64,000 nucleotides of DNA from contig JAFKAC010000096.1 of NCBI GenBank assembly GCA_025766275.1, forward strand, positions 62,001 through 126,000, given 5' to 3'. The position numbers and the translations under genes were made by a program. Below, piece by piece: positions 1 to 64,000 of this stretch. Each line of letters opens with the position of its first letter. The stretch's first letter is position 1. The notes under the pieces are model-generated. The model worked only from the letters and a program-made list of their open reading frames with translations, was not told where the DNA came from and did not search any database. This stretch comes from Lactarius indigo (taxonomy: Eukaryota > Basidiomycota > Agaricomycetes > Russulales > Russulaceae).

Positions 1-840
1 CAACAATTGGAACAAACATCGCTCCATGCGTCGTCTTGTCCTGAGAGATCGTGTCCTAGAGCGATACATCAGGTGAATAAAATATGGAATATAGTCACAT
101 ACCGCCTCACGAAACGCCCAGTTACCTGACATGAGGTTAGAATATACGCGAGAACCATTCTTATCGTACTCTTCATATGGCGTGTATTCAAACTCGCCAT
201 CGAACTCCTTCGAGGCTAGTTGCTCCTTGAAGACAGAAAGGACGTCCCGTACGTTTAGCTCATAAGTCTCTTGCATCCACTGGGGAGCAGCCCCGGTTGG
301 TTGTGGCCCGCTGTATGATAATTGGTAAGTTGTCCAGCCAACTCCACCAGCCGATATTGAGTCGATCGTCCCATACATTTCCGCGGCACTCTTCCATGGG
401 ACTCCATCGCAGCTGCTGTGGTCAGTCTGATACATCATAACCGTTGCTCTCCAGAGATCAAGGCCCCGCTGAATATCGCCTGCAGAAGACTGAAGATGTA
501 TATAGTGGTAGTGCGCCCATTCGTATGCCAGCCTGTCACTGAAAGGGAGCCAAGGATTGCTGCGCGACTCCAACAATTCCGATGTCGGTGGTTGTGAGAG
601 ATCTCTGAGGAATCTGCCATCAGATGAACATGGCCAGGCTCATAAGGACTCAGCACCTTGTCATCATGCACGGGTTTGTGACATACCTGAGAGGTGGGGA
701 TGGCGTATGAATGTGTGCGACTGTAACGCTGCGGCCATCCCTGCAAATGTACTGTTCTTGCCGTGCTTCGAGTTCACATGCTTCGCCAAGCCTCCCTGTG
801 AGCGGAAATTATCTCTACAAAAGGAACAAAAAAAAGACAT
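1..840 (-). CDS. Plavaka-type transposase, N-terminal part (copy P1, partial)
   Basis: The first three exons of the transposase are at 687-840, 103-638 and 1-55 on the minus strand; the rest is outside the window. Exon 1 encodes a C2H2 zinc finger (Cys5, Cys8, His21, His26) that is expected to help bind transposon DNA. Exon 2 covers the family's N-terminal region ending with a conserved Met-Ser-Gly-Asn-Trp block. The visible part is identical to copy P2. It starts about 210 bp from the captured gene pieces, which are read the other way, so the two share a short divergent intergenic region. Whether this copy also has the premature stop seen in P2 cannot be told here. Confidence 0.8.
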
Positions 841-1049
841 GGCGCATAGGGTATGTAGGCAGAGGTTGGGTGGACTCGCTTAAAACCGTTGATCGTTGAA
901 AATGTTGAAACATTGAAGTTGAACACGGGAATTCCCGTCTTAGTCAGAACTGCGAAACTGATGGGGCGTCCGTCGTCTTTGAGCAATCGATCAGTTACTC
1001 CGTTACTCCTTCCTTTCTGACACTTTCTCCTCCCTTCCCTCCTCTTACA

Positions 1050-1520
1050 GTGGAAAATGATGCCTCCAATACTCGAGAAGCTGAAGAGAGAGCTTTCTCA
1101 GACATGATAGACCGTCAGATCGAGGAGGACTCCAAGAAATATAAGCGACAACGTGGTTACTCGGTGCGTATTCCTTTCCTTCCCCTGCTGTCCTCCCTTG
1201 CCTTCCCTCTTACTACGACGGAGAATATGCCTCTGATACCGCTCAGTTTATTCCCCAGAATGGCTACAGACCCGAAGAACTTCTCGCTTCCCGACCCATT
1301 TCTTCGAGAGCGCCCATGGCGTCGTCAACTTGAAGTTACTGTCTCTTTTTATACAGTTCTTTCAGGTGAATCACGAACGTATCTTGGCATGTGGGCTCAC
1401 CACCGAAGACCCACATTTCTTCAGCTCGACATCGCGCAAGCTGTTCAGGACTTGGCGGCGGACGAGATCATCGCCCTACCACAGAGTACGTCGCCTCCTC
1501 TCTTTTTCATCCCTTTTATA
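1050..1520 (+). pseudogene. Captured fragment resembling a fungal G-alpha subunit (in P1)
   Basis: Three coding-like pieces in order resemble a heterotrimeric G-protein alpha subunit. An exon at about 1051-1162 has a charged helix ending DRQIEEDSKKYKRQR, like the G-alpha N-terminal helix. A piece near 1258-1290 reads QNGYRPEELLASR, like the segment after the P-loop. A piece near 1428-1480 reads DIAQAVQDLAADEII, like the helical domain. The exon holding the GTP-binding P-loop is missing, so no working GTPase can result. The first exon is bounded by a TTACAG acceptor and a GTGCGT donor, so introns were kept and the capture was from DNA. A stretch of about 65 bp around 1366-1430 recurs at about 1530-1600. 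Recognition is from memory of the family and moderate only. Confidence 0.45.
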
Positions 1521-2125
1521 TATCTCTTTCAGGTTAATCGCGAACGTATCCTGGTGTGTCGGCTCACCACCGAAGATCCACATTTTTTCTTCAGCCTTGA
1601 ACGGCAGATGTTCCTCCGGATACCGTAAGCGGTGTATGGCAACGGCAACTTTTCTCGTGAGCAAGATAGAAATACACACAAGCCATATGATTCCACTCAG
1701 TGTTCCTCTCCCTTCTTTTTTCCGCCCCCTTCATCGTGCTCCTCATGTCGGCAGTGGAAAATAACGAGCACGACAAGCCCTCCACTCGTTTCTCATGGCT
1801 CAGGCCAAAGCAGTTGGACTCGGCTTCATTGTCTTCGGCCGAGAAACGTACCTCCTCTGAGCTTCGTGTCTCTGCGCCGATTGAAGACACTTCCAAGCCC
1901 GTATCATTCTTTGGTCTCTTCCGGTATTATTTCTTCCTTCCATTCATACCGTTTTCTCATCAGCTCCCCTCCCAGCTTCTCCACCCACTTTGAGCCCATT
2001 CTCAATGCTATCGGCCTCGTCGCTGCGATTGCCGCGGGTGCTGCTCAGGTGTGCCTGGAATTCCCTTCCCCAGGTTCTTCACAAGCTGTTCTGCTGACCC
2101 TCCCCTCATAGCCTCTGATGAGCCT

Positions 2126-2478
2126 GTGAAGGGCGACCCCGTGCGATTCGTGATCAAACGTGGTCACGCCACGCTCACCACGATTGGTCGCCTTTCTGGG
2201 TTCAAGTCTCATCAGCGCCACTATGGCCTCGTGGGCACCTTCGATTCCATCGAAGCCGCAGTTCACCTCTACGACAACAACTACGGTCCATTCTCCAGAG
2301 GTGGGGACTCTGGGGCCCTTATCGTCGGTTCCGAAGCCGAATTCACGGCCCCCTCACCGGTGGCACTGGTCCGACCGACTCGTCTGACATCACCTACGGC
2401 ACCCCGATGTACTGGCTCTGGGGAGATGTCATCAAGCCCCAGTTCCCAGGTGCCGACCTCTACTTTGACCTCCCTTAG
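2126..2478 (+). pseudogene. GDSG-type serine-protease-like fragment fused into the ABC piece (in P1)
   Basis: An open stretch encodes a piece like Agaricomycete chymotrypsin-fold proteins: KGDPVRFVIKRGHATLTTIG, then a segment with FSRGGDSGALIV around 2292-2327, then after a one-base frame change a GTGPTDSSDITYGTPMYWLW block and GADLYFD. The GDSG motif matches the catalytic-serine region of the trypsin fold. His and Asp partners are not identifiable, so activity is not claimed. It joins the ABC exon at the bases GATGAGCCTGTGAAGG, where the last ABC codons (PLMSL) and the first codons of this piece (DEPVKG) share the same nucleotides in different frames. Confidence 0.6.
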
Positions 2479-3190
2479 AACTAGGTTCGTCGCTTCCTTC
2501 TGCCTTCTGCTTTCATATTTATAACTGACAACGTCGATGTCAAGGCATTCGCGAGACGTTCTCGCATCGTATTTTCCTCTACGACCGCTCCCAGCTCTCC
2601 CATCCCCCACACTCCTTGTCTTCTGCAACTCGTTCTCGTTTCTTGGCGTTCTGTCATGTATTCGTTGGGCTGATGGCGCAGACAGGTGCTTTGATCGTCG
2701 AACGGCTATTCAGGTCCGTCTCTCGTCCATCTCGTCTTTTTCACACTCATAACTAACGACGTCCTGCAGCCTTGGCCTTGGCGAGCCATCTCGCAATCTG
2801 TTCGCGCGATTTCTTCCCCTTCCACTCTGCCCCATCTCTTTTCTCCGTCTGTGAACTTGTGCTTGTTTTCTTGACTCCCCGTTCTGTGCTCGCTGTTCGT
2901 TGGTGCAAGCCTGTGTTTTCGAAGGTTGGAATTGCTGTTCAAGTTCGTGTTCTTTCTCACCTCTCGCTCTTTCATACCGATGACTGACGACCTCGACGTC
3001 TAGCGCTTCGCCCAACCCGCGCGTTTTATTTGTCGCCTCGACTTCGTCGTCATTCTCTCGTTGGTGTCGGACGGACGCTTGGACCGGTGAATCACTGCCT
3101 TGGTTCGTTTCTCTTCCCTATGTCGTTCTTTCATCTTCGTTGACTTCTCCATTGCCCTCAAAAATCTTGATCTTAATGACCCAGGGTCAA
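2479..3190 (+). other. Captured sequence of unknown origin between ABC pieces (in P1)
   Basis: The 700 bp between the protease-like piece and the second ABC piece contain loosely repeated segments, each with a sequence like AACGACGTC or GACGACCTCGACGTC preceded by CTTTCATA or CTTTTTCACACTC. No protein family is recognised. The stretch may be decayed introns and exons of the protease-like gene or another captured gene. Confidence 0.4.
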
Positions 3191-4130
3191 CAACTAGAGC
3201 CGACCAACCCGCAAAGAACTTCCGTCACGTTGCTGCTCAAGATGCGTCTTACCTGATGTATATCGGTTCGTCACTCATCACTTCGCTGATACGCTACTCT
3301 GGTTCTGAATTACTAATTGGTATTGTCCATGTCCACACAGGCGTGGGCTTGTTCGTTTCTACGTACACCTACATGTGTATCTGGGTCTATACCGCTGAGG
3401 TCGCCGCTAAGCAAATTCGGCGAACGCTATCTCAAAGCAGTCCTCCGCCAGGATATTGCCTTCTTTGATAAAGTTGGCGCTGGTGAGATCACCACCCGCA
3501 TTCAGACCGACACCCGTTCGTGTTTCCTCTCGTTTTGTCCAAACACGTTGCTGAGGGTGGTACCCTTGCAGAAGAAGCTGTGTCCACGATCCGCACTGCT
3601 CAAGCTTTTGGCACCCAAAGTGCGCTCGCATCCTTATACGATATTCCTGTCCATAAGGCCCTCTCTGGATGGCCGGGCAGCGATCTGCCATGGCATCGGT
3701 CTCTCCAGCTTTTTCTTTGCCATCTATGCCACTTACGCTCTCGGTCAGTTTTTCGCCCTCCCTTTCTTTCTCTTATAATCCAACCGCGTGTTATTGACTT
3801 GCACACCGCATATACTAGCGTTCAGTTTTGGCACTACGCTCATCAACCAAGGTCATGCCGACACTGGCCTGATCATCAACGTCATCTTGGCAGTTCTTAT
3901 CGGTTCCTTTTCCCTCGCTCTTATGGCTCCCGACGCGCAGGGTATGAGTTACTTTTCTCTGCCTTGATTAATTATTGCTAATTCATGGACTTGTAGCTAT
4001 AACCCAGGGCTGTCGTGCCGCACCCAAAATATTTGGTACCATTGAACGCATACCCGCCATCGATTCGGCTAGTGAAGACGGCCTTAGACCAAGTCAAGTC
4101 ACCTTTGACGTTTCCGTGTTTCAGCTTCCT

Positions 4131-5262
4131 CTGACCCGGCGTCCTCACAGGTTCCCCTGGACTGGTTTTTCCCTGAGTATAGTACAGACCGTGGCGGCCG
4201 GGATGTCGACATGGGCGCCGAAAACTGGGCACGATCAAACGTATATCCACAGTGCGCCTACCTTTTTTTTTATTTGATTTCCGTGCCTCAACAAGCCTAG
4301 TGTGCCAGTGGTATCACGCAAGTCACCAAGAGATACACAATCTCACAGAAGGGACACAGGTATCGTACTACCGATGTGGCCGCGTGCACCACCGACGACA
4401 ACAATAGGGGGCAAACTGCCAATGCTAGGTGCGCCCACGACAACTATTACCTCGCCCTCCCCTCCTGCTGCCACCAGGTTAGCATGTCATACCGTAGAAT
4501 TGGCAGACGATGTGGTCCGCACATCCAACGTTGGGTGCTTCAGCACCAACGTCAACCAACGTCGCTCTGCTGGATCCTCAACAACTAGACATTAATGGAT
4601 GTATTATAACCTTCCCCGACGGTATGTGCATGTGTCAACCCTCTCATTCTCTAAGTTGCGAAGTACTTACTGTCCTCCGTCACTCTCTTAGCTCCAGGAT
4701 CTCCTTGGAATACCTTCAAGAATTCATATACTACGCATACACATTCTACACTTCCCTTACCTCCCATGAGACACGAGAGCTACAACACGACCAACTGCCT
4801 GATACACAACCCAGGGGTCATTGTGATGGCCGTTCCCAGCACAGGCTCAATGCCTCGTCGTCATATCACAACGTCACAAACCCCTTATGGACTGATGCAC
4901 AGCAGAGTGGTAGATTCGTTTCATGTAAGCTCCCCGTCCCACCGATCTGCCATTTATTAGATCAATACTTTCTTGATGGTCCCCTTGTTATGCTACAGGA
5001 CTTGGCCATACGCTAACTATTGCATCCCTGCCCTCAGTCTTCGTGTTTCATGTGGTGGACTATACCTTAATAGGACCTATCTATCATTCCGCCGTGTTTC
5101 CATTGCCGGAACCGTCCAATTTGGACTCCATTGCCACGGTTTTGGGGCTCCTAGGTAGGACTTATAGATATATTTGACCCGTCTTGCCTACTCAGTCTTT
5201 TCCCCTTAGCCTGTCTTTCACGTTCCCTTGTCCTTCTCTCCTGCGCATACCGTGTCACATCA
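4131..5262 (+). other. Uncharacterised captured or spacer sequence (in P1)
   Basis: No known gene is recognised. One exon-like open stretch at about 4151-4252, bounded upstream by CTCACAG and ending at a CAG, reads through VPLDWFFPEYSTDRGG with no stop; its source is unknown. The final 250 bp precede the ATG of the companion gene and may act as its promoter. Confidence 0.35.
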
Positions 5263-7654
5263 ATGCCAACCACCCGTCGAACCCGAAGTGTCACAACAAA
5301 GTCTGTACCTGACACCACTACCAACAGCGGCAACACCCTTACTCCCACAAGTGACGAGCACCCTTCAACTAAGGGGCCAGGTAAGTGAGGCCAAAAGCCC
5401 ACTGTTGCCAGCGCTCATCATTCTTCAGATGTCGACGTTGACAAAGGTCTCGGCACAGTGGTGGCTAACAAAAAGGCTACTGGACGTCCGGGAAAAGTAA
5501 GACAAGGTGTGGGTTTTGGCTACGATGACAGTCAAACCGCTGACAATAGAGTAGCCCCGAAAGGAGAAAGACGAAGCGCACAAGTAAAGGCCGCTGTGGC
5601 TACTCGCACACTTCCAAGTCGACCAGGCCGTAACGTTCACCCTGCAGGTCAGCCAAAACCCCGACGCAGCAAGGAACAGATTGAGGCCGACCGTCAAGCT
5701 GGGGCGAAGGCCCTCAAGGAGAAGCTGCACGAGGTCCAGATGGCAAAGGAACACCTCACACAGTTGAATTTAATGGAAGAACACGAGGAGGATGACCTGC
5801 CCATATTACACCCGCAACGCTTATCTACCGCAATTCGTAAGCGGCGCCACATTGATGTAGAGAGTGACGATGAGTGCTTCGACTTGAGGGAGGCCGACAA
5901 TGGCTTCAACTCTGACGACTCTTCGTCCGAATCCGACAAGGCCACCAAAACACAAAAGAAGGCCAGTGTTTAACGTCATATATAGATCTGTCGGTTCGTC
6001 ACTCATACTGCCAACAGTCTCAGGGTAACAAACGCGTCAAGGGTGCGGCCCGTCAAGAACTTATAACAAGGATGGAAGACTTACGTGGCGCCGAACACAC
6101 TGAGAAGACCCATTCAAAGCACGATATTGGAAAGTGAGACGTGCACAATCACTGCACCTTTGCATAACTCTGACCCATTGTGAAACAAGCAGGTTCATGG
6201 CACAAGACCTTCGTCGCAAGAAATACGCGAACTCTGGTCTTCGACTGCAAGCTCTCGCTGTACCAAACCCTGTTCCCATTCCCACTCTGGTCCAGCAGCC
6301 AGGTGTCACTGACCCGTTTGAGCTTGGGGGCCTTGGTGACAGTGACCTCGAAGAAACGTGCCCAGCGGTTGCGGAAATTCAATCTCTGGTCTCGGACAAG
6401 CCACCTCGCGTGAATGAGGTATTCCTTGCATGTCATCTCATCAGAATTCTCATGATTCTTATTTTACCAGCTTGTGAAGATCGGAATGAAAGCAGACATC
6501 CGCCCAGGTAGATTGCAAGCCACACGGAAAGTGAGTCAATATATTTTTTTACTTGGTTGTTCCGACTCATTTGACCCCAAACGTATCAACTAGATACCCA
6601 AATCAAAAGCAACGAAAGCAACAGTCAAGAAGGACGCATCATATAAGCAACACGAACCCAGCAAGTCCCTTACCGAGGCACATACCGACATCACTCGTCA
6701 GTGCCTCGACGATTCACGTTGGACTCGCATCTTTCTTCCAACACTGTCCCATGCTCTTTATATTTCTGACCACCCATTTACTGATTGGGTGCGGGAGTCC
6801 GGTGCCCTTGTTGAGGCTGTGCAGGTTGTGTTTGACCTCTCATTCACAAATATTTCATACACGCTGAGCCCGCAAGATGGCATCGTTAAGGCGGTATGTC
6901 ACATGATCCTTGTGCGGTTGACTAACTAATGTTTCCTGATAGGCCTATGACCGAATGAAGACTCGAAGGTCGAAGCTCGCAAGTGATGTCCTTCTGCTAG
7001 TGAAGACATTTTTCGAGCGTTCTGAGTTCAAGGACCAACCAGACAAGATCAGGGATTATGTCCACTGGGCGTTGCGGTCAGGTGGACCAGCTTACTACGA
7101 AAACCCTGTCCCAAAGTCCAGCAAGCTTCGGAAGGATGACCCAAACTACAAGGTGAGTTTATTTTTGCTGTTGGAGATTGTTGCTCATGCTCATGACGCA
7201 TGTTAGAAACCCGATGGGTTTTTGCGCTCACAGTTCATCCTCCCAGTTGCCGAGACATACTTAAGCTTTGCATCAAGGTCAGTTCTCCGTCCATCTCTTG
7301 GACCAAAGAGCCCGCCAAAAGGGCTTTATGTGATGATTTTAACCGCGGTGTGTTGGCATCACTATTTGCAGCAACTCATCCCAGGCCCATTATCTGACAA
7401 GTTTACAGGTTGAGCGTGCGATGAGAGCCCACTTGACAGGTGGATTCAACGCACCTGGTGATTTCAATCACCGAACCACCTGGAACTCGATGAAAGACTT
7501 TGATAGGATCCTCAGCCAAGTCAGCGAGTCTCGCTGGGCACAAGCTCTGAATTTTGTGGCCTATGATGAAGAGAATCGTGTTGATGAATCGCTATTGTCA
7601 GCATATCGTGCTGACTTTTATCTTTCATCTAGCCCTACAAAGTCTCGGAATTAG
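5263..7654 (+). CDS. Plavaka-associated companion protein, 651 residues (copy in P1)
   Basis: Nine exons give one open frame: 5263-5380, 5429-5967, 6018-6133, 6193-6418, 6471-6530, 6594-6893, 6943-7152, 7207-7347 and 7409-7654. They total 1,956 bp, divisible by three, with GT-AG introns throughout. The N-terminal third is basic and low in complexity, with an acidic serine-rich patch before exon 3. The C-terminal half has a folded look (for example QFILPVAETYLSFA, and VERAMRAHLTGGFN across the last splice) and resembles the fungal DUF6532-type domain found near Agaricomycete transposons; that link is from memory and tentative. The function is unknown. It sits next to the inner terminal repeat in both copies and is intact in both, which suggests it is needed for, or carried with, transposition. 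Confidence 0.72.
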
Positions 7655-7927
7655 CACTTATTGCCCATTGTTTGACCTCTAATCATAGTATTTTGTCGTG
7701 GCTTTTAATCCTAGCTATTCTCTACTCTATCTTATACTACTTAAGAACACATTTAGACATATAGTACAGTTTTCGAGTTATTGTAGTTTCCTCTAGTTTT
7801 CCGGGTTTTTTCCCCTGTCGCTACCTTAGGTTTTCGTAAAAATCGACTCAGGTCACCAAGTCTCTGAATGAGTATGGTTTTTATTGTTTTTAACGGTTTT
7901 TGATGGTTTTTCGGGTTGCGAAACCGG

Positions 7928-7955
7928 CGAAAACTTTTCTGTCAAATTGCTGATG
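7928..7955 (+). repeat. Terminal inverted repeat of P1 (inner end)
   Basis: Read on the minus strand it begins CATCAGCAATTTGACAG, identical to 24514-24541 and near-identical to the complement of 34952-34979. The subterminal 270 bp toward the companion gene are rich in repeated GGTTTTT and TTTCGGG runs and hold no gene. Confidence 0.85.
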
Positions 7956-7986
7956 TAACAACAGCAGGACTTTTCCAGTCGGTCAT
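7956..7986 (-). CDS. 7TM-B, first part of exon 1 (separated from the rest)
   Basis: On the minus strand, from the ATG at 7984-7986, 31 bases read M-T-D-W-K-S-P-A-V-V plus one base, the same N-terminus as the other four 7TM copies. The frame stops at the terminal repeat of P1. The continuation (T-A-E-Y and the exon 1 donor) is at 34980-34994, 27 kb away and on the plus strand, next to the far end of P2. This fits insertion of P2 into exon 1 followed by inversion of the interior. The split copy cannot encode a protein as it stands. Confidence 0.82.
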
Positions 7987-8394
7987 GTTAAGGAAGAAAC
8001 AGGACCGGCGCGACGATATGAGGGTTCAGATAGGACGGACAAAAGTAGATCCGCGTACCATGCATGAAGTGGTTTCAATATATGCAAAGCAAACCTATAA
8101 AAAAACAGAAATGTCAGTACACAGCACGAGCAAGGTGCTCAGCGCTCACTAGCGCTCACTGGCAGCGCTCAGGCCCGGAGCCCGTCCCCCTATCTAGTTG
8201 ATAGTGCCACACCTCAGTGACTTCGTTACAGTAATAGCTTCCGAATTTTGCCACACATACGCCACATGATGACATCAAGATCAGGATAAGGGCGCATCTG
8301 ATTGCCAGTATCTCACATACCGTGACATTTGATTTACAGTGCAACCCCACTAGAGTACATCAAACCAAGTCGCAAGGATGTCAAGAATCACACA
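7987..8394. promoter_or_regulatory. Divergent upstream region of 7TM-B and a conserved exon-like ORF
   Basis: The 400 bp between the 7TM ATG and the divergent 99-base open exon recur with each 7TM copy (23240-23606, 44823-45201, 51392-51790, 61675-62054). A shared pattern is a stretch reading CATATATTGAAACCACTTC on the 7TM strand, present in most copies. A divergent promoter is inferred from position; no TATA box was confirmed. Confidence 0.4.
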
Positions 8395-8493
8395 ATGGAT
8401 GAGTCGACGAGTTCTCTAACTCAAACCTCAGTCTCTTTCACTGATTGTAATGCAATTTCCGACTTGACCGTCTATGACATTATTCAAGTTGTA
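8395..8493 (+). CDS. Conserved exon-like ORF divergent from 7TM-B
   Basis: A 33-codon open stretch starts with ATG (M-D-E-S) and ends at a GTAAGT donor; the last residues resemble ADLTVYDDIV of the sister copies. Sister copies lie at 23607-23705, 44738-44822, 51296-51391 and 61582-61674, always divergent from a 7TM gene. Lengths of 99, 99, 85, 96 and 93 bp show at least one frame break. No downstream exon could be followed with confidence, so this may be the remnant of a lost gene. The function is unknown. Confidence 0.3.
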
Positions 8494-9470
8494 GTAAGTT
8501 TTTGTGAAAAACTCGGAAGTAACTTTGAAGCTGTGGGTCATCGATTACATGATTGAGAAGGCGATTGGTGAGGCCTGTGAGGTCTATGAGGCGCAACCCC
8601 GCAGGGATCCACATAATCCACTGCCACCACCGCGACCACCGCGCAATCGGGGATCGTTGATTGGGCATCGCTCTCAACACTTTCACTGCTCCATGTCATG
8701 ACCCCGCGGTCTCGATAGCTTCGTGGCGCAGCCTAGTTTCTTGCCGTGTACTGGCACTTGGTCTACGTCTCAAACATGCCACGCTGCAGGATACGGTGCG
8801 TACACTCGACTTGTATGTCCAGTCGCCTCATATCAACTTTTCCGGCCCTTCCTCATCCTGCATAAATGTCCCTTTCATGTCCGTCTTTATTCGGGCCATC
8901 CTCATCATTTATCCTTTTCTCCACATGGCCCACTCCACTGGGTTATCGCTATCACTACGCTATCACCACGCTATCACCACCGCATTTAGACCGGGCGCCG
9001 AAGCCACAATTTATACTCTTGTACGTCCCTTTTTCTTTTCTTTTCTAGCGTGTTCCTCTTTTCCTCTCGCCTTGGTCCCCGGACGATTCAATCACTTTAG
9101 CCTTCGCCTTCACTAAGTCTCGCTCGCGACGTACTCTCTCTTCCTGATTTGCTCTTGGATTGGCTACCTCTTATCTTGTCACTCCGCCTTAGCGTTCCGT
9201 TCCTGTCCCCGTTCCATTCTCCTCGCATTCTATTTCGTTAGCCCTTACAACTCCTACTCACTCCTTTCTCCCTTCTCCATATCGTTTTGATCATAGGTAC
9301 CGGGTTTCTCCATGTGCACAAAACTCCTCTTACTTACTGAATGTATCGGCGCGTCGCCTACGCCCTTTTTCTTGATCCCAGGGCGAGCCAGGTTTGATCA
9401 ATGATACCCCTATCATCTAAATTTGCAGGGCTGCCATCAATGCGCCCAAGCGTCAGACCTGGCCCCTTTC
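8494..9470 (+). repeat. Array spacer block S1, unit copy next to P1
   Basis: Related blocks lie at 23706-24513 (same orientation) and 43815-44737, 50405-51295 and 60720-61581 (opposite orientation). All are pyrimidine-rich on this strand and share runs such as TTGCCGTGTACTGGCACTTGG and CGTCGCCTACGCC. Short open frames do not keep a common reading frame among copies, so no gene is called. Confidence 0.6.
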
Positions 9471-10545
9471 TGCAGTCGGCTCCGGATCGAGGCCTGATAG
9501 GCCTGATCTGTTTCGGATTCGGCCAAACACCGGCCGTTTGCTCGCTGTCCCCCCGATCCTTACATTCACAGCTTCACTCTTGTTTTTCTTTCTTACGTGC
9601 CTTCATACCCTCCCCTGTCGCCTCCCCCTATACGTTTTCTAAAAAAAAAACCGCTCCGCCTGTCGGACTTATTGATCCAAGTCCACACATTCCATCGCTC
9701 ATATCGTTGTCATAAATCCGGTTCCAAACTAGGCTTTGTCACATATACAATGTGCGTCGCGCCCTCTTAACGAGTAGTCCATCTATTCTACAAAATTTGG
9801 ACGTCGTCAATCAACCGGTGATATCCGACAAGATCCTCCGCGACTAAGTAGCGACCTGCGATTCCCGACATGAAGTGAGGTCTCAACGTTCGGACGTTCA
9901 AGACGATTCTCGCGCAGGTACTGTCATACACTCTGCGTGCTAAGGAGGCTCTGCGCCGATATCATAGTGTATGCAGAACCCTGGGTCAGATATTGGAGTT
10001 TAAAATGATTCGAGACCTCTGGCCCATTTTTCAGGTCCCATTTTTTGTTTTGAGGCTGCCTCTGCACGTAGGGACACTGCGCAAACAACCCGGGCTGCCT
10101 TGGGTTCAGGGAGTTAATCCGCGCTATCCGTCGCGCAGACCTCCGCACGGCGCGTAACATTGTACACATGTCCGCTTGGGTCGAGTGCGCGTCGCCCCGA
10201 GTTGCTAAAGGCACGCGATTGTGCGAGATGCTCCAGAACACGGAGAAGTGGACAGACTGAACTATCGAGGGCTCTGACGCCCTAGGAGAATGGCACTAAG
10301 TTGAAAGTAGATACAGGAAGCATTTATACAGGAAAGAAGGGAAAAACAGTCTAGGAGATCGCAAAGTCAAGGCAAAGGTGATACTGTAATCCGAATCGGC
10401 CGATTCGCGGGAAAGTGTGGGCCGCACGGCCCGGGTGCGGAAAGGCTCATATTGATTTCGTGCTGTCACGGTGGCCTTGACGCGGCGAGTTGGGATCATG
10501 TCGAGTACAGTGGTAGTACAGTATACGTACTCGAGCGTATTTGAA
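9471..10545 (-). repeat. Spacer block R, copy 1
   Basis: About 1.1 kb related to 42690-43815 and 59640-60719 on the plus strand and to a diverged piece at about 48180-48740. On the minus strand it has a TATA-like TGTATAAATG at 10321-10330 followed by a segment conserved in all copies, including a GCGACGCG-rich part. Coding potential is unclear: open frames are short and differ among copies. Confidence 0.5.
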
Positions 10546-13500
10546 CCTTCTCCGTTGCTACTCTACTGTAAGGCTTGTTTCAGAAATGCTAGCATACTTA
10601 TTACTCACCCTCGACCTCACCTCAGGTCCCACTGCCCTCATATTTCCTACACCCCTCCTAACTCACTTGCTCTCGCCGCCTCTCTGTCTCATCAAGTGCC
10701 TATATTTTAATCCATCGCTCCCTCAGGCCTTGCCTCGGGCTCTTCCTCTCACTTGCTAGTAATTATGTCATCGCCGCCTCCGTCGCTTCTAAGGTAGGTG
10801 GCTCAATTGCTGACGTGACCCTGTTCGAACGGCATCACCCTCACCGTCTGCCTCTCGTATCGACACTTTTTCCCATTGTCCTCGTTATCTACTCCTTTTG
10901 TACACGCAACACACACTCTACCGTTCATTCGCCACCACATCGCTGCTCTTTTCCTGGTGCCCCGGCGTGATCCTAGTCTATGAATATTTCTCCTCCCTGG
11001 TCTACCCCTCACTAGGCCTTACTTGCCGATCTCTTTGTTCTTGCCTATTTATCGATCCTAGTGTCTCGGTATCCCCGTGGACGACGATTTCCGCGGATAG
11101 CCTGTTGGGGCCTCAGCCTCTTGTGGGGCAAATGCACGTAAGCTCATACACCGATATACCGACAAGACTACACTAAGCACTACATTTTCGGACAACCTTC
11201 AGGGTGTCAAGCATTTGTGTCAACAGTAGTTCGCCCTGGGTATTGTGTATCAAGAAGCCGAAGCAAGTGTCGTTGTTGGCACAAAATCCTGCACCTGCCT
11301 GCAAGACATACGCGACGGCCACGGACGCGACTCGGACGTGCGACGGGCTGGCGTCCAAGTTTGGTATGACTCCGCAGAAATTTGTCTAGTACAACCCCGA
11401 GGTTTATCTGCAACGACACATGTTGTCGCGTAGACCTCAAAGATGTCTGAAGACACTCCTCATCCACCCTTGTCTCATCTGAGGACGGGATAGCGTCTCC
11501 GGACGGCACATATCTCCATTACAGCAGGTACGCGTCTGTATTTCCTATGCATTTAGAAGCAGCGCTGAACCGAAGCAAGGACACGATCTTGACGTTGCAT
11601 CCCTACTTTCACTCAAAAACCATTCTCCTGGTACCCGCAGCACCTCCACATCGCCTGCACACCACCTGGCGCCTCTCCGTCCGGTGATCGATGTCCCCAT
11701 CGGCTCGACTCGTATGGTACAAGGGGAAGGGGAGAGGTGGTACTGCCACAGATTCTCGTCAAATAGATATCGCTTGATGCAAGCGTGTGCAAGAAAGCAC
11801 AGGAGATGCCGAGTTGATCAAACGCACCTGGATGTGGTGCTGCGCTGACCCGCCAGCATGGCTCGAGGCCGCGAGTTGGGGGATGTCTGGCGTGGGACTT
11901 CTGCGATTCGCCGTCAATCTCTATTGAGTCTTGTTTCAGAATACCAGTATCTCGCCCCGGATTCCCCTGCCTTCGGTTCCAAATGTCACGGAATCCACAC
12001 CTCCTATCATAACTGTTCTCGCCGTCCCTCTGTCTCAATCTTGTGCGTATTGTTCAATCCATCGCCTCAGACTCACACCCAGGCTCTCGCGTTCTGATAA
12101 TTTTGTCGACCCCTTCCTTCACCTTCGCTACCCGGTGGCTCGATTGCTGAGGTGACCCTGTCCGCATTACCCTCGCTGTCTGTCCCACGTGTCGACATTT
12201 TTCCTCGCTGTGCTCCTTGTGTAGGCTTCACCCGGCGCACTACGCCGTGCAATCATCCAGTCACTGTTTTTCCTGAGCGTGGGGCACGATCCTAGTTTCA
12301 TGTGTGTTTCTTTTTCCTGATCTTCTACTCCCCACTTACGGCTCCCGTTCTACTTACTTATACTTGCTGTCCCGGAACCAGGTGCTGTCTTCTTCCCCCC
12401 AAGATACAATCCACAACTTCTCTTGCACTTTCTCTAGCACTGCTGTCGTGTTGTTTCGTTCGTTCGTTCGTCTCTGCGTGATCCATGCCAGTCGTTCAAG
12501 TTAAGGACACTCAATATTTCTTCGCAAAACTCTTATCAATCAGTCCTGGCATTGCCGCTTTCACATGTTGGCCTCGTCCAGCGGTCTTTGTTGACTCCTG
12601 CTCCTCTCGCCCCCAAGTTATAATGCTAGTCGTTACACTCCATCCCGCGCGACTGTTGCCTTGGCAGCTTTTATCATTTTCCCTTTTCTCTCTCTCGCAT
12701 CGTTCTTCCCAATCATCTGATCTCTTCTACGGAATCTGCTCTGCCTGTCAACTCATGCGCATCCACGACGACCCATCAAAGAACGACACATCGACACATT
12801 CGTCCACCGAAGTTGCGGCGTCCCCATGGAAGTGGGCTCCTCATACGCACGTTGTGCACATAATGCGACCGGGACAATTGCGGAGCTCGGGGCAAACGCA
12901 CCAACAACTCTCGAAAGCAAACCTTCGGGCGCTTGGAGGTGTGACAAGTCTATACATGCCATTATATGGTACGTGCCACTACGTGATCAAACACCGATTT
13001 CTTCCATTTACCCACCATCCCCGATATGATGTCTAGGGTTGGGTTGCGGGTTGTACGCCATTGGCCGATGAAAAAGCTCTATCCTGCTCATATTGCGGGG
13101 CGCCTCGGATTGAACACTCTCGGTCATTCTCGTGTCACACGTCATATGTAAGTTAGTTGGTCCACTATGATTTTGCGTGACTCATTTAACAACAGTCAGA
13201 GGTAATTCGTGGACGCGCTGGGCAACGGCGCAGAGACAGATGAAGAGATGTACTGAGGGCTTAGATTGACGCTGGAACAAGATCGTGTCTACTGCATATT
13301 TGCATATCAGAGTATTTATCCACACATCTAATGGAGAGTGAATTGGCTCGTTAACGTGAAATTTCTGTCGGGTCAGAGGTGATGGTTCATGCGTGCGTAG
13401 CTCGGGAGGGTCCCTTACATTAAGGTGAAGGGGAAATCCTCTTCGAGTTGTGGGGGGCGAGGTTGGACGGAATGTGGTGCGAATCACTGTAAATGGACCA

Positions 13501-13750
13501 CTAAGTTCAAAAGTTGTCGTGACCTCAAGGGACGAGAAAGAATCTCCTTGCTGGTGTTCTCGAACTTGAATTCATAAAATATATAGTATATGTGCGGGAT
13601 ACATTAGAACAACAACACTACACGCATCTGACATCCACACCTATCCTATTTGAGGTCGAGAGCTTTTTCGATTCCTAAAAACCTAGATAGAAATTGAATG
13701 CGTCCTATTTTCAAGGCATTATGTGCGACGATAGGTCGCCTTAGTCTCAC
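10546..13750 (+). repeat. Array spacer block S2, inverted copy
   Basis: These 3.2 kb match, in reverse, the stretches downstream of 7TM-B, C and D (36595-39074, 49117-50400, 53465-59640 apart from insertions). The block contains an internal duplication: about 10790-11000 and 12128-12320 both run GTGGCTC, TTGCTGA, GTGACCCTGT and GATCCTAGT in the same order. Except for a LysM-like island near 11300, no gene is supported. Confidence 0.55.
11230..11440 (+). pseudogene. LysM-domain gene fragment, with an in-frame stop
   Basis: A short open stretch reads PAPACKTYATATDATRTCDG then LASKFGMTPQKFV, a stop (TAG at 11387-11389), and YNPEV. This follows the LysM pattern of a Cys, a Thr-Cys pair, a hydrophobic-Ala pair, Phe-Gly, and Asn-Pro. 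LysM domains bind chitin or peptidoglycan oligomers. About 165 bp including this piece are absent from the matching place in units B and D (38710-38760 and 59040-59080), where the flanks meet directly. No signal peptide or second LysM is visible, so it is a remnant. Confidence 0.5.
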
Positions 13751-16700
13751 CTACGCTACTCGATTTTCCAAGCCATTCGTCGATTTCTCCTCGTGTCTTG
13801 GCGGTGCCAGAAAATCCATTTCAAACATATGCCCGTCCATTGTACCGCCGCTCGTCCCCACTGCGAGGGAACCTTGGCCTGGCCGGGGTACGAAGGTGCC
13901 AATCGGTGACTGTCTCACTGGAAATCCTCTACTCATATGTACGTCGGATTCTTTGTGGACATAGTCCGACAGTCCGCGGTACACCCGTGAAGCACCTATG
14001 GTCATAATTATCGCTGAAGAATGGAAAAACAATCAGCGAATTCGCATGATTGTCTCGGGACGAGACACCAACTTTTAGGGAGTTGAAACATCTACGATAT
14101 CGGGCCCGTCAGTCACTTATTCGGAATATTTCCTTCACGTACGATGTTCATTGGATCTGTGAAGATACTCTTTTAGTGAATACGTGATCTCGTCGTATGA
14201 AAGAAATGCACTACACACTATTCAGGTTTAACAGAGTGGAAACCTTTGGAGCTCGTATCAGCCACCTCGGTCATATCCATTTTTGGAAACGTACTACGAT
14301 GGGTGCCTCGGCTATAGCAACAATTATTATCCAAATCAAGCCCTGTCGTCATGATCAGCCTAGAACATCATCGCAGTGCATGCTGTGGTATCCGAGATGA
14401 GAACATACTGACCTGGGTATACAAGAGCCACCAGATGCAGCCTTTCTGGCGGGCATTTTCCCAGCGCAAGAGCCCCATGAGCATGAGTGCAAGAAGCACC
14501 AATTCAGCAACGAACGAGACAAGAACGTTGGTTCTGGCTTCAGCTGCATTTGTGACTCTGCAGGAGGCTCCGCCCAAGCTTTCGTTCCAAGCTCCACGAA
14601 TAATAATTGTAACTGATCCCGGGATCCCGCCGGGTCACATGTTTGAAATATGCAGAAGGCCAAATGAAGAAAGAACATACTACGAATGATGGTACCAGCG
14701 TCGACGAGCCACGCAGCGGCTGCGATTGATATGGCGATCTTGTTTAGCCCCCATATTGCTGCACTGAGAGTACTGTATCAGCGAGGTGCAGAGAGGAGAT
14801 AGAAAATCGGGTCTCTACATGCGCAGCACGACCAGGGCATCGGCACAAGCTAACGAGAGAAGTGAAAACAACTAGTACATGGCCCCCATATTAGCATGTA
14901 ATCAATGGAATGGCCTATGATTATCTCACGAAGACAAAGATGACTATGGCCTGGGTAGAATTTCAGTCTCGTCATCTGGCTCAATGTTACGCTCCACCGG
15001 CGTCAGTCCGACTTGGACTTAAGAGAGGCGTAATCGACTTAGCGAAAGACAGGCAAATGGGGATCACGTGTCAACCCAATGCGAGCTGAACAGGGGCACT
15101 CGGGCACACGCTGCAGCTAAAGGTGAAGAAGGAGTATCCTATGAATGGATACAAGCGGAAGCACACTTAGCCCAAGACTAAGGCAGATGGAAGACGAGTC
15201 AAGTGGTGGATTGAAGAAGACCAAGATGGGGACTCTTGGTCTTCCGAGTCAACTACTTATACAAATACGCGCGGGCTTTAAAGCGCCGCTGGAACAATCG
15301 GTGACCAATAGCGTAACTAGCTCGAACCCTAGTACAGCTATCCTAGGAATGAGTCATACGTGAGTCACAATCACATGCGAACTACTACGCTGACTGATAC
15401 GATGTAAGAGTCCATGACTAATGCTGATACCGGACCGTAGTCATAACCGGTCATGAGTCGTGTGTGATGAGTCGTTAAGTCCGTACCGTAACATCACCCC
15501 CTTTTCAAGAGTGAGGCCCACCTCACTAGTCCGCTACCGATTCCTGTCTCATTTTCTCCGCCTCATCCTCCATTCGTGCTAATATGTTAGCACGCTCGAG
15601 CCGATAAAGACTGTCCTTTTTGTCATCAACCACCAGCTGCCTTTCCAACTGTAGCTGCCGAATCCTCTTCTCCAATTGGTCCTCGGCAAACGCAAACTGC
15701 CGGAACCGGCGCAGTTCTTGGGTGAGAGTGACATCCCCGATGCGCATAAGCAGCAGGTCAGTGGGGTGTCGATCGCGGAGCATGAAATACTCCTCGTGTG
15801 GGATAAATGCGCGATTGTTCTTGGGGAGATGGGGAGTGGCGTAAAGTGGTTTACCGTAAAGGAGGCCCGACCCCGGAGCTAATCCGAGTACGAAGGGGTC
15901 TCCTCCTCGGATAACCTGTACGTGGGAGGCTTGTACCGTCGGTCCGTTGGGGAGTTTGATCGGGAACGGAATGTAATCGGGTCCTCGATTGACCCGGAAC
16001 CCTTCAGGGACGACGGCCCTGGTTGCGGGGTCTCGTTCGCCCATTGGTGTATAACGAGCCGCTTGTGCCACGGCAACTCGTCCTCGGTGTAGAGGCCCCC
16101 CCGCTGCGTCGACGAGGAAGGGAGTGGCGGCTGGATCTTCAGCGTAGAATTCATGGTTAAGGAATGCGTGCCTGATGGGGTAGTGGTCTCTAAGCTCGTC
16201 TTCATCCTCATCCTCGTCCAATACTCCTTCCGCTCCTTCATCATTCGGCGTCGGCAGGCGGCGATATGCAGTTGCTCCCGCTGCCACTGCGCCGCCGTCT
16301 CCTTCCATTCTTGTTCGTACTTCTCTATGGCGTTGGGTGGCTTCACCGCGCGGGACAGCTGCTTGAAGCCGAAAGAGTTCGTCTTCCGTGAGGAAGACTT
16401 CGGGCTCACCGGTGTCGGGGTTTGTGAGGGCGTACATTGGCGGAGGTACTGGTTGAGTTGTTGCTGGATCGTCGTCGACAACTCCCTGTAGGGGCAAAGG
16501 GAATCGTTGCAGTGTCTGGCGCAGTTCTTCACCAGTGATAGGGCCGTCTTCCTCATGCTGCATGGAGGGACGGCTTCCTCTCGCAGTTCTAACGACTGCG
16601 GTGTCGTCGGCGGAGTCGGGGTCGACAAGCGTGGTGGAGGAGTCGTTGACGAGGGTAGAGAGGAGTGCAAGCTGGTCATCGCGTCGAGTAGAGGACATGG

Positions 16701-19700
16701 AATGAATGGGAGATGGGGACTTATCACGACAGGAGGTTCCCCTTATATGTGTTTCTCTGTCGGGGTTAGAATGTTTGAAGTCCCGAACGGCTTCATCGGC
16801 AAATACGTCATCCTTATCTATCCATTGATTGTCGGAGTCCGGATAACCCTTCCATTTGACAAGGTACTGGAGTCGACGTCTTCTGCCGAACCGCCGAGAG
16901 TCTAGAATCTTCTCGACCTCGTATTCTTCTTCGTTATCAACCAAATCTGGTGGTGGGCGCTGATAGTTTGGTCCGTGCGTGGGTGTTTCACGATAAGGTG
17001 TGAGAAGATCTATGTGGAAGACATCGTGGATGCTCCACTGCGTGGGAAGTTCGAGGCGATAGTTGACAGGGGACATCACCTGGATGACCTTAAATGGTCC
17101 GTGGCGCTTTGCGGCTAGTTTTGCGGTTGGTTGATGGGTGCGTAGGTGGCGTCCTTCTAGCCACACGAGGTCTCCTTCCTTGAACTTGGGCGTATCTTTA
17201 TGCTTGACCCATGACTTCTGCGCCCGGAGCATGCAAGAGAGGGCGCGTTGTCGTGCTTGTTTGAATTGGTCTAATCTTAGTGACACCTGTGGGATCGGGG
17301 AAGGTCTATCGGTCCAATCAGCACGCGGGTTGAACCCGGATAGGAGGAAGAAGGGGGACTCCCGCGTGGTTTCGTTAGGCCAGTTGTTATGCGTGAATTC
17401 CGCCATAGGCAGATAGCGGACCCAGTCATCTTGTCGTTCATTTACCCAGAAGCGGAGGTATTGTTCTAGCCATTGGTTGGTTCGTTCTGATTGGCCGTCG
17501 GTTCTGGGGTGATAAGCGGTTGAGATATTTTGACTGATGCCAAGGATTTTACATATCTCTCGCATAAACTTGGATGCGAAGCGGGGATCGCGATCACTGA
17601 TAACGCGCGAGGGGAGTCCGAATCGTGCGAAGACGTGAGAAACATACAGGGCGGCCGTCCCCTCTGCCGTTATCTCTTCGTTGCAGGGGATAAAAACAGC
17701 GGCCTTAGTACAATCGTGATCTGTTACCGTTAGAATAGAGTCGTACCCCCGGGAGATGGGGAGTTTGGTGATAAAGTCCACTGCGATAGTCTCGAATGGC
17801 AGGGCTTCTGGTTTTGGGTAGATAGGTTGTAGAGGTGCCCTGATGGGACGAAGGTTGACTTTGTGTCGTTGGCATTCTGCGCAGCCTTTGACGTAGTCCG
17901 TGACATCATTCCTCATCTGCGGCCACCAATAATGCCGCTCAGTGAGCTGAAGAGTTCGTTTAATACCGGGGTGACCGTAGACAGGAGAGTCATGGTGAGC
18001 GGCGATGATGGTGCGTTTATCGTGGATGCCACCGGTGACTACTCGACGTCCATCCTTGTACCACGTTCCTTCAATATCTTTTAGCTTGTGAGCGTCGACC
18101 CAGGGTTTTAACTTAGCTGTATCTTGCTCGTAAATTGGGTGTTCTGGAATCATTTCAACCGGTAAGATCTCGGGTCTCCAATGTGGATGTCGTGGTTCTT
18201 CCAACGTGGTGGCGCGTACAAAGACGCTTTCTGGTAACACGATTATCCCTTCGTTATCGTTTTCTCCTTGATCGTAGTCTGGTCTCCGTGACAACGCGTC
18301 GGCGCGTCCGTTAGAAGTCCCCTTAATATGATGAATCTCAAAGTCGTATTCCGAGAGTTCAAGTACTTCCCTAGCCACGCGTCTGCTAATCTTCTGGGGT
18401 GATTTCCAATATTGCAGATTGAGGTGGTCGGAGAATACTTTAATTTTGTGAGGGGAACCTGCTAGAAGGGGTCTCCAGTGACGGAAGGCCTTGACGATCG
18501 CCAAAAGTTCAAGGTCGTAAATGTCGTAGTTCCGCTCGGCTTCATTGAGGGTGGATGAATAGTAGCCGATGGGGTGTCGTTTGCCGTCCGCTTTGCGTTG
18601 TAGGAGAACGGCTCCGGTCGCAAATCCTGATGCGTCGACCTCTAGTTCGAATTGCTGAGTGAGGTCCGGGTGTGCGAGGACAGGTTCACTAGTGACAAGG
18701 GTTTTGAGGTCTTGGAACGCCTTCTCTTCTTCGGTTCCCCAATGCCACTCAGTGTCTTTTCGTGTGAGTTTGTTAAGAGGTCGTGCTTTGGTTGCGAATC
18801 CTCGTATGAAGGGTCGGTAAAAATTGCAAAAACCCAGAAAAGAGCGGACGTCCTTAACTTTGGTTGGCGTAGGCCAGTCTTTGATGCCCGAAATTTTGAC
18901 GGGGTCCATGCGTGTCACCCCCTTTTCAAGGATTACCCCCAGGTAATCCATGCGCGGGGAGTGGAAGAGGCATTTCTCAAGTTTATAATACAGGTCGTGC
19001 TCCGCGGATACGCGGAGGACGTCTTTAACTGCTTCGATGTGGTCGGGTAAGGAGTGATTAAGTCCCGTGGCGATACCGATGTCGTCCATGTAGACCCTAA
19101 TAGTTGTGCCGCGTTTTTCGTGTTTCGCGATGATGTCCCTGAAGATGAAGTTCATCATGGTCTGGAACGTCGCCGGGGAATTGGTTAAGCCGAAAAACAT
19201 CACCGTTGGTTCGAATAGTCCATAGCGTGTTTTGAACGCCGCTTTCTCCTCGTCTCCTTCTTTGATACGTATGTTGTTGTAGCCCCATCTAACGTCGAGC
19301 TTTGTATAGATGTGGGCGTTGCTGAGATCAGTGATAAGGTCGGAAATGAGGGGGAGTGGGTATTGATTGCGGATGGTGACCGCGTTGATTCTTCGGTAGT
19401 CCTGAACGGGCCGTAATTTACCGTCCTTCTTTTTGATGAAGAAGAAGGACGACGCGTATGGGGATTTAGAGGGTCGTATGTACCCCTTTTTCAGTTGTTC
19501 GTCGATCCACTCGCGTAATTTCTTGTCTTCTTCTTGAGTCATAGGGTATATCTTACAGTCTATAGCGTCGGCTGTTCCGGGTTTGAATTCGATAGCGTGG
19601 TCCCAGGGCCTGCTGGGTGGAAACCTGTCCGATGCTTCTTCACTGAAGAGACGTTCGAATTCTCGATACTCGGGGGGTAACTCAGCTTTAGTGGTGTATT

Positions 19701-22700
19701 GTTGAGCGGCAATAGCGAGGTCGGTAGCAGTAGCTCTAATTCGGCATCCTTCCTCGAATTGTTGTCGTTGTTCGTCCGTGATAACGCAAGAGTGTACAAC
19801 TTCATAGTCGTCGTTTTGGACGGTGGCTGCGGCCATTATTGGTGTGGTTTTGACGTAGGGATTGGTGGAACGGATGATGATGGGGAGCATATCTTCGTGA
19901 ATGGCTGCCTGTGACCATTTGATATGTGGGTCGTAGATAGCGAGCCAGGGGTATCCTAGGACAATGTCCTCGTTTCCAATGTCCGTAATGAGGAAACGGA
20001 TTTCCTTATGAATGCCTTTAGTCTGAACGTCAACGTCGGTATAATGGGTGATACGTCCTGACTTATTTTCCGTGTTGTCAATGTTCCATATTTTTTTTGG
20101 GATGTCGAGTGATTTGGTCCCAAGCCCCATCCTTTTTGCGAAGGAGGGTTTCATGAAGCAATGGGTTGCTCCTGAGTCGACTAGTGCTCGTATGTCGGCC
20201 ATTGCGTAACTGGTGCGAATCGATACTGGAACTCTCATAGAACGATAGCGAGTCATGATTACACTGTTACAATTAACTGCCCTCACCCAGGCCGATGGGT
20301 TCAGGCGTCCTGAAAACCCTCCTTCTTCCACAATTGTTGGAGGATAATGTCCTTTACGTCGTCTGATTCTCCTGCCACTCCATTAAGCCAATCGCTGGCA
20401 CGCTGTTGAGGGGGTATGTCTTGAACCGCCCTAGTAGCGACTTCTGGTTCTTGTTGATGGTAGTCGGTGTCGATATACCGACTAGTTGATGCTTGGGGTT
20501 GGTACCCCTCGCGTGGTTGTCTGCAATCGCGGGCCATGTGTCCGTCCTTTCTACAATTATAACATATGACTGGCCTTGGATTATTGCGCCCCCCTCCTCT
20601 CTGTAGAAATCCTCCTCTTGGTCGATATGGGGGACGAGGTGCGAGTATATCTTCGGCTCCTGCGAGTCGCCCTCGAATCCGATCTGCCGAGGTGTCCATG
20701 GCGTTTGGATCTCTTAAGTTCCTCGGTTGCCATGAACTTCTTGGTGGTCCCTGCCATTGTCGTTGCTGCCGTTGTCTTCCTTGCCCTTGTCCTGGAGGGA
20801 CACCTTTGTTCAACACCGCTTTTAGGTGAAGATATTGTTGTTGACGGGTGGTGGCTGCTTCCTTCCACTCGCGGTAGTTGCGGGGGTTGTCAAGGGTGTA
20901 GACCTTTTCATATAGGTCTTTTGGTAATCCGCTCGCGAATAAGTCGAGCGTTTGCGGATCGTCGAGCCTGTATTGAGCGCGGCGTATTAACTGTTCGAAT
21001 TGGGTGCAATACTCATCTAAATTGCCCCCAATCATTTTGACTCCTTTCTTGAGCTCATATTGAGCTTGTTCTTGTTCCATTGTATTGCGGAAGCGCTGCA
21101 TGAAGCTGCGCGTGATTTCGTTCCATAATCCTTCGCTGGTTCGAGGTACGCCGGCTTGTATCTGGCCATTAAGCCAGGTGAGCATGGCCAATACCCATTC
21201 GCTAACGTTGACGCCTTTGATGTAAGATAGGAAAAGTAGAGCACGTCGGTATGGAGTCGCCATGATGCCTTCGTCGGCATTCATGCCCCAGTAGACATGC
21301 CATTGAGTGAGGAACGCTTCTACTTTGGCGCGTTCTCCGTCGAATACTGTAGGTGCTTCGCCAGCTAACTTGTTACTTGGAGGGGGAATAATAGGACCTG
21401 CACCTGGTAATCCTCCCCCCGGAGGTCCTCCTCCTGGTGGCCCACCTGGGAATCCTCCAGGGAACCCCCCAAATCCGGGTCCTCGAGATGGAGGTCCTCC
21501 ACCTCCTCTTGGTAATTCATTAGGAGGTCCTCCTCCTCCACTGGGAGGGTCGGCGATATCGGGCCCTATTGCTCGATGGATTGCTACGTCGTCGTCGGTC
21601 ATTCGGTGGCCGGTATAGGGGTTGATGGGAGCTAGATTAGTTCTTGATTCTTCGGCGATGCGTCTTTGTTCCTCTAGGGCTATTTGATCCCTTGCTTCTG
21701 TGGTGAGCTGTAGCTCTTCGTGCGTGATAGTGGCAGTTGCCATTACGGCTGCTGGGCTATGAATGTGAATTACTTCGGGTTCGGGTTGATGAATGGTCAG
21801 CGACTCAGTTTGCTGTATGATGTGGTCGCCAATGGCTCCTAGGCTCGCTTCTTCTGCTGGCGTTGTTCCTCGACTTGGTGATGGTTGACTTTCAGAAGTT
21901 TCTTCTCCACTGATTCCTTCGTCGGTGTGTTCTTGCGTTTGTCCGTCAATGGGACCGTAGTCCGCGCGGCTATTAAGCTCTCGCGCGTCGATGTCGCAAT
22001 TGTAGTTTCTTCCTGCTGGTCGTACAATGTCCCAGCGATGATCTATAGGGTTCCAAGTAACCTCGACCCAACAGAGATGTTCGAAGTTAAACTCAACGGG
22101 TCGGAAACGGTTAGGACCGTTGAACTCTACGAAGTATCCGGCGTCTTCTCCTCTTTCTCTCCACTGAGCTGCTCCTAAGAATCTTGTGGGTACGTTACGA
22201 TCTCCTCGTCGTTCGATGTGATAGGGACGGAAAGACGTCCACTGGTCTCTGGTCGAGTACGCCACGATGAGGATCTTGGTCTTAATGTTACGCTCCACCG
22301 GCGTCAGTCCGACTTGGACTTAAGAGAGGCGTAATCGACTTAGCGAAAGACAGGCAAATGGGGATCACGTGTCAACCCAATGCGAGCTGAACAGGGGCAC
22401 TCGGGCACACGCTGCAGCTAAAGGTGAAGAAGGAGTATCCTATGAATGGATACAAGCGGAAGCACACTTAGCCCAAGACTAAGGCAGATGGAAGACGAGT
22501 CAAGTGGTGGATTGAAGAAGACCAAGATGGGGACTCTTGGTCTTCCGAGTCAACTACTTATACAAATACGCGCGGGCTTTAAAGCGCCGCTGGAACAATC
22601 GGTGACCAATAGCGTAACTAGCTCGAACCCTAGTACAGCTATCCTAGGAATGAGTCATACGTGAGTCACAATCACATGCGAACTACTACGCTGACTGATA

Positions 22701-23239
22701 CGATGTAAGAGTCCATGACTAATGCTGATACCGGACCGTAGTCATAACCGGTCATGAGTCGTGTGTGATGAGTCGTTAAGTCCGTACCGTAACACTCAAC
22801 ACGACGAGAGGCCAAGGTACCTGGCAGTTGACCCAGTTGACTGGGTCGAGTCCCACGAGTATAGTGATGACGAGGAACAAAGGGAACCACCGGACACCCA
22901 AATAAAGCTGTATGTACCAGCTTGAGTTGATCATCTCGCAATCCTGTCTGGGCGGCGCGCAACGTACCAAAAACGATAAGCGAAACTTTCGCTTGCCAGT
23001 GAAGACAGAATATTCGAATCCGATGTTCACAACAAACTCCCAGCTTGCATGAGGTGAAATTTAATAATTTGATTTTACGAGCCCAAGAACGACAGTGCTC
23101 ACAGGAGAACTCCCCATATGGCGTGGTAAAGCTTGAGGAGGACAACTGTAATGCAAATGTAAATAGTTAAAAATTTTGGAAGCAAGACTGGCGAACAATA
23201 GTCTGCAGTGACAACAGCAGGACTTTTCCAGTCAGTCAT
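13751..23239 (-). CDS. 7TM-A, seven-transmembrane protein, with a Gypsy element in intron 4
   Basis: The minus-strand ATG is at 23237-23239 and the stop at 13751. The 13 exons align one for one with copy D: exons 1-4 lie at about 22815-23239, and exons 5-13 lie at about 13751-14960. Between them, intron 4 holds the 7.8 kb Gypsy element in the same orientation. All visible splice sites are GT-AG and each exon stays open, so the coding sequence itself looks intact; production depends on splicing out about 7.9 kb or on the LTR not ending the transcript. The protein is an integral membrane protein of a family expanded in Agaricomycetes, with a cytoplasmic tail containing VYRGLSDYVHKESDVHMSRG. No ligand or pathway is known to me. 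Confidence 0.78.
14985..15493 (-). repeat. 3' LTR of the Gypsy element
   Basis: 509 bp, identical by eye to 22286-22794, with TGTTAC and GTAACA ends. A polypurine tract is expected just inside at about 15494-15510; the minus strand there reads CTTGAAAAGGGGGTGA, a good match. Confidence 0.93.
15526..20331 (-). CDS. Pol polyprotein of the Gypsy element, with chromodomain and long C-terminal tail
   Basis: The 1,601-codon frame has no ATG at its start (GTG at 20331) and is expected to be made by frameshifting from Gag. Aspartic protease: DSGAT at residues 52-56. Reverse transcriptase: about 240-470, with YMDD at 414-417. RNase H: about 560-680, with Asp566 in VDASG. Integrase zinc finger: His787, Cys817, Cys820. 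Integrase core: Asp852, Asp913 and Glu949 as the likely catalytic triad. Chromodomain: about 1138-1190, with LVKWKGYPDSDNQWI; in this family it guides integration to marked chromatin. Residues about 1200-1601 form a further tail of no recognised domain, including NPDTGEPEVFLTEDELFRL and an Arg/Glu-rich helical end. No stop or frameshift breaks the frame. Confidence 0.93.
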   Translation of the reverse strand: MEEGGFSGRLNPSAWVRAVNCNSVIMTRYRSMRVPVSIRTSYAMADIRALVDSGATHCFMKPSFAKRMGLGTKSLDIPKKIWNIDNTENKSGRITHYTDVDVQTKGIHKEIRFLITDIGNEDIVLGYPWLAIYDPHIKWSQAAIHEDMLPIIIRSTNPYVKTTPIMAAATVQNDDYEVVHSCVITDEQRQQFEEGCRIRATATDLAIAAQQYTTKAELPPEYREFERLFSEEASDRFPPSRPWDHAIEFKPGTADAIDCKIYPMTQEEDKKLREWIDEQLKKGYIRPSKSPYASSFFFIKKKDGKLRPVQDYRRINAVTIRNQYPLPLISDLITDLSNAHIYTKLDVRWGYNNIRIKEGDEEKAAFKTRYGLFEPTVMFFGLTNSPATFQTMMNFIFRDIIAKHEKRGTTIRVYMDDIGIATGLNHSLPDHIEAVKDVLRVSAEHDLYYKLEKCLFHSPRMDYLGVILEKGVTRMDPVKISGIKDWPTPTKVKDVRSFLGFCNFYRPFIRGFATKARPLNKLTRKDTEWHWGTEEEKAFQDLKTLVTSEPVLAHPDLTQQFELEVDASGFATGAVLLQRKADGKRHPIGYYSSTLNEAERNYDIYDLELLAIVKAFRHWRPLLAGSPHKIKVFSDHLNLQYWKSPQKISRRVAREVLELSEYDFEIHHIKGTSNGRADALSRRPDYDQGENDNEGIIVLPESVFVRATTLEEPRHPHWRPEILPVEMIPEHPIYEQDTAKLKPWVDAHKLKDIEGTWYKDGRRVVTGGIHDKRTIIAAHHDSPVYGHPGIKRTLQLTERHYWWPQMRNDVTDYVKGCAECQRHKVNLRPIRAPLQPIYPKPEALPFETIAVDFITKLPISRGYDSILTVTDHDCTKAAVFIPCNEEITAEGTAALYVSHVFARFGLPSRVISDRDPRFASKFMREICKILGISQNISTAYHPRTDGQSERTNQWLEQYLRFWVNERQDDWVRYLPMAEFTHNNWPNETTRESPFFLLSGFNPRADWTDRPSPIPQVSLRLDQFKQARQRALSCMLRAQKSWVKHKDTPKFKEGDLVWLEGRHLRTHQPTAKLAAKRHGPFKVIQVMSPVNYRLELPTQWSIHDVFHIDLLTPYRETPTHGPNYQRPPPDLVDNEEEYEVEKILDSRRFGRRRRLQYLVKWKGYPDSDNQWIDKDDVFADEAVRDFKHSNPDRETHIRGTSCRDKSPSPIHSMSSTRRDDQLALLSTLVNDSSTTLVDPDSADDTAVVRTARGSRPSMQHEEDGPITGEELRQTLQRFPLPLQGVVDDDPATTQPVPPPMYALTNPDTGEPEVFLTEDELFRLQAAVPRGEATQRHREVRTRMEGDGGAVAAGATAYRRLPTPNDEGAEGVLDEDEDEDELRDHYPIRHAFLNHEFYAEDPAATPFLVDAAGGPLHRGRVAVAQAARYTPMGERDPATRAVVPEGFRVNRGPDYIPFPIKLPNGPTVQASHVQVIRGGDPFVLGLAPGSGLLYGKPLYATPHLPKNNRAFIPHEEYFMLRDRHPTDLLLMRIGDVTLTQELRRFRQFAFAEDQLEKRIRQLQLERQLVVDDKKDSLYRLERANILARMEDEAEKMRQESVAD
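20301..22298 (-). CDS. Gag of the Gypsy element
   Basis: This frame is open from inside the 5' LTR (GTG at 22298) to the stop at 20301-20303, 665 codons. The first in-frame ATG is at 21741-21743 (residue 186, MATATITHEELQL). The 185 codons before it look protein-like yet lack any ATG, so the true start is uncertain. Residues about 251-305 are a Gly/Pro-rich linker, about 315-500 the capsid-like helical region, and Cys579-Cys592 a CCHC zinc knuckle (CYNCRKDGHMARDC) that binds the RNA genome. The end overlaps Pol by 31 bp in the -1 frame. Confidence 0.9.
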   Translation of the reverse strand: MERNIKTKILIVAYSTRDQWTSFRPYHIERRGDRNVPTRFLGAAQWRERGEDAGYFVEFNGPNRFRPVEFNFEHLCWVEVTWNPIDHRWDIVRPAGRNYNCDIDARELNSRADYGPIDGQTQEHTDEGISGEETSESQPSPSRGTTPAEEASLGAIGDHIIQQTESLTIHQPEPEVIHIHSPAAVMATATITHEELQLTTEARDQIALEEQRRIAEESRTNLAPINPYTGHRMTDDDVAIHRAIGPDIADPPSGGGGPPNELPRGGGGPPSRGPGFGGFPGGFPGGPPGGGPPGGGLPGAGPIIPPPSNKLAGEAPTVFDGERAKVEAFLTQWHVYWGMNADEGIMATPYRRALLFLSYIKGVNVSEWVLAMLTWLNGQIQAGVPRTSEGLWNEITRSFMQRFRNTMEQEQAQYELKKGVKMIGGNLDEYCTQFEQLIRRAQYRLDDPQTLDLFASGLPKDLYEKVYTLDNPRNYREWKEAATTRQQQYLHLKAVLNKGVPPGQGQGRQRQQRQWQGPPRSSWQPRNLRDPNAMDTSADRIRGRLAGAEDILAPRPPYRPRGGFLQRGGGRNNPRPVICYNCRKDGHMARDCRQPREGYQPQASTSRYIDTDYHQQEPEVATRAVQDIPPQQRASDWLNGVAGESDDVKDIILQQLWKKEGFQDA
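20313..20319 (-). promoter_or_regulatory. Candidate -1 ribosomal frameshift heptamer between gag and pol
   Basis: On the minus strand the bases are GGGTTTT, placed in the Gag frame as G GGT TTT, the X-XXY-YYZ arrangement of -1 slippery sites. Slipping back one base gives GGG TTT TCA, which is the Pol frame. It lies 10 bases before the Gag stop. A downstream stem was not examined. Confidence 0.6.
22286..22794 (-). repeat. 5' LTR of the Gypsy element
   Basis: 509 bp, partner of 14985-15493. On the minus strand the sequence right after the LTR is TTAAGACCAAGATCCTCATC; I could not match this to a tRNA 3' end, so the primer-binding site is not assigned. Confidence 0.93.
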
Positions 23240-23606
23240 GTTAAGGGGGAAACAAGGCCGGTGCGACGATGTGAGGGTTCAGACAGGGCGAAGATCTGGG
23301 TATGTATGAAGTGATCTCAATATATATAAAGCAATCCTATGAAAAACAAATTGTCAGTACACAGCCTTAGCAAGGTGCACTGGCCCCAGGCCCTTCCCCC
23401 TCCATTCAGTTGATAGTGCCACACATCCTTGTTTTCGTTAGGAGCTTTCGCCATATGATGACATCAAGATCAGGAGTCAGAATGGGGCATCTGATTACTA
23501 GCTTCCCACATACAATGACATTTGATCTACAACCCCACTAGAGTTAATACAAACCAAGTCGCAAACAAGCTCGGCGACGGCTCCGAGTCAGGCCAAGAAC
23601 CACCAA
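23240..23606. promoter_or_regulatory. Divergent upstream region of 7TM-A
   Basis: 367 bp between the 7TM-A start and the divergent 99-base exon-like ORF, related to the corresponding stretches of the other units. It contains TCTCAATATATATAAAGC at about 23311-23328, an AT-rich core that could serve as a TATA region. Confidence 0.4.
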
Positions 23607-23705
23607 ATGGATGAGTCCTCCAACGCGGCCCGCCGGCCTCTAGCCCCAGTTCCTTTCTCTGGTTGTAATGTAATTGCTGACTTGGCCGTCTATGACGATA
23701 TTGTA
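23607..23705 (+). CDS. Conserved exon-like ORF divergent from 7TM-A
   Basis: 33 codons starting M-D-E-S-S-N and ending ADLAVYDDIV before a GTAAGT donor. It is the same length as the copy at 8395-8493. The next exon could not be identified, and no function is known. Confidence 0.3.
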
Positions 23706-24513
23706 GTAAGTTTTGTGAACATTCGGAAGCGACTTTACAGTAAAGCTGTGGGTGCTTACATGATCGGCAAGGCGGTTGGTGAGGCATGTGAGGTACAACT
23801 CCGGGGGGATATGAGCCTCGGGCATTTATTGATCTGCCATCGCTCTCAACATTTTCATTGTTCTATACCGTGATCAACAATTTTGATAGCTTGGTGGCTC
23901 CTCCTCGTTTCTTGCCGTGCACTGGCACTTGGCCTACGTCTCAAACATACCACGCCGCAGGATACGGTGCTTACACTCGTGATTTGTATGTCCATTCGCC
24001 TTATGTCAACTTCTCCAACTCCTCGTTTATCTATCCTACACATCTGCGCCATCCATGTCCGCCGTCATCGTCATCATCTATCTTTTTCCACACACAGCGC
24101 ACTCCACTAGGCGATGGCCATCACCACACCATCACCACACTGCACTTCTACCGGGCGGAGCCACGATTTATTCTCGTGTATGTTTCTTTTTCTTTTCTTT
24201 TCTTTTCTACCATGTTCGTCTTTGCCTGCCGCCCTGGTCCCCGAACGAACCAATCACTTTGGCCTTTGTTCTCACTTGGCCTCACTCGCGACTCCCTCCG
24301 TTTTCCCGATCTCTACGTGATATTTTGTCACTTTGCCTTCGCGTTCCGCCCCCGTCCACGTTCCGTTCCCCTCGCATTCCATTTCGTTCGCCCTTATCAC
24401 TCTCACTCAATCCTTTCCTCCTTCTCCATGTCGTTTTGATCAAAGGTACCGGGTTTTCTCCGTGTGCGCACACCGCCTCCTTGCTGAACGTATCTGCGCG
24501 TCGCCTACGCCTT
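23706..24513 (+). repeat. Array spacer block S1, copy ending at P2
   Basis: Related to 8494-9470 in the same orientation. It is cut at 24513 by the P2 terminal repeat right after GTCGCCTACGCCTT; in the sister copies this continues into a CTTGATCCCAGGG segment. An open stretch of 193 codons (23858-24439) has no family match and is not conserved in frame in the sister copies. Confidence 0.55.
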
Positions 24514-24541
24514 CATCAGCAATTTGACAGAAAAGTTTTCG
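24514..24541 (+). repeat. Terminal inverted repeat of P2, companion-gene end
   Basis: Starts CATCAGCAATTTGACAG and pairs with 34952-34979. The next 270 bp are AT-rich subterminal sequence with repeated AAAACC runs and no gene. Confidence 0.87.
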
Positions 24542-24814
24542 CCGGTTTCGCAACCCGAAAAACCATCAAAAACCGTTAAAAACAATAAAAACCATACTCA
24601 TTCAGAGACTTGGTGACCTGAGTCGATTTTTACGAAAACCTAAGGTAGCGACGGGGGAAAAAACCCGGAAAACTAGAGGAAACTACAATAACTCGAAAAC
24701 TGTACTATATGTCTAAATGTGTTCTTAAGTAGTATAAGATAGAGTAGAGAATAGCTAGGATTAAAAGCCACGACAAAATACTATGATTAGAGGTCAAACA
24801 ATGGGCAATAAGTG

Positions 24815-27206
24815 CTAATTCCGAGACTTTGTAGGGCTAGATGAAAGATAAAAGTCAGCACGATATGCTGACAATAGCGATTCATCAACACGATTCTCTT
24901 CATCATAGGCCACAAAATTCAGAGCTTGTGCCCAGCGAGACTCGCTGACTTGGCTGAGGATCCTATCAAAGTCTTTCATCGAGTTCCAGGTGGTTCGGTG
25001 ATTGAAATCACCAGGTGCGTTGAATCCACCTGTCAAGTGGGCTCTCATCGCACGCTCAACCTGTAAACTTGTCAGATAATGGGCCTGGGATGAGTTGCTG
25101 CAAATAGTGATGCCAACACACCGCGGTTAAAATCATCACATAAAGCCCTTTTGGCGGGCTCTTTGGTCCAAGAGATGGACGGAGAACTGACCTTGATGCA
25201 AAGCTTAAGTATGTCTCGGCAACTGGGAGGATGAACTGTGAGCGCAAAAACCCATCGGGTTTCTAACATGCGTCATGAGCATGAGCAACAATCTCCAACA
25301 GCAAAAATAAACTCACCTTGTAGTTTGGGTCATCCTTCCGAAGCTTGCTGGACTTTGGGACAGGGTTTTCGTAGTAAGCTGGTCCACCTGACCGCAACGC
25401 CCAGTGGACATAATCCCTGATCTTGTCTGGTTGGTCCTTGAACTCAGAACGCTCGAAAAATGTCTTCACTAGCAGAAGGACATCACTTGCGAGCTTCGAC
25501 CTTCGAGTCTTCATTCGGTCATAGGCCTATCAGGAAACATTAGTTAGTCAACCGCACAAGGATCATGTGACATACCGCCTTAACGATGCCATCTTGCGGG
25601 CTCAGCGTGTATGAAATATTTGTGAATGAGAGGTCAAACACAACCTGCACAGCCTCAACAAGGGCACCGGACTCCCGCACCCAATCAGTAAATGGGTGGT
25701 CAGAAATATAAAGAGCATGGGACAGTGTTGGAAGAAAGATGCGAGTCCAACGTGAATCGTCGAGGCACTGACGAGTGATGTCGGTATGTGCCTCGGTAAG
25801 GGACTTGCTGGGTTCGTGTTGCTTATATGATGCGTCCTTCTTGACTGTTGCTTTCGTTGCTTTTGATTTGGGTATCTAGTTGATACGTTTGGGGTCAAAT
25901 GAGTCGGAACAACCAAGTAAAAAAATATATTGACTCACTTTCCGTGTGGCTTGCAATCTACCTGGGCGGATGTCTGCTTTCATTCCGATCTTCACAAGCT
26001 GGTAAAATAAGAATCATGAGAATTCTGATGAGATGACATGCAAGGAATACCTCATTCACGCGAGGTGGCTTGTCCGAGACCAGAGATTGAATTTCCGCAA
26101 CCGCTGGGCACGTTTCTTCGAGGTCACTGTCACCAAGGCCCCCAAGCTCAAACGGGTCAGTGACACCTGGCTGCTGGACCAGAGTGGGAATGGGAACAGG
26201 GTTTGGTACAGCGAGAGCTTGCAGTCGAAGACCAGAGTTCGCGTATTTCTTGCGACGAAGGTCTTGTGCCATGAACCTGCTTGTTTCACAATGGGTCAGA
26301 GTTATGCAAAGGTGCAGTGATTGTGCACGTCTCACTTTCCAATATCGTGCTTTGAATGGGTCTTCTCAGTGTGTTCGGCGCCACGTAAGTCTTCCATCCT
26401 TGTTATAAGTTCTTGACGGGCCGCACCCTTGACGCGTTTGTTACCCTGAGACTGTTGGCAGTATGAGTGACGAACCGACAGATCTATATATGACGTTAAA
26501 CACTGGCCTTCTTTTGTGTTTTGGTGGCCTTGTCGGATTCGGACGAAGAGTCGTCAGAGTTGAAGCCATTGTCGGCCTCCCTCAAGTCGAAGCACTCATC
26601 GTCACTCTCTACATCAATGTGGCGCCGCTTACGAATTGCGGTAGATAAGCGTTGCGGGTGTAATATGGGCAGGTCATCCTCCTCGTGTTCTTCCATTAAA
26701 TTCAACTGTGTGAGGTGTTCCTTTGCCATCTGGACCTCGTGCAGCTTCTCCTTGAGGGCCTTCGCCCCAGCTTGACGGTCGGCCTCAATCTGTTCCTTGC
26801 TGCGTCGGGGTTTTGGCTGACCTGCAGGGTGAACGTTACGGCCTGGTCGACTTGGAAGTGTGCGAGTAGCCACAGCGGCCTTTACTTGTGCGCTTCGTCT
26901 TTCTCCTTTCGGGGCTACTCTATTGTCAGCGGTTTGACTGTCATCGTAGCCAAAACCCACACCTTGTCTTACTTTTCCCGGACGTCCAGTAGCCTTTTTG
27001 TTAGCCACCACTGTGCCGAGACCTTTGTCAACGTCGACATCTGAAGAATGATGAGCGCTGGCAACAGTGGGCTTTTGGCCTCACTTACCTGGCCCCTTAG
27101 TTGAAGGGTGCTCGTCACTTGTGGGAGTAAGGGTGTTGCCGCTGTTGGTAGTGGTGTCAGGTACAGACTTTGTTGTGACACTTCGGGTTCGACGGGTGGT
27201 TGGCAT
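24815..27206 (-). CDS. Plavaka-associated companion protein, 651 residues (copy in P2)
   Basis: Exons on the minus strand mirror those of P1: 27089-27206, 26502-27040, 26336-26451, 26051-26276, 25939-25998, 25576-25875, 25317-25526, 25122-25262 and 24815-25060. The protein is the same as in P1. It has a basic low-complexity N-terminal third with an acidic serine patch and a C-terminal region resembling a DUF6532-type domain (tentative). Both copies intact means the gene has not been drifting since the two insertions. Confidence 0.72.
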
Positions 27207-28338
27207 TGATGTGACACGGTATGCGCAGGAGAGAAGGACAAGGGAACGTGAAAGACAGGCTAAGGGGAAAAGACTGAGTAGGCAAGACGGGTCAAATATA
27301 TCTATAAGTCCTACCTAGGAGCCCCAAAACCGTGGCAATGGAGTCCAAATTGGACGGTTCCGGCAATGGAAACACGGCGGAATGATAGATAGGTCCTATT
27401 AAGGTATAGTCCACCACATGAAACACGAAGACTGAGGGCAGGGATGCAATAGTTAGCGTATGGCCAAGTCCTGTAGCATAACAAGGGGACCATCAAGAAA
27501 GTATTGATCTAATAAATGGCAGATCGGTGGGACGGGGAGCTTACATGAAACGAATCTACCACTCTGCTGTGCATCAGTCCATAAGGGGTTTGTGACGTTG
27601 TGATATGACGACGAGGCATTGAGCCTGTGCTGGGAACGGCCATCACAATGACCCCTGGGTTGTGTATCAGGCAGTTGGTCGTGTTGTAGCTCTCGTGTCT
27701 CATGGGAGGTAAGGGAAGTGTAGAATGTGTATGCGTAGTATATGAATTCTTGAAGGTATTCCAAGGAGATCCTGGAGCTAAGAGAGTGACGGAGGACAGT
27801 AAGTACTTCGCAACTTAGAGAATGAGAGGGTTGACACATGCACATACCGTCGGGGAAGGTTATAATACATCCATTAATGTCTAGTTGTTGAGGATCCAGC
27901 AGAGCGACGTTGGTTGACGTTGGTGCTGAAGCACCCAACGTTGGATGTGCGGACCACATCGTCTGCCAATTCTACGGTATGACATGCTAACCTGGTGGCA
28001 GCAGGAGGGGAGGGCGAGGTAATAGTTGTCGTGGGCGCACCTAGCATTGGCAGTTTGCCCCCTATTGTTGTCGTCGGTGGTGCACGCGGCCACATCGGTA
28101 GTACGATACCTGTGTCCCTTCTGTGAGATTGTGTATCTCTTGGTGACTTGCGTGATACCACTGGCACACTAGGCTTGTTGAGGCACGGAAATCAAATAAA
28201 AAAAAAGGTAGGCGCACTGTGGATATACGTTTGATCGTGCCCAGTTTTCGGCGCCCATGTCGACATCCCGGCCGCCACGGTCTGTACTATACTCAGGGAA
28301 AAACCAGTCCAGGGGAACCTGTGAGGACGCCGGGTCAG
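27207..28338 (-). other. Uncharacterised captured or spacer sequence (in P2)
   Basis: Complement of 4131-5262. No family was recognised; the same exon-like stretch occurs at about 28217-28318 on the minus strand. Confidence 0.35.
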
Positions 28339-29278
28339 AGGAAGCTGAAACACGGAAACGTCAAAGGTGACTTGACTTGGTCTAAGGCCGTCTTCACTAG
28401 CCGAATCGATGGCGGGTATGCGTTCAATGGTACCAAATATTTTGGGTGCGGCACGACAGCCCTGGGTTATAGCTACAAGTCCATGAATTAGCAATAATTA
28501 ATCAAGGCAGAGAAAAGTAACTCATACCCTGCGCGTCGGGAGCCATAAGAGCGAGGGAAAAGGAACCGATAAGAACTGCCAAGATGACGTTGATGATCAG
28601 GCCAGTGTCGGCATGACCTTGGTTGATGAGCGTAGTGCCAAAACTGAACGCTAGTATATGCGGTGTGCAAGTCAATAACACGCGGTTGGATTATAAGAGA
28701 AAGAAAGGGAGGGCGAAAAACTGACCGAGAGCGTAAGTGGCATAGATGGCAAAGAAAAAGCTGGAGAGACCGATGCCATGGCAGATCGCTGCCCGGCCAT
28801 CCAGAGAGGGCCTTATGGACAGGAATATCGTATAAGGATGCGAGCGCACTTTGGGTGCCAAAAGCTTGAGCAGTGCGGATCGTGGACACAGCTTCTTCTG
28901 CAAGGGTACCACCCTCAGCAACGTGTTTGGACAAAACGAGAGGAAACACGAACGGGTGTCGGTCTGAATGCGGGTGGTGATCTCACCAGCGCCAACTTTA
29001 TCAAAGAAGGCAATATCCTGGCGGAGGACTGCTTTGAGATAGCGTTCGCCGAATTTGCTTAGCGGCGACCTCAGCGGTATAGACCCAGATACACATGTAG
29101 GTGTACGTAGAAACGAACAAGCCCACGCCTGTGTGGACATGGACAATACCAATTAGTAATTCAGAACCAGAGTAGCGTATCAGCGAAGTGATGAGTGACG
29201 AACCGATATACATCAGGTAAGACGCATCTTGAGCAGCAACGTGACGGAAGTTCTTTGCGGGTTGGTCGGCTCTAGTTG

Positions 29279-29990
29279 TTGACCCTGGGTCATTAAGATC
29301 AAGATTTTTGAGGGCAATGGAGAAGTCAACGAAGATGAAAGAACGACATAGGGAAGAGAAACGAACCAAGGCAGTGATTCACCGGTCCAAGCGTCCGTCC
29401 GACACCAACGAGAGAATGACGACGAAGTCGAGGCGACAAATAAAACGCGCGGGTTGGGCGAAGCGCTAGACGTCGAGGTCGTCAGTCATCGGTATGAAAG
29501 AGCGAGAGGTGAGAAAGAACACGAACTTGAACAGCAATTCCAACCTTCGAAAACACGGGCTTGCACCAACGAACAGCGAGCACAGAACGGGGAGTCAAGA
29601 AAACAAGCACAAGTTCACAGACGGAGAAAAGAGATGGGGCAGAGTGGAAGGGGAAGAAATCGCGCGAACAGATTGCGAGATGGCTCGCCAAGGCCAAGGC
29701 TGCAGGACGTCGTTAGTTATGAGTGTGAAAAAGACGAGATGGACGAGAGACGGACCTGAATAGCCGTTCGACGATCAAAGCACCTGTCTGCGCCATCAGC
29801 CCAACGAATACATGACAGAACGCCAAGAAACGAGAACGAGTTGCAGAAGACAAGGAGTGTGGGGGATGGGAGAGCTGGGAGCGGTCGTAGAGGAAAATAC
29901 GATGCGAGAACGTCTCGCGAATGCCTTGACATCGACGTTGTCAGTTATAAATATGAAAGCAGAAGGCAGAAGGAAGCGACGAACCTAGTT
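29279..29990 (-). other. Captured sequence of unknown origin between ABC pieces (in P2)
   Basis: Complement of 2479-3190; it contains the C/T difference between the copies (29557). No gene was recognised. Confidence 0.4.
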
Positions 29991-30343
29991 CTAAGGGAGG
30001 TCAAAGTAGAGGTCGGCACCTGGGAACTGGGGCTTGATGACATCTCCCCAGAGCCAGTACATCGGGGTGCCGTAGGTGATGTCAGACGAGTCGGTCGGAC
30101 CAGTGCCACCGGTGAGGGGGCCGTGAATTCGGCTTCGGAACCGACGATAAGGGCCCCAGAGTCCCCACCTCTGGAGAATGGACCGTAGTTGTTGTCGTAG
30201 AGGTGAACTGCGGCTTCGATGGAATCGAAGGTGCCCACGAGGCCATAGTGGCGCTGATGAGACTTGAACCCAGAAAGGCGACCAATCGTGGTGAGCGTGG
30301 CGTGACCACGTTTGATCACGAATCGCACGGGGTCGCCCTTCAC
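29991..30343 (-). pseudogene. GDSG-type serine-protease-like fragment (in P2)
   Basis: Complement of 2126-2478 with the same GDSG block and the same fusion point with the ABC exon at about 30344. Confidence 0.6.
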
Positions 30344-30948
30344 AGGCTCATCAGAGGCTATGAGGGGAGGGTCAGCAGAACAGCTTGTGAAGAACCTGGG
30401 GAAGGGAATTCCAGGCACACCTGAGCAGCACCCGCGGCAATCGCAGCGACGAGGCCGATAGCATTGAGAATGGGCTCAAAGTGGGTGGAGAAGCTGGGAG
30501 GGGAGCTGATGAGAAAACGGTATGAATGGAAGGAAGAAATAATACCGGAAGAGACCAAAGAATGATACGGGCTTGGAAGTGTCTTCAATCGGCGCAGAGA
30601 CACGAAGCTCAGAGGAGGTACGTTTCTCGGCCGAAGACAATGAAGCCGAGTCCAACTGCTTTGGCCTGAGCCATGAGAAACGAGTGGAGGGCTTGTCGTG
30701 CTCGTTATTTTCCACTGCCGACATGAGGAGCACGATGAAGGGGGCGGAAAAAAGAAGGGAGAGGAACACTGAGTGGAATCATATGGCTTGTGTGTATTTC
30801 TATCTTGCTCACGAGAAAAGTTGCCGTTGCCATACACCGCTTACGGTATCCGGAGGAACATCTGCCGTTCAAGGCTGAAGAAAAAATGTGGATCTTCGGT
30901 GGTGAGCCGACACACCAGGATACGTTCGCGATTAACCTGAAAGAGATA

Positions 30949-31419
30949 TATAAAAGGGATGAAAAAGAGAGGAGGCGACGTACTCTGTGGTAGGGCGATG
31001 ATCTCGTCCGCCGCCAAGTCCTGAACAGCTTGCGCGATGTCGAGCTGAAGAAATGTGGGTCTTCGGTGGTGAGCCCACATGCCAAGATACGTTCGTGATT
31101 CACCTGAAAGAACTGTATAAAAAGAGACAGTAACTTCAAGTTGACGACGCCATGGGCGCTCTCGAAGAAATGGGTCGGGAAGCGAGAAGTTCTTCGGGTC
31201 TGTAGCCATTCTGGGGAATAAACTGAGCGGTATCAGAGGCATATTCTCCGTCGTAGTAAGAGGGAAGGCAAGGGAGGACAGCAGGGGAAGGAAAGGAATA
31301 CGCACCGAGTAACCACGTTGTCGCTTATATTTCTTGGAGTCCTCCTCGATCTGACGGTCTATCATGTCTGAGAAAGCTCTCTCTTCAGCTTCTCGAGTAT
31401 TGGAGGCATCATTTTCCAC
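30949..31419 (-). pseudogene. Captured G-alpha-like fragment (in P2)
   Basis: Complement of 1050-1520. N-terminal helix, post-P-loop and helical-domain pieces in order, with the P-loop exon lost. It lies 210 bp from the transposase ATG, read divergently. Confidence 0.45.
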
Positions 31420-31628
31420 TGTAAGAGGAGGGAAGGGAGGAGAAAGTGTCAGAAAGGAAGGAGTAACGGAGTAACTGATCGATTGCTCAAAGACGACGGA
31501 CGCCCCATCAGTTTCGCAGTTCTGACTAAGACGGGAATTCCCGTGTTCAACTTCAATGTTTCAACATTTTCAACGATCAACGGTTTTAAGCGAGTCCACC
31601 CAACCTCTGCCTACATACCCTATGCGCC
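31420..31628. promoter_or_regulatory. Short divergent region between captured genes and transposase (P2)
   Basis: 209 bp separate the captured pieces (minus) from the transposase ATG (plus). It must hold the transposase promoter unless that lies inside the captured DNA. No clear TATA box is visible. Confidence 0.4.
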
Positions 31629-34600
31629 ATGTCTTTTTTTTGTTCCTTTTGTAGAGATAATTTCCGCTCACAGGGAGGCTTGGCGAAGCATGTGAACTCG
31701 AAGCACGGCAAGAACAGTACATTTGCAGGGATGGCCGCAGCGTTACAGTCGCACACATTCATACGCCATCCCCACCTCTCAGGTATGTCACAAACCCGTG
31801 CATGATGACAAGGTGCTGAGTCCTTATGAGCCTGGCCATGTTCATCTGATGGCAGATTCCTCAGAGATCTCTCACAACCACCGACATCGGAATTGTTGGA
31901 GTCGCGCAGCAATCCTTGGCTCCCTTTCAGTGACAGGCTGGCATACGAATGGGCGCACTACCACTATATACATCTTCAGTCTTCTGCAGGCGATATTCAG
32001 CGGGGCCTTGATCTCTGGAGAGCAACGGTTATGATGTATCAGACTGACCACAGCAGCTGCGATGGAGTCCCATGGAAGAGTGCCGCGGAAATGTATGGGA
32101 CGATCGACTCAATATCGGCTGGTGGAGTTGGCTGGACAACTTACCAATTATCATACAGCGGGCCACAACCAACCGGGGCTGCTCCCCAGTGGATGCAAGA
32201 GACTTATGAGCTAAACGTACGGGACGTCCTTTCTGTCTTCAAGGAGCAACTAGCCTCGAAGGAGTTCGATGGCGAGTTTGAATACACGCCATATGAAGAG
32301 TACGATAAGAATGGTTCTCGCGTATATTCTAACCTCATGTCAGGTAACTGGGCGTTTCGTGAGGCGGTATGTGACTATATTCCATATTTTATTCACCTGA
32401 TGTATCGCTCTAGGACACGATCTCTCAGGACAAGACGACGCATGGAGCGATGTTTGTTCCAATTGTTGCTGGCAGTGACAAGACCACGGTATCAGTTGCA
32501 ACCGGACATCAAGAGTATCACCCTGTGTATGCGTCGCTTGGCAACATCACCAATACCGCCCGGCGTGGGCATGGAAGTGGTGTAGTGCCTGTCGCCTTCC
32601 TTCCAATCCCAACAAGTACGTTTCATTTATCCGTGCTCCTGTCTTTGTTGTTGAGGGGTGGACTCTTTCAAGCAAGCAAACGCCAGCGAACAAAAACATC
32701 GTTTCAGATGTTTTGTCGGCAACTTTACCACAGCTGTCTCGAATTGGTCTTCGCACCGCTCAAGCCCTATATGACGGAGCCGAAAGTCATGAAATGCCCC
32801 GATGGGCACTTTCGCCGCGTGATTTTTGGTCTTGGGCCATACATCGCAGACTATCCTGAACAAGTCTGGCTTGCCGGTACTGTATCTAAATGGTGTCCAA
32901 AGTAAGTGCGGGGATCTCTTTACAAGCGTCACTGACCCTTTCTTATGTAAGATGTGATGCATTGCCAGCTGACCTTGACGGCTCAGGGAGTCATCAACGC
33001 TCACACACGAAAACTGACCTCCTTATCAAGATGTTTGACCCGACTGTCCTCTGGGACGATTTTGGTCTTCGGCACAACATTGTGGTGCGTATTATGTCTT
33101 CGCTCCGACACTGTGGTCTGATAACGCACCTGGCAGCCATTCACATATTCATTTCCACGCGCCGACATCCATGAACTGCTCGCACCGGATCTCCTCCACC
33201 AGCTGATCAAAGGAGTATTCAAGGACCACCTCGTTGAATGGGTGGTAGAGTATCTACACCTGGCACATAGAGAGAAGGTAGCGTTGGAAATCATCGAAGA
33301 TGTTGATCACCGGTACGTCTTTTCTTCCTTACTTCACGGCTCATAAATCATCTGACAATAGGATCTCGGCCGTCCCCCCGTTCCCTGGTCTTCGCCGGTT
33401 CAAAGACGGGCGTGATTACCAGCAGTGGACGGGCGATGACTCAAAAGCATTGATGAAGGTATGTGCACGCCGTGATATGATATTGGACTCAGATCAGTCA
33501 TACTAACCATACTGTTAAAGGTTTTTCTTGCCGCAATTGCTGGCTACATCCCATCTGTGATGGTCCGCTGCATTGCAGCGTTCATGGATGCATGTTACAT
33601 AGCCCGCCGAAATGCCATTAACTCAACATCTCTTGAACACCTTCGAGACTCTGTTGAGACGTTTCATCAACTACGTGCTGTCTTCATTGAGGTTGGGGTT
33701 CGTACAAGCCTTTCTCTTCCACGCCAGCATGCTTTGAAGCATTTTCACCGTGCCATACACCTCTTTGGCTCCCCTAATGGACTCTGCTCATCGATTACGG
33801 AATCAAAGCACATTCGAGCAGTCAAAGAACCTTGGCGACGATCCAATCGATATCACGCTCTCGCTCAGATGCTCAAGACCAACTCACGCATGGACAAGAT
33901 GGCAATACTACATCAGCGCCTTGAGGACAGTGGGGTGCTGCGGGGACTTGCGTTCCCATCTGAGCTCGGTACAAACAACGCAACTAATGTGCCAATAGAT
34001 TCAGAGGAACTTGAAGATGAAGATGAGGGAGTCGTTCCAGGTAAATCGCAGAACGCGTCCGACTTTGATGTTCAGCTCGCATCCAGAATTCGTGCGTATA
34101 CATCGTTTTAGAGCGGCCCCATCATTCACACATTGAACTCTCAGAGTGTGGTTACCCGTCTCAGCTCTATGCTCTTGCAACGTACATCCAACAGCCCAAT
34201 TTTCCACTCGTCTTCACCCAGTTCCTCTACAAGTTCTCCCACCCAGACGAACAGATTGCTCCGTCAAGAATTGAGGAATGCCCTGCCTTTGAGGGTGCGA
34301 TCAAGGTCCATCACTCGGCCATCGCCACGTTCTATGCACCTAGTGACCTTTCTGGATCAGGTGGCCTGCGGCGTGAGCGAATCCGATCAACTCCCTACTT
34401 CTTTGGCCACCCTCGTCGCGACACCGTTTTTGTTGTCATCGATGATTCTCAGGCCGGTATGGAGGCCATGGAAATTGGGCGGGTATTGCTCTTCTTCTCA
34501 TTCGAGTACAGGCGAAAGAATTTCTCATGCGCGTTAATCAATTGGTTCGTCCATACTGATGAACGTGACCCTGACACAGGGATGTGGGTCGTGAAGCAAG

Positions 34601-34659
34601 AGCTCGATCGCCATGGCCAGCCCACTCTTGAAGTCATTCATGTTGATTCTATTGCTTGA
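31629..34659 (+). CDS. Plavaka-type transposase, with a premature stop (copy in P2)
   Basis: Nine exons: 31629-31782, 31831-32366, 32414-32615, 32673-32901, 32952-33084, 33137-33312, 33362-33458, 33521-34040 and 34112-34659. They total 2,595 bp, giving 864 residues before a TGA at 34657-34659. The N-terminus has a C2H2 finger (Cys5, Cys8, His21, His26). Family blocks follow in the usual order, such as MFVPIVAGSDKTTVSVATGH, CPDGHFRRVIFGLGPYIADY, LLAPDLLHQLIKGVFKDHLV, and GSPNGLCSSITESKHIRAVK (the last one as L-F-G-S in context). After the TGA the same frame stays open to a TAG at 34798-34800 with 46 more family-like residues (AAHLLPVYG onward), so the stop is a recent change of a CGA arginine codon. 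The product may be defective or only shortened. Confidence 0.88.
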
Positions 34660-34951
34660 GCAGCACACCTCCTGCCCGTTTATGGCGACTCACGGGTACC
34701 AGAGAACTTTCATTACTACCACGCTTTGGACACTTACCACTCATTTTTTGTTAACCATTATGTTGATCACCACGCACACGAGTTTATTGGTAGGGATTAG
34801 TAGTTTCTATTCAAGTTTTTAAGGTAGTTAGCGATGTTCAGGACCTCCCATATGAATATTTAGGCCGAGCGAGTAGGTTTCCGAGTGTCTGGGTTTCAAG
34901 TTTCCGGAAACTGGGAAAACGTCTGAAAACGACAAAAACGAACGAAACAAC

Positions 34952-34979
34952 GGAAACTTTTTTGTCAAATTGCTGATGT
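34952..34979 (-). repeat. Terminal inverted repeat of P2, transposase end
   Basis: The complement starts CATCAGCAATTTGACAAAAA; it differs from the other end mainly by A for G at position 17 and in the last few bases. Confidence 0.87.
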
Positions 34980-36594
34980 ACTGCAGAATATAGTGAGTCA
35001 GCCGTGCTTCCTACATTTCTAACTATTTACGTTCGCCTTACAGTCGCCCTCCTCAAGGTTTACCACGCAGTATGGGGAGTTCTCATGTGAGCGCTGTCGT
35101 TCTCGGCCCCCTCTAACTAAAAATACTAAATTTCTTCTCATACAAGTTGGGAGTTCGTCGTGAACTTCGGATTCGAATTTTCGGTCTTCACTGGAAAGCG
35201 AAAGTTTCGCTCATCATTTTTGGTACGTTGCATGCAGCTCAAGCAGGAATGCGAGGTGATCAACTCAGGCTGGTACAATATAGCTTTATTTGGGGGCCCG
35301 GTGGTGCGCTCTTGTCAGCGTCATTACGGTACTCGTGGGACTCGACCCAGTCAACCGGGTCAACTGCCAGGTACCTCGGCGCCTCGTCGTGTTGGGCCAG
35401 ATCGCGAGACTGAAATTCTACACAGGCCGTAGTCGTCTTTATCTTCGTGAGATTATAGGCCATTTCCTCGACTACATTCTAATACTGGGGCCATGTACTA
35501 GCTGTTTTCATATCTCTCGTTAGCTTGTGCCGAGGCCCTGGTCGTGCTGCGCATGTAGAAACCTGATTTTCTATCTCCTCTCTACACGTCACTGAAACAA
35601 CACTCTCAGTGCAGCAATATGGGGGCTGAACAAGATCGTCATATCAATCGCTGCCGCTGTATGGCTCGCCGATGCTGGTGCCCTGATTCGCAGTATGTTC
35701 ATTTCTTCATTTGGCCTTCCGGATATTTCACACATGTGACCCGGGTTTGCGCGATTAGGTACAGTCATTGTTCGTGGAACTTGGAGCGAAATACAGGGCG
35801 AAGGCTTTTGCAGAATCACGAATACAGCTGAAACCAGAACCAACATTCTTTTCTCGTTCGTCACTGAATTGGTGCTTCTTGCGCTCATGCTCACGGGGCT
35901 CTTGCGCTGGGAAAATGCCCGCCAGAAAGGCGGCATCTGGTGGCTCCTGTATACCCAGGTCAGTATGTTCTCATCTCAGATACCACCGCACGCACCGCGA
36001 TGATGTTCTAGGCTGACCACGACGACAGGGCTTGGCGTGGATGATAATTGTCGCCGCGGCCGAGGCACCCATCGTAGTACGTTTTCCAAAAATGGATATG
36101 ATCCAGGTGACTGATACGAGCTCGTCAGGTATTCATTCTGTTGAACCTGAATGGTATGTAGTGTATTTCTTACATACGACGGGATCACGTATTCATCAAA
36201 AGATTATTTTCGCAGATCCCATGAACCTCGTACGTGATGAAGGAAATATTGCGAACGACGGACTGACGGACCAGATATCATAGATGTTTCAACTCCCTAA
36301 AAGTTGGTGTCTCGTCCCAAGAGAGTCATGCGAATTCGCTGATTGTTTTTCCATTCTTCAGCGATAATTATGACCATAGGTGCTTCACGGGTGTACCGTG
36401 GACTGTCGGATTATGTCCACAAAGAATCCGACGCACATATGAGTAGAGGGTTTCCAGTGAGACAGTCAACAATTGGCACCTTTGTACCCCGGGCAGGTCG
36501 AGGTTCCCTCGCAGTGGGGACAAGCGGTACACTGGACGGGCATATGTTTGAAATGGACTTTCTGGCACCGCCGAGAGGCACCAAGAGAAATTGA
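34980..36594 (+). CDS. 7TM-B, main part (exon 1 remainder to exon 13)
   Basis: It begins at the P2 end with CTGCAGAATATA, the rest of exon 1 (T-A-E-Y), then a GTGAGT donor. Exons 2-13 correspond one for one to copy D and stay open with GT-AG introns to a TGA at 36592-36594. The last residues differ (APPRGTKRN) because of a small indel near 36573. The start codon is now 27 kb away on the other strand, so this copy is disrupted by the transposon, not by decay. Seven hydrophobic stretches and the conserved cytoplasmic tail are present. Confidence 0.8.
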
Positions 36595-39074
36595 CGAATG
36601 GGTAAGGAAATCGAGTGGCGTGGCCTACGCCACTCGATTTTCTCACCTGCGTAGGTGAGACAAAGGCGACCTATCGTTGTACATAATACCCTGAAAATGG
36701 GACGTATTCCCTTTCTATCTAGGTTTGTAGGAATCGGAAATGCTCTCGACCAATTGGGATAGGTGTGGACGTCAGATGCGTGTAGTGCTTTTGTTCTAAT
36801 GCATCCTGCACATATACTGTAAATTTTATGAATTCAAGCTCAAGAGCACGAGCAAGGGGGCCCTTTCTCGTCCCTGAGGTCACGACAAGTTTTGAACTTG
36901 GTGGCCCGTTTGCAGTGATTCGCATCACATACCGCCCAACCTCGCCCCCAACAACCCGAAGGGGATTTTCCCTTTACCTTATTGTAAGGGACCCTCCCGA
37001 GCTACGCACACATGAGCCATCACCTCTGCCCGACAGGAGTTTCGCGTTAACGGGCCAATTCACTCTCCATTCAATATGTGGATAAATACTGATATGCAAA
37101 TATGCAGTAGACACGACCTCGTTCCCGCGTCAATATAAGCCCTCAGTACATCTGTTCATCTGTGTCTGCGCCGTCGCCCAGTAAGTCCACCTATTACCTC
37201 TGACCGTTGTTCAATGAGTCATGCGAAATCATGTCGGACCGGCTATATACGGCTAAGAGGAGCCTACTTCCAATGGGACGTCGCAACTGTGGTGGACGCA
37301 ATAAATACTGTTTTTTTAAAAAAAAAAAAAAAACTGTGGTGGACGGATATGCCGTTGTGTCGTTCTTGGGTGGGTAGCCGTGGGTGCGTATGAGTTGACA
37401 GGCAGAGCAGATTCCGTACAAGAGACTAGACTATTGGGAAGAACGATGCGAGAGTGTGTGTGAGAGGAGCAGGAACCAACAAAGACCACTGGAGGAGGCC
37501 AGAATTTGAAGGCGGTAATGCTAAGACCGATTGATAAGGGTCTTGCGAAGAAAGCTCAAGTGTCCTTAATTGACACTGATTAGCGTGGACCACGCCGAGA
37601 TGAACGAACGAACGAAACAGTACGACACCAGTGCCAGAGAAAGTGCCAGAGAAGGGATGGATTGTATCTGGGGGAGAAGAAGCCATCGCCTGGTTCCGGA
37701 ATGGCAAGTATAAGTAGAATGGGAGAGGAGATGGGGAGAGATGCGGGCCTAGTGAAACGGAAAGAAAAAAAATCTGGGCGAGAAACAAGGGAGCTGTAAG
37801 TGGGGAGTAGAAGATCTGGAAAAAGGAACACACATGAAACTAGGATCGCGCCCACCGTCTGGGAAAAGAGTGGCAGGTTGATGGCGATTGCACGGAGTAG
37901 TGCGCTGGGTGAAGCCTACGAAAGGAGCAGAACGAGGACAATGCGAAAAAATGTCGACACGAGAGATAGATAGCGAGGGTAATGCGGACAGGGTCACCTC
38001 AGCGATCGAGCCACCGGGTAGCGAGGGTGAGGGATGGGGACGACAAAATCAAAACGCGAGAGCCTGAGTATGAGCCTGAGGAAGCGATTGATTAAAGATA
38101 CGCGCAAGATTGAGACAGAGACGGCGAGAACACTTATGATAGGTGTTGATCGAAAAACACCTGGAACCGAAGGCAGGAGAACCTGAGGTGAGATACTAGT
38201 ATTCTGAAACAAGCCCCAACAGCGATTAACGGCGAATCGCAGACGTCCCACGCCAGACATCCCCCAACTCGCCGCCTCGAGCCATGCGGGTCAGCGCAGC
38301 ACCACATCCAGGTGCGTTTAATCAACTCGGCATCTCCTGTGCTTTCTCGCACACGCTTCCACCAAGCGATATCTATTTGACGAGAACCTGTGGCAGTACC
38401 ACCTCTCCCCTTCCCCTTGTACCAGAGGAGTCGAGCCGATGGAACATCGTCCACCGGACAGAGAGGCACCAGACGAAGTGCAGGTGATGTGTAGATCTTG
38501 GGGGTACTGGAAGGATGGTGTTTGAATGGAGGTGGGGGTGCGATGTCAAGATCGTGTCCTTGCTTCGATTCGGCGATGCTTCTAATGCGGAGGAAATACA
38601 GACGCGTACCTGCTGTAATGGAGATATGTGCCGTCCGGAGACGCTATCCCGTCCTCGATGAAGCAAGGGTGGATGACGAATGTCTTCAGACATGGCATCT
38701 TTGGGGTCCACGCGACAACATGTGTCGTGGCAGATAAACCTGGCAGGCGAACTACTGTACACAGAGATTTTTGACACCCTGTAGGTTGACCGAAAATGTA
38801 GTGCTTAGTGCAGTCTTATCGGTAGATCAGTGTGTGAGCTTACATGCATTTCCCCACAATAAGCTGAGGCTCCAACAGGCTACCGCCGGAAATCGCCGTC
38901 CACGGGGACTCCGAGACACCAGGACGGATAAATATAGACGAGAACAAAGAGATCAGGAAGTGATAAGAGTGGCGGTGTGGTGGCGAGTTGAAGGTAGAGT
39001 GCGCACTGGGTGTACGAAAGGAGCAAATAACGAGGACAATGGGAAAAGTATCGATACGAGGGGCAGACGGCGAG
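36595..39074 (+). repeat. Spacer S2 of unit B
   Basis: It matches 53465-59640 (minus insertions) and the complement of 10546-13750. At 36608-36660 it has two nested perfect palindromes (14-bp arms with a 5-bp loop, then 8-bp arms with a 4-bp loop). A TATA-like CAATATAAG lies at 37131-37139, followed by a stretch conserved in units A and D (CTGTTCATCTGTGTCTGCG). No coding frame is conserved across units. Confidence 0.55.
37299..37332 (+). mobile_element. 34-bp poly(A) retroinsertion with target duplication
   Basis: The inserted bases are CAATAAATACTG, T7 and about 15-18 A, flanked by the 14-bp repeat AACTGTGGTGGACG (37285-37298 and 37333-37346). The empty site is present in unit D near 54345. 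It is an extremely truncated product of LINE-type retroposition carrying an AATAAA signal. Confidence 0.75.
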
Positions 39075-39082
39075 GGTGATAC

Positions 39083-42000
39083 TATCCAGTGTTGGACAGT
39101 TGCCGACTAAGGTCAAGAGTCAATGTCATCACATGTCGACTAGTCGGTGACTAGTCGCCGACTGTGGAACGACCATGACTTTTCTCATCACGTGACAGTA
39201 GCACATTCCGGAATCTGTATTGAGTAATATCGTACGATTTCTCTTATTCCATACCACAATGACTCATAGTGGCCGGTCATCTAATCGTTCTTGGGTCCGT
39301 GACTTCTTTAAGGACCACCCAAAACTTGCCCAAAAAGCACCTGAAGCATACTCGGGCACGCGGACAACCCACGACAAAGCAAAAGTATACTGCAAGCTCT
39401 GTTTGGTCAAGCACGTCAATGAGGTCCTTGAACAAGACACAAGAGCTGTTGAAGCGGGTACTCGGCAGTTTGTTCGATCCAATGATATGATCGAACTGGA
39501 GCGTGCGTAACACTATCACATCAAAATTTCTTAGCTCAATTTCTTTTCGATTAGTTTTTTCGGTTAGGCAGAATGAGGCTGGCCGCGGGTGGTTATCAGC
39601 ACGTACAGAGGGGCTGGTCAATCATCTTCGACTCTGCGATCTTCAGCCCCCAGCAGTGCTTGAGAAAGCTCAGGCACATAAAGATCGTGTGTTGGGAACC
39701 ACTGCAGCTGGCAAAAGGACCCGTCGCGATATGGAGGAAGAATCCGAAGATCCTGAGGCATCGTCATCGCTATTCCGACAACGCAGCATATCACCGTATC
39801 CGGGTCAACTACCTGCGTTCCATGTTCAAACACCTTCTGAGACCTTCCAGTCCCCGTACACCCTCTCGGTCGTATCAAGGGGATCTTATTCTGATTTTGA
39901 ACGAGAGCCCTCTGTTGCCTCCTCTATCTCCACCTCATCGTCTAGCCGCGGTGCCTCTCCCTTCAACTTCCCGCAAATCCCATCTCGATCTCAATCTCGA
40001 TCTCGACGCGGCGCGTCTCGTCCCTCTTCACTTAACCCTCAAGCACTCGCCGAACCGACCTGGTCAGACATACAACAGGCGCGCTTTGAGGAACGAATCG
40101 CACGCATCACTGCAGCGGCGGGATTTCCGCTCTCGTGGGTGGAAAACCCAGAGTGGCTGGATTTTTGCAACGACTTTGTTCCGCAGGCCAAGTCGCCAAG
40201 TCGAAAAGTTCTTACCAAACGTCTTCTGCCGCGAACACTCAACGAATTACAACAGAAGGCAAAGCAACGGGTAAGTGGCAAGAACGCAACTGCCTCGTGC
40301 GATGGCTGGACAGGCGAAAATTTCCATCATTACATCGCGTTTATGATCATGGTTGATAAGAAGGTATGGCGCTTTTATTACGACGAGCACACTGTATCTG
40401 ACTAGAACTAGGTCCATACAGTGAATGTTCATGACGCGTCTAACGAAAAAAAGACGGCCAACAATCTATATAATCTAATGGTGGAAGTACTCGAGCATCT
40501 TCAGTCAGAATGGAAGGTCACTGTTGTCGCGTTCACGACAGATGCATCTGGCGAATCTCGAAAAGCACGAAAGCTACTACTTGCGCGTTTTCCACACCTT
40601 GTATGCCCTGACTGTTTTGCGCACCAGGTTTGACTTTTTATTTATTTATATTCTTCGTTATACTGACACAATCGTTTCAAAGGTGAACCTCATTGTCGGG
40701 GACTACTTCAAGGCCGAGTCGATATATGTCAAGCATAGCAAGATGGCCTCAGATCTCATCAGCTGGCTACGCAGCAAGACATACGTCCTTGCCCGCCTTC
40801 GGGAGATTCAGACGCAAAACGGACGGCCGCCGCTTACTGTGATTCGCGCGGTCTTAACAAGGTGGACAGCACACTACCTCGCCTTCAAGCGTCTGCTCGA
40901 GCTCGAGCTCCCTCTCCGAACCCTCATTACTCAAGACGCAATGGCTTCATCCGATCAACAGGTCTTCATCTCTCCGGGCTTGACAGCAGCAAATAAACGA
41001 AAGGCGCGTGAAATGAAAGCAGTCATTGAGGACAGCACTTTCTGGCACTCATTAGCTCGGTACGTCAATCCGAGATCAGTGGTATCGGTCTAATATTTTT
41101 TGATACAGCCTCAAGACGCATCTTGAACCCCTTGCGAGAGCCGCAAATGTGGCCCAAGCGGCATTCTGTCGTTTGGATCAGATCTTGCTCACGTTTGGCT
41201 CCCTCAGCATATATTATCGCGAAATCATGGATCAAGACCCCGACAATGCCATCGGATGTACAGCTATTCTCGACAGCATCGAGAAGCGGTGGGCGAAAGC
41301 AGACCAGGACATCTTCATTGCAGCCGTTCTTTTAAATCCGTTTGTCAAAACCGCCGCCTTTTCTCCTCGAGTTTCGTTCCTCACACGAGCTGGCGTGTTT
41401 ACGCTGCTGAAGCGTTTGTATCAACGCTTCTTCTCCATCACCGAGTCCCCCGACCAGCTGTCCGCCAATATAAACACACTCTTCACAAACATCCAGGACT
41501 ACTTCAGCGAGCATGGCGGCGACTTGGCAGCGTATGCTGGTCCCATCAAAGATAGGGCGCAGGCTAATGGCGTGTCCCCGGATCCGGTTGAGCTATATGA
41601 GGGAATGGTTCCCATCACTGCCGGCTCCCCCCCAACACCACTCTTTAAGCTCGCACTTCACATCTTGTCCATTTGTCCTAATTCTGCCTCATGCGAGCGG
41701 TTGTTCAGCGTCTTCGGCAACACTCTCACAAAGCTCAGGAATCGTCTAGGAAAGTCCACCCTCACCTCACTCGCGGAACTGAAAATGCACATACGCGATG
41801 AACACGTGCGCAACGGCGATACCAAACAGCGGCTGAAGCGCTTCTACGGGACCACATCACGAGCAAGTCCCTCCTCAGGTCAACTGGAGTCCCTCCTCAC
41901 CCCGCCGCTGCTGGACGATGAAGCAGGAGACATTGCAATGGATATTGATCCCGTGTTGCAGCAGTTGTCGGATGGTGAGACTGACGATTTTAATCGCATT

Positions 42001-42436
42001 ACAGAGTCTTTCGGCAGGCAATCAGACTACGACAATGACGACGGGGACGGACAAATGCCGTCAACCATTTCAATTACGATTGTCGACCTTTTTAACCACG
42101 CAGAAAAAAATTGGATATCATTACATGAACGCAGCGCGTCTCGGAGCCTAAACGAGGAACTGGAGCTCTATGAGCTCCTCAACTCGGACCCAGCAGGAGT
42201 GGAAGGTGTTGACGTAGAGATTGATCACGCTCTGGATAGTATATTCGTTGTCTAGTATGCACGCGCGACACGACTTCGTTTTTTATGCATACAAATTAAT
42301 TGTCGAATTGGGTGACACCGATTACCTCACTAACTGATGTAGGCGTGGGAACAGTCACGGTCATTTGCGGTCACTGACCCCATGGTCAGATGACTTTCCT
42401 GACTCTCACGACTAGTCACTGACTGGCACAACACTG
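39083..42436 (+). mobile_element. hAT DNA transposon
   Basis: 3,354 bp flanked by the 8-bp duplication GGTGATAC (39075-39082 and 42437-42444), the length typical of hAT. The right end, complemented, starts CAGTGTTG. The left side has CAGTGTTG at 39087, four bases inside the duplication, so TATC sits between duplication and repeat. Subterminal regions carry repeated GACTAGTC motifs. The single multi-exon transposase is intact. The empty-site sequence is seen in unit D near 59445. Confidence 0.88.
39259..42255 (+). CDS. hAT-family transposase, 927 residues
   Basis: Five exons: 39259-39506, 39568-40363, 40412-40627, 40683-41059 and 41109-42255, totalling 2,784 bp in frame. The N-terminus has a BED-type zinc finger (Cys45, Cys48, His102, Cys106) for DNA binding, interrupted by intron 1. 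A Ser/Arg-rich linker follows. The catalytic RNase H-like core includes CDGWTGENFHHY, TTDASGE and a CPDCFAHQVN block. The C-terminal dimerisation region has SASCERLFSVFGNTLTKLRN, the hallmark of hAT proteins, followed by an acidic tail. All introns are GT-AG and there is no premature stop, so it could be active. Confidence 0.9.
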
Positions 42437-42444
42437 GGTGATAC

Positions 42445-42689
42445 TGTTCAAACAGAGTCACGTCACCAATTGAGCCACCTAACTTAGAAGCGACGGCGGC
42501 GGCGATGACATAATCATTAGCAAGCGAGCGAAGAACCTGAGGCAAGGCCCGAGGGAGCGATGGATTAAAATATAAGCACTAGATGAGATAGAGAGGCGGG
42601 GAGAGCGAGCGAGTTAGGAGGGGTGTAGGAAATATGAGGGCAGAGGGACCCGAGGTGAGGTCGAGGGTGAGTATGCTGGCATTTGAAAC
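42445..42689 (+). repeat. Remainder of spacer S2 after the hAT insertion
   Basis: Continues the block broken at 39075, matching 59455-59720. Purine-rich; no gene. Confidence 0.5.
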
Positions 42690-43815
42690 AGGCCTTACCG
42701 TAGTAGCGAGGAGAAGATTCAAATATGGTACACTTTACTACCGCCGTACCCAACATGATCCCAACTGGCTGCATCATGCATGCGGTATGCGGCACAGCAC
42801 GAAATAGATACGAGCCTTTCAGCACCGAGCAGCCCACTCTTTCACGCGAATCGGCCGATTCAGGCTAGAGTATTACCTTTGCCTTGGCTTTGCGATCTCC
42901 TAATCTATTTTTCTTTTCTTTCCTGTATAAACGCATCCTTTATCTACTTTCAAACCAGTCAATCTTAGTGCCATTCTCCCAGGGCTTCAGGGCCCTCCGT
43001 AGGTCGTCTGTCCCCTCCTGCGTGTTCCCGGGAGCCTCGAACAATCGCGCGCCTTTAGCAACACTGGGGCGACGTGTCCTCAACCCAAGCGGACCTGCAT
43101 ACAAATTCACGCGCCGTGCGGAGGCCTGCACGACCGATAACGAGACTTCATACCTCCCTGAACCCAACGCAGCTCGGGTTGTTTGGGGAAGTGTCCCCAC
43201 GTGCAGACGCAAACCTACTCGTCAACCCAAAAGATGGAACTTGGAAATGAGCCAGAGATCTCGAATCATTTTTGAGTTCACTCTCTGACCCATGGTTCTG
43301 CGTAGACTATGATATCGGCGCAGAGCCTCCTTAGCGTGTACTGACCCTAGATATCGTATAGAGTGTAGGACAGTACCTGTGCGAGGGCCGTCCTGAACGT
43401 CCGAACGTTGAAACCTCCCCTCGTTTCGGGAGCACAAATTGCTACTTGGCCGCGGAGCATCTTGTCGGATATTGCTAATTGATTGACCAAGTCCAAATGG
43501 ATGAACTACTCGTTAAGCGGGAATAACGCACATGCTATGTGTAACAAAGGTTAGTTTGGGATCAGATTTATGAAAATGATATGAGCGATGGAATGTGCAG
43601 ACTTGGGTCATGGGGGTCCAACACACAGAGCGGATATTTTAGAAAAAATGTAGGTGGAGGGGACAGGGGAAGGTACGAAGGCGTGTGAGGAAGGGAAAGG
43701 AAAATAAGAGCGAAGCTGTAAAGGCGAGGATCGGGGGGCAGCGAGCAAACGGCCGGTGTTCAGCCGAAACCGAAACTGATCAGGCCTCGATCAGGAGCCG
43801 ACTGCAGGAAGAGGC
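42690..43815 (+). repeat. Spacer block R, copy 2
   Basis: TATA-like TGTATAAACG at 42924-42933 is followed by CAGTCAATCTTAGTGCC and a segment shared with all R copies. Open frames of up to 134 codons exist (42884-43288), but the reading frame is not kept in the other copies. Confidence 0.5.
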
Positions 43816-44737
43816 CAGGTCTGACAGCGATAATTGGGCCCATTGATGGCAGTCCTGTGAATTTAGTGCTAGGGGTATCATTGATCAAACCTGGACCGCC
43901 CTGGAATCAAGGGAGAAGGGGTAGGCAACCCACAGACACATTCGGCAAGAAAGTGGCGGTGTGTGTACACAGAGAAACCCGATACCTATGATCAAAACGA
44001 CATGGAGAAGGGGGAAAGGATTGAGTTGTAAGGGCGAACGAAATGGAATGCAAGGAGAATGGAACGGGGACGGGGACGGAATGCGAAGGCAGAGTGACTA
44101 AATAACACGTAGCGATCGGGAAGACGGAGGGAGTCGCGAGTGAGGCCTAGTAAGGGCGAAGTCCAAAGTGATTGATTCGTTCGGGGACCAGGACAGCAGG
44201 CAAAGACGAAATGAAAAGAATAAGAAACATTCACGAGAATAAATCGTGAAGTGCGGCGTGGTGATGGCGTGGTGATGGCCATCGACTAGTGGAGTGCGCT
44301 GTGTGGGAAAAAAAGATAGATGATAACGATGAGCCAAATAGAGGTGGATATGGATGGCGCGTATGTGTAGAGTTGGAGAAGTTGACATGAGGCGAATGGA
44401 CATACAATTCACGAGTGTAAGCACCGTACCCTACGGCGTGGTATGTTTGAGACGTAGGCCAAGTGCCAGTGCACGGCAAGCAACGAGGAGGGGGCACCAA
44501 GCTACCGAGGTTGTGGGATCACGGCATGGAACAAATAAAATGTCGAGAGCAATGTCGGATCAATAATCGATTGCCAATTGCCAGGTGGTGTTAGTAGGCC
44601 GAGGCCCGAGGGCCATATCCCGCGGAGTCGCGCCTCACAGACTTCACAGGCCTCACCAACCGCCTTCAAGATGCCAATCATGTAATCACCCACAGTTTTA
44701 CTGTAAAGTCACTTCCGAATGTTTTACAAATACTTAC
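43816..44737 (-). repeat. Spacer block S1 of unit B
   Basis: Related to 60720-61581 and to the complement of 8494-9470. No conserved reading frame. Confidence 0.55.
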
Positions 44738-44822
44738 TACAATATCGTCATAGACGGTCAAGTCAGCAATTGCATTACAGCCAGAGAAAGAGACTGAAGC
44801 TGGAGTTGGAGGACTCGACCAT
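44738..44822 (-). CDS. Conserved exon-like ORF divergent from 7TM-C
   Basis: 85 bp from ATG to a GTAAGT donor. It shares the ADLTVYDDIV end with its sisters, but it is 14 bp shorter, so its frame differs; probably decayed. Confidence 0.25.
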
Positions 44823-45201
44823 TGCGTGATTGTTGGCCCGAGCCGTCGCCGAGCGTGTTTGCGACTTGATTTGTGTGTACTTGTTGTAGATCGAATGTCA
44901 CGGTACGTAATATGCTAGCAATCAAGTGCGCCCTCCTCCTGGTCTCGATGTCATCATGTGGCGAAGGTGTAGTAAAACGCGGAAGCTGTCGCCGCAACGA
45001 AGATCCTCAAGGCGCTGAAATGTGCCACTGGCGACTGAATGGAAGCAGAGGCAAGCTCCGAGCATGTGCACCTTGCTGTGTACTGACATTTCTGTTTTTC
45101 AAAGGTTTGCTTCATATATATTGAAACCACTTCGTGCATAGACTTTTCTCCAAGCTGTCTGAGCCCTCATATCGTAGCACCGATCCGGTTTCCTCCTTAA
45201 C

Positions 45202-46850
45202 ATGACTGACTGGAAACGTCCCGCTGTCATCACTGCAGAATATTGTGCGTCACTCTCACTTAACCTTCCGACATTTCTAACTATTTACATTTGCAACATA
45301 GTCGCCCTCCTCAAGCTTTGCCACGCAGTATTGGGAGTTCTCCTGTGAGCTCTGTCGTTCTCGACCTCGTCTAACTAAAATTACTAAATTTCTCCTCATA
45401 CAAGCTGGGAGCTTGTCGTGAACATCGGATTCGACTACTCTGTCTTCGCTGGCAAGCGGATGTTCCGCCCATCGTTTTTGGTACGTTGCGTACGCCACGC
45501 ACAGACAGGAATTCGATATGATTAATTGGTACATACAGCTTTACCTAGGGGCCCGATGGTGCCCTCTGTTCTGCATCGTCACTATACTTGTGGGATTCGA
45601 TTCAGCAAACCAAATCAACTGCCAGGTATCTTGGCTTCTCACCCTGTTGAGTCAGACGACAAGACTGAGATTCCACACAGGCCTTTGTCATCTTTGTCTT
45701 TGTGAGATTATGGGTCGTTTCCTCATCTACATCATGATGCTCATAGTTGGGGCCGTGCATCAGTCATTTTCACATCTCTCATCAGCTTCTGCCTCGGCCC
45801 TAATCGTGCTGCGCATGTGAGTAAACTCGGTAGAGACTCAGTTCTCTAACCCCTCTCAGGCTCCGTGCCTCACTGACAAAACACTCTCAGTGCGGCGATT
45901 TGGGGGCTGAGCAAGATCGTCATATCAATCGCTGCCGCTGCCTGGCTCACCAATACTGGTGCCCTGATTCATAGTATGTTCATTTCTTCATCTGGCTTTC
46001 CGGGTATTTCAAACATGTGACCTGGGACTGTGGGGTCAGGTATAACCGTTCTTCACGGGACTTGGAGCGGAGGCATTTGTCAAGTCCCAAATTCATCTGA
46101 AACCAAAACCAACCTTCTTGTCTCTTTCGCCACTGACTTGGTGCTCCTTGCACTCATGCTCACGGGGCTCTTGCGCTGGGAAAGTTCCCGCCAGAAAGGC
46201 GGCATCTGGTGGCTCCTGTATACCCAGGTCAGTATTTTCTCATCTCGGATATTACAGCATGCACTGCAGTGATCTATCACGATGACAGGGCTTGGCGTGG
46301 ATGATACTTTTCACTGTGGCCGAAGCACCTATCATAGTACGTTTTCCAAAAGCGAATATGAAACAAGTGACTGATACGAACTCCTCAGGTTTTCATTCTG
46401 TTTAACTTGAATGGTGTGTAGTGCATTTCTTCCATACGACAAGATCGGGTATTCACCGAAAGAGTATTTTCACAGATCCAATGAACCTCGTACGTCATGA
46501 AGAATTTATTCTGGACAAGGAACTGACAGACCCAATATCATAGATGTTCCAACTCCCTACACGTTGGTGTCTCGTCACGAGAGAACTATGCGAATTCACT
46601 GATTATTTTCCTTTCTTCAGTAATCACTATGACCATAGGCGCTTCACGGGTGTACCGTGGACTGTCGGACTATGTCCACAAAGAATCCGACGTGTGCATG
46701 AGTAGAGGGTTTCCAGTGAGACAGCCAGCGATCGGCAGCTTTGTACCCCGGGTTGGCCGAGAATCCCTGAGACTGGGTACAAGCGGCACACTGGACGGAC
46801 ATACGTTCGAAATGGACTTTGTGGCACCGGCAAGACACCAGGGAAAATGA
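45202..46850 (+). CDS. 7TM-C, seven-transmembrane protein
   Basis: ATG at 45202 (M-T-D-W-K-R-P-A-V-I) and TGA at 46848-46850. Thirteen exons as in copy D, with GT-AG introns and every exon open. Helices are seen at exons 2-4 (FALLKLCHAVLGVLL, CPLFCIVTILVGF), 5-6, 7 (KIVISIAAAAWL), 8 (TDLVLLALMLTGLL), 9-10 (AWMILFTVAEAPI) and 12-13. The cytoplasmic tail ends FVAPARHQGK. This is the most diverged of the five copies, for example S-A-S-A-S-A-L-I in exon 6 where the others have L-A-C-A-E-A-L. No function can be given beyond membrane protein of an expanded Agaricomycete family. Confidence 0.83.
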
Positions 46851-47087
46851 CGAATGGCAGTTGAGTTGCGTAGGTGAGACTCAGGCAATCTATCCTTGCA
46901 CATACTAATAGGGACGTATTCCTTCCTATTTAGGTTTGTGGGATTCGGATAAGCTCTAGACCTCAATGGGATGAGTGTGGATGCCAGATACATGTAATGT
47001 TTTCGTTCTATATTATATTTTATGAATTCAAGTTTGAGAGCACGAACAATGAGGCTCTTTCTTGTCCCCCGGGCCGATGGGTCACAA
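46851..47087 (+). repeat. Start of spacer S2 in unit C
   Basis: Matches 63732-63960 and 53465-53700; ends near 47069-47087 where foreign sequence begins. No gene. Confidence 0.5.
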
Positions 47088-47400
47088 CAGCGTTCGAGCA
47101 TCCGACTATATCACCACCCACTACTCTGACCTCCCCCCAGAAGCTACGCACTGCCTGTGCGGCTTCCTGGACAAATCCTTCTACCATCTCGTCTACGACT
47201 GCCCCCGGTTCACACGGCAGCGGGACTTCTTCTATCCTAGGAAGTCCGACAACGTGGTTCCTATCAATCTCTTCACTGGTGACTGTGACTTTCCCCACGG
47301 CTCCTGCCATTTCCTTCAAGACACGGGCATCGCATCGAGGCCTGAGAACAGTGGACGTGTGCTGATTGATCCGGGCTGAAGATGCTCTCTCCCCGCAAAT
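47088..47400 (+). pseudogene. LINE 3' fragment with CCHC zinc finger
   Basis: About 100 codons are open (47062-47379) and include ATHCLCGFLDKSFYHLVYDC, a Cys-X2-Cys, His, Cys finger typical of the C-terminus of non-LTR retrotransposon ORF2. Reverse transcriptase is absent. No poly(A) tail was found nearby, so this is an old fragment. It differs from the LINE at 55791. Confidence 0.6.
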
Positions 47401-49116
47401 CCTAGACCCAGCTTTTATGGCGCCCCCGGTAACTATCATCGGTTCACTTTTACCCCCTCCATCGCTAGTTTTTTTATTGTGCGATACGCTCCTATCATCC
47501 CCTTGGTTCCCGGCCTTCCTCTGGTAATGTGGCCCCTAGTATCGGCTTCACATCTTTTCCGCTACAATTTACTCTACACCTGGTGCACGTAACTCAGCTT
47601 ACGTTACTTCGCTTGTACAATGCTGTAGTGATATTGTACAACACTGTAGAGATAATCTTTCGGATATCGTCGCGATATTATCACACCAGTAACAATTTTA
47701 TTGAAGTGAGAATCAACAATAACAGTAAACAACCAGATGGCATCACCAACAACCCACTTCTCCTTACCGCTCGCCCCCAGCACCCCACACTGTCTTCCCG
47801 CCCCTTCCACCACCGCTCATGCTCTGCCTGCCATCCCTCTTTATTCCGCACATCTGCCGCGGAAGCAGCTTCCAAGAGGGTGCGCTGCTCCTTGGCCTTC
47901 TGCGCTGCGGCAGCGGCAGCGATGATTGCGACCGTCTCAGCCTCTTTGCGCTCGAGGTGCGCCTGGTCCATCACCTTGATCTACTGGATCACACTCTTGT
48001 TGTGTCCACGGGGTTGTGTATGCGATGAGCATGGACTCCAACTCGACGAGGTCTATCTCGGTCGCATCATCCTCAGTTGGGGGTAAGTGCCGCGGAACGA
48101 GAAGGGAGGAAAACTGCACCTTCAGGAGCTTCAGTATGTGATAGTATTCCACTGGTCCAGGAGCTAAGCACGCAGCGAGGTCAATTAAGGACGACGGTGG
48201 AAAGGAAGGCGGTTCCTGTCTTGGGTGGCCTCAATGTATGGAGTGCAGGGAGGTGTGAAGCCGCACTACTGGTTGTGCAGGCCACTGCGTGGTGCGTAAT
48301 TTCGCATAGGGGTTCACTTCTATCGGAGATGCGTTTCTCTAAAGCATCTAAGGGCGCGCGATGGTGCGGAACGCTGGAAGACGCAGAGAACGAGGGGAAC
48401 TGAGCCCTACAGAGCTCTGAAGCCCTGAGGGAAAGCACGAAGATTGACTGGGATTGAAAGGTGTGAATACAGGGAGCATTTATAGTGGCAAGCAGAGAAA
48501 CTGATCTATAGGTACAGTAGAGTCCAGAGAGCAATCAAGCGAGGTTGCAAAACCAGAGGGAATGTAGAACTGAAGTCCAAAATTGGCCAAACCGCGGGAA
48601 GTCCGGTCCGCCGGAGCACTATAACAAGCAAGAGTGGAGACGATATGAGAAACGATGCTACTTGAGGTCGCAAATTGACGAGTTTAATTGCAAGTGCCTT
48701 CGGTTGGACCTGAAATTCACGCAAGACGAAAGGGAGTAACAAGGTGACATGACTCGGCTTGCGACTCAGAGTGCTCTCAAATCAGCACTGGGACGAAACA
48801 GGCTTGAGGCTTGCAAGGCTTGAGGAAAACAGTGGGAGGAGTGAGAAGCGAAGAAGGACGAACAAAAAACTCTAAAGTCTGCGTATAAGTATGTTGTTTC
48901 ATTGCTCATTGGTGCCCTCACACTGAGCCAACCATAGTGGACATGGGTGCAAGCATGGGCGGCAGAGCTCCTGACCATGGGCGGTGATTCCATCATAGCC
49001 ACCATTCTGCAAGTAACGCCGCTACATCGGGTAGGTAGCTGCAGTATTGTTCAGTATCTCTGGTATTGCTTATTTACCGCCATAGTCTCGCCCATTCACA
49101 TGGGAAGTTTTCCCTG
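47401..49116. other. Composite foreign stretch in unit C
   Basis: The sister units lack this DNA; the array resumes near 49117 (TACGGTGTGCGACACTGG). It contains likely LINE 3' sequence, a minus-strand alanine-rich open stretch (47681-47974, with LERKEAETVAIIAAAAAAQ) of unknown source, and at about 48180-48740 an inverted diverged copy of block R. No intact gene is supported. Confidence 0.45.
48180..48740 (-). repeat. Spacer block R, inverted diverged piece
   Basis: On the minus strand a TATA-like TATAAATG (48478-48485) is followed by CAGTCAATCTTCGTGC, CAGGGCTTCAGAG and CATCGCGCGCCCTTAG, matching the R block at 42924-43060. R is absent from its normal position in this unit. Confidence 0.5.
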
Positions 49117-50400
49117 ATGTATATACGGTGTGCGACACTGGAAAGACTGAGTAGCTCAATCCGAGGTGCCCCACGATATGAGCAGGGCCAAGCCTTTCTA
49201 CCGGCCGAAGACATGCAAAATAGCCTGGACGTCATATCGGGGATGGTAGGTAATAGAAGAAATCGCTGCTTGGTCGTATAGTGGTAGGTCCCATATACCC
49301 ATATAAAAGCAGAGGCTTATTCCGCGTACAAGTGCTCGAAAGAATTTTTTAGGATCCACGACCAAAAGTTTATTTTCGACAGTTGTTAGTGCGATCGCCC
49401 GGAACACTCTCTGAGGCCCTGGTCACATTACGTGTACGATGGAGGTTATATCCAATGGGGCCGACAGCATTATAGTTTAGGTCGGCGAATGTGTGGATGT
49501 GTCATCCTTGTGTGGGTCACTGCGGATGCGTATATATTGGCAGGCGGTGAAGATTCCGTAGAGCAACCCAGATCAGGGGGAGAAAACGATACAAGAGGGA
49601 TAGGGAAGAGACGGACAAGAGAAGCTGCTGAAACGATGATTGCGGGATGAAGTATCACAAGTGGCGCCAGAACTGAGGGCGTGGGGAGCAGGAGAAACAA
49701 AGACGGCTGGACGAGGCCAACATTGAAGGTGGCAATGCTGCGACTGATTAATAAAAAGTTTTCTCAGGTTTCCTTAATGGACCTGACTAGCATGGAGCGG
49801 ATTACGATGAGATAAACGAATGAGTGAAACAGCACAGCAGCAATGCCAGAGAAATTGCCGTGGTGGATTATATCTGGGGGAAGCCAGTGCCTGGTCCTGG
49901 AACGGCAAGTATAAATAAGTAGATGAGGAGAGACGGGGAGTAGGCACGGGATAAGCAGATGAGAGAAGCGGTGGAGTGCTATCAGAACAGGCACGCGACG
50001 ACGAGGAGGACCCAGTAAAACGGAACAGATAACATATAGGCAAGAAGATAGAGACCGGTAAATGAGGGGTAGGTCAGGGAAAAGAAATACCCAAGGACTA
50101 GGATCACGCCCATGTACCAGGAAAACTGTGGCGGTGTGGTGGCGAATGTATGGCAGAGCGCACGTTGGGTGTACAAAAGGAGCAGATAACGAGGACAATG
50201 CGGAAATGTGTCGACGCGAGGGGCAAACGGCAAAGGAGATGGGAACAGGGTCACGTCAGCAAGCCACCTAGTAGCGAGGGCAGCGGCGATAACAAAATCA
50301 TTAGCAAGCGAGAGGAAGAACCCAAGGCAAGGTCTGATGGAGCGATGGGTTAAAATATGCGCTCTTGATGAGACAGAGAGACGGCGAGAGCGAGCAGGTT
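49117..50400 (+). repeat. Rest of spacer S2 in unit C
   Basis: Matches the stretches downstream of 7TM-D and the complement of 10790-13030, shortened relative to the other units. No gene. Confidence 0.5.
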
Positions 50401-51295
50401 AGGAGGTGTCTGGGTCTGACAGCGATGATTGGGCCCATTAATGACAGCCTGTTGCGAATGCAGTGCTGGGGGTATCATTGGTCAAAACTGGTTCACCCTG
50501 GGATCGAGGGAGAAGGCGTAGGTGACGTGTAGATAGATCTAGCAAGAAAGAGGCGGTTTTGCACACAGAGAAATGGAATGCGAGGAGAATGGAACGGGAA
50601 CGGGAACGGGAACAGGAATGGAACGCGAAGGCAGGGTGACAAAATAAGAGGTAGCAAATACATGAGCAAATCGGGAAGACAGAGGACGTCACGAGTGAGA
50701 CATAGCGAAGGTGAGGGCCAAAGTGATTGAATCTTTCGAAAACCAGGGAGAGAGGAAAAGGGGAACACGCTAGAAAATAAAATAAAATAAAAAGGAAAAT
50801 ACACGAGAAAATTGTGGCTTCGGCGCCCGATCGAAGTGCGACGAGACGATAGCGTGGCGATAGCGACCGCCTGGTTGAGTGGGTCATGTGGATAAAAATA
50901 GATGATGATGGCCCGAATAAAGGAGGACATCAAAGGGGCATATGTGCAGGATGGGGAGGGAATGGAAAGTTGCATGGGGCGAATGGACATACAAGTCACG
51001 TGGGTACGCACCGTATCCTGCGGCGTGGCATATCTCCGCAGGTTTGCGCCTCACGATCACAGACCTCACAACTGGCAGGCCTTACCAATCGCCCTGCCGA
51101 TCATGCGATCAATTACGAATCGACGGACTTCCCACTGGGGATAAATGCTTGCCGATTGCGACGTGATGGCAGTGGATCCCCACAGGATTGTGCCTCACAG
51201 ACCCCACAGACCTTACCAATCACCTTCCCAATCATGTAATCAATTACCCACAGTATTACTGTAAAGTGAGTTCCAAAGTTTTCGCAGAGACTTAC
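50401..51295 (-). repeat. Spacer block S1 of unit C
   Basis: Follows S2 directly because block R is missing. Related to 60720-61581. A short run of (GGGAAC) near 50600 was noted. No conserved reading frame. Confidence 0.5.
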
Positions 51296-51391
51296 TAGTA
51301 CAATACCGTCATAGATAGTCAAGTCGGCAATTGCATTACAACCATAGAAAGGGACTGAGGTTTGAGTTGTAAGACTCATTGACTCATCCAT
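51296..51391 (-). CDS. Conserved exon-like ORF divergent from 7TM-D
   Basis: 96 bp from ATG (M-D-E-S-M-S-L) to a GTAAGT donor, with the same ADLTIYDGIV-like end as its sisters. Upstream codons are also open to 51421. Unknown function; probably a gene remnant. Confidence 0.28.
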
Positions 51392-51790
51392 TGCGTGATT
51401 CTTGGCCTGAGCCGCCACCAAGCATCTTTGCGACTTGGTTTGATGTACTCTAGTGGGGTTGTACTATAAATCAAATGTCACGGTATGTAAGATATAAGCA
51501 ATCAGATGCGCCCTTATCCTGATCTTGATGTCATCATGTAGCGAAGGTGTGGCAAATTTCGGAAGCTCTTAACAAACACCAAAGGACTTGCCAAAGGATG
51601 GCATTGTCAACTGGATTGGGGGACGGGCTCTGGGCCTGCGCACCTTGCTCATGCTGTGCACTGACATTTCTGTTTTTCATAGGTTTGTTTTACATATATT
51701 GAAACCACTCCATGAATTGTAGGTGGATCTACTTTTGTCCGCCCTTTCTGAACCCTCATATCGTCGCGCCGGTCCTGCTTCCCCCTTAAC

Positions 51791-53464
51791 ATGACCGACT
51801 GGCAAAGTCCTGCTGTTGTCACTGCAGACTATTGTTTGTCAGTCGTTCTTCTGACATTTCTAACTATTTACATTCGCCTTACAGACGCGCTCCTCAAGGT
51901 TTACCACGCAGTATGGGGAGTTATCATGTGAGCACAGTCGTTCTCGGCCTCCTCTAACTAAAAATACGAAATTTCTTCTCATACAAGCTGGGAGTTCGTC
52001 GTGAACATTGGATTCGAATATTCTGTCTTCACTGGAAAGCGAAAGTTTCGCTCATCATTTTTGGTACGTTGCGTGCAGCCCATACAGGAATGCAAGATGA
52101 TGGACTCAACCCGGTACATACAGCTTTATTTGGGGGTCCGGTGGTGGGCTCTGTTAAGCGTCATTACTGTACTCGTGGGAATCGACCCAGTCAACCAGGT
52201 CAACTGCCAGGTACCTTGGCTTCTCGTCGTGTTGAATCAGATCGCGAGACTGATATTCTACACAGGCCGTAATCGTTTTTATCTTCGTGAGATGATGATT
52301 GGCCATTTCCTTGAATACATGCTAATATTGGGGCCATTTACTAGTCGTTTTCATATCTCTCGTTAGCTTGTGCCGAGGCCCTGGTCGTGCTGCGCATGTA
52401 GAGACCCGATTTTCTAACTCCTCTCTACACGTCGCTGATACAACACTCTCAGTGCAGCAATATGGGGGCTGAACAAGATCGTCATATCAATCGCTGCTGC
52501 CGTGTGGCTCGCCGATGTTGGTGCCCTCATTCGTAGTATGTTCATTTCTCCATTTCGTCTTCTGCATATTTCAAACATGTGACCCGGGATCGCGCGATCA
52601 GGTGTAGTCATTGTTCGTGGAAATTGGAGCGAAAGCTCAATCGGAGCTGTTTGCAAAGTCACAAATTCAGCCGAAACCAGAACCAATATTCTTGCCTCTT
52701 TCGTCACTGACTTGGTGCTCCTTGCACTCATGCTCACGGGGCTCTTGCGCTGGGACAATGCCCGCCAGAAAGGCGGGGTCTGGTGGCTCCTGTATACCCA
52801 GGTTAGTACGTTCTCATCTCGGATACCACAGCATGCACCGCGATGATGTTCTAGACTGACCATCACGACAGGGCTTGGCGTGGATGATAATTGTCGCCGC
52901 GGCCGAGGCACCCATCGTAGTACGTTTTCCAAAAATGGATATGATCCAGGTGACTGATACGAGCTCGCCAGGTATTCATTCTGTTGAACCTGAATAGTGT
53001 GTAGTGCATTTCGTTCACACAAGGAGATTGGGTATTCACCAAAAGAGTATATTCACAGATCCAATGAACCTCGTATGTGATGAAGGAAATATTGCGAACG
53101 ATGGACTAACGGACCAGATATCATAGATGTTTCAACTCCCTAAAGGTCGGTGTCTCGTCCCGAGAGAGTCATGCAAATTCACTGATTATTTTTCCATTCT
53201 TCAGCGATAATTATGACCATAGGTGCTTCACGCGTGTACCGTGGACTATCGGATTATGTCCACAAAGAATCCGACATACATATGAGTAAAGGGTTTCCAG
53301 TGAGACAGTCAACAATTGGCACCTTTGTACCACGGCCAGGCCGAGGTTCGCTCGCAGTGGGGACAAGCGGTACACTGGACGGGCATATGTTTGAAATGGA
53401 CTTTTTGGCACCGCCAAGACATCAAGAGAAAGTGACGAATGGTTGGGAAAATCGAGTAGCGTAG
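51791..53464 (+). CDS. 7TM-D, seven-transmembrane protein (323 residues)
   Basis: Best-resolved copy. Exons: 51791-51833, 51885-51927, 51988-52063, 52124-52210, 52266-52286, 52345-52397, 52453-52535, 52602-52801, 52872-52919, 52972-52996, 53059-53072, 53127-53145 and 53205-53464. They total 972 bp, in frame, all introns GT-AG. Membrane segments are at about residues 15-30, 50-75, 85-110, 112-132, 160-185, 215-235 and 245-260; the loop before the fourth contains DPVNQVNCQ, and the cytoplasmic tail starts with ASRVYRGLSDYVHKESD. The N-terminus has no cleavable signal. The layout agrees with a family of Agaricomycete integral membrane proteins of unknown role. Very small exons (14, 19, 21 and 25 bp) are a striking feature. 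Confidence 0.87.
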
Positions 53465-54511
53465 GTGAGCCTAAGGCGACCTATCGTTGCACATAATGCT
53501 CTGAAAATGGGACGCATTCACTTTCTATTTAGGTTTGTAGGAATCGGAAAAGCTCTCGACCAAATGGGATAGGTGTGGATGTCAGATGCGTGTAGCGTTT
53601 TTGTTTTAATGTATCCTGCACATATACTACATATTTCATGAATTCAAGTACCGAGAGCACAAGCAAGGAGACCATGTCTCGTCCCTGAGGTCACAACAAC
53701 TTTTTAACTTCGTGGTCCGTTTGCGGTGATTCGCACTACATACACCCCAACCTCGCTCCCAACGATTTGAAGAGGATTTCCCCTTTACCTTAATTGGGAC
53801 TCTCCCGAGCTACGCACCCATGAGCCACCACCTCTGCCCCGACAGGAGTTTCACGTTAACGGGCCAATTCACTGTATTCAATATGTGGATAAATACTGAT
53901 ATGCAAATATGCAGTGGACACGACCTCGTTCCCACGTCAATACAAGCCCTCAGTACATCTGTTCATCTGTGTCTGCGCCGTCGCACAGCAGGTCCACCGA
54001 TTACCTCTGACTGTTGTTAATACGGTGTATGACACTAGAAAGGCTGGGACAGTTCGATCCGAGGTGCCCCCACGATATGAGCAGGACCAGCCCCTCTATC
54101 AGCTAAAGACGTACAATCCGCAGCCAAATCCTGGATGTCATTTCGGGGATGGTGAGTAATAGAAGAAATCGGTGTTTGGTCGCGCAGTGGTACATACTAT
54201 ATCAGGCCATGTACAGGCTGATGGTATCCGCAAGCGCCCGAAAGATTGCTTTCGAGAGTTGCTGATGTGTTTGCCCCGAGCTTGGCCATTGGCCTGGTCG
54301 CATTATGTGCACAATTTGGGTATGAGGAGCCCACTTCCAATGTGACGCCGCAACTTAGGTGGATGGATGTGTCGATGCGTCGTTCATGAGTGGGTAGCCG
54401 TGGATGCGTATGAGTTGACAGGCAGAGCAGATTCCGTAGAAGAGACTAGATTATTGGGAGGAACGATGCGAGAGAGAGAGAGAAGGGAAAAGCGAGAAAA
54501 GATGCCAAGGC
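53465..54511 (+). repeat. Spacer S2 of unit D, first part
   Basis: Matches 36595-37450 and the complement of 12700-13750, including the conserved GTCTGCGCCGTCGC segment near 53970. No coding frame is conserved across units. Confidence 0.55.
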
Positions 54512-54526
54512 AACACTCGTAAGATG

Positions 54527-55639
54527 ATAGTGGGGGTGGATGGTGCACCGGGCTTTTGCCACCCCCTACCTCGTTCTGAGGAATGTCACGTGTGTCGAGC
54601 CCTGGGTTCGATCCTGGCAGGAGACAGACGAGGGCACTCATTACCACACTGCCTTCATGCAACCACCTTCCTTTCCTGCCCAGCCCCCAACACCACCAAA
54701 CACCCTTCGGCCCGCACGGCCACGCACTCACTTTCCAACTCGGGCTCTGTCACATGCACCACTGACATCCCATGCCACCACCCACCACCACCACACTCCT
54801 TTACCTTTCCGGGCTCTGCTGACTCATCCTTGGCACCCCTTGCCCCCACCCTCCACCCACACCCCTGTTCCATCTCCGATTCCTTTCCAACAATCCCGCA
54901 CCACCCCGATTCAAACTCCGCCACTCAACCGCGGTGGACTCCCCTTTACGGACACCCCTTCACCTCGGACCGGACTGCCCTTGTAGTGAGGAGACTCGGT
55001 GAGGAGGGCTGACCTAACGGTCGGTGACCGCCAAAGACCTCACGTGTGAGGACACTCCTGGGCGCCCCCCGGTTCCTGGCGTCGGTATCGGTAAACAAAA
55101 GTTCTGGGGTCAAACTTGCAACCGAGGGGTTGGACGGCGATGACGGTGTGGGAGGTAGGGATGAGGTATGGATGACATAATTCAGCTGGACTGGGAGACC
55201 GCACTCAGGGACCTGCCACGTCCCTTACTTACCTCATCACCGAACCTGACCGGGCTTCCTCTGGGAGGTGCCCTTAGGGCGGGGTTTAAACTCCTCGACC
55301 CTACAACCTTCTGACCGCACCGGCCTTCGGGCCACAGACAATTACCTTAATCTGCTGTGCACACGTTGTCTACTCACCCTCGTCTCGGTCCCTTTACATA
55401 ATCCAATAATTACTTACGGGTACGCTATACGGATCGGTTCGTCCACCGTCATCGACCAACTGGGAGCAGCCTACGGGCAGAGAAGCATACCAAGGGAATA
55501 GTGAACCTTAAGGGTTGAGGATTTGGTAATATACCGAGTTTCCTTACAGAGTAGTAGCCGTAAAGCAAGTAGGACCGGCCTTGTATTAAGTACTGCCCCG
55601 GAATATAAATCAATTCAAAAAAAAAAAAAAAAAAAAAAA
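54527..55639 (+). mobile_element. Non-autonomous poly(A) retroelement, 1.1 kb
   Basis: Flanked by the 15-bp duplication AACACTCGTAAGATG (54512-54526 and 55640-55654) and ending in about 22 A. The last 50 bp before the tail (ACCGGCCTTGTATTA, CCGGAATATAAAT) match the 3' end of the LINE at 55791-57819, so it was probably mobilised by that LINE. A box-B-like GGTTCGATCC occurs 80 bp from its start, hinting at a tRNA-derived head. A Pro/His-rich open stretch (54540-54986, 148 codons) could be a remnant of LINE ORF1 or chance. Confidence 0.8.
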
Positions 55640-55654
55640 AACACTCGTAAGATG

Positions 55655-55790
55655 GAGTGTAACGACTAGCATTAGAACTTGGGGGCGAGAGAAGCAGGAG
55701 CCAATAAAGACCGCTGGATGAGACCAAAATTTGAAGGTGGCAATGCCAGGACCGGTTGATAAGAGTCTTGCGATGAAAGCTCAAGTATCC
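55655..55790 (+). repeat. Spacer S2 of unit D between two retroelements
   Basis: 136 bp of array spacer, matching 37455-37555 and ending in the LINE target duplication. Confidence 0.55.
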
Positions 55791-57482
55791 AACATCCGAT
55801 ACCTCGGCTTCTTCATCAACCACAAGCTAGACTGGAACCCCCACATCGACACCATGTGCAACAGAGCTCGGGCATCGATCAAATCCCTCCAACTCCTGGG
55901 AAACTCCAGATGCGGTATCACCTCCGCAAACTGGCGACTTCTCTTTAATGCCATTTGTCTACCCGTCCTCTCCTATGGATGCCAACTCTGGATGACCAAG
56001 AAACGGAATAAGGGACTGATACTCAAAGTCCAGAAGGTAATAAATGAAGGAGTCAGATTAGTGTCTGGCTCCTTCCGTACGGCTCCTCGAGGCCCACTGC
56101 ACGAGCTAACCCGCATTCTACCCGCCAAACAGTACCTTACCAAACTGACATCCTCTTCTTCCCTCAGACTGTTCCGCGTCCCCCGAACTTCCCAACTTCT
56201 TACCCGATTAGGGGAGGAGTGGGGCGGTGAGGTCCAGAGCGGCCCACACTCCAGCAATGGAGGGGTGGTGTGCAACAGAGCACTACGGGTTAGGTCTGGA
56301 CGTACCCAACAGCACCCCACTGCCTTGGAGGTTCTCGCAAGCTCGGTTGACCCTCTGTTAACCGAGCATGTCGACGTCACAGCCGTGGCCCCCTGGGAGG
56401 CTCCCAACTGGGGTGGTCACGTATTCTGTGAGGGCAAAGTTAACCCTAAGCCCCGGAAAGAGTGGACCAATCAGCTGTACAGCCGACCCACTTCTGACCA
56501 AATGGTTATCCGCGTGGTCTCTAAGATCACCAACAAGCATCGTTTCGACAACAAACACGTGGGGGCTGCTGCGATTCATGTCACTCATGGTCTGCGGCCC
56601 CCCATCACCAAATCTTGGGTTATGGGCACGGAGGTGGAAGACAATGACGTTGCCCTGTTTGGCCTAGCCAAGACAGCGGAGTTCATTTCAGCTGAGTGCT
56701 CACATGCGGCCCCCAAAGACATATACATACTATATAACAACAACTCAGTCCTTACTCACATCACCAATTTCCGTTCCCTTGACAACCAACGCGAACTACT
56801 TACGTGGCATCGTTCTCTCTCTTCTTTCTTCTCACAGCCTAGGGACACGAGGATTAACCTTGTGTGGTCGCCCATTGACCGGAAGAGAGCTCCCGACTCC
56901 GATGCCTTCAAGGCGGTAGCAAGAGCCTGCAGCACGGCATCTCCCTCAGCCGCTACCCCCAACCGATCAGTCACGTGGGTTAAAAAACACCTACGTGGCG
57001 CCGCCTTCCGCTCGTGGGCCAAGGATTGGCACTCCTCCTTATCCACACTATCCACTCCCCGAGCATACCACCACTCCATCGACACCACCTGCCCCCCTGA
57101 CGGGCGCAATCACCCCTTATGGCTGGCCGCCATACCCCCCAAAAAGCCCAGTGATGACTATGAGCCCATTCATCGCCAAGCTCATGCCACTGCCATGCAA
57201 CTCGCCACCCTTCACTCCTTCACATCCGACTACTCCCTCCGACACCGGCCCGATCTCCCCATCGAAGCTTCAATGTGTCACGCGTGCAAGGTACCATACT
57301 CATTCAATCACATCATTCACCACTGCCCTCTGTACACGCGACATCGGACCCAGGCCTTTGACTTTTACATCAACCGTGCTGAACCCCTCCGGATCTTCTA
57401 TGTTCTGGAACACCAACTATGCCTCTTTCTTCAATATTCCAAAGCCACCTCGGCACCACGGCGTCCTTTAGAACCAGGATGA
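55791..57482 (+). pseudogene. LINE ORF2, C-terminal part
   Basis: Open for about 563 codons without a stop. It starts in the thumb end of the reverse transcriptase (IRYLGFFINHKLDWNPHID, then LPVLSYGCQLWM), continues into an RNase H-like domain (about 56530-56990, with HVGAAAIHVTHG and LVWSPIDRKRAPDSDAFKAV), and ends with a zinc finger (CHACKVPYSFNHIIHHCP). The reading frame continues upstream into 20 codons of flanking array DNA by chance, so an ATG at 55731 is not its true start. Where active RNase H has a TDSQ-like Asp, this protein has YNNNS. The Tad-like placement is by resemblance. Confidence 0.82.
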
Positions 57483-57819
57483 AGGAGCTCTCCGACCTCA
57501 ACCCGCCACCCTGTGCCCAGCACAGCCCCGTAAGCGCTAACCCCTTCGTGTTCCGTCTCCTTATAAGGAGCCTTGTGCTTTCGTTAACCAATCACCCCAC
57601 GCCCTTTTATTTCCCGTGACCCGGCCTCCTCTACGTTTGAGGTGACCTTGTGTACATGCTTCGGCATCTACTTACATCCTTCTCGGCATCCGCAGCCAAC
57701 ATGTGAGCCCAGCTTACGTTTACCTGTACCTATTTCCACTTCTCGTGTCGAAGACCGGCTTTGTATTATTATACTGCTCCGGAATATAAATTCATCCAAA
57801 AAAAAAAAAAAAAAAAAAA
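55791..57819 (+). mobile_element. 5'-truncated LINE (non-LTR retrotransposon)
   Basis: Flanked by the 15-bp duplication AAAGCTCAAGTATCC (55776-55790 and 57820-57834) and ending in a poly(A) run from 57798. It carries the 3' part of ORF2 and a 315-bp 3' UTR with GGAATATAAAT shortly before the tail. It is missing the endonuclease and most of the reverse transcriptase, so it cannot move by itself. Confidence 0.9.
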
Positions 57820-57834
57820 AAAGCTCAAGTATCC

Positions 57835-59726
57835 TTAATTGGCACTGATTAGTGTGGATCACGCCGAGATGAACGAGCGAATGAAATAGCACGGCACCAG
57901 TGCCAGAGAAAGTGCCAGAGAAGTGGTGGATTGTATTTGGGGGAGAAGAAGCCATCGCCTGATTCCGGAACGGCAAGTATGAGTAGAATGGAAGAGGAGA
58001 TGGGGAGAGATGGGGAGGAGTAGGCGTGGGATAAGTAGGTGAAGGAAAGAAGTGCGATGCTATCGGTACGGGCACCGAACGCAACGACTCTAGTGAGGAT
58101 GTGGGCCTAGTGAAATGGAATATATATTGACGAGAAACAAGGGAGCCGTAAGTGGGAGCACGACAAAGATCAGGAAAAAGAAACACACATGAAACTAGGA
58201 TCGTACCCCACGCCCCGGAAAAGGAGTGGCTGGGTGATTGCACGGCGTTGCGCGCCGGGTGAAGCCTACAGAAGGAGCACAACGAGGAAAGATGTCGACA
58301 CGCGGGACAGACAGCGAGGGTGATGCGGACAGGATCACCTCAGAAGTCAAGCCACCTGGTAGCGAGGGTGAGGGACGGGGATAACAAAATTATCAGAACG
58401 TGAAAGCCTGGGTATAGGCCTGAGGAAGCGATGGATTAAAGATACGCATGATACAGAGAGACGGCGAGAACAGTTATGATAGGAGGTGTGGATTGCGTGA
58501 CACCTGGAACCGAAGGCAGGGAAACCTGGGGTATTCTGAAACAAGCCCCAATAGCGATTGATGGCGAATTGCAGACGTCCCACGCGAGATCTTCCCCAAC
58601 TCGCCGCGTCGAGGGATGCTAGCGGGTCAGAGCAGCACCACAGCCAGGTAGGTTCTCTACATCTATCCATTCTCGCATACCCTTCCACCAAGCGAGATCT
58701 ATTTGACGTAGAACCTGTGGCAGTACCACCTCTCCCCATCCCCTTGTACTATGGGAGTCAAGCCGATAGGGACATCGTTCACCGGACGAAGTGCAGGTAA
58801 TGTGTAGGTCCTGCGGGTACCGGAAGAATGGTTTTTCAATGGAGGCGGGGATACAACGTCAAGATCGTGTCCCTGCTTCGGTTCAGCGCTGTATCTAAAT
58901 GTGGAGGAAATACAGACGCGTACCTACTATAATGGAGATATGTGCTGTTTGGAGACGCTATCCTATCTTCGGCTGAAGCAAGGATGGATGACGAATGTCC
59001 TCAGACGTCTTTGGGGTCTACACGACAACATGTGTCGTTGCAGATAAACCTGGCGGGCGAACTACTGTACACGCAGATGCTTGACACCCTGAAGGTTGTC
59101 CGGAAATGTAGTGCTTAGTGTAGTCTTGTCGGTATATCGGTGTGTGAGCTTACGTGCTTTTGCCCCACCAGGGCTGCGGCTCTAACAGGCTATCTCCGGA
59201 AATCGCCGTCCACGGGGACACCGAGACACTAGGACGGATAAATGTAGGCGAGAACAAAGAGATCGGTAAGTGAGGGGTAGATCGGGGAAGAGAAATACCC
59301 ATGGACTAGGATAAGGCCGACGCACCAGGAGAAGAGTGGCAGTGTGGTGGATAATGTACGGTAGAGTGTGGTGGGTGTAAAAAGGGAGGAGACAACGAGG
59401 ACAATGCGAAAAAGCGTCGGCACGAGGCCCGGGACAATCAGCGAGGGTGATGCGAACAGGGTCACGTCACCATTTGAGCCACCTACTGTAGAAGCGGCAG
59501 CGGCGGCGATGACATAATCACTAGCAAGCGAGAGGAAGAGCCCGAGGCAAGGCCTGAGGGAGCGATGGATTAAAATATACGCACTAGATTAGACAGAGAG
59601 ACGGCGAGAACGAGCGAGTTAGGAGGAATGTGGGAAATCTGAGGTCAGGGCTTAGGGCAGGGGGACTCGATGTGAGATCTCGGCGAGGATCTTGGGTGGG
59701 TATACTTGGGTATACTGGCATTTCTG
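57835..59726 (+). repeat. Spacer S2 of unit D, last part
   Basis: Matches 37557-39074 and the complement of 10550-12510. Contains both copies of the internal duplication seen in unit A (around 58200-58380 and 59320-59480). No gene; the LysM-like island of unit A is absent. Confidence 0.55.
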
Positions 59727-59741
59727 AAACAAGCCCAGCGG

Positions 59742-59877
59742 TTTCGGTTACGAACTTACGTTTCGGGGCACCTCTATATACCTGTGTTTCTTAAATGTGT
59801 CGGGCTCGCCACGCGACTGGTCTGTATCTCTGATATGTACCCCAGAATAAATATGGATCCAAAAAAAAAAAAAAAAA
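59742..59877 (+). mobile_element. 136-bp truncated poly(A) retroinsertion
   Basis: Flanked by the 15-bp duplication AAACAAGCCCAGCGG (59727-59741 and 59878-59892). It ends with CAGAATAAATATGGATCC and about 20 A. The body does not match the other two LINE tails closely and may come from a different family or a processed transcript. Confidence 0.82.
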
Positions 59878-59892
59878 AAACAAGCCCAGCGG

Positions 59893-60719
59893 AGACGATT
59901 CAAATACGCCCGAGTACGTATACTGTACTACCACTGTACCCGACATGATCCCTACTTGCCATGTCACTCAGTCTGTCCTCATCTCCGTGTTTTCGAGCGT
60001 CTCGCACATTCGAGCGCCTTTAGGCGACGCGTCCTCAACCCAAGCGAAACTGTTTACAAAGTTACGTGCCGTGAGGAGGCCTGCACGACAGATAAGGCAG
60101 CTCGGGTTGTTTGCGCAGTGTCCCTACGCTCAGAGGCAACCCCACTCGTCAACACAAAATATGAACTTGAAAAATGGGCCAGAGATATCGAATTATTTTC
60201 AAGTTCACTCTCTGACCCATGGTTCTGCGTAGACTACGACATGGGTGTAGAGCCTCCTTGGCGTGTGCTGACCAGATATCGAACAGAGCGTATGATAGTA
60301 CCTGTGCGAGGGTCGTCTTGAACGTTCTTACGTTGAAACCTCCCCTCGTATCGGGAATCACAAGTTGCTACTTGATTGCGGAGGCTCTTGTCGGATATTA
60401 CTGGTTGTTTGACCACATCCAGAGATAGACGAAGTACTCGATAAGAGGCACAGCGCACATGATATGTGTGACAAAGGCTGGTTTGGGATCAGATTTATGA
60501 CACTAATATGAGCGATGGAATGTGCGGTCTTAAATCAACGAGTCCGACAGGCGGAGAGGATGTTTTAGAAAAGGTGTAGGGGGAGGGATAGGGTATGAAG
60601 GCGTGTGAGGAAGGGAAAGGAAAATAAGAGCGAAGCTGTGAAGGCTCGGATCGGGGAACAGCGAGCAAACGACCGGTTTCGGCCGAAACTGAGACCGATC
60701 AGGAGCCGACTGCAGAAAG
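59893..60719 (+). repeat. Spacer block R, copy 3
   Basis: Related to 42720-43815, but the TATA-like part is deleted between about 59975 and 59980. A 121-codon open frame (59956-60321) is present; its frame is not kept in the other copies. Confidence 0.5.
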
Positions 60720-61581
60720 AGACCAGGTCTGACGGCGATGCTTGGGCCCATTGGTGGGAACCCTGCGAATGTAGTGCTGGGGGTATCATTGATCAGACCT
60801 GTATCGCCCTGGGATCAAGGGAGAAGGCGTAGGCAACACGCAGATACATTTGGCAAGAAAGAGGTGGGTTGTGCACACAGAGAAATAGAACGCGAGGAGA
60901 ATGGAACATGAACGGAACGCGAAGGTGAAGGTGAAGGCGGGGGTGACAAAATAACCGGGAAGATGGAGGGAGTCGCAAGTGAGGCCTAGTGAGGGCAAAG
61001 GCCAAAGTGATTGAATCGTTCGGGGACGAGGGCGAGAGGAAAAGAGGAACACACTAGAAAATAAAATAAAAAGGGACATACACGAGAATAAATCATGGCT
61101 TCAGCGCCCGGTCACGGTCGAAGTGCGGCGTGGTGATAGCGTGGTGATAGCGACCCCCCGATGGAGTGGGCCATGTGGAGAAAAGATAAATGATAATGGC
61201 CCGAATAAAGAAGGGTATTAAAGGGGCATATATGCAGGATGGGGAGGGATCGGAAAAGTTGACATGAGGCGAATGGACATACGAGTCACGAGGTACGCAC
61301 AGTATTCTCCGGCGTGGCATGCTCGAGACACAGGCCAGGTACCAGTGCACGGCAAGAAACGAGGGGCCACGAAGCTATCAACGCCGCGGGATCACGACAT
61401 GGAGCAGTAGAAGTGTTGAGAGCGGTGTCAGATCAACGATCGCTGCGAGGTGGTGGCAGTGGATATTGTGGATTCCCACGGAGTTGCGCCTCACAGACCT
61501 CACCAATCGTCTTCCCAATCGGGTAATTAATTACCCACAGGTTTGAAGTTACTTACTTCCGAACTTTTCATAAAGACTTAC
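60720..61581 (-). repeat. Spacer block S1 of unit D
   Basis: Related to 43816-44737 and the complement of 8494-9470. No conserved reading frame. Confidence 0.55.
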
Positions 61582-61674
61582 TGTAATATCGTCATAGACA
61601 GTCAAGTCGGAAATTGCATTCCAACCAGAGAAAGAGACTGGGGTTTGAGCTGGAGGACTTATCGACTCCTCCAT
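61582..61674 (-). CDS. Conserved exon-like ORF divergent from 7TM-E
   Basis: 93 bp from ATG (M-E-E-S-I-S-P-P) to a GTAAGT donor, ending SDLTVYDDIT. Same setting as the four sister copies; no downstream exon found. Confidence 0.28.
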
Positions 61675-62054
61675 TGCGTGATTCTTGGTCCGAGCCGCCG
61701 CCAAGTGTCTTTGCAACTTGGTCTCCATATACTCTAGTGGGGTTGTAGATCAAATGTCACTGTATGTGAGATGCTATTAATCTGATGCGCCCTTCTCCTG
61801 ATGTCATCATGTAAGGAAGGTGTAGCAAAATTCGGAAGCTCTTAACGAAGACACTGAGGTGTGGCGCTGTCAACTGAATGGAGGGGGGGAAGTGCTCCGG
61901 GCCTGTGCGCCTTGCTCAGGCTGTGTACTGACATTTTTGTTTTTTTGTAGATTTACTTTATATATATATTGAAATCGCTTCATGCATACTCGGATCTACT
62001 TTGGTCTGCCCTGTCTGAATCCTCACGTCGTCGTACTGGCATTTCCCCCTTAAC

Positions 62055-63731
62055 ATGACCGACTGGAAAAGTCCCGCTGTTGTCACTGCAGAATATCGTG
62101 CGTCGGTCGTGCTTTCGACATTTCCAACTATTTACATTTGCATTACAGTCGCCCTCCTCAAGCTTTACCATGCCATATGGGGAGTTCTCATGTGAGTACT
62201 GTCGTTCTCGGCCTCGTAAAATCAAATTATTCAATGTGTTCGCATACAAGCTGGGAATTCGTTGTGAACGTTGGATTCGAATTTGCCGTCTTCACAGGCA
62301 AGAGAAAGTTTCGCTCATCATTTTTGGTACGTTGCGTGTAACCCAAACAGGAATGCGAGATGATCAACTCAAGCTGGTACATACAGCTTTACTTGGGGTC
62401 CCGGTGGTGCCCTCTGTTCTGCATCATTGCTGTACTCGTGGGAGTCGACCCAGTCAACCGGGTCAACTGCCAGGTACTTTGGCTTCTCGCTGTGTTGGGC
62501 CAGACGACGAAACTGAAATTCTACCCAGGCCGTAGTCATCTTTGTCTTTGTGAGATTATAGTCCATTTCCTCGACTACATGCTAATATTGGGGCCATGTG
62601 ATAGTTATTTTCACATCTCTCGTTAGCTTGTGCCGAGGCCCTGATCGTGCTGCGCATGTGAGTAGAGACTCGGCTCTCTAACTCCACTCGGCGCTTTATG
62701 GATATTAAGACACTCTCAGTGCGGCGATATGGGGGCTAAACAAGATCGCCATATCAATCGCTGCCGCCATGTGGCTCGCTGACGCTGGTACCCTCATTCA
62801 TGGTATATTCATTTCTTCATTTGGCCTTCCGCATATTTCAGACAGGTGACCCGGGATCGTCGGATCAGGTGTAGTTGTTCTTCGTGGAAATTGGAGCGAA
62901 AGCTTGGCCGGCGCCGCTTGCAAAGTGACGAATACACTCGAAACCAGAACCAATATTCTTGTCTCTTTTGTCACTGACTTGGTGCTCCTTGCACTCATGC
63001 TCACGGGGCTCTTGCGCTGGGAAAATTCCCGCCTGAAAGGCGGCATTTGGTGGCTCCTGTATACCCAGGTTAGTATTTTTTCATCTCGAATACTACAGCA
63101 TGCGCGGCGATGATGACTTCTCAGCTGACCATGACATCAGGGCTTGGCGTGGATGATAATCGTTGCTGTAGCCCAGGCACCTATCACAGTACGTTTTCCA
63201 AAAACGAATATGATCCAAGTGACTGATACGGGCTCCAAATAAGGTTTTCATTTTGCTGAACCTAAATGGTGTGCATTTATTTCACACGACGAGATTGGGT
63301 ATTCACCAAAAGAGTATATTCATAGATCCAATGAACCTCGTACGTCATAAAGGAAATATTCTGGACAAGGAACTGATGGACCAGATATCGTAGATGTTTC
63401 AACTCCCTGCACGTCGGTATCTTGTCCCGAGAGAATCATGCGAATTCGCTGATCGCTTTTCCTTTCTTCAGTGATTACTGTGACCATAGGTGCTTCACGG
63501 GTGTACCGTGGACTGTCGGACTATGTCCACAAAGAATCCGACGTACATATGAGTAGAGGGTTTCCAGTGAGACAGTCAACAATTGGCACCTTTGTACCCC
63601 GGCCAGGCCGAGGTTCGCTCGGAGTGGGGACAAGCGGTACAGTGGACGGGCATATGTTTGAAATGGATTTCCTGGCACCGCCAAGACACCAGGAAAAAAT
63701 GACGAATGGCAGCGAAAATCGAGCAGTGTAG
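62055..63731 (+). CDS. 7TM-E, seven-transmembrane protein
   Basis: ATG at 62055 (M-T-D-W-K-S-P-A-V-V) and TAG at 63729-63731. Thirteen exons correspond to copy D; all donors and acceptors are GT and AG, including the 14-, 19- and 21-base exons. Membrane segments and the Asn-Cys-Gln motif before intron 4 are kept, and the cytoplasmic tail ends APPRHQEKMTNGSENRAV. Nothing interrupts the frame, so with C and D this is one of three copies that look functional. Confidence 0.85.
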
Positions 63732-64000
63732 GTGAGACCAAGGTGACCTATCCTTGCACAGAATACCCCGAAATGAGACGTATTCCCTTTGTATTTAGGT
63801 TTGTAGTAATAGGAAAAGCTCTCGACCTCAAATGGGATGGGTTTGGATGCCAGATGCGTGTAGTGTTTTTGTTCTAATGTATCCTGTGTATATTTTATGA
63901 ATTGAAGTTCGAGAGCACGAACAATGAGGCTCTTTTTCGCCCCTGATGTCACAACAACTTGTGAGCTTGGTGGCCCGTTTTCAGTGATTCGTACCACATA
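63732..64000 (+). repeat. Start of spacer S2 of unit E
   Basis: Matches 53465-53740. The array continues beyond the right edge. Confidence 0.55.

Follow-up and report, generated by a model that had tools for sequence, protein, structure and literature searches.

A 16.6-kb part of a tandem gene array is inverted between two near-identical transposon copies, P1 and P2, that lie in opposite orientation, and comparison with a contig that keeps the other order confirmed this arrangement. The window (the whole stretch of DNA analysed, 64,000 nucleotides) is C288:62001-126000 of an assembly of 90.3 Mb in 291 contigs; positions are those of the window unless a contig is named. An earlier note on this DNA had proposed that two inverted P copies bound an inversion of 7956-24513, and the segment (16,558 bp) and both of its breakpoints were borne out, with contig C90 independently showing the ancestral order. 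We consider that a local hop of the element, followed by homologous crossover between the two copies, made the inversion, with a probability of roughly 0.58, which is a judgement and not a computed value. The features concerned are:

1..7955, minus strand: P1, assigned to PlavakaB, with ends CATCAG/CTGATG; the whole copy is C288:59491-69955, 10,465 bp
7956..7957, no strand: TA adjoining P1, one half of the P2-site target duplication (single TA at the C90 empty site)
7956..7986, minus strand: predicted start of the divided array gene, running from ATG at 7986-7984 into exon 1 as far as the TA
7956..24513, minus strand: segment of 16,558 bp that is inverted here; C90 has it collinear in the reverse direction, bar insertions on both sides
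14985..22794, minus strand: Gypsy-type LTR retrotransposon with a chromodomain, inside the inverted segment (profile match, C90 comparison)
24512..24513, no strand: TT, read as AA on the opposite strand, adjoining P2 on its left; half of the P1-site target duplication (flank reading)
24514..34978, plus strand: P2, assigned to PlavakaB, 10,465 bp (ends, flanks, Pfam)
28694..29152, minus strand: piece in P2 resembling an ABC transporter membrane region (PF00664)
31830..32902, plus strand: pieces coding for Plavaka transposase, in two P2 frames that overlap (Pfam PF18759)
34979..34980, no strand: TA right of P2, half of the P2-site target duplication left in place (flank reading)
34979..34992, plus strand: predicted other piece of the array gene's exon 1, with GTGAGT after it

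Two sister copies of a PlavakaB element

P1 extends 2,510 bp beyond the left window edge, and its part within the window (1-7955) is complementary to 24514-32468. Read past that edge, the alignment of P1 and P2 is gapless, with 3 mismatches in 10,466 bases (the 10,465 bases of the element plus one flank base), i.e., an identity of 99.97% over 10.5 kb, and the two copies stand at the inversion breakpoints in opposite orientation. The element begins with CATCAG and ends with CTGATG, forming an imperfect terminal repeat of ~28 bp, and these ends are present in P1, P2, and 8/8 dispersed copies. PlavakaB is defined by CATCA..TGATG ends and target duplications of 2 or 3 bp (PMC12730594). In P2, two overlapping frames match the Plavaka transposase profile PF18759 above the cut-off (profile positions 1-99 and 102-242; E 4.5e-25 and 2.8e-56). 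By its ends, target duplication length, and transposase profile, we assign the P element to PlavakaB. The PF00664 match in P2 (E 1.1e-5) lies below the curated cut-off, with 25.7 of the 28 bits needed; running opposite to the P2 coding strand, this piece is possibly a captured gene fragment. No match to TET/JBP was obtained in the subset of P frames scanned.

The kinship of the copies was read from their first 7,955 bases, with two of the eight other copies, C215 and C223, read inside for comparison. Over this length P1 and P2 have in common 17 substitutions and a 6-bp difference that set them apart from C215 as well as C223, and private positions number 17 in C223, 13 in C215, two in P1, and none in P2. 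Since they share these changes and have so few private positions, P1 and P2 are recent sister copies; two unrelated insertions are unlikely on such a pattern. Matches to the six other dispersed copies are 7,948-7,949 bases long, against 7,955, which suggests that they also lack the 6 bp. All three differences between P1 and P2 read CA in P1 and CG in P2; two of the three can be polarised, both having changed in P1, and the third lies outside the 7,955-base stretch. A change from CG to CA is what deamination of methylated C would be expected to leave, and an artefact of sequencing at methylated sites would leave the same picture. As a counterpoint to a crossover, the differences, if older than the event, would be split by a crossover falling between them.

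Exchanged target duplications

In element orientation, the flanks as assembled are TA (left) and TT (right) at P1, and TT (left) and TA (right) at P2. Swapping the inner flanks, i.e., undoing the inversion, yields TA/TA and TT/TT. Exchanged target duplications, a mark of ectopic recombination between transposon copies, are therefore present at this pair: the TA at 7956..7957 and the TT at 24512..24513 were moved by the inversion, and the partner AA of the latter lies at C288:59489-59490. The chance agreement of two random dinucleotides is ~6% on C288.

Mismatched flanks as the norm of the family are countered by the dispersed copies. A search with the 7,955-base query, in which all 27 candidates were scored and counts are lower bounds, found at least eight further P copies elsewhere in the assembly at 99% identity or higher over the query, and 7/8 have identical 2-bp flanks (TG, TA, AG, CC, AA, TG, and TC). 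One of these seven, on C245, is counted here but lies on a probably chimeric contig, leaving six good controls. The C215 copy shares its right flank with C245 and has simply inserted into a repeat present in multiple copies, three of which were read. The eighth copy, on C223, has flanks AG/CA, an imperfect duplication. It was ruled out as another exchanged-flank copy since its flanks adjoin in eight other places (93-97% identity); against C112, the one of those places that was read, C223 is a plain insertion with three surplus bases. Thus, the dispersed copies carry the 2 or 3 bp target duplications of PlavakaB, imperfectly in C223.

The joins were then compared with paralogs after removal of P, by searching alignments to C288 and C90 sequence; alignments that do not span a join include halves matching themselves. 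The joins as assembled were spanned by 0/29 (P1) and 0/28 (P2) alignments, and the swapped joins by 11/16 (AA site) and 16/18 (TA site), counts that rule out chance similarity as the source of the pattern. At the TA site, the reverse complement of 7956 onward ends in ...GCTGTTGTTA and the flank right of P2 reads TACTGCAGAATAT from 34979; joined on one shared TA, they give GTTGTTACTGCAGAATAT, a join that is continuous at 14 places on C288 (80-90% identity). The AA-site join, made of the flank left of P1 and the reverse complement of the sequence before 24514 with AA shared, runs through without a break at 10 places on C288 (74-89% identity) and at one paralogous place in C90.

These results agree with several points raised by the earlier note. 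It had located the matching left flank of the P2 site beside P1 on the minus strand, and the join is unbroken in both paralogs and C90. It had the right flank of P2 in place, as it is, with a start at 34980 that is one base off, the actual start being 34979. It had also predicted a partner flank to the left of the window; this flank, which lay outside the letters available to the note, was found, matches the sequence before 24514, and joins it on AA, so that the mismatch named there as grounds for giving up the inversion was looked for and did not occur.

The uninverted order in C90

A near-collinear partner of C288 was found in C90:436-574 kb, and the segments compared near the inversion are ~93-98% identical. 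Because C288 and C90 are near-collinear at this level of identity, the assembly appears to hold two haplotigs of one individual, and the paired haplotigs together with the Plavaka element point to a dikaryotic agaricomycete. C90 keeps the same neighbours on both sides, carries the segment in reverse, and has P at neither site; the 7,955-base P query, run against the assembly, gave no match on C90. Its order begins with C288:57500-59489 (as C90:469364-471349, 95%), followed by a C90-only insertion. Next comes the reverse complement of C288:86509-84795 and 76984-75548 (as C90:505531-508805, 98% and 93%), then a second C90-only insertion, then the reverse complement of C288:75549-69956 (as C90:530335-535940, 94.7%), and finally C288:96980 onward (from C90:535940, 98.4%). 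An apparent break in collinearity beyond C288:75549, against C90:519001-530334, proved to be a 21.5-kb insertion in C90. The Gypsy-type element within the inverted segment, bounded by 5-bp duplications CTCAA (14980-14984 and 22795-22799), is missing from the matching place in C90 and is present in C288 only.

Both insertion sites have a single copy of the target in the uninverted chromosome, at the AA site over 11 inner-flank bases. The TA empty site (C90:535940) is unbroken, with 97.7% identity over 300 bases and a single TA. The AA empty site (C90:471349-471360) reads GTGAGAAGGCGTAGGCG across the insertion point, and 11 bases from the AA site stands an insertion private to C90, with an 8-bp duplication. 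Since this insertion follows after 11 inner-flank bases, the allelic AA empty site is short and the wider AA-site join rests on paralogs.

The orientation of the array units gives the same picture. All array units matched right of C90:460 kb are on the minus strand, as are the matching C288 units, with the exception of the two between P1 and P2, which are on the plus strand; the earlier note had already pointed out that one gene unit and all spacer blocks between the two copies run opposite to the other units. An inversion in C90, with C288 ancestral, was ruled out, since C90 has single-copy targets and paralog-like unbroken flank pairs and C288 has neither.

The split array gene

The joined allele of the gene at the TA site reads MTDWKSPAVVTAEY, and paralog DNA is similar there. 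We place the end of its exon 1 at the donor-like GTGAGT. The joined flanks had been described as exon 1 of a 7TM gene; as an exon of an array gene this description holds, by the paralogs and the C90 allele, and the 7TM name found no Pfam match in ten single frames of the window, several of them from array gene units. The inversion appears to have left the two parts of this gene, into which P2 had inserted, 27 kb away from each other. Since the pieces are that far apart, excision of either P copy cannot rejoin them. An inversion of this kind can therefore fix an insertion mutation, because excision no longer restores the gene.

Reliability of the assembly

The true haplotype could be uninverted, with matched flanks, and the order in C288 could reflect a wrong path through the near-identical inverted repeats, which are 10.5 kb long and 99.97% identical. 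That this assembly can go wrong at P is seen from C245, a probably chimeric contig with another P copy, in which the end of one contig seems to have been extended through P into sequence from elsewhere: on the left of P, 2 kb are 96% identical to C46, and on the right the 2 kb tested match C215 without a difference (C116 has this stretch too, with a slightly lower score). For C288, however, both breakpoints would have to be wrong together, through two complementary errors. The other seven dispersed copies showed no such flank conflict in the tests made, C215 and C223 having been checked against an empty site. Moreover, with intervals of 4.9 kb at most between the three positions at which P1 and P2 differ, accurate reads of that length could separate the copies. 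We regard an assembly artefact as unlikely, though as a serious concern, and take the order in C288 as probably correct.

Origin of the inversion

The order of events that we infer begins with PlavakaB copies inserted 16.6 kb apart in opposite orientation, one at AA in an array spacer and one at TA in exon 1 of an array gene. Since P1 and P2 are sisters, one of them most likely gave rise to the other by a local hop. The insertion of P2 would have broken exon 1. A homologous crossover between P1 and P2 would then have inverted everything between the crossover points and exchanged the inner flanks, leaving each copy with one target duplication from each site and moving the gene start 27 kb off. 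Work on the Galileo transposon names four marks of ectopic recombination, i.e., copies that face opposite ways, target duplications exchanged between them, a single target at each site where the chromosome is uninverted, and chimerism of the copies (PMC2775673). Of the four, the first three are present at the P1/P2 inversion; as to chimerism, the 3 differences between the almost identical copies, without unrecombined parents to compare, are too few to reveal it.

A single crossover had been held to have flipped the segment. The inversion itself stands, and the crossover is its favoured agent; hybrid element insertion would leave the same sequence. In that process, the ends of one P copy on two sister chromatids would be used jointly after replication, here on a target 16.6 kb away, and a single event would give the second copy, the inversion, and the exchanged target duplications. 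It needs one event against two, and its outcome is strikingly like that of ectopic recombination except for identical copies (Delprat et al., PMC2775673). The near-identity of P1 and P2 (3/10,465 differences), which share the 17 substitutions and the 6-bp difference against C215 and C223, leans toward such an insertion more than the earlier note allowed. However, near-identical pairs are also produced by local hops, or by gene conversion between nearby copies, and a crossover between inverted repeats of 10 kb separated by 16.6 kb requires no special chemistry. In the literature searched, as far as its text was available, we found no showing of hybrid insertion for Plavaka. That a single hybrid insertion between sister chromatids gave rise to both the inversion and the second PlavakaB copy is a tentative possibility that we consider unlikely; if true, PlavakaB would actively rearrange chromosomes and not merely supply passive homology.

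Transposition by reversed ends, in which the ends of two separate elements insert together at a new target, has produced inversions with maize Ac/Ds, and non-standard transposition is cited for impala in Fusarium (PMC8225341). Such events are marked by a newly made target duplication (PMC8225341), and from copies at separate sites deletions or duplications would be expected (Delprat et al., PMC2775673). At the present locus, both flank pairs rejoin on old 2-bp duplications with no loss or gain at the joins. With no new duplication and no loss, we rejected this process as the main account and regard it as highly improbable. The local hop followed by a crossover remains our preferred account.

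Comparison with known systems

A close likeness is inversion 2z3 of Drosophila buzzatii, in which two inverted cut-and-paste Galileo copies lie likewise at both breakpoints, also with exchanged target duplications and with just one copy of each target where the chromosome is uninverted (Delprat et al., 2009, PMC2775673). Galileo belongs to the P superfamily, makes 7-bp duplications, and has demonstrably chimeric copies (PMC2775673). The present case, unlike 2z3, involves PlavakaB, 2-bp duplications, near-identical sister copies, a segment of only 16.6 kb, and one genome. Inversions by alternative transposition of maize Ac/Ds are also bounded by DNA transposon copies or ends; those have a newly made target duplication (PMC8225341), whereas here there are just two old ones, exchanged.

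The PlavakaB elements of Agaricomycotina have the same CATCA..TGATG ends, a 2-bp target duplication, and the Plavaka transposase, and the available text of that study does not describe rearrangements (PMC12730594). No description of a Plavaka-flanked inversion was found in the literature searched, which omits most subscription papers and was in part available as partial text. In another basidiomycete, Marasmius oreades, transposon copies are the sites of structural variants in protoclones; among these are an inversion at two hAT copies and deletions ascribed to non-allelic recombination (PMC9674265). In that inversion, one of two head-to-tail hAT copies was inverted and the middle lost; exchanged duplications are not reported in the available text (PMC9674265). 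The process itself is well known. The present locus is an unusually complete example of it, with P-free sites in the partner haplotig: a natural case in which paired DNA transposons mark both ends of an inversion within tandemly arrayed genes of an apparently dikaryotic fungus, and an illustration of how a young PlavakaB family can create structural differences between haplotypes.

Insertions and Possible Coding Regions Around the Array

Comparison of C288, the contig carrying the tandem gene array, with its near-collinear partner haplotig, C90, showed insertions present only on the latter:

C90:471361-505530, 34,170 bp, flanked by 8-bp duplications of CGTAGGCG, its own inverted ends being similar
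C90:508806-530334, 21,529 bp, terminating in CATCAGGG...CCCTGATG and flanked by an AA duplication

The 34,170-bp insertion is ~11 bp from the point at which P1, a copy of the PlavakaB transposon (P), inserted on C288. Considering its ends and AA duplication, the 21,529-bp insertion is probably another, much larger PlavakaB-like element, and part of it is matched by C288:143367-152812. Possible coding regions were found within P and elsewhere in the window:

window 28694-29152, minus strand, weak match to an ABC transporter membrane region, inside P
window 41104-42252, plus-strand open reading frame of 383 aa that includes a hAT dimerisation domain
window 55722-57482, plus-strand open reading frame of 586 aa

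The ABC transporter-like match, which is below the Pfam cut-off and on the strand opposite the transposase, is possibly a captured gene fragment. The hAT-domain frame marks another transposon in the array, and a Pfam scan of the 586-aa frame returned zero matches.

Contig Structure and Coverage

C245:334210-368596 is probably a chimeric contig end; the 2 kb following the P copy of C245 is identical to C215, and a third copy of this stretch occurs in C116. One stretch is covered by three contigs (C288:168-175 kb, C90:566-574 kb, and C229:503-511 kb), with C229 and C90 scoring equally at many places, and therefore one of the three may be redundant.

Gypsy-Type Copies on C288

C288 carries all three near-identical copies of a Gypsy-type element, each with its own 5-bp duplication:

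window 14985-22794, copy inside the inverted segment
C288:4016-11825, copy 99.8-99.9% identical to the window copy
C288:157392-165201, copy 99.8-99.9% identical to the window copy

Outside C288, the top genome match to a 5.2 kb part of the element was 92-93% (best 22 of 4476 candidates scored). Such a local burst within one gene array is odd.
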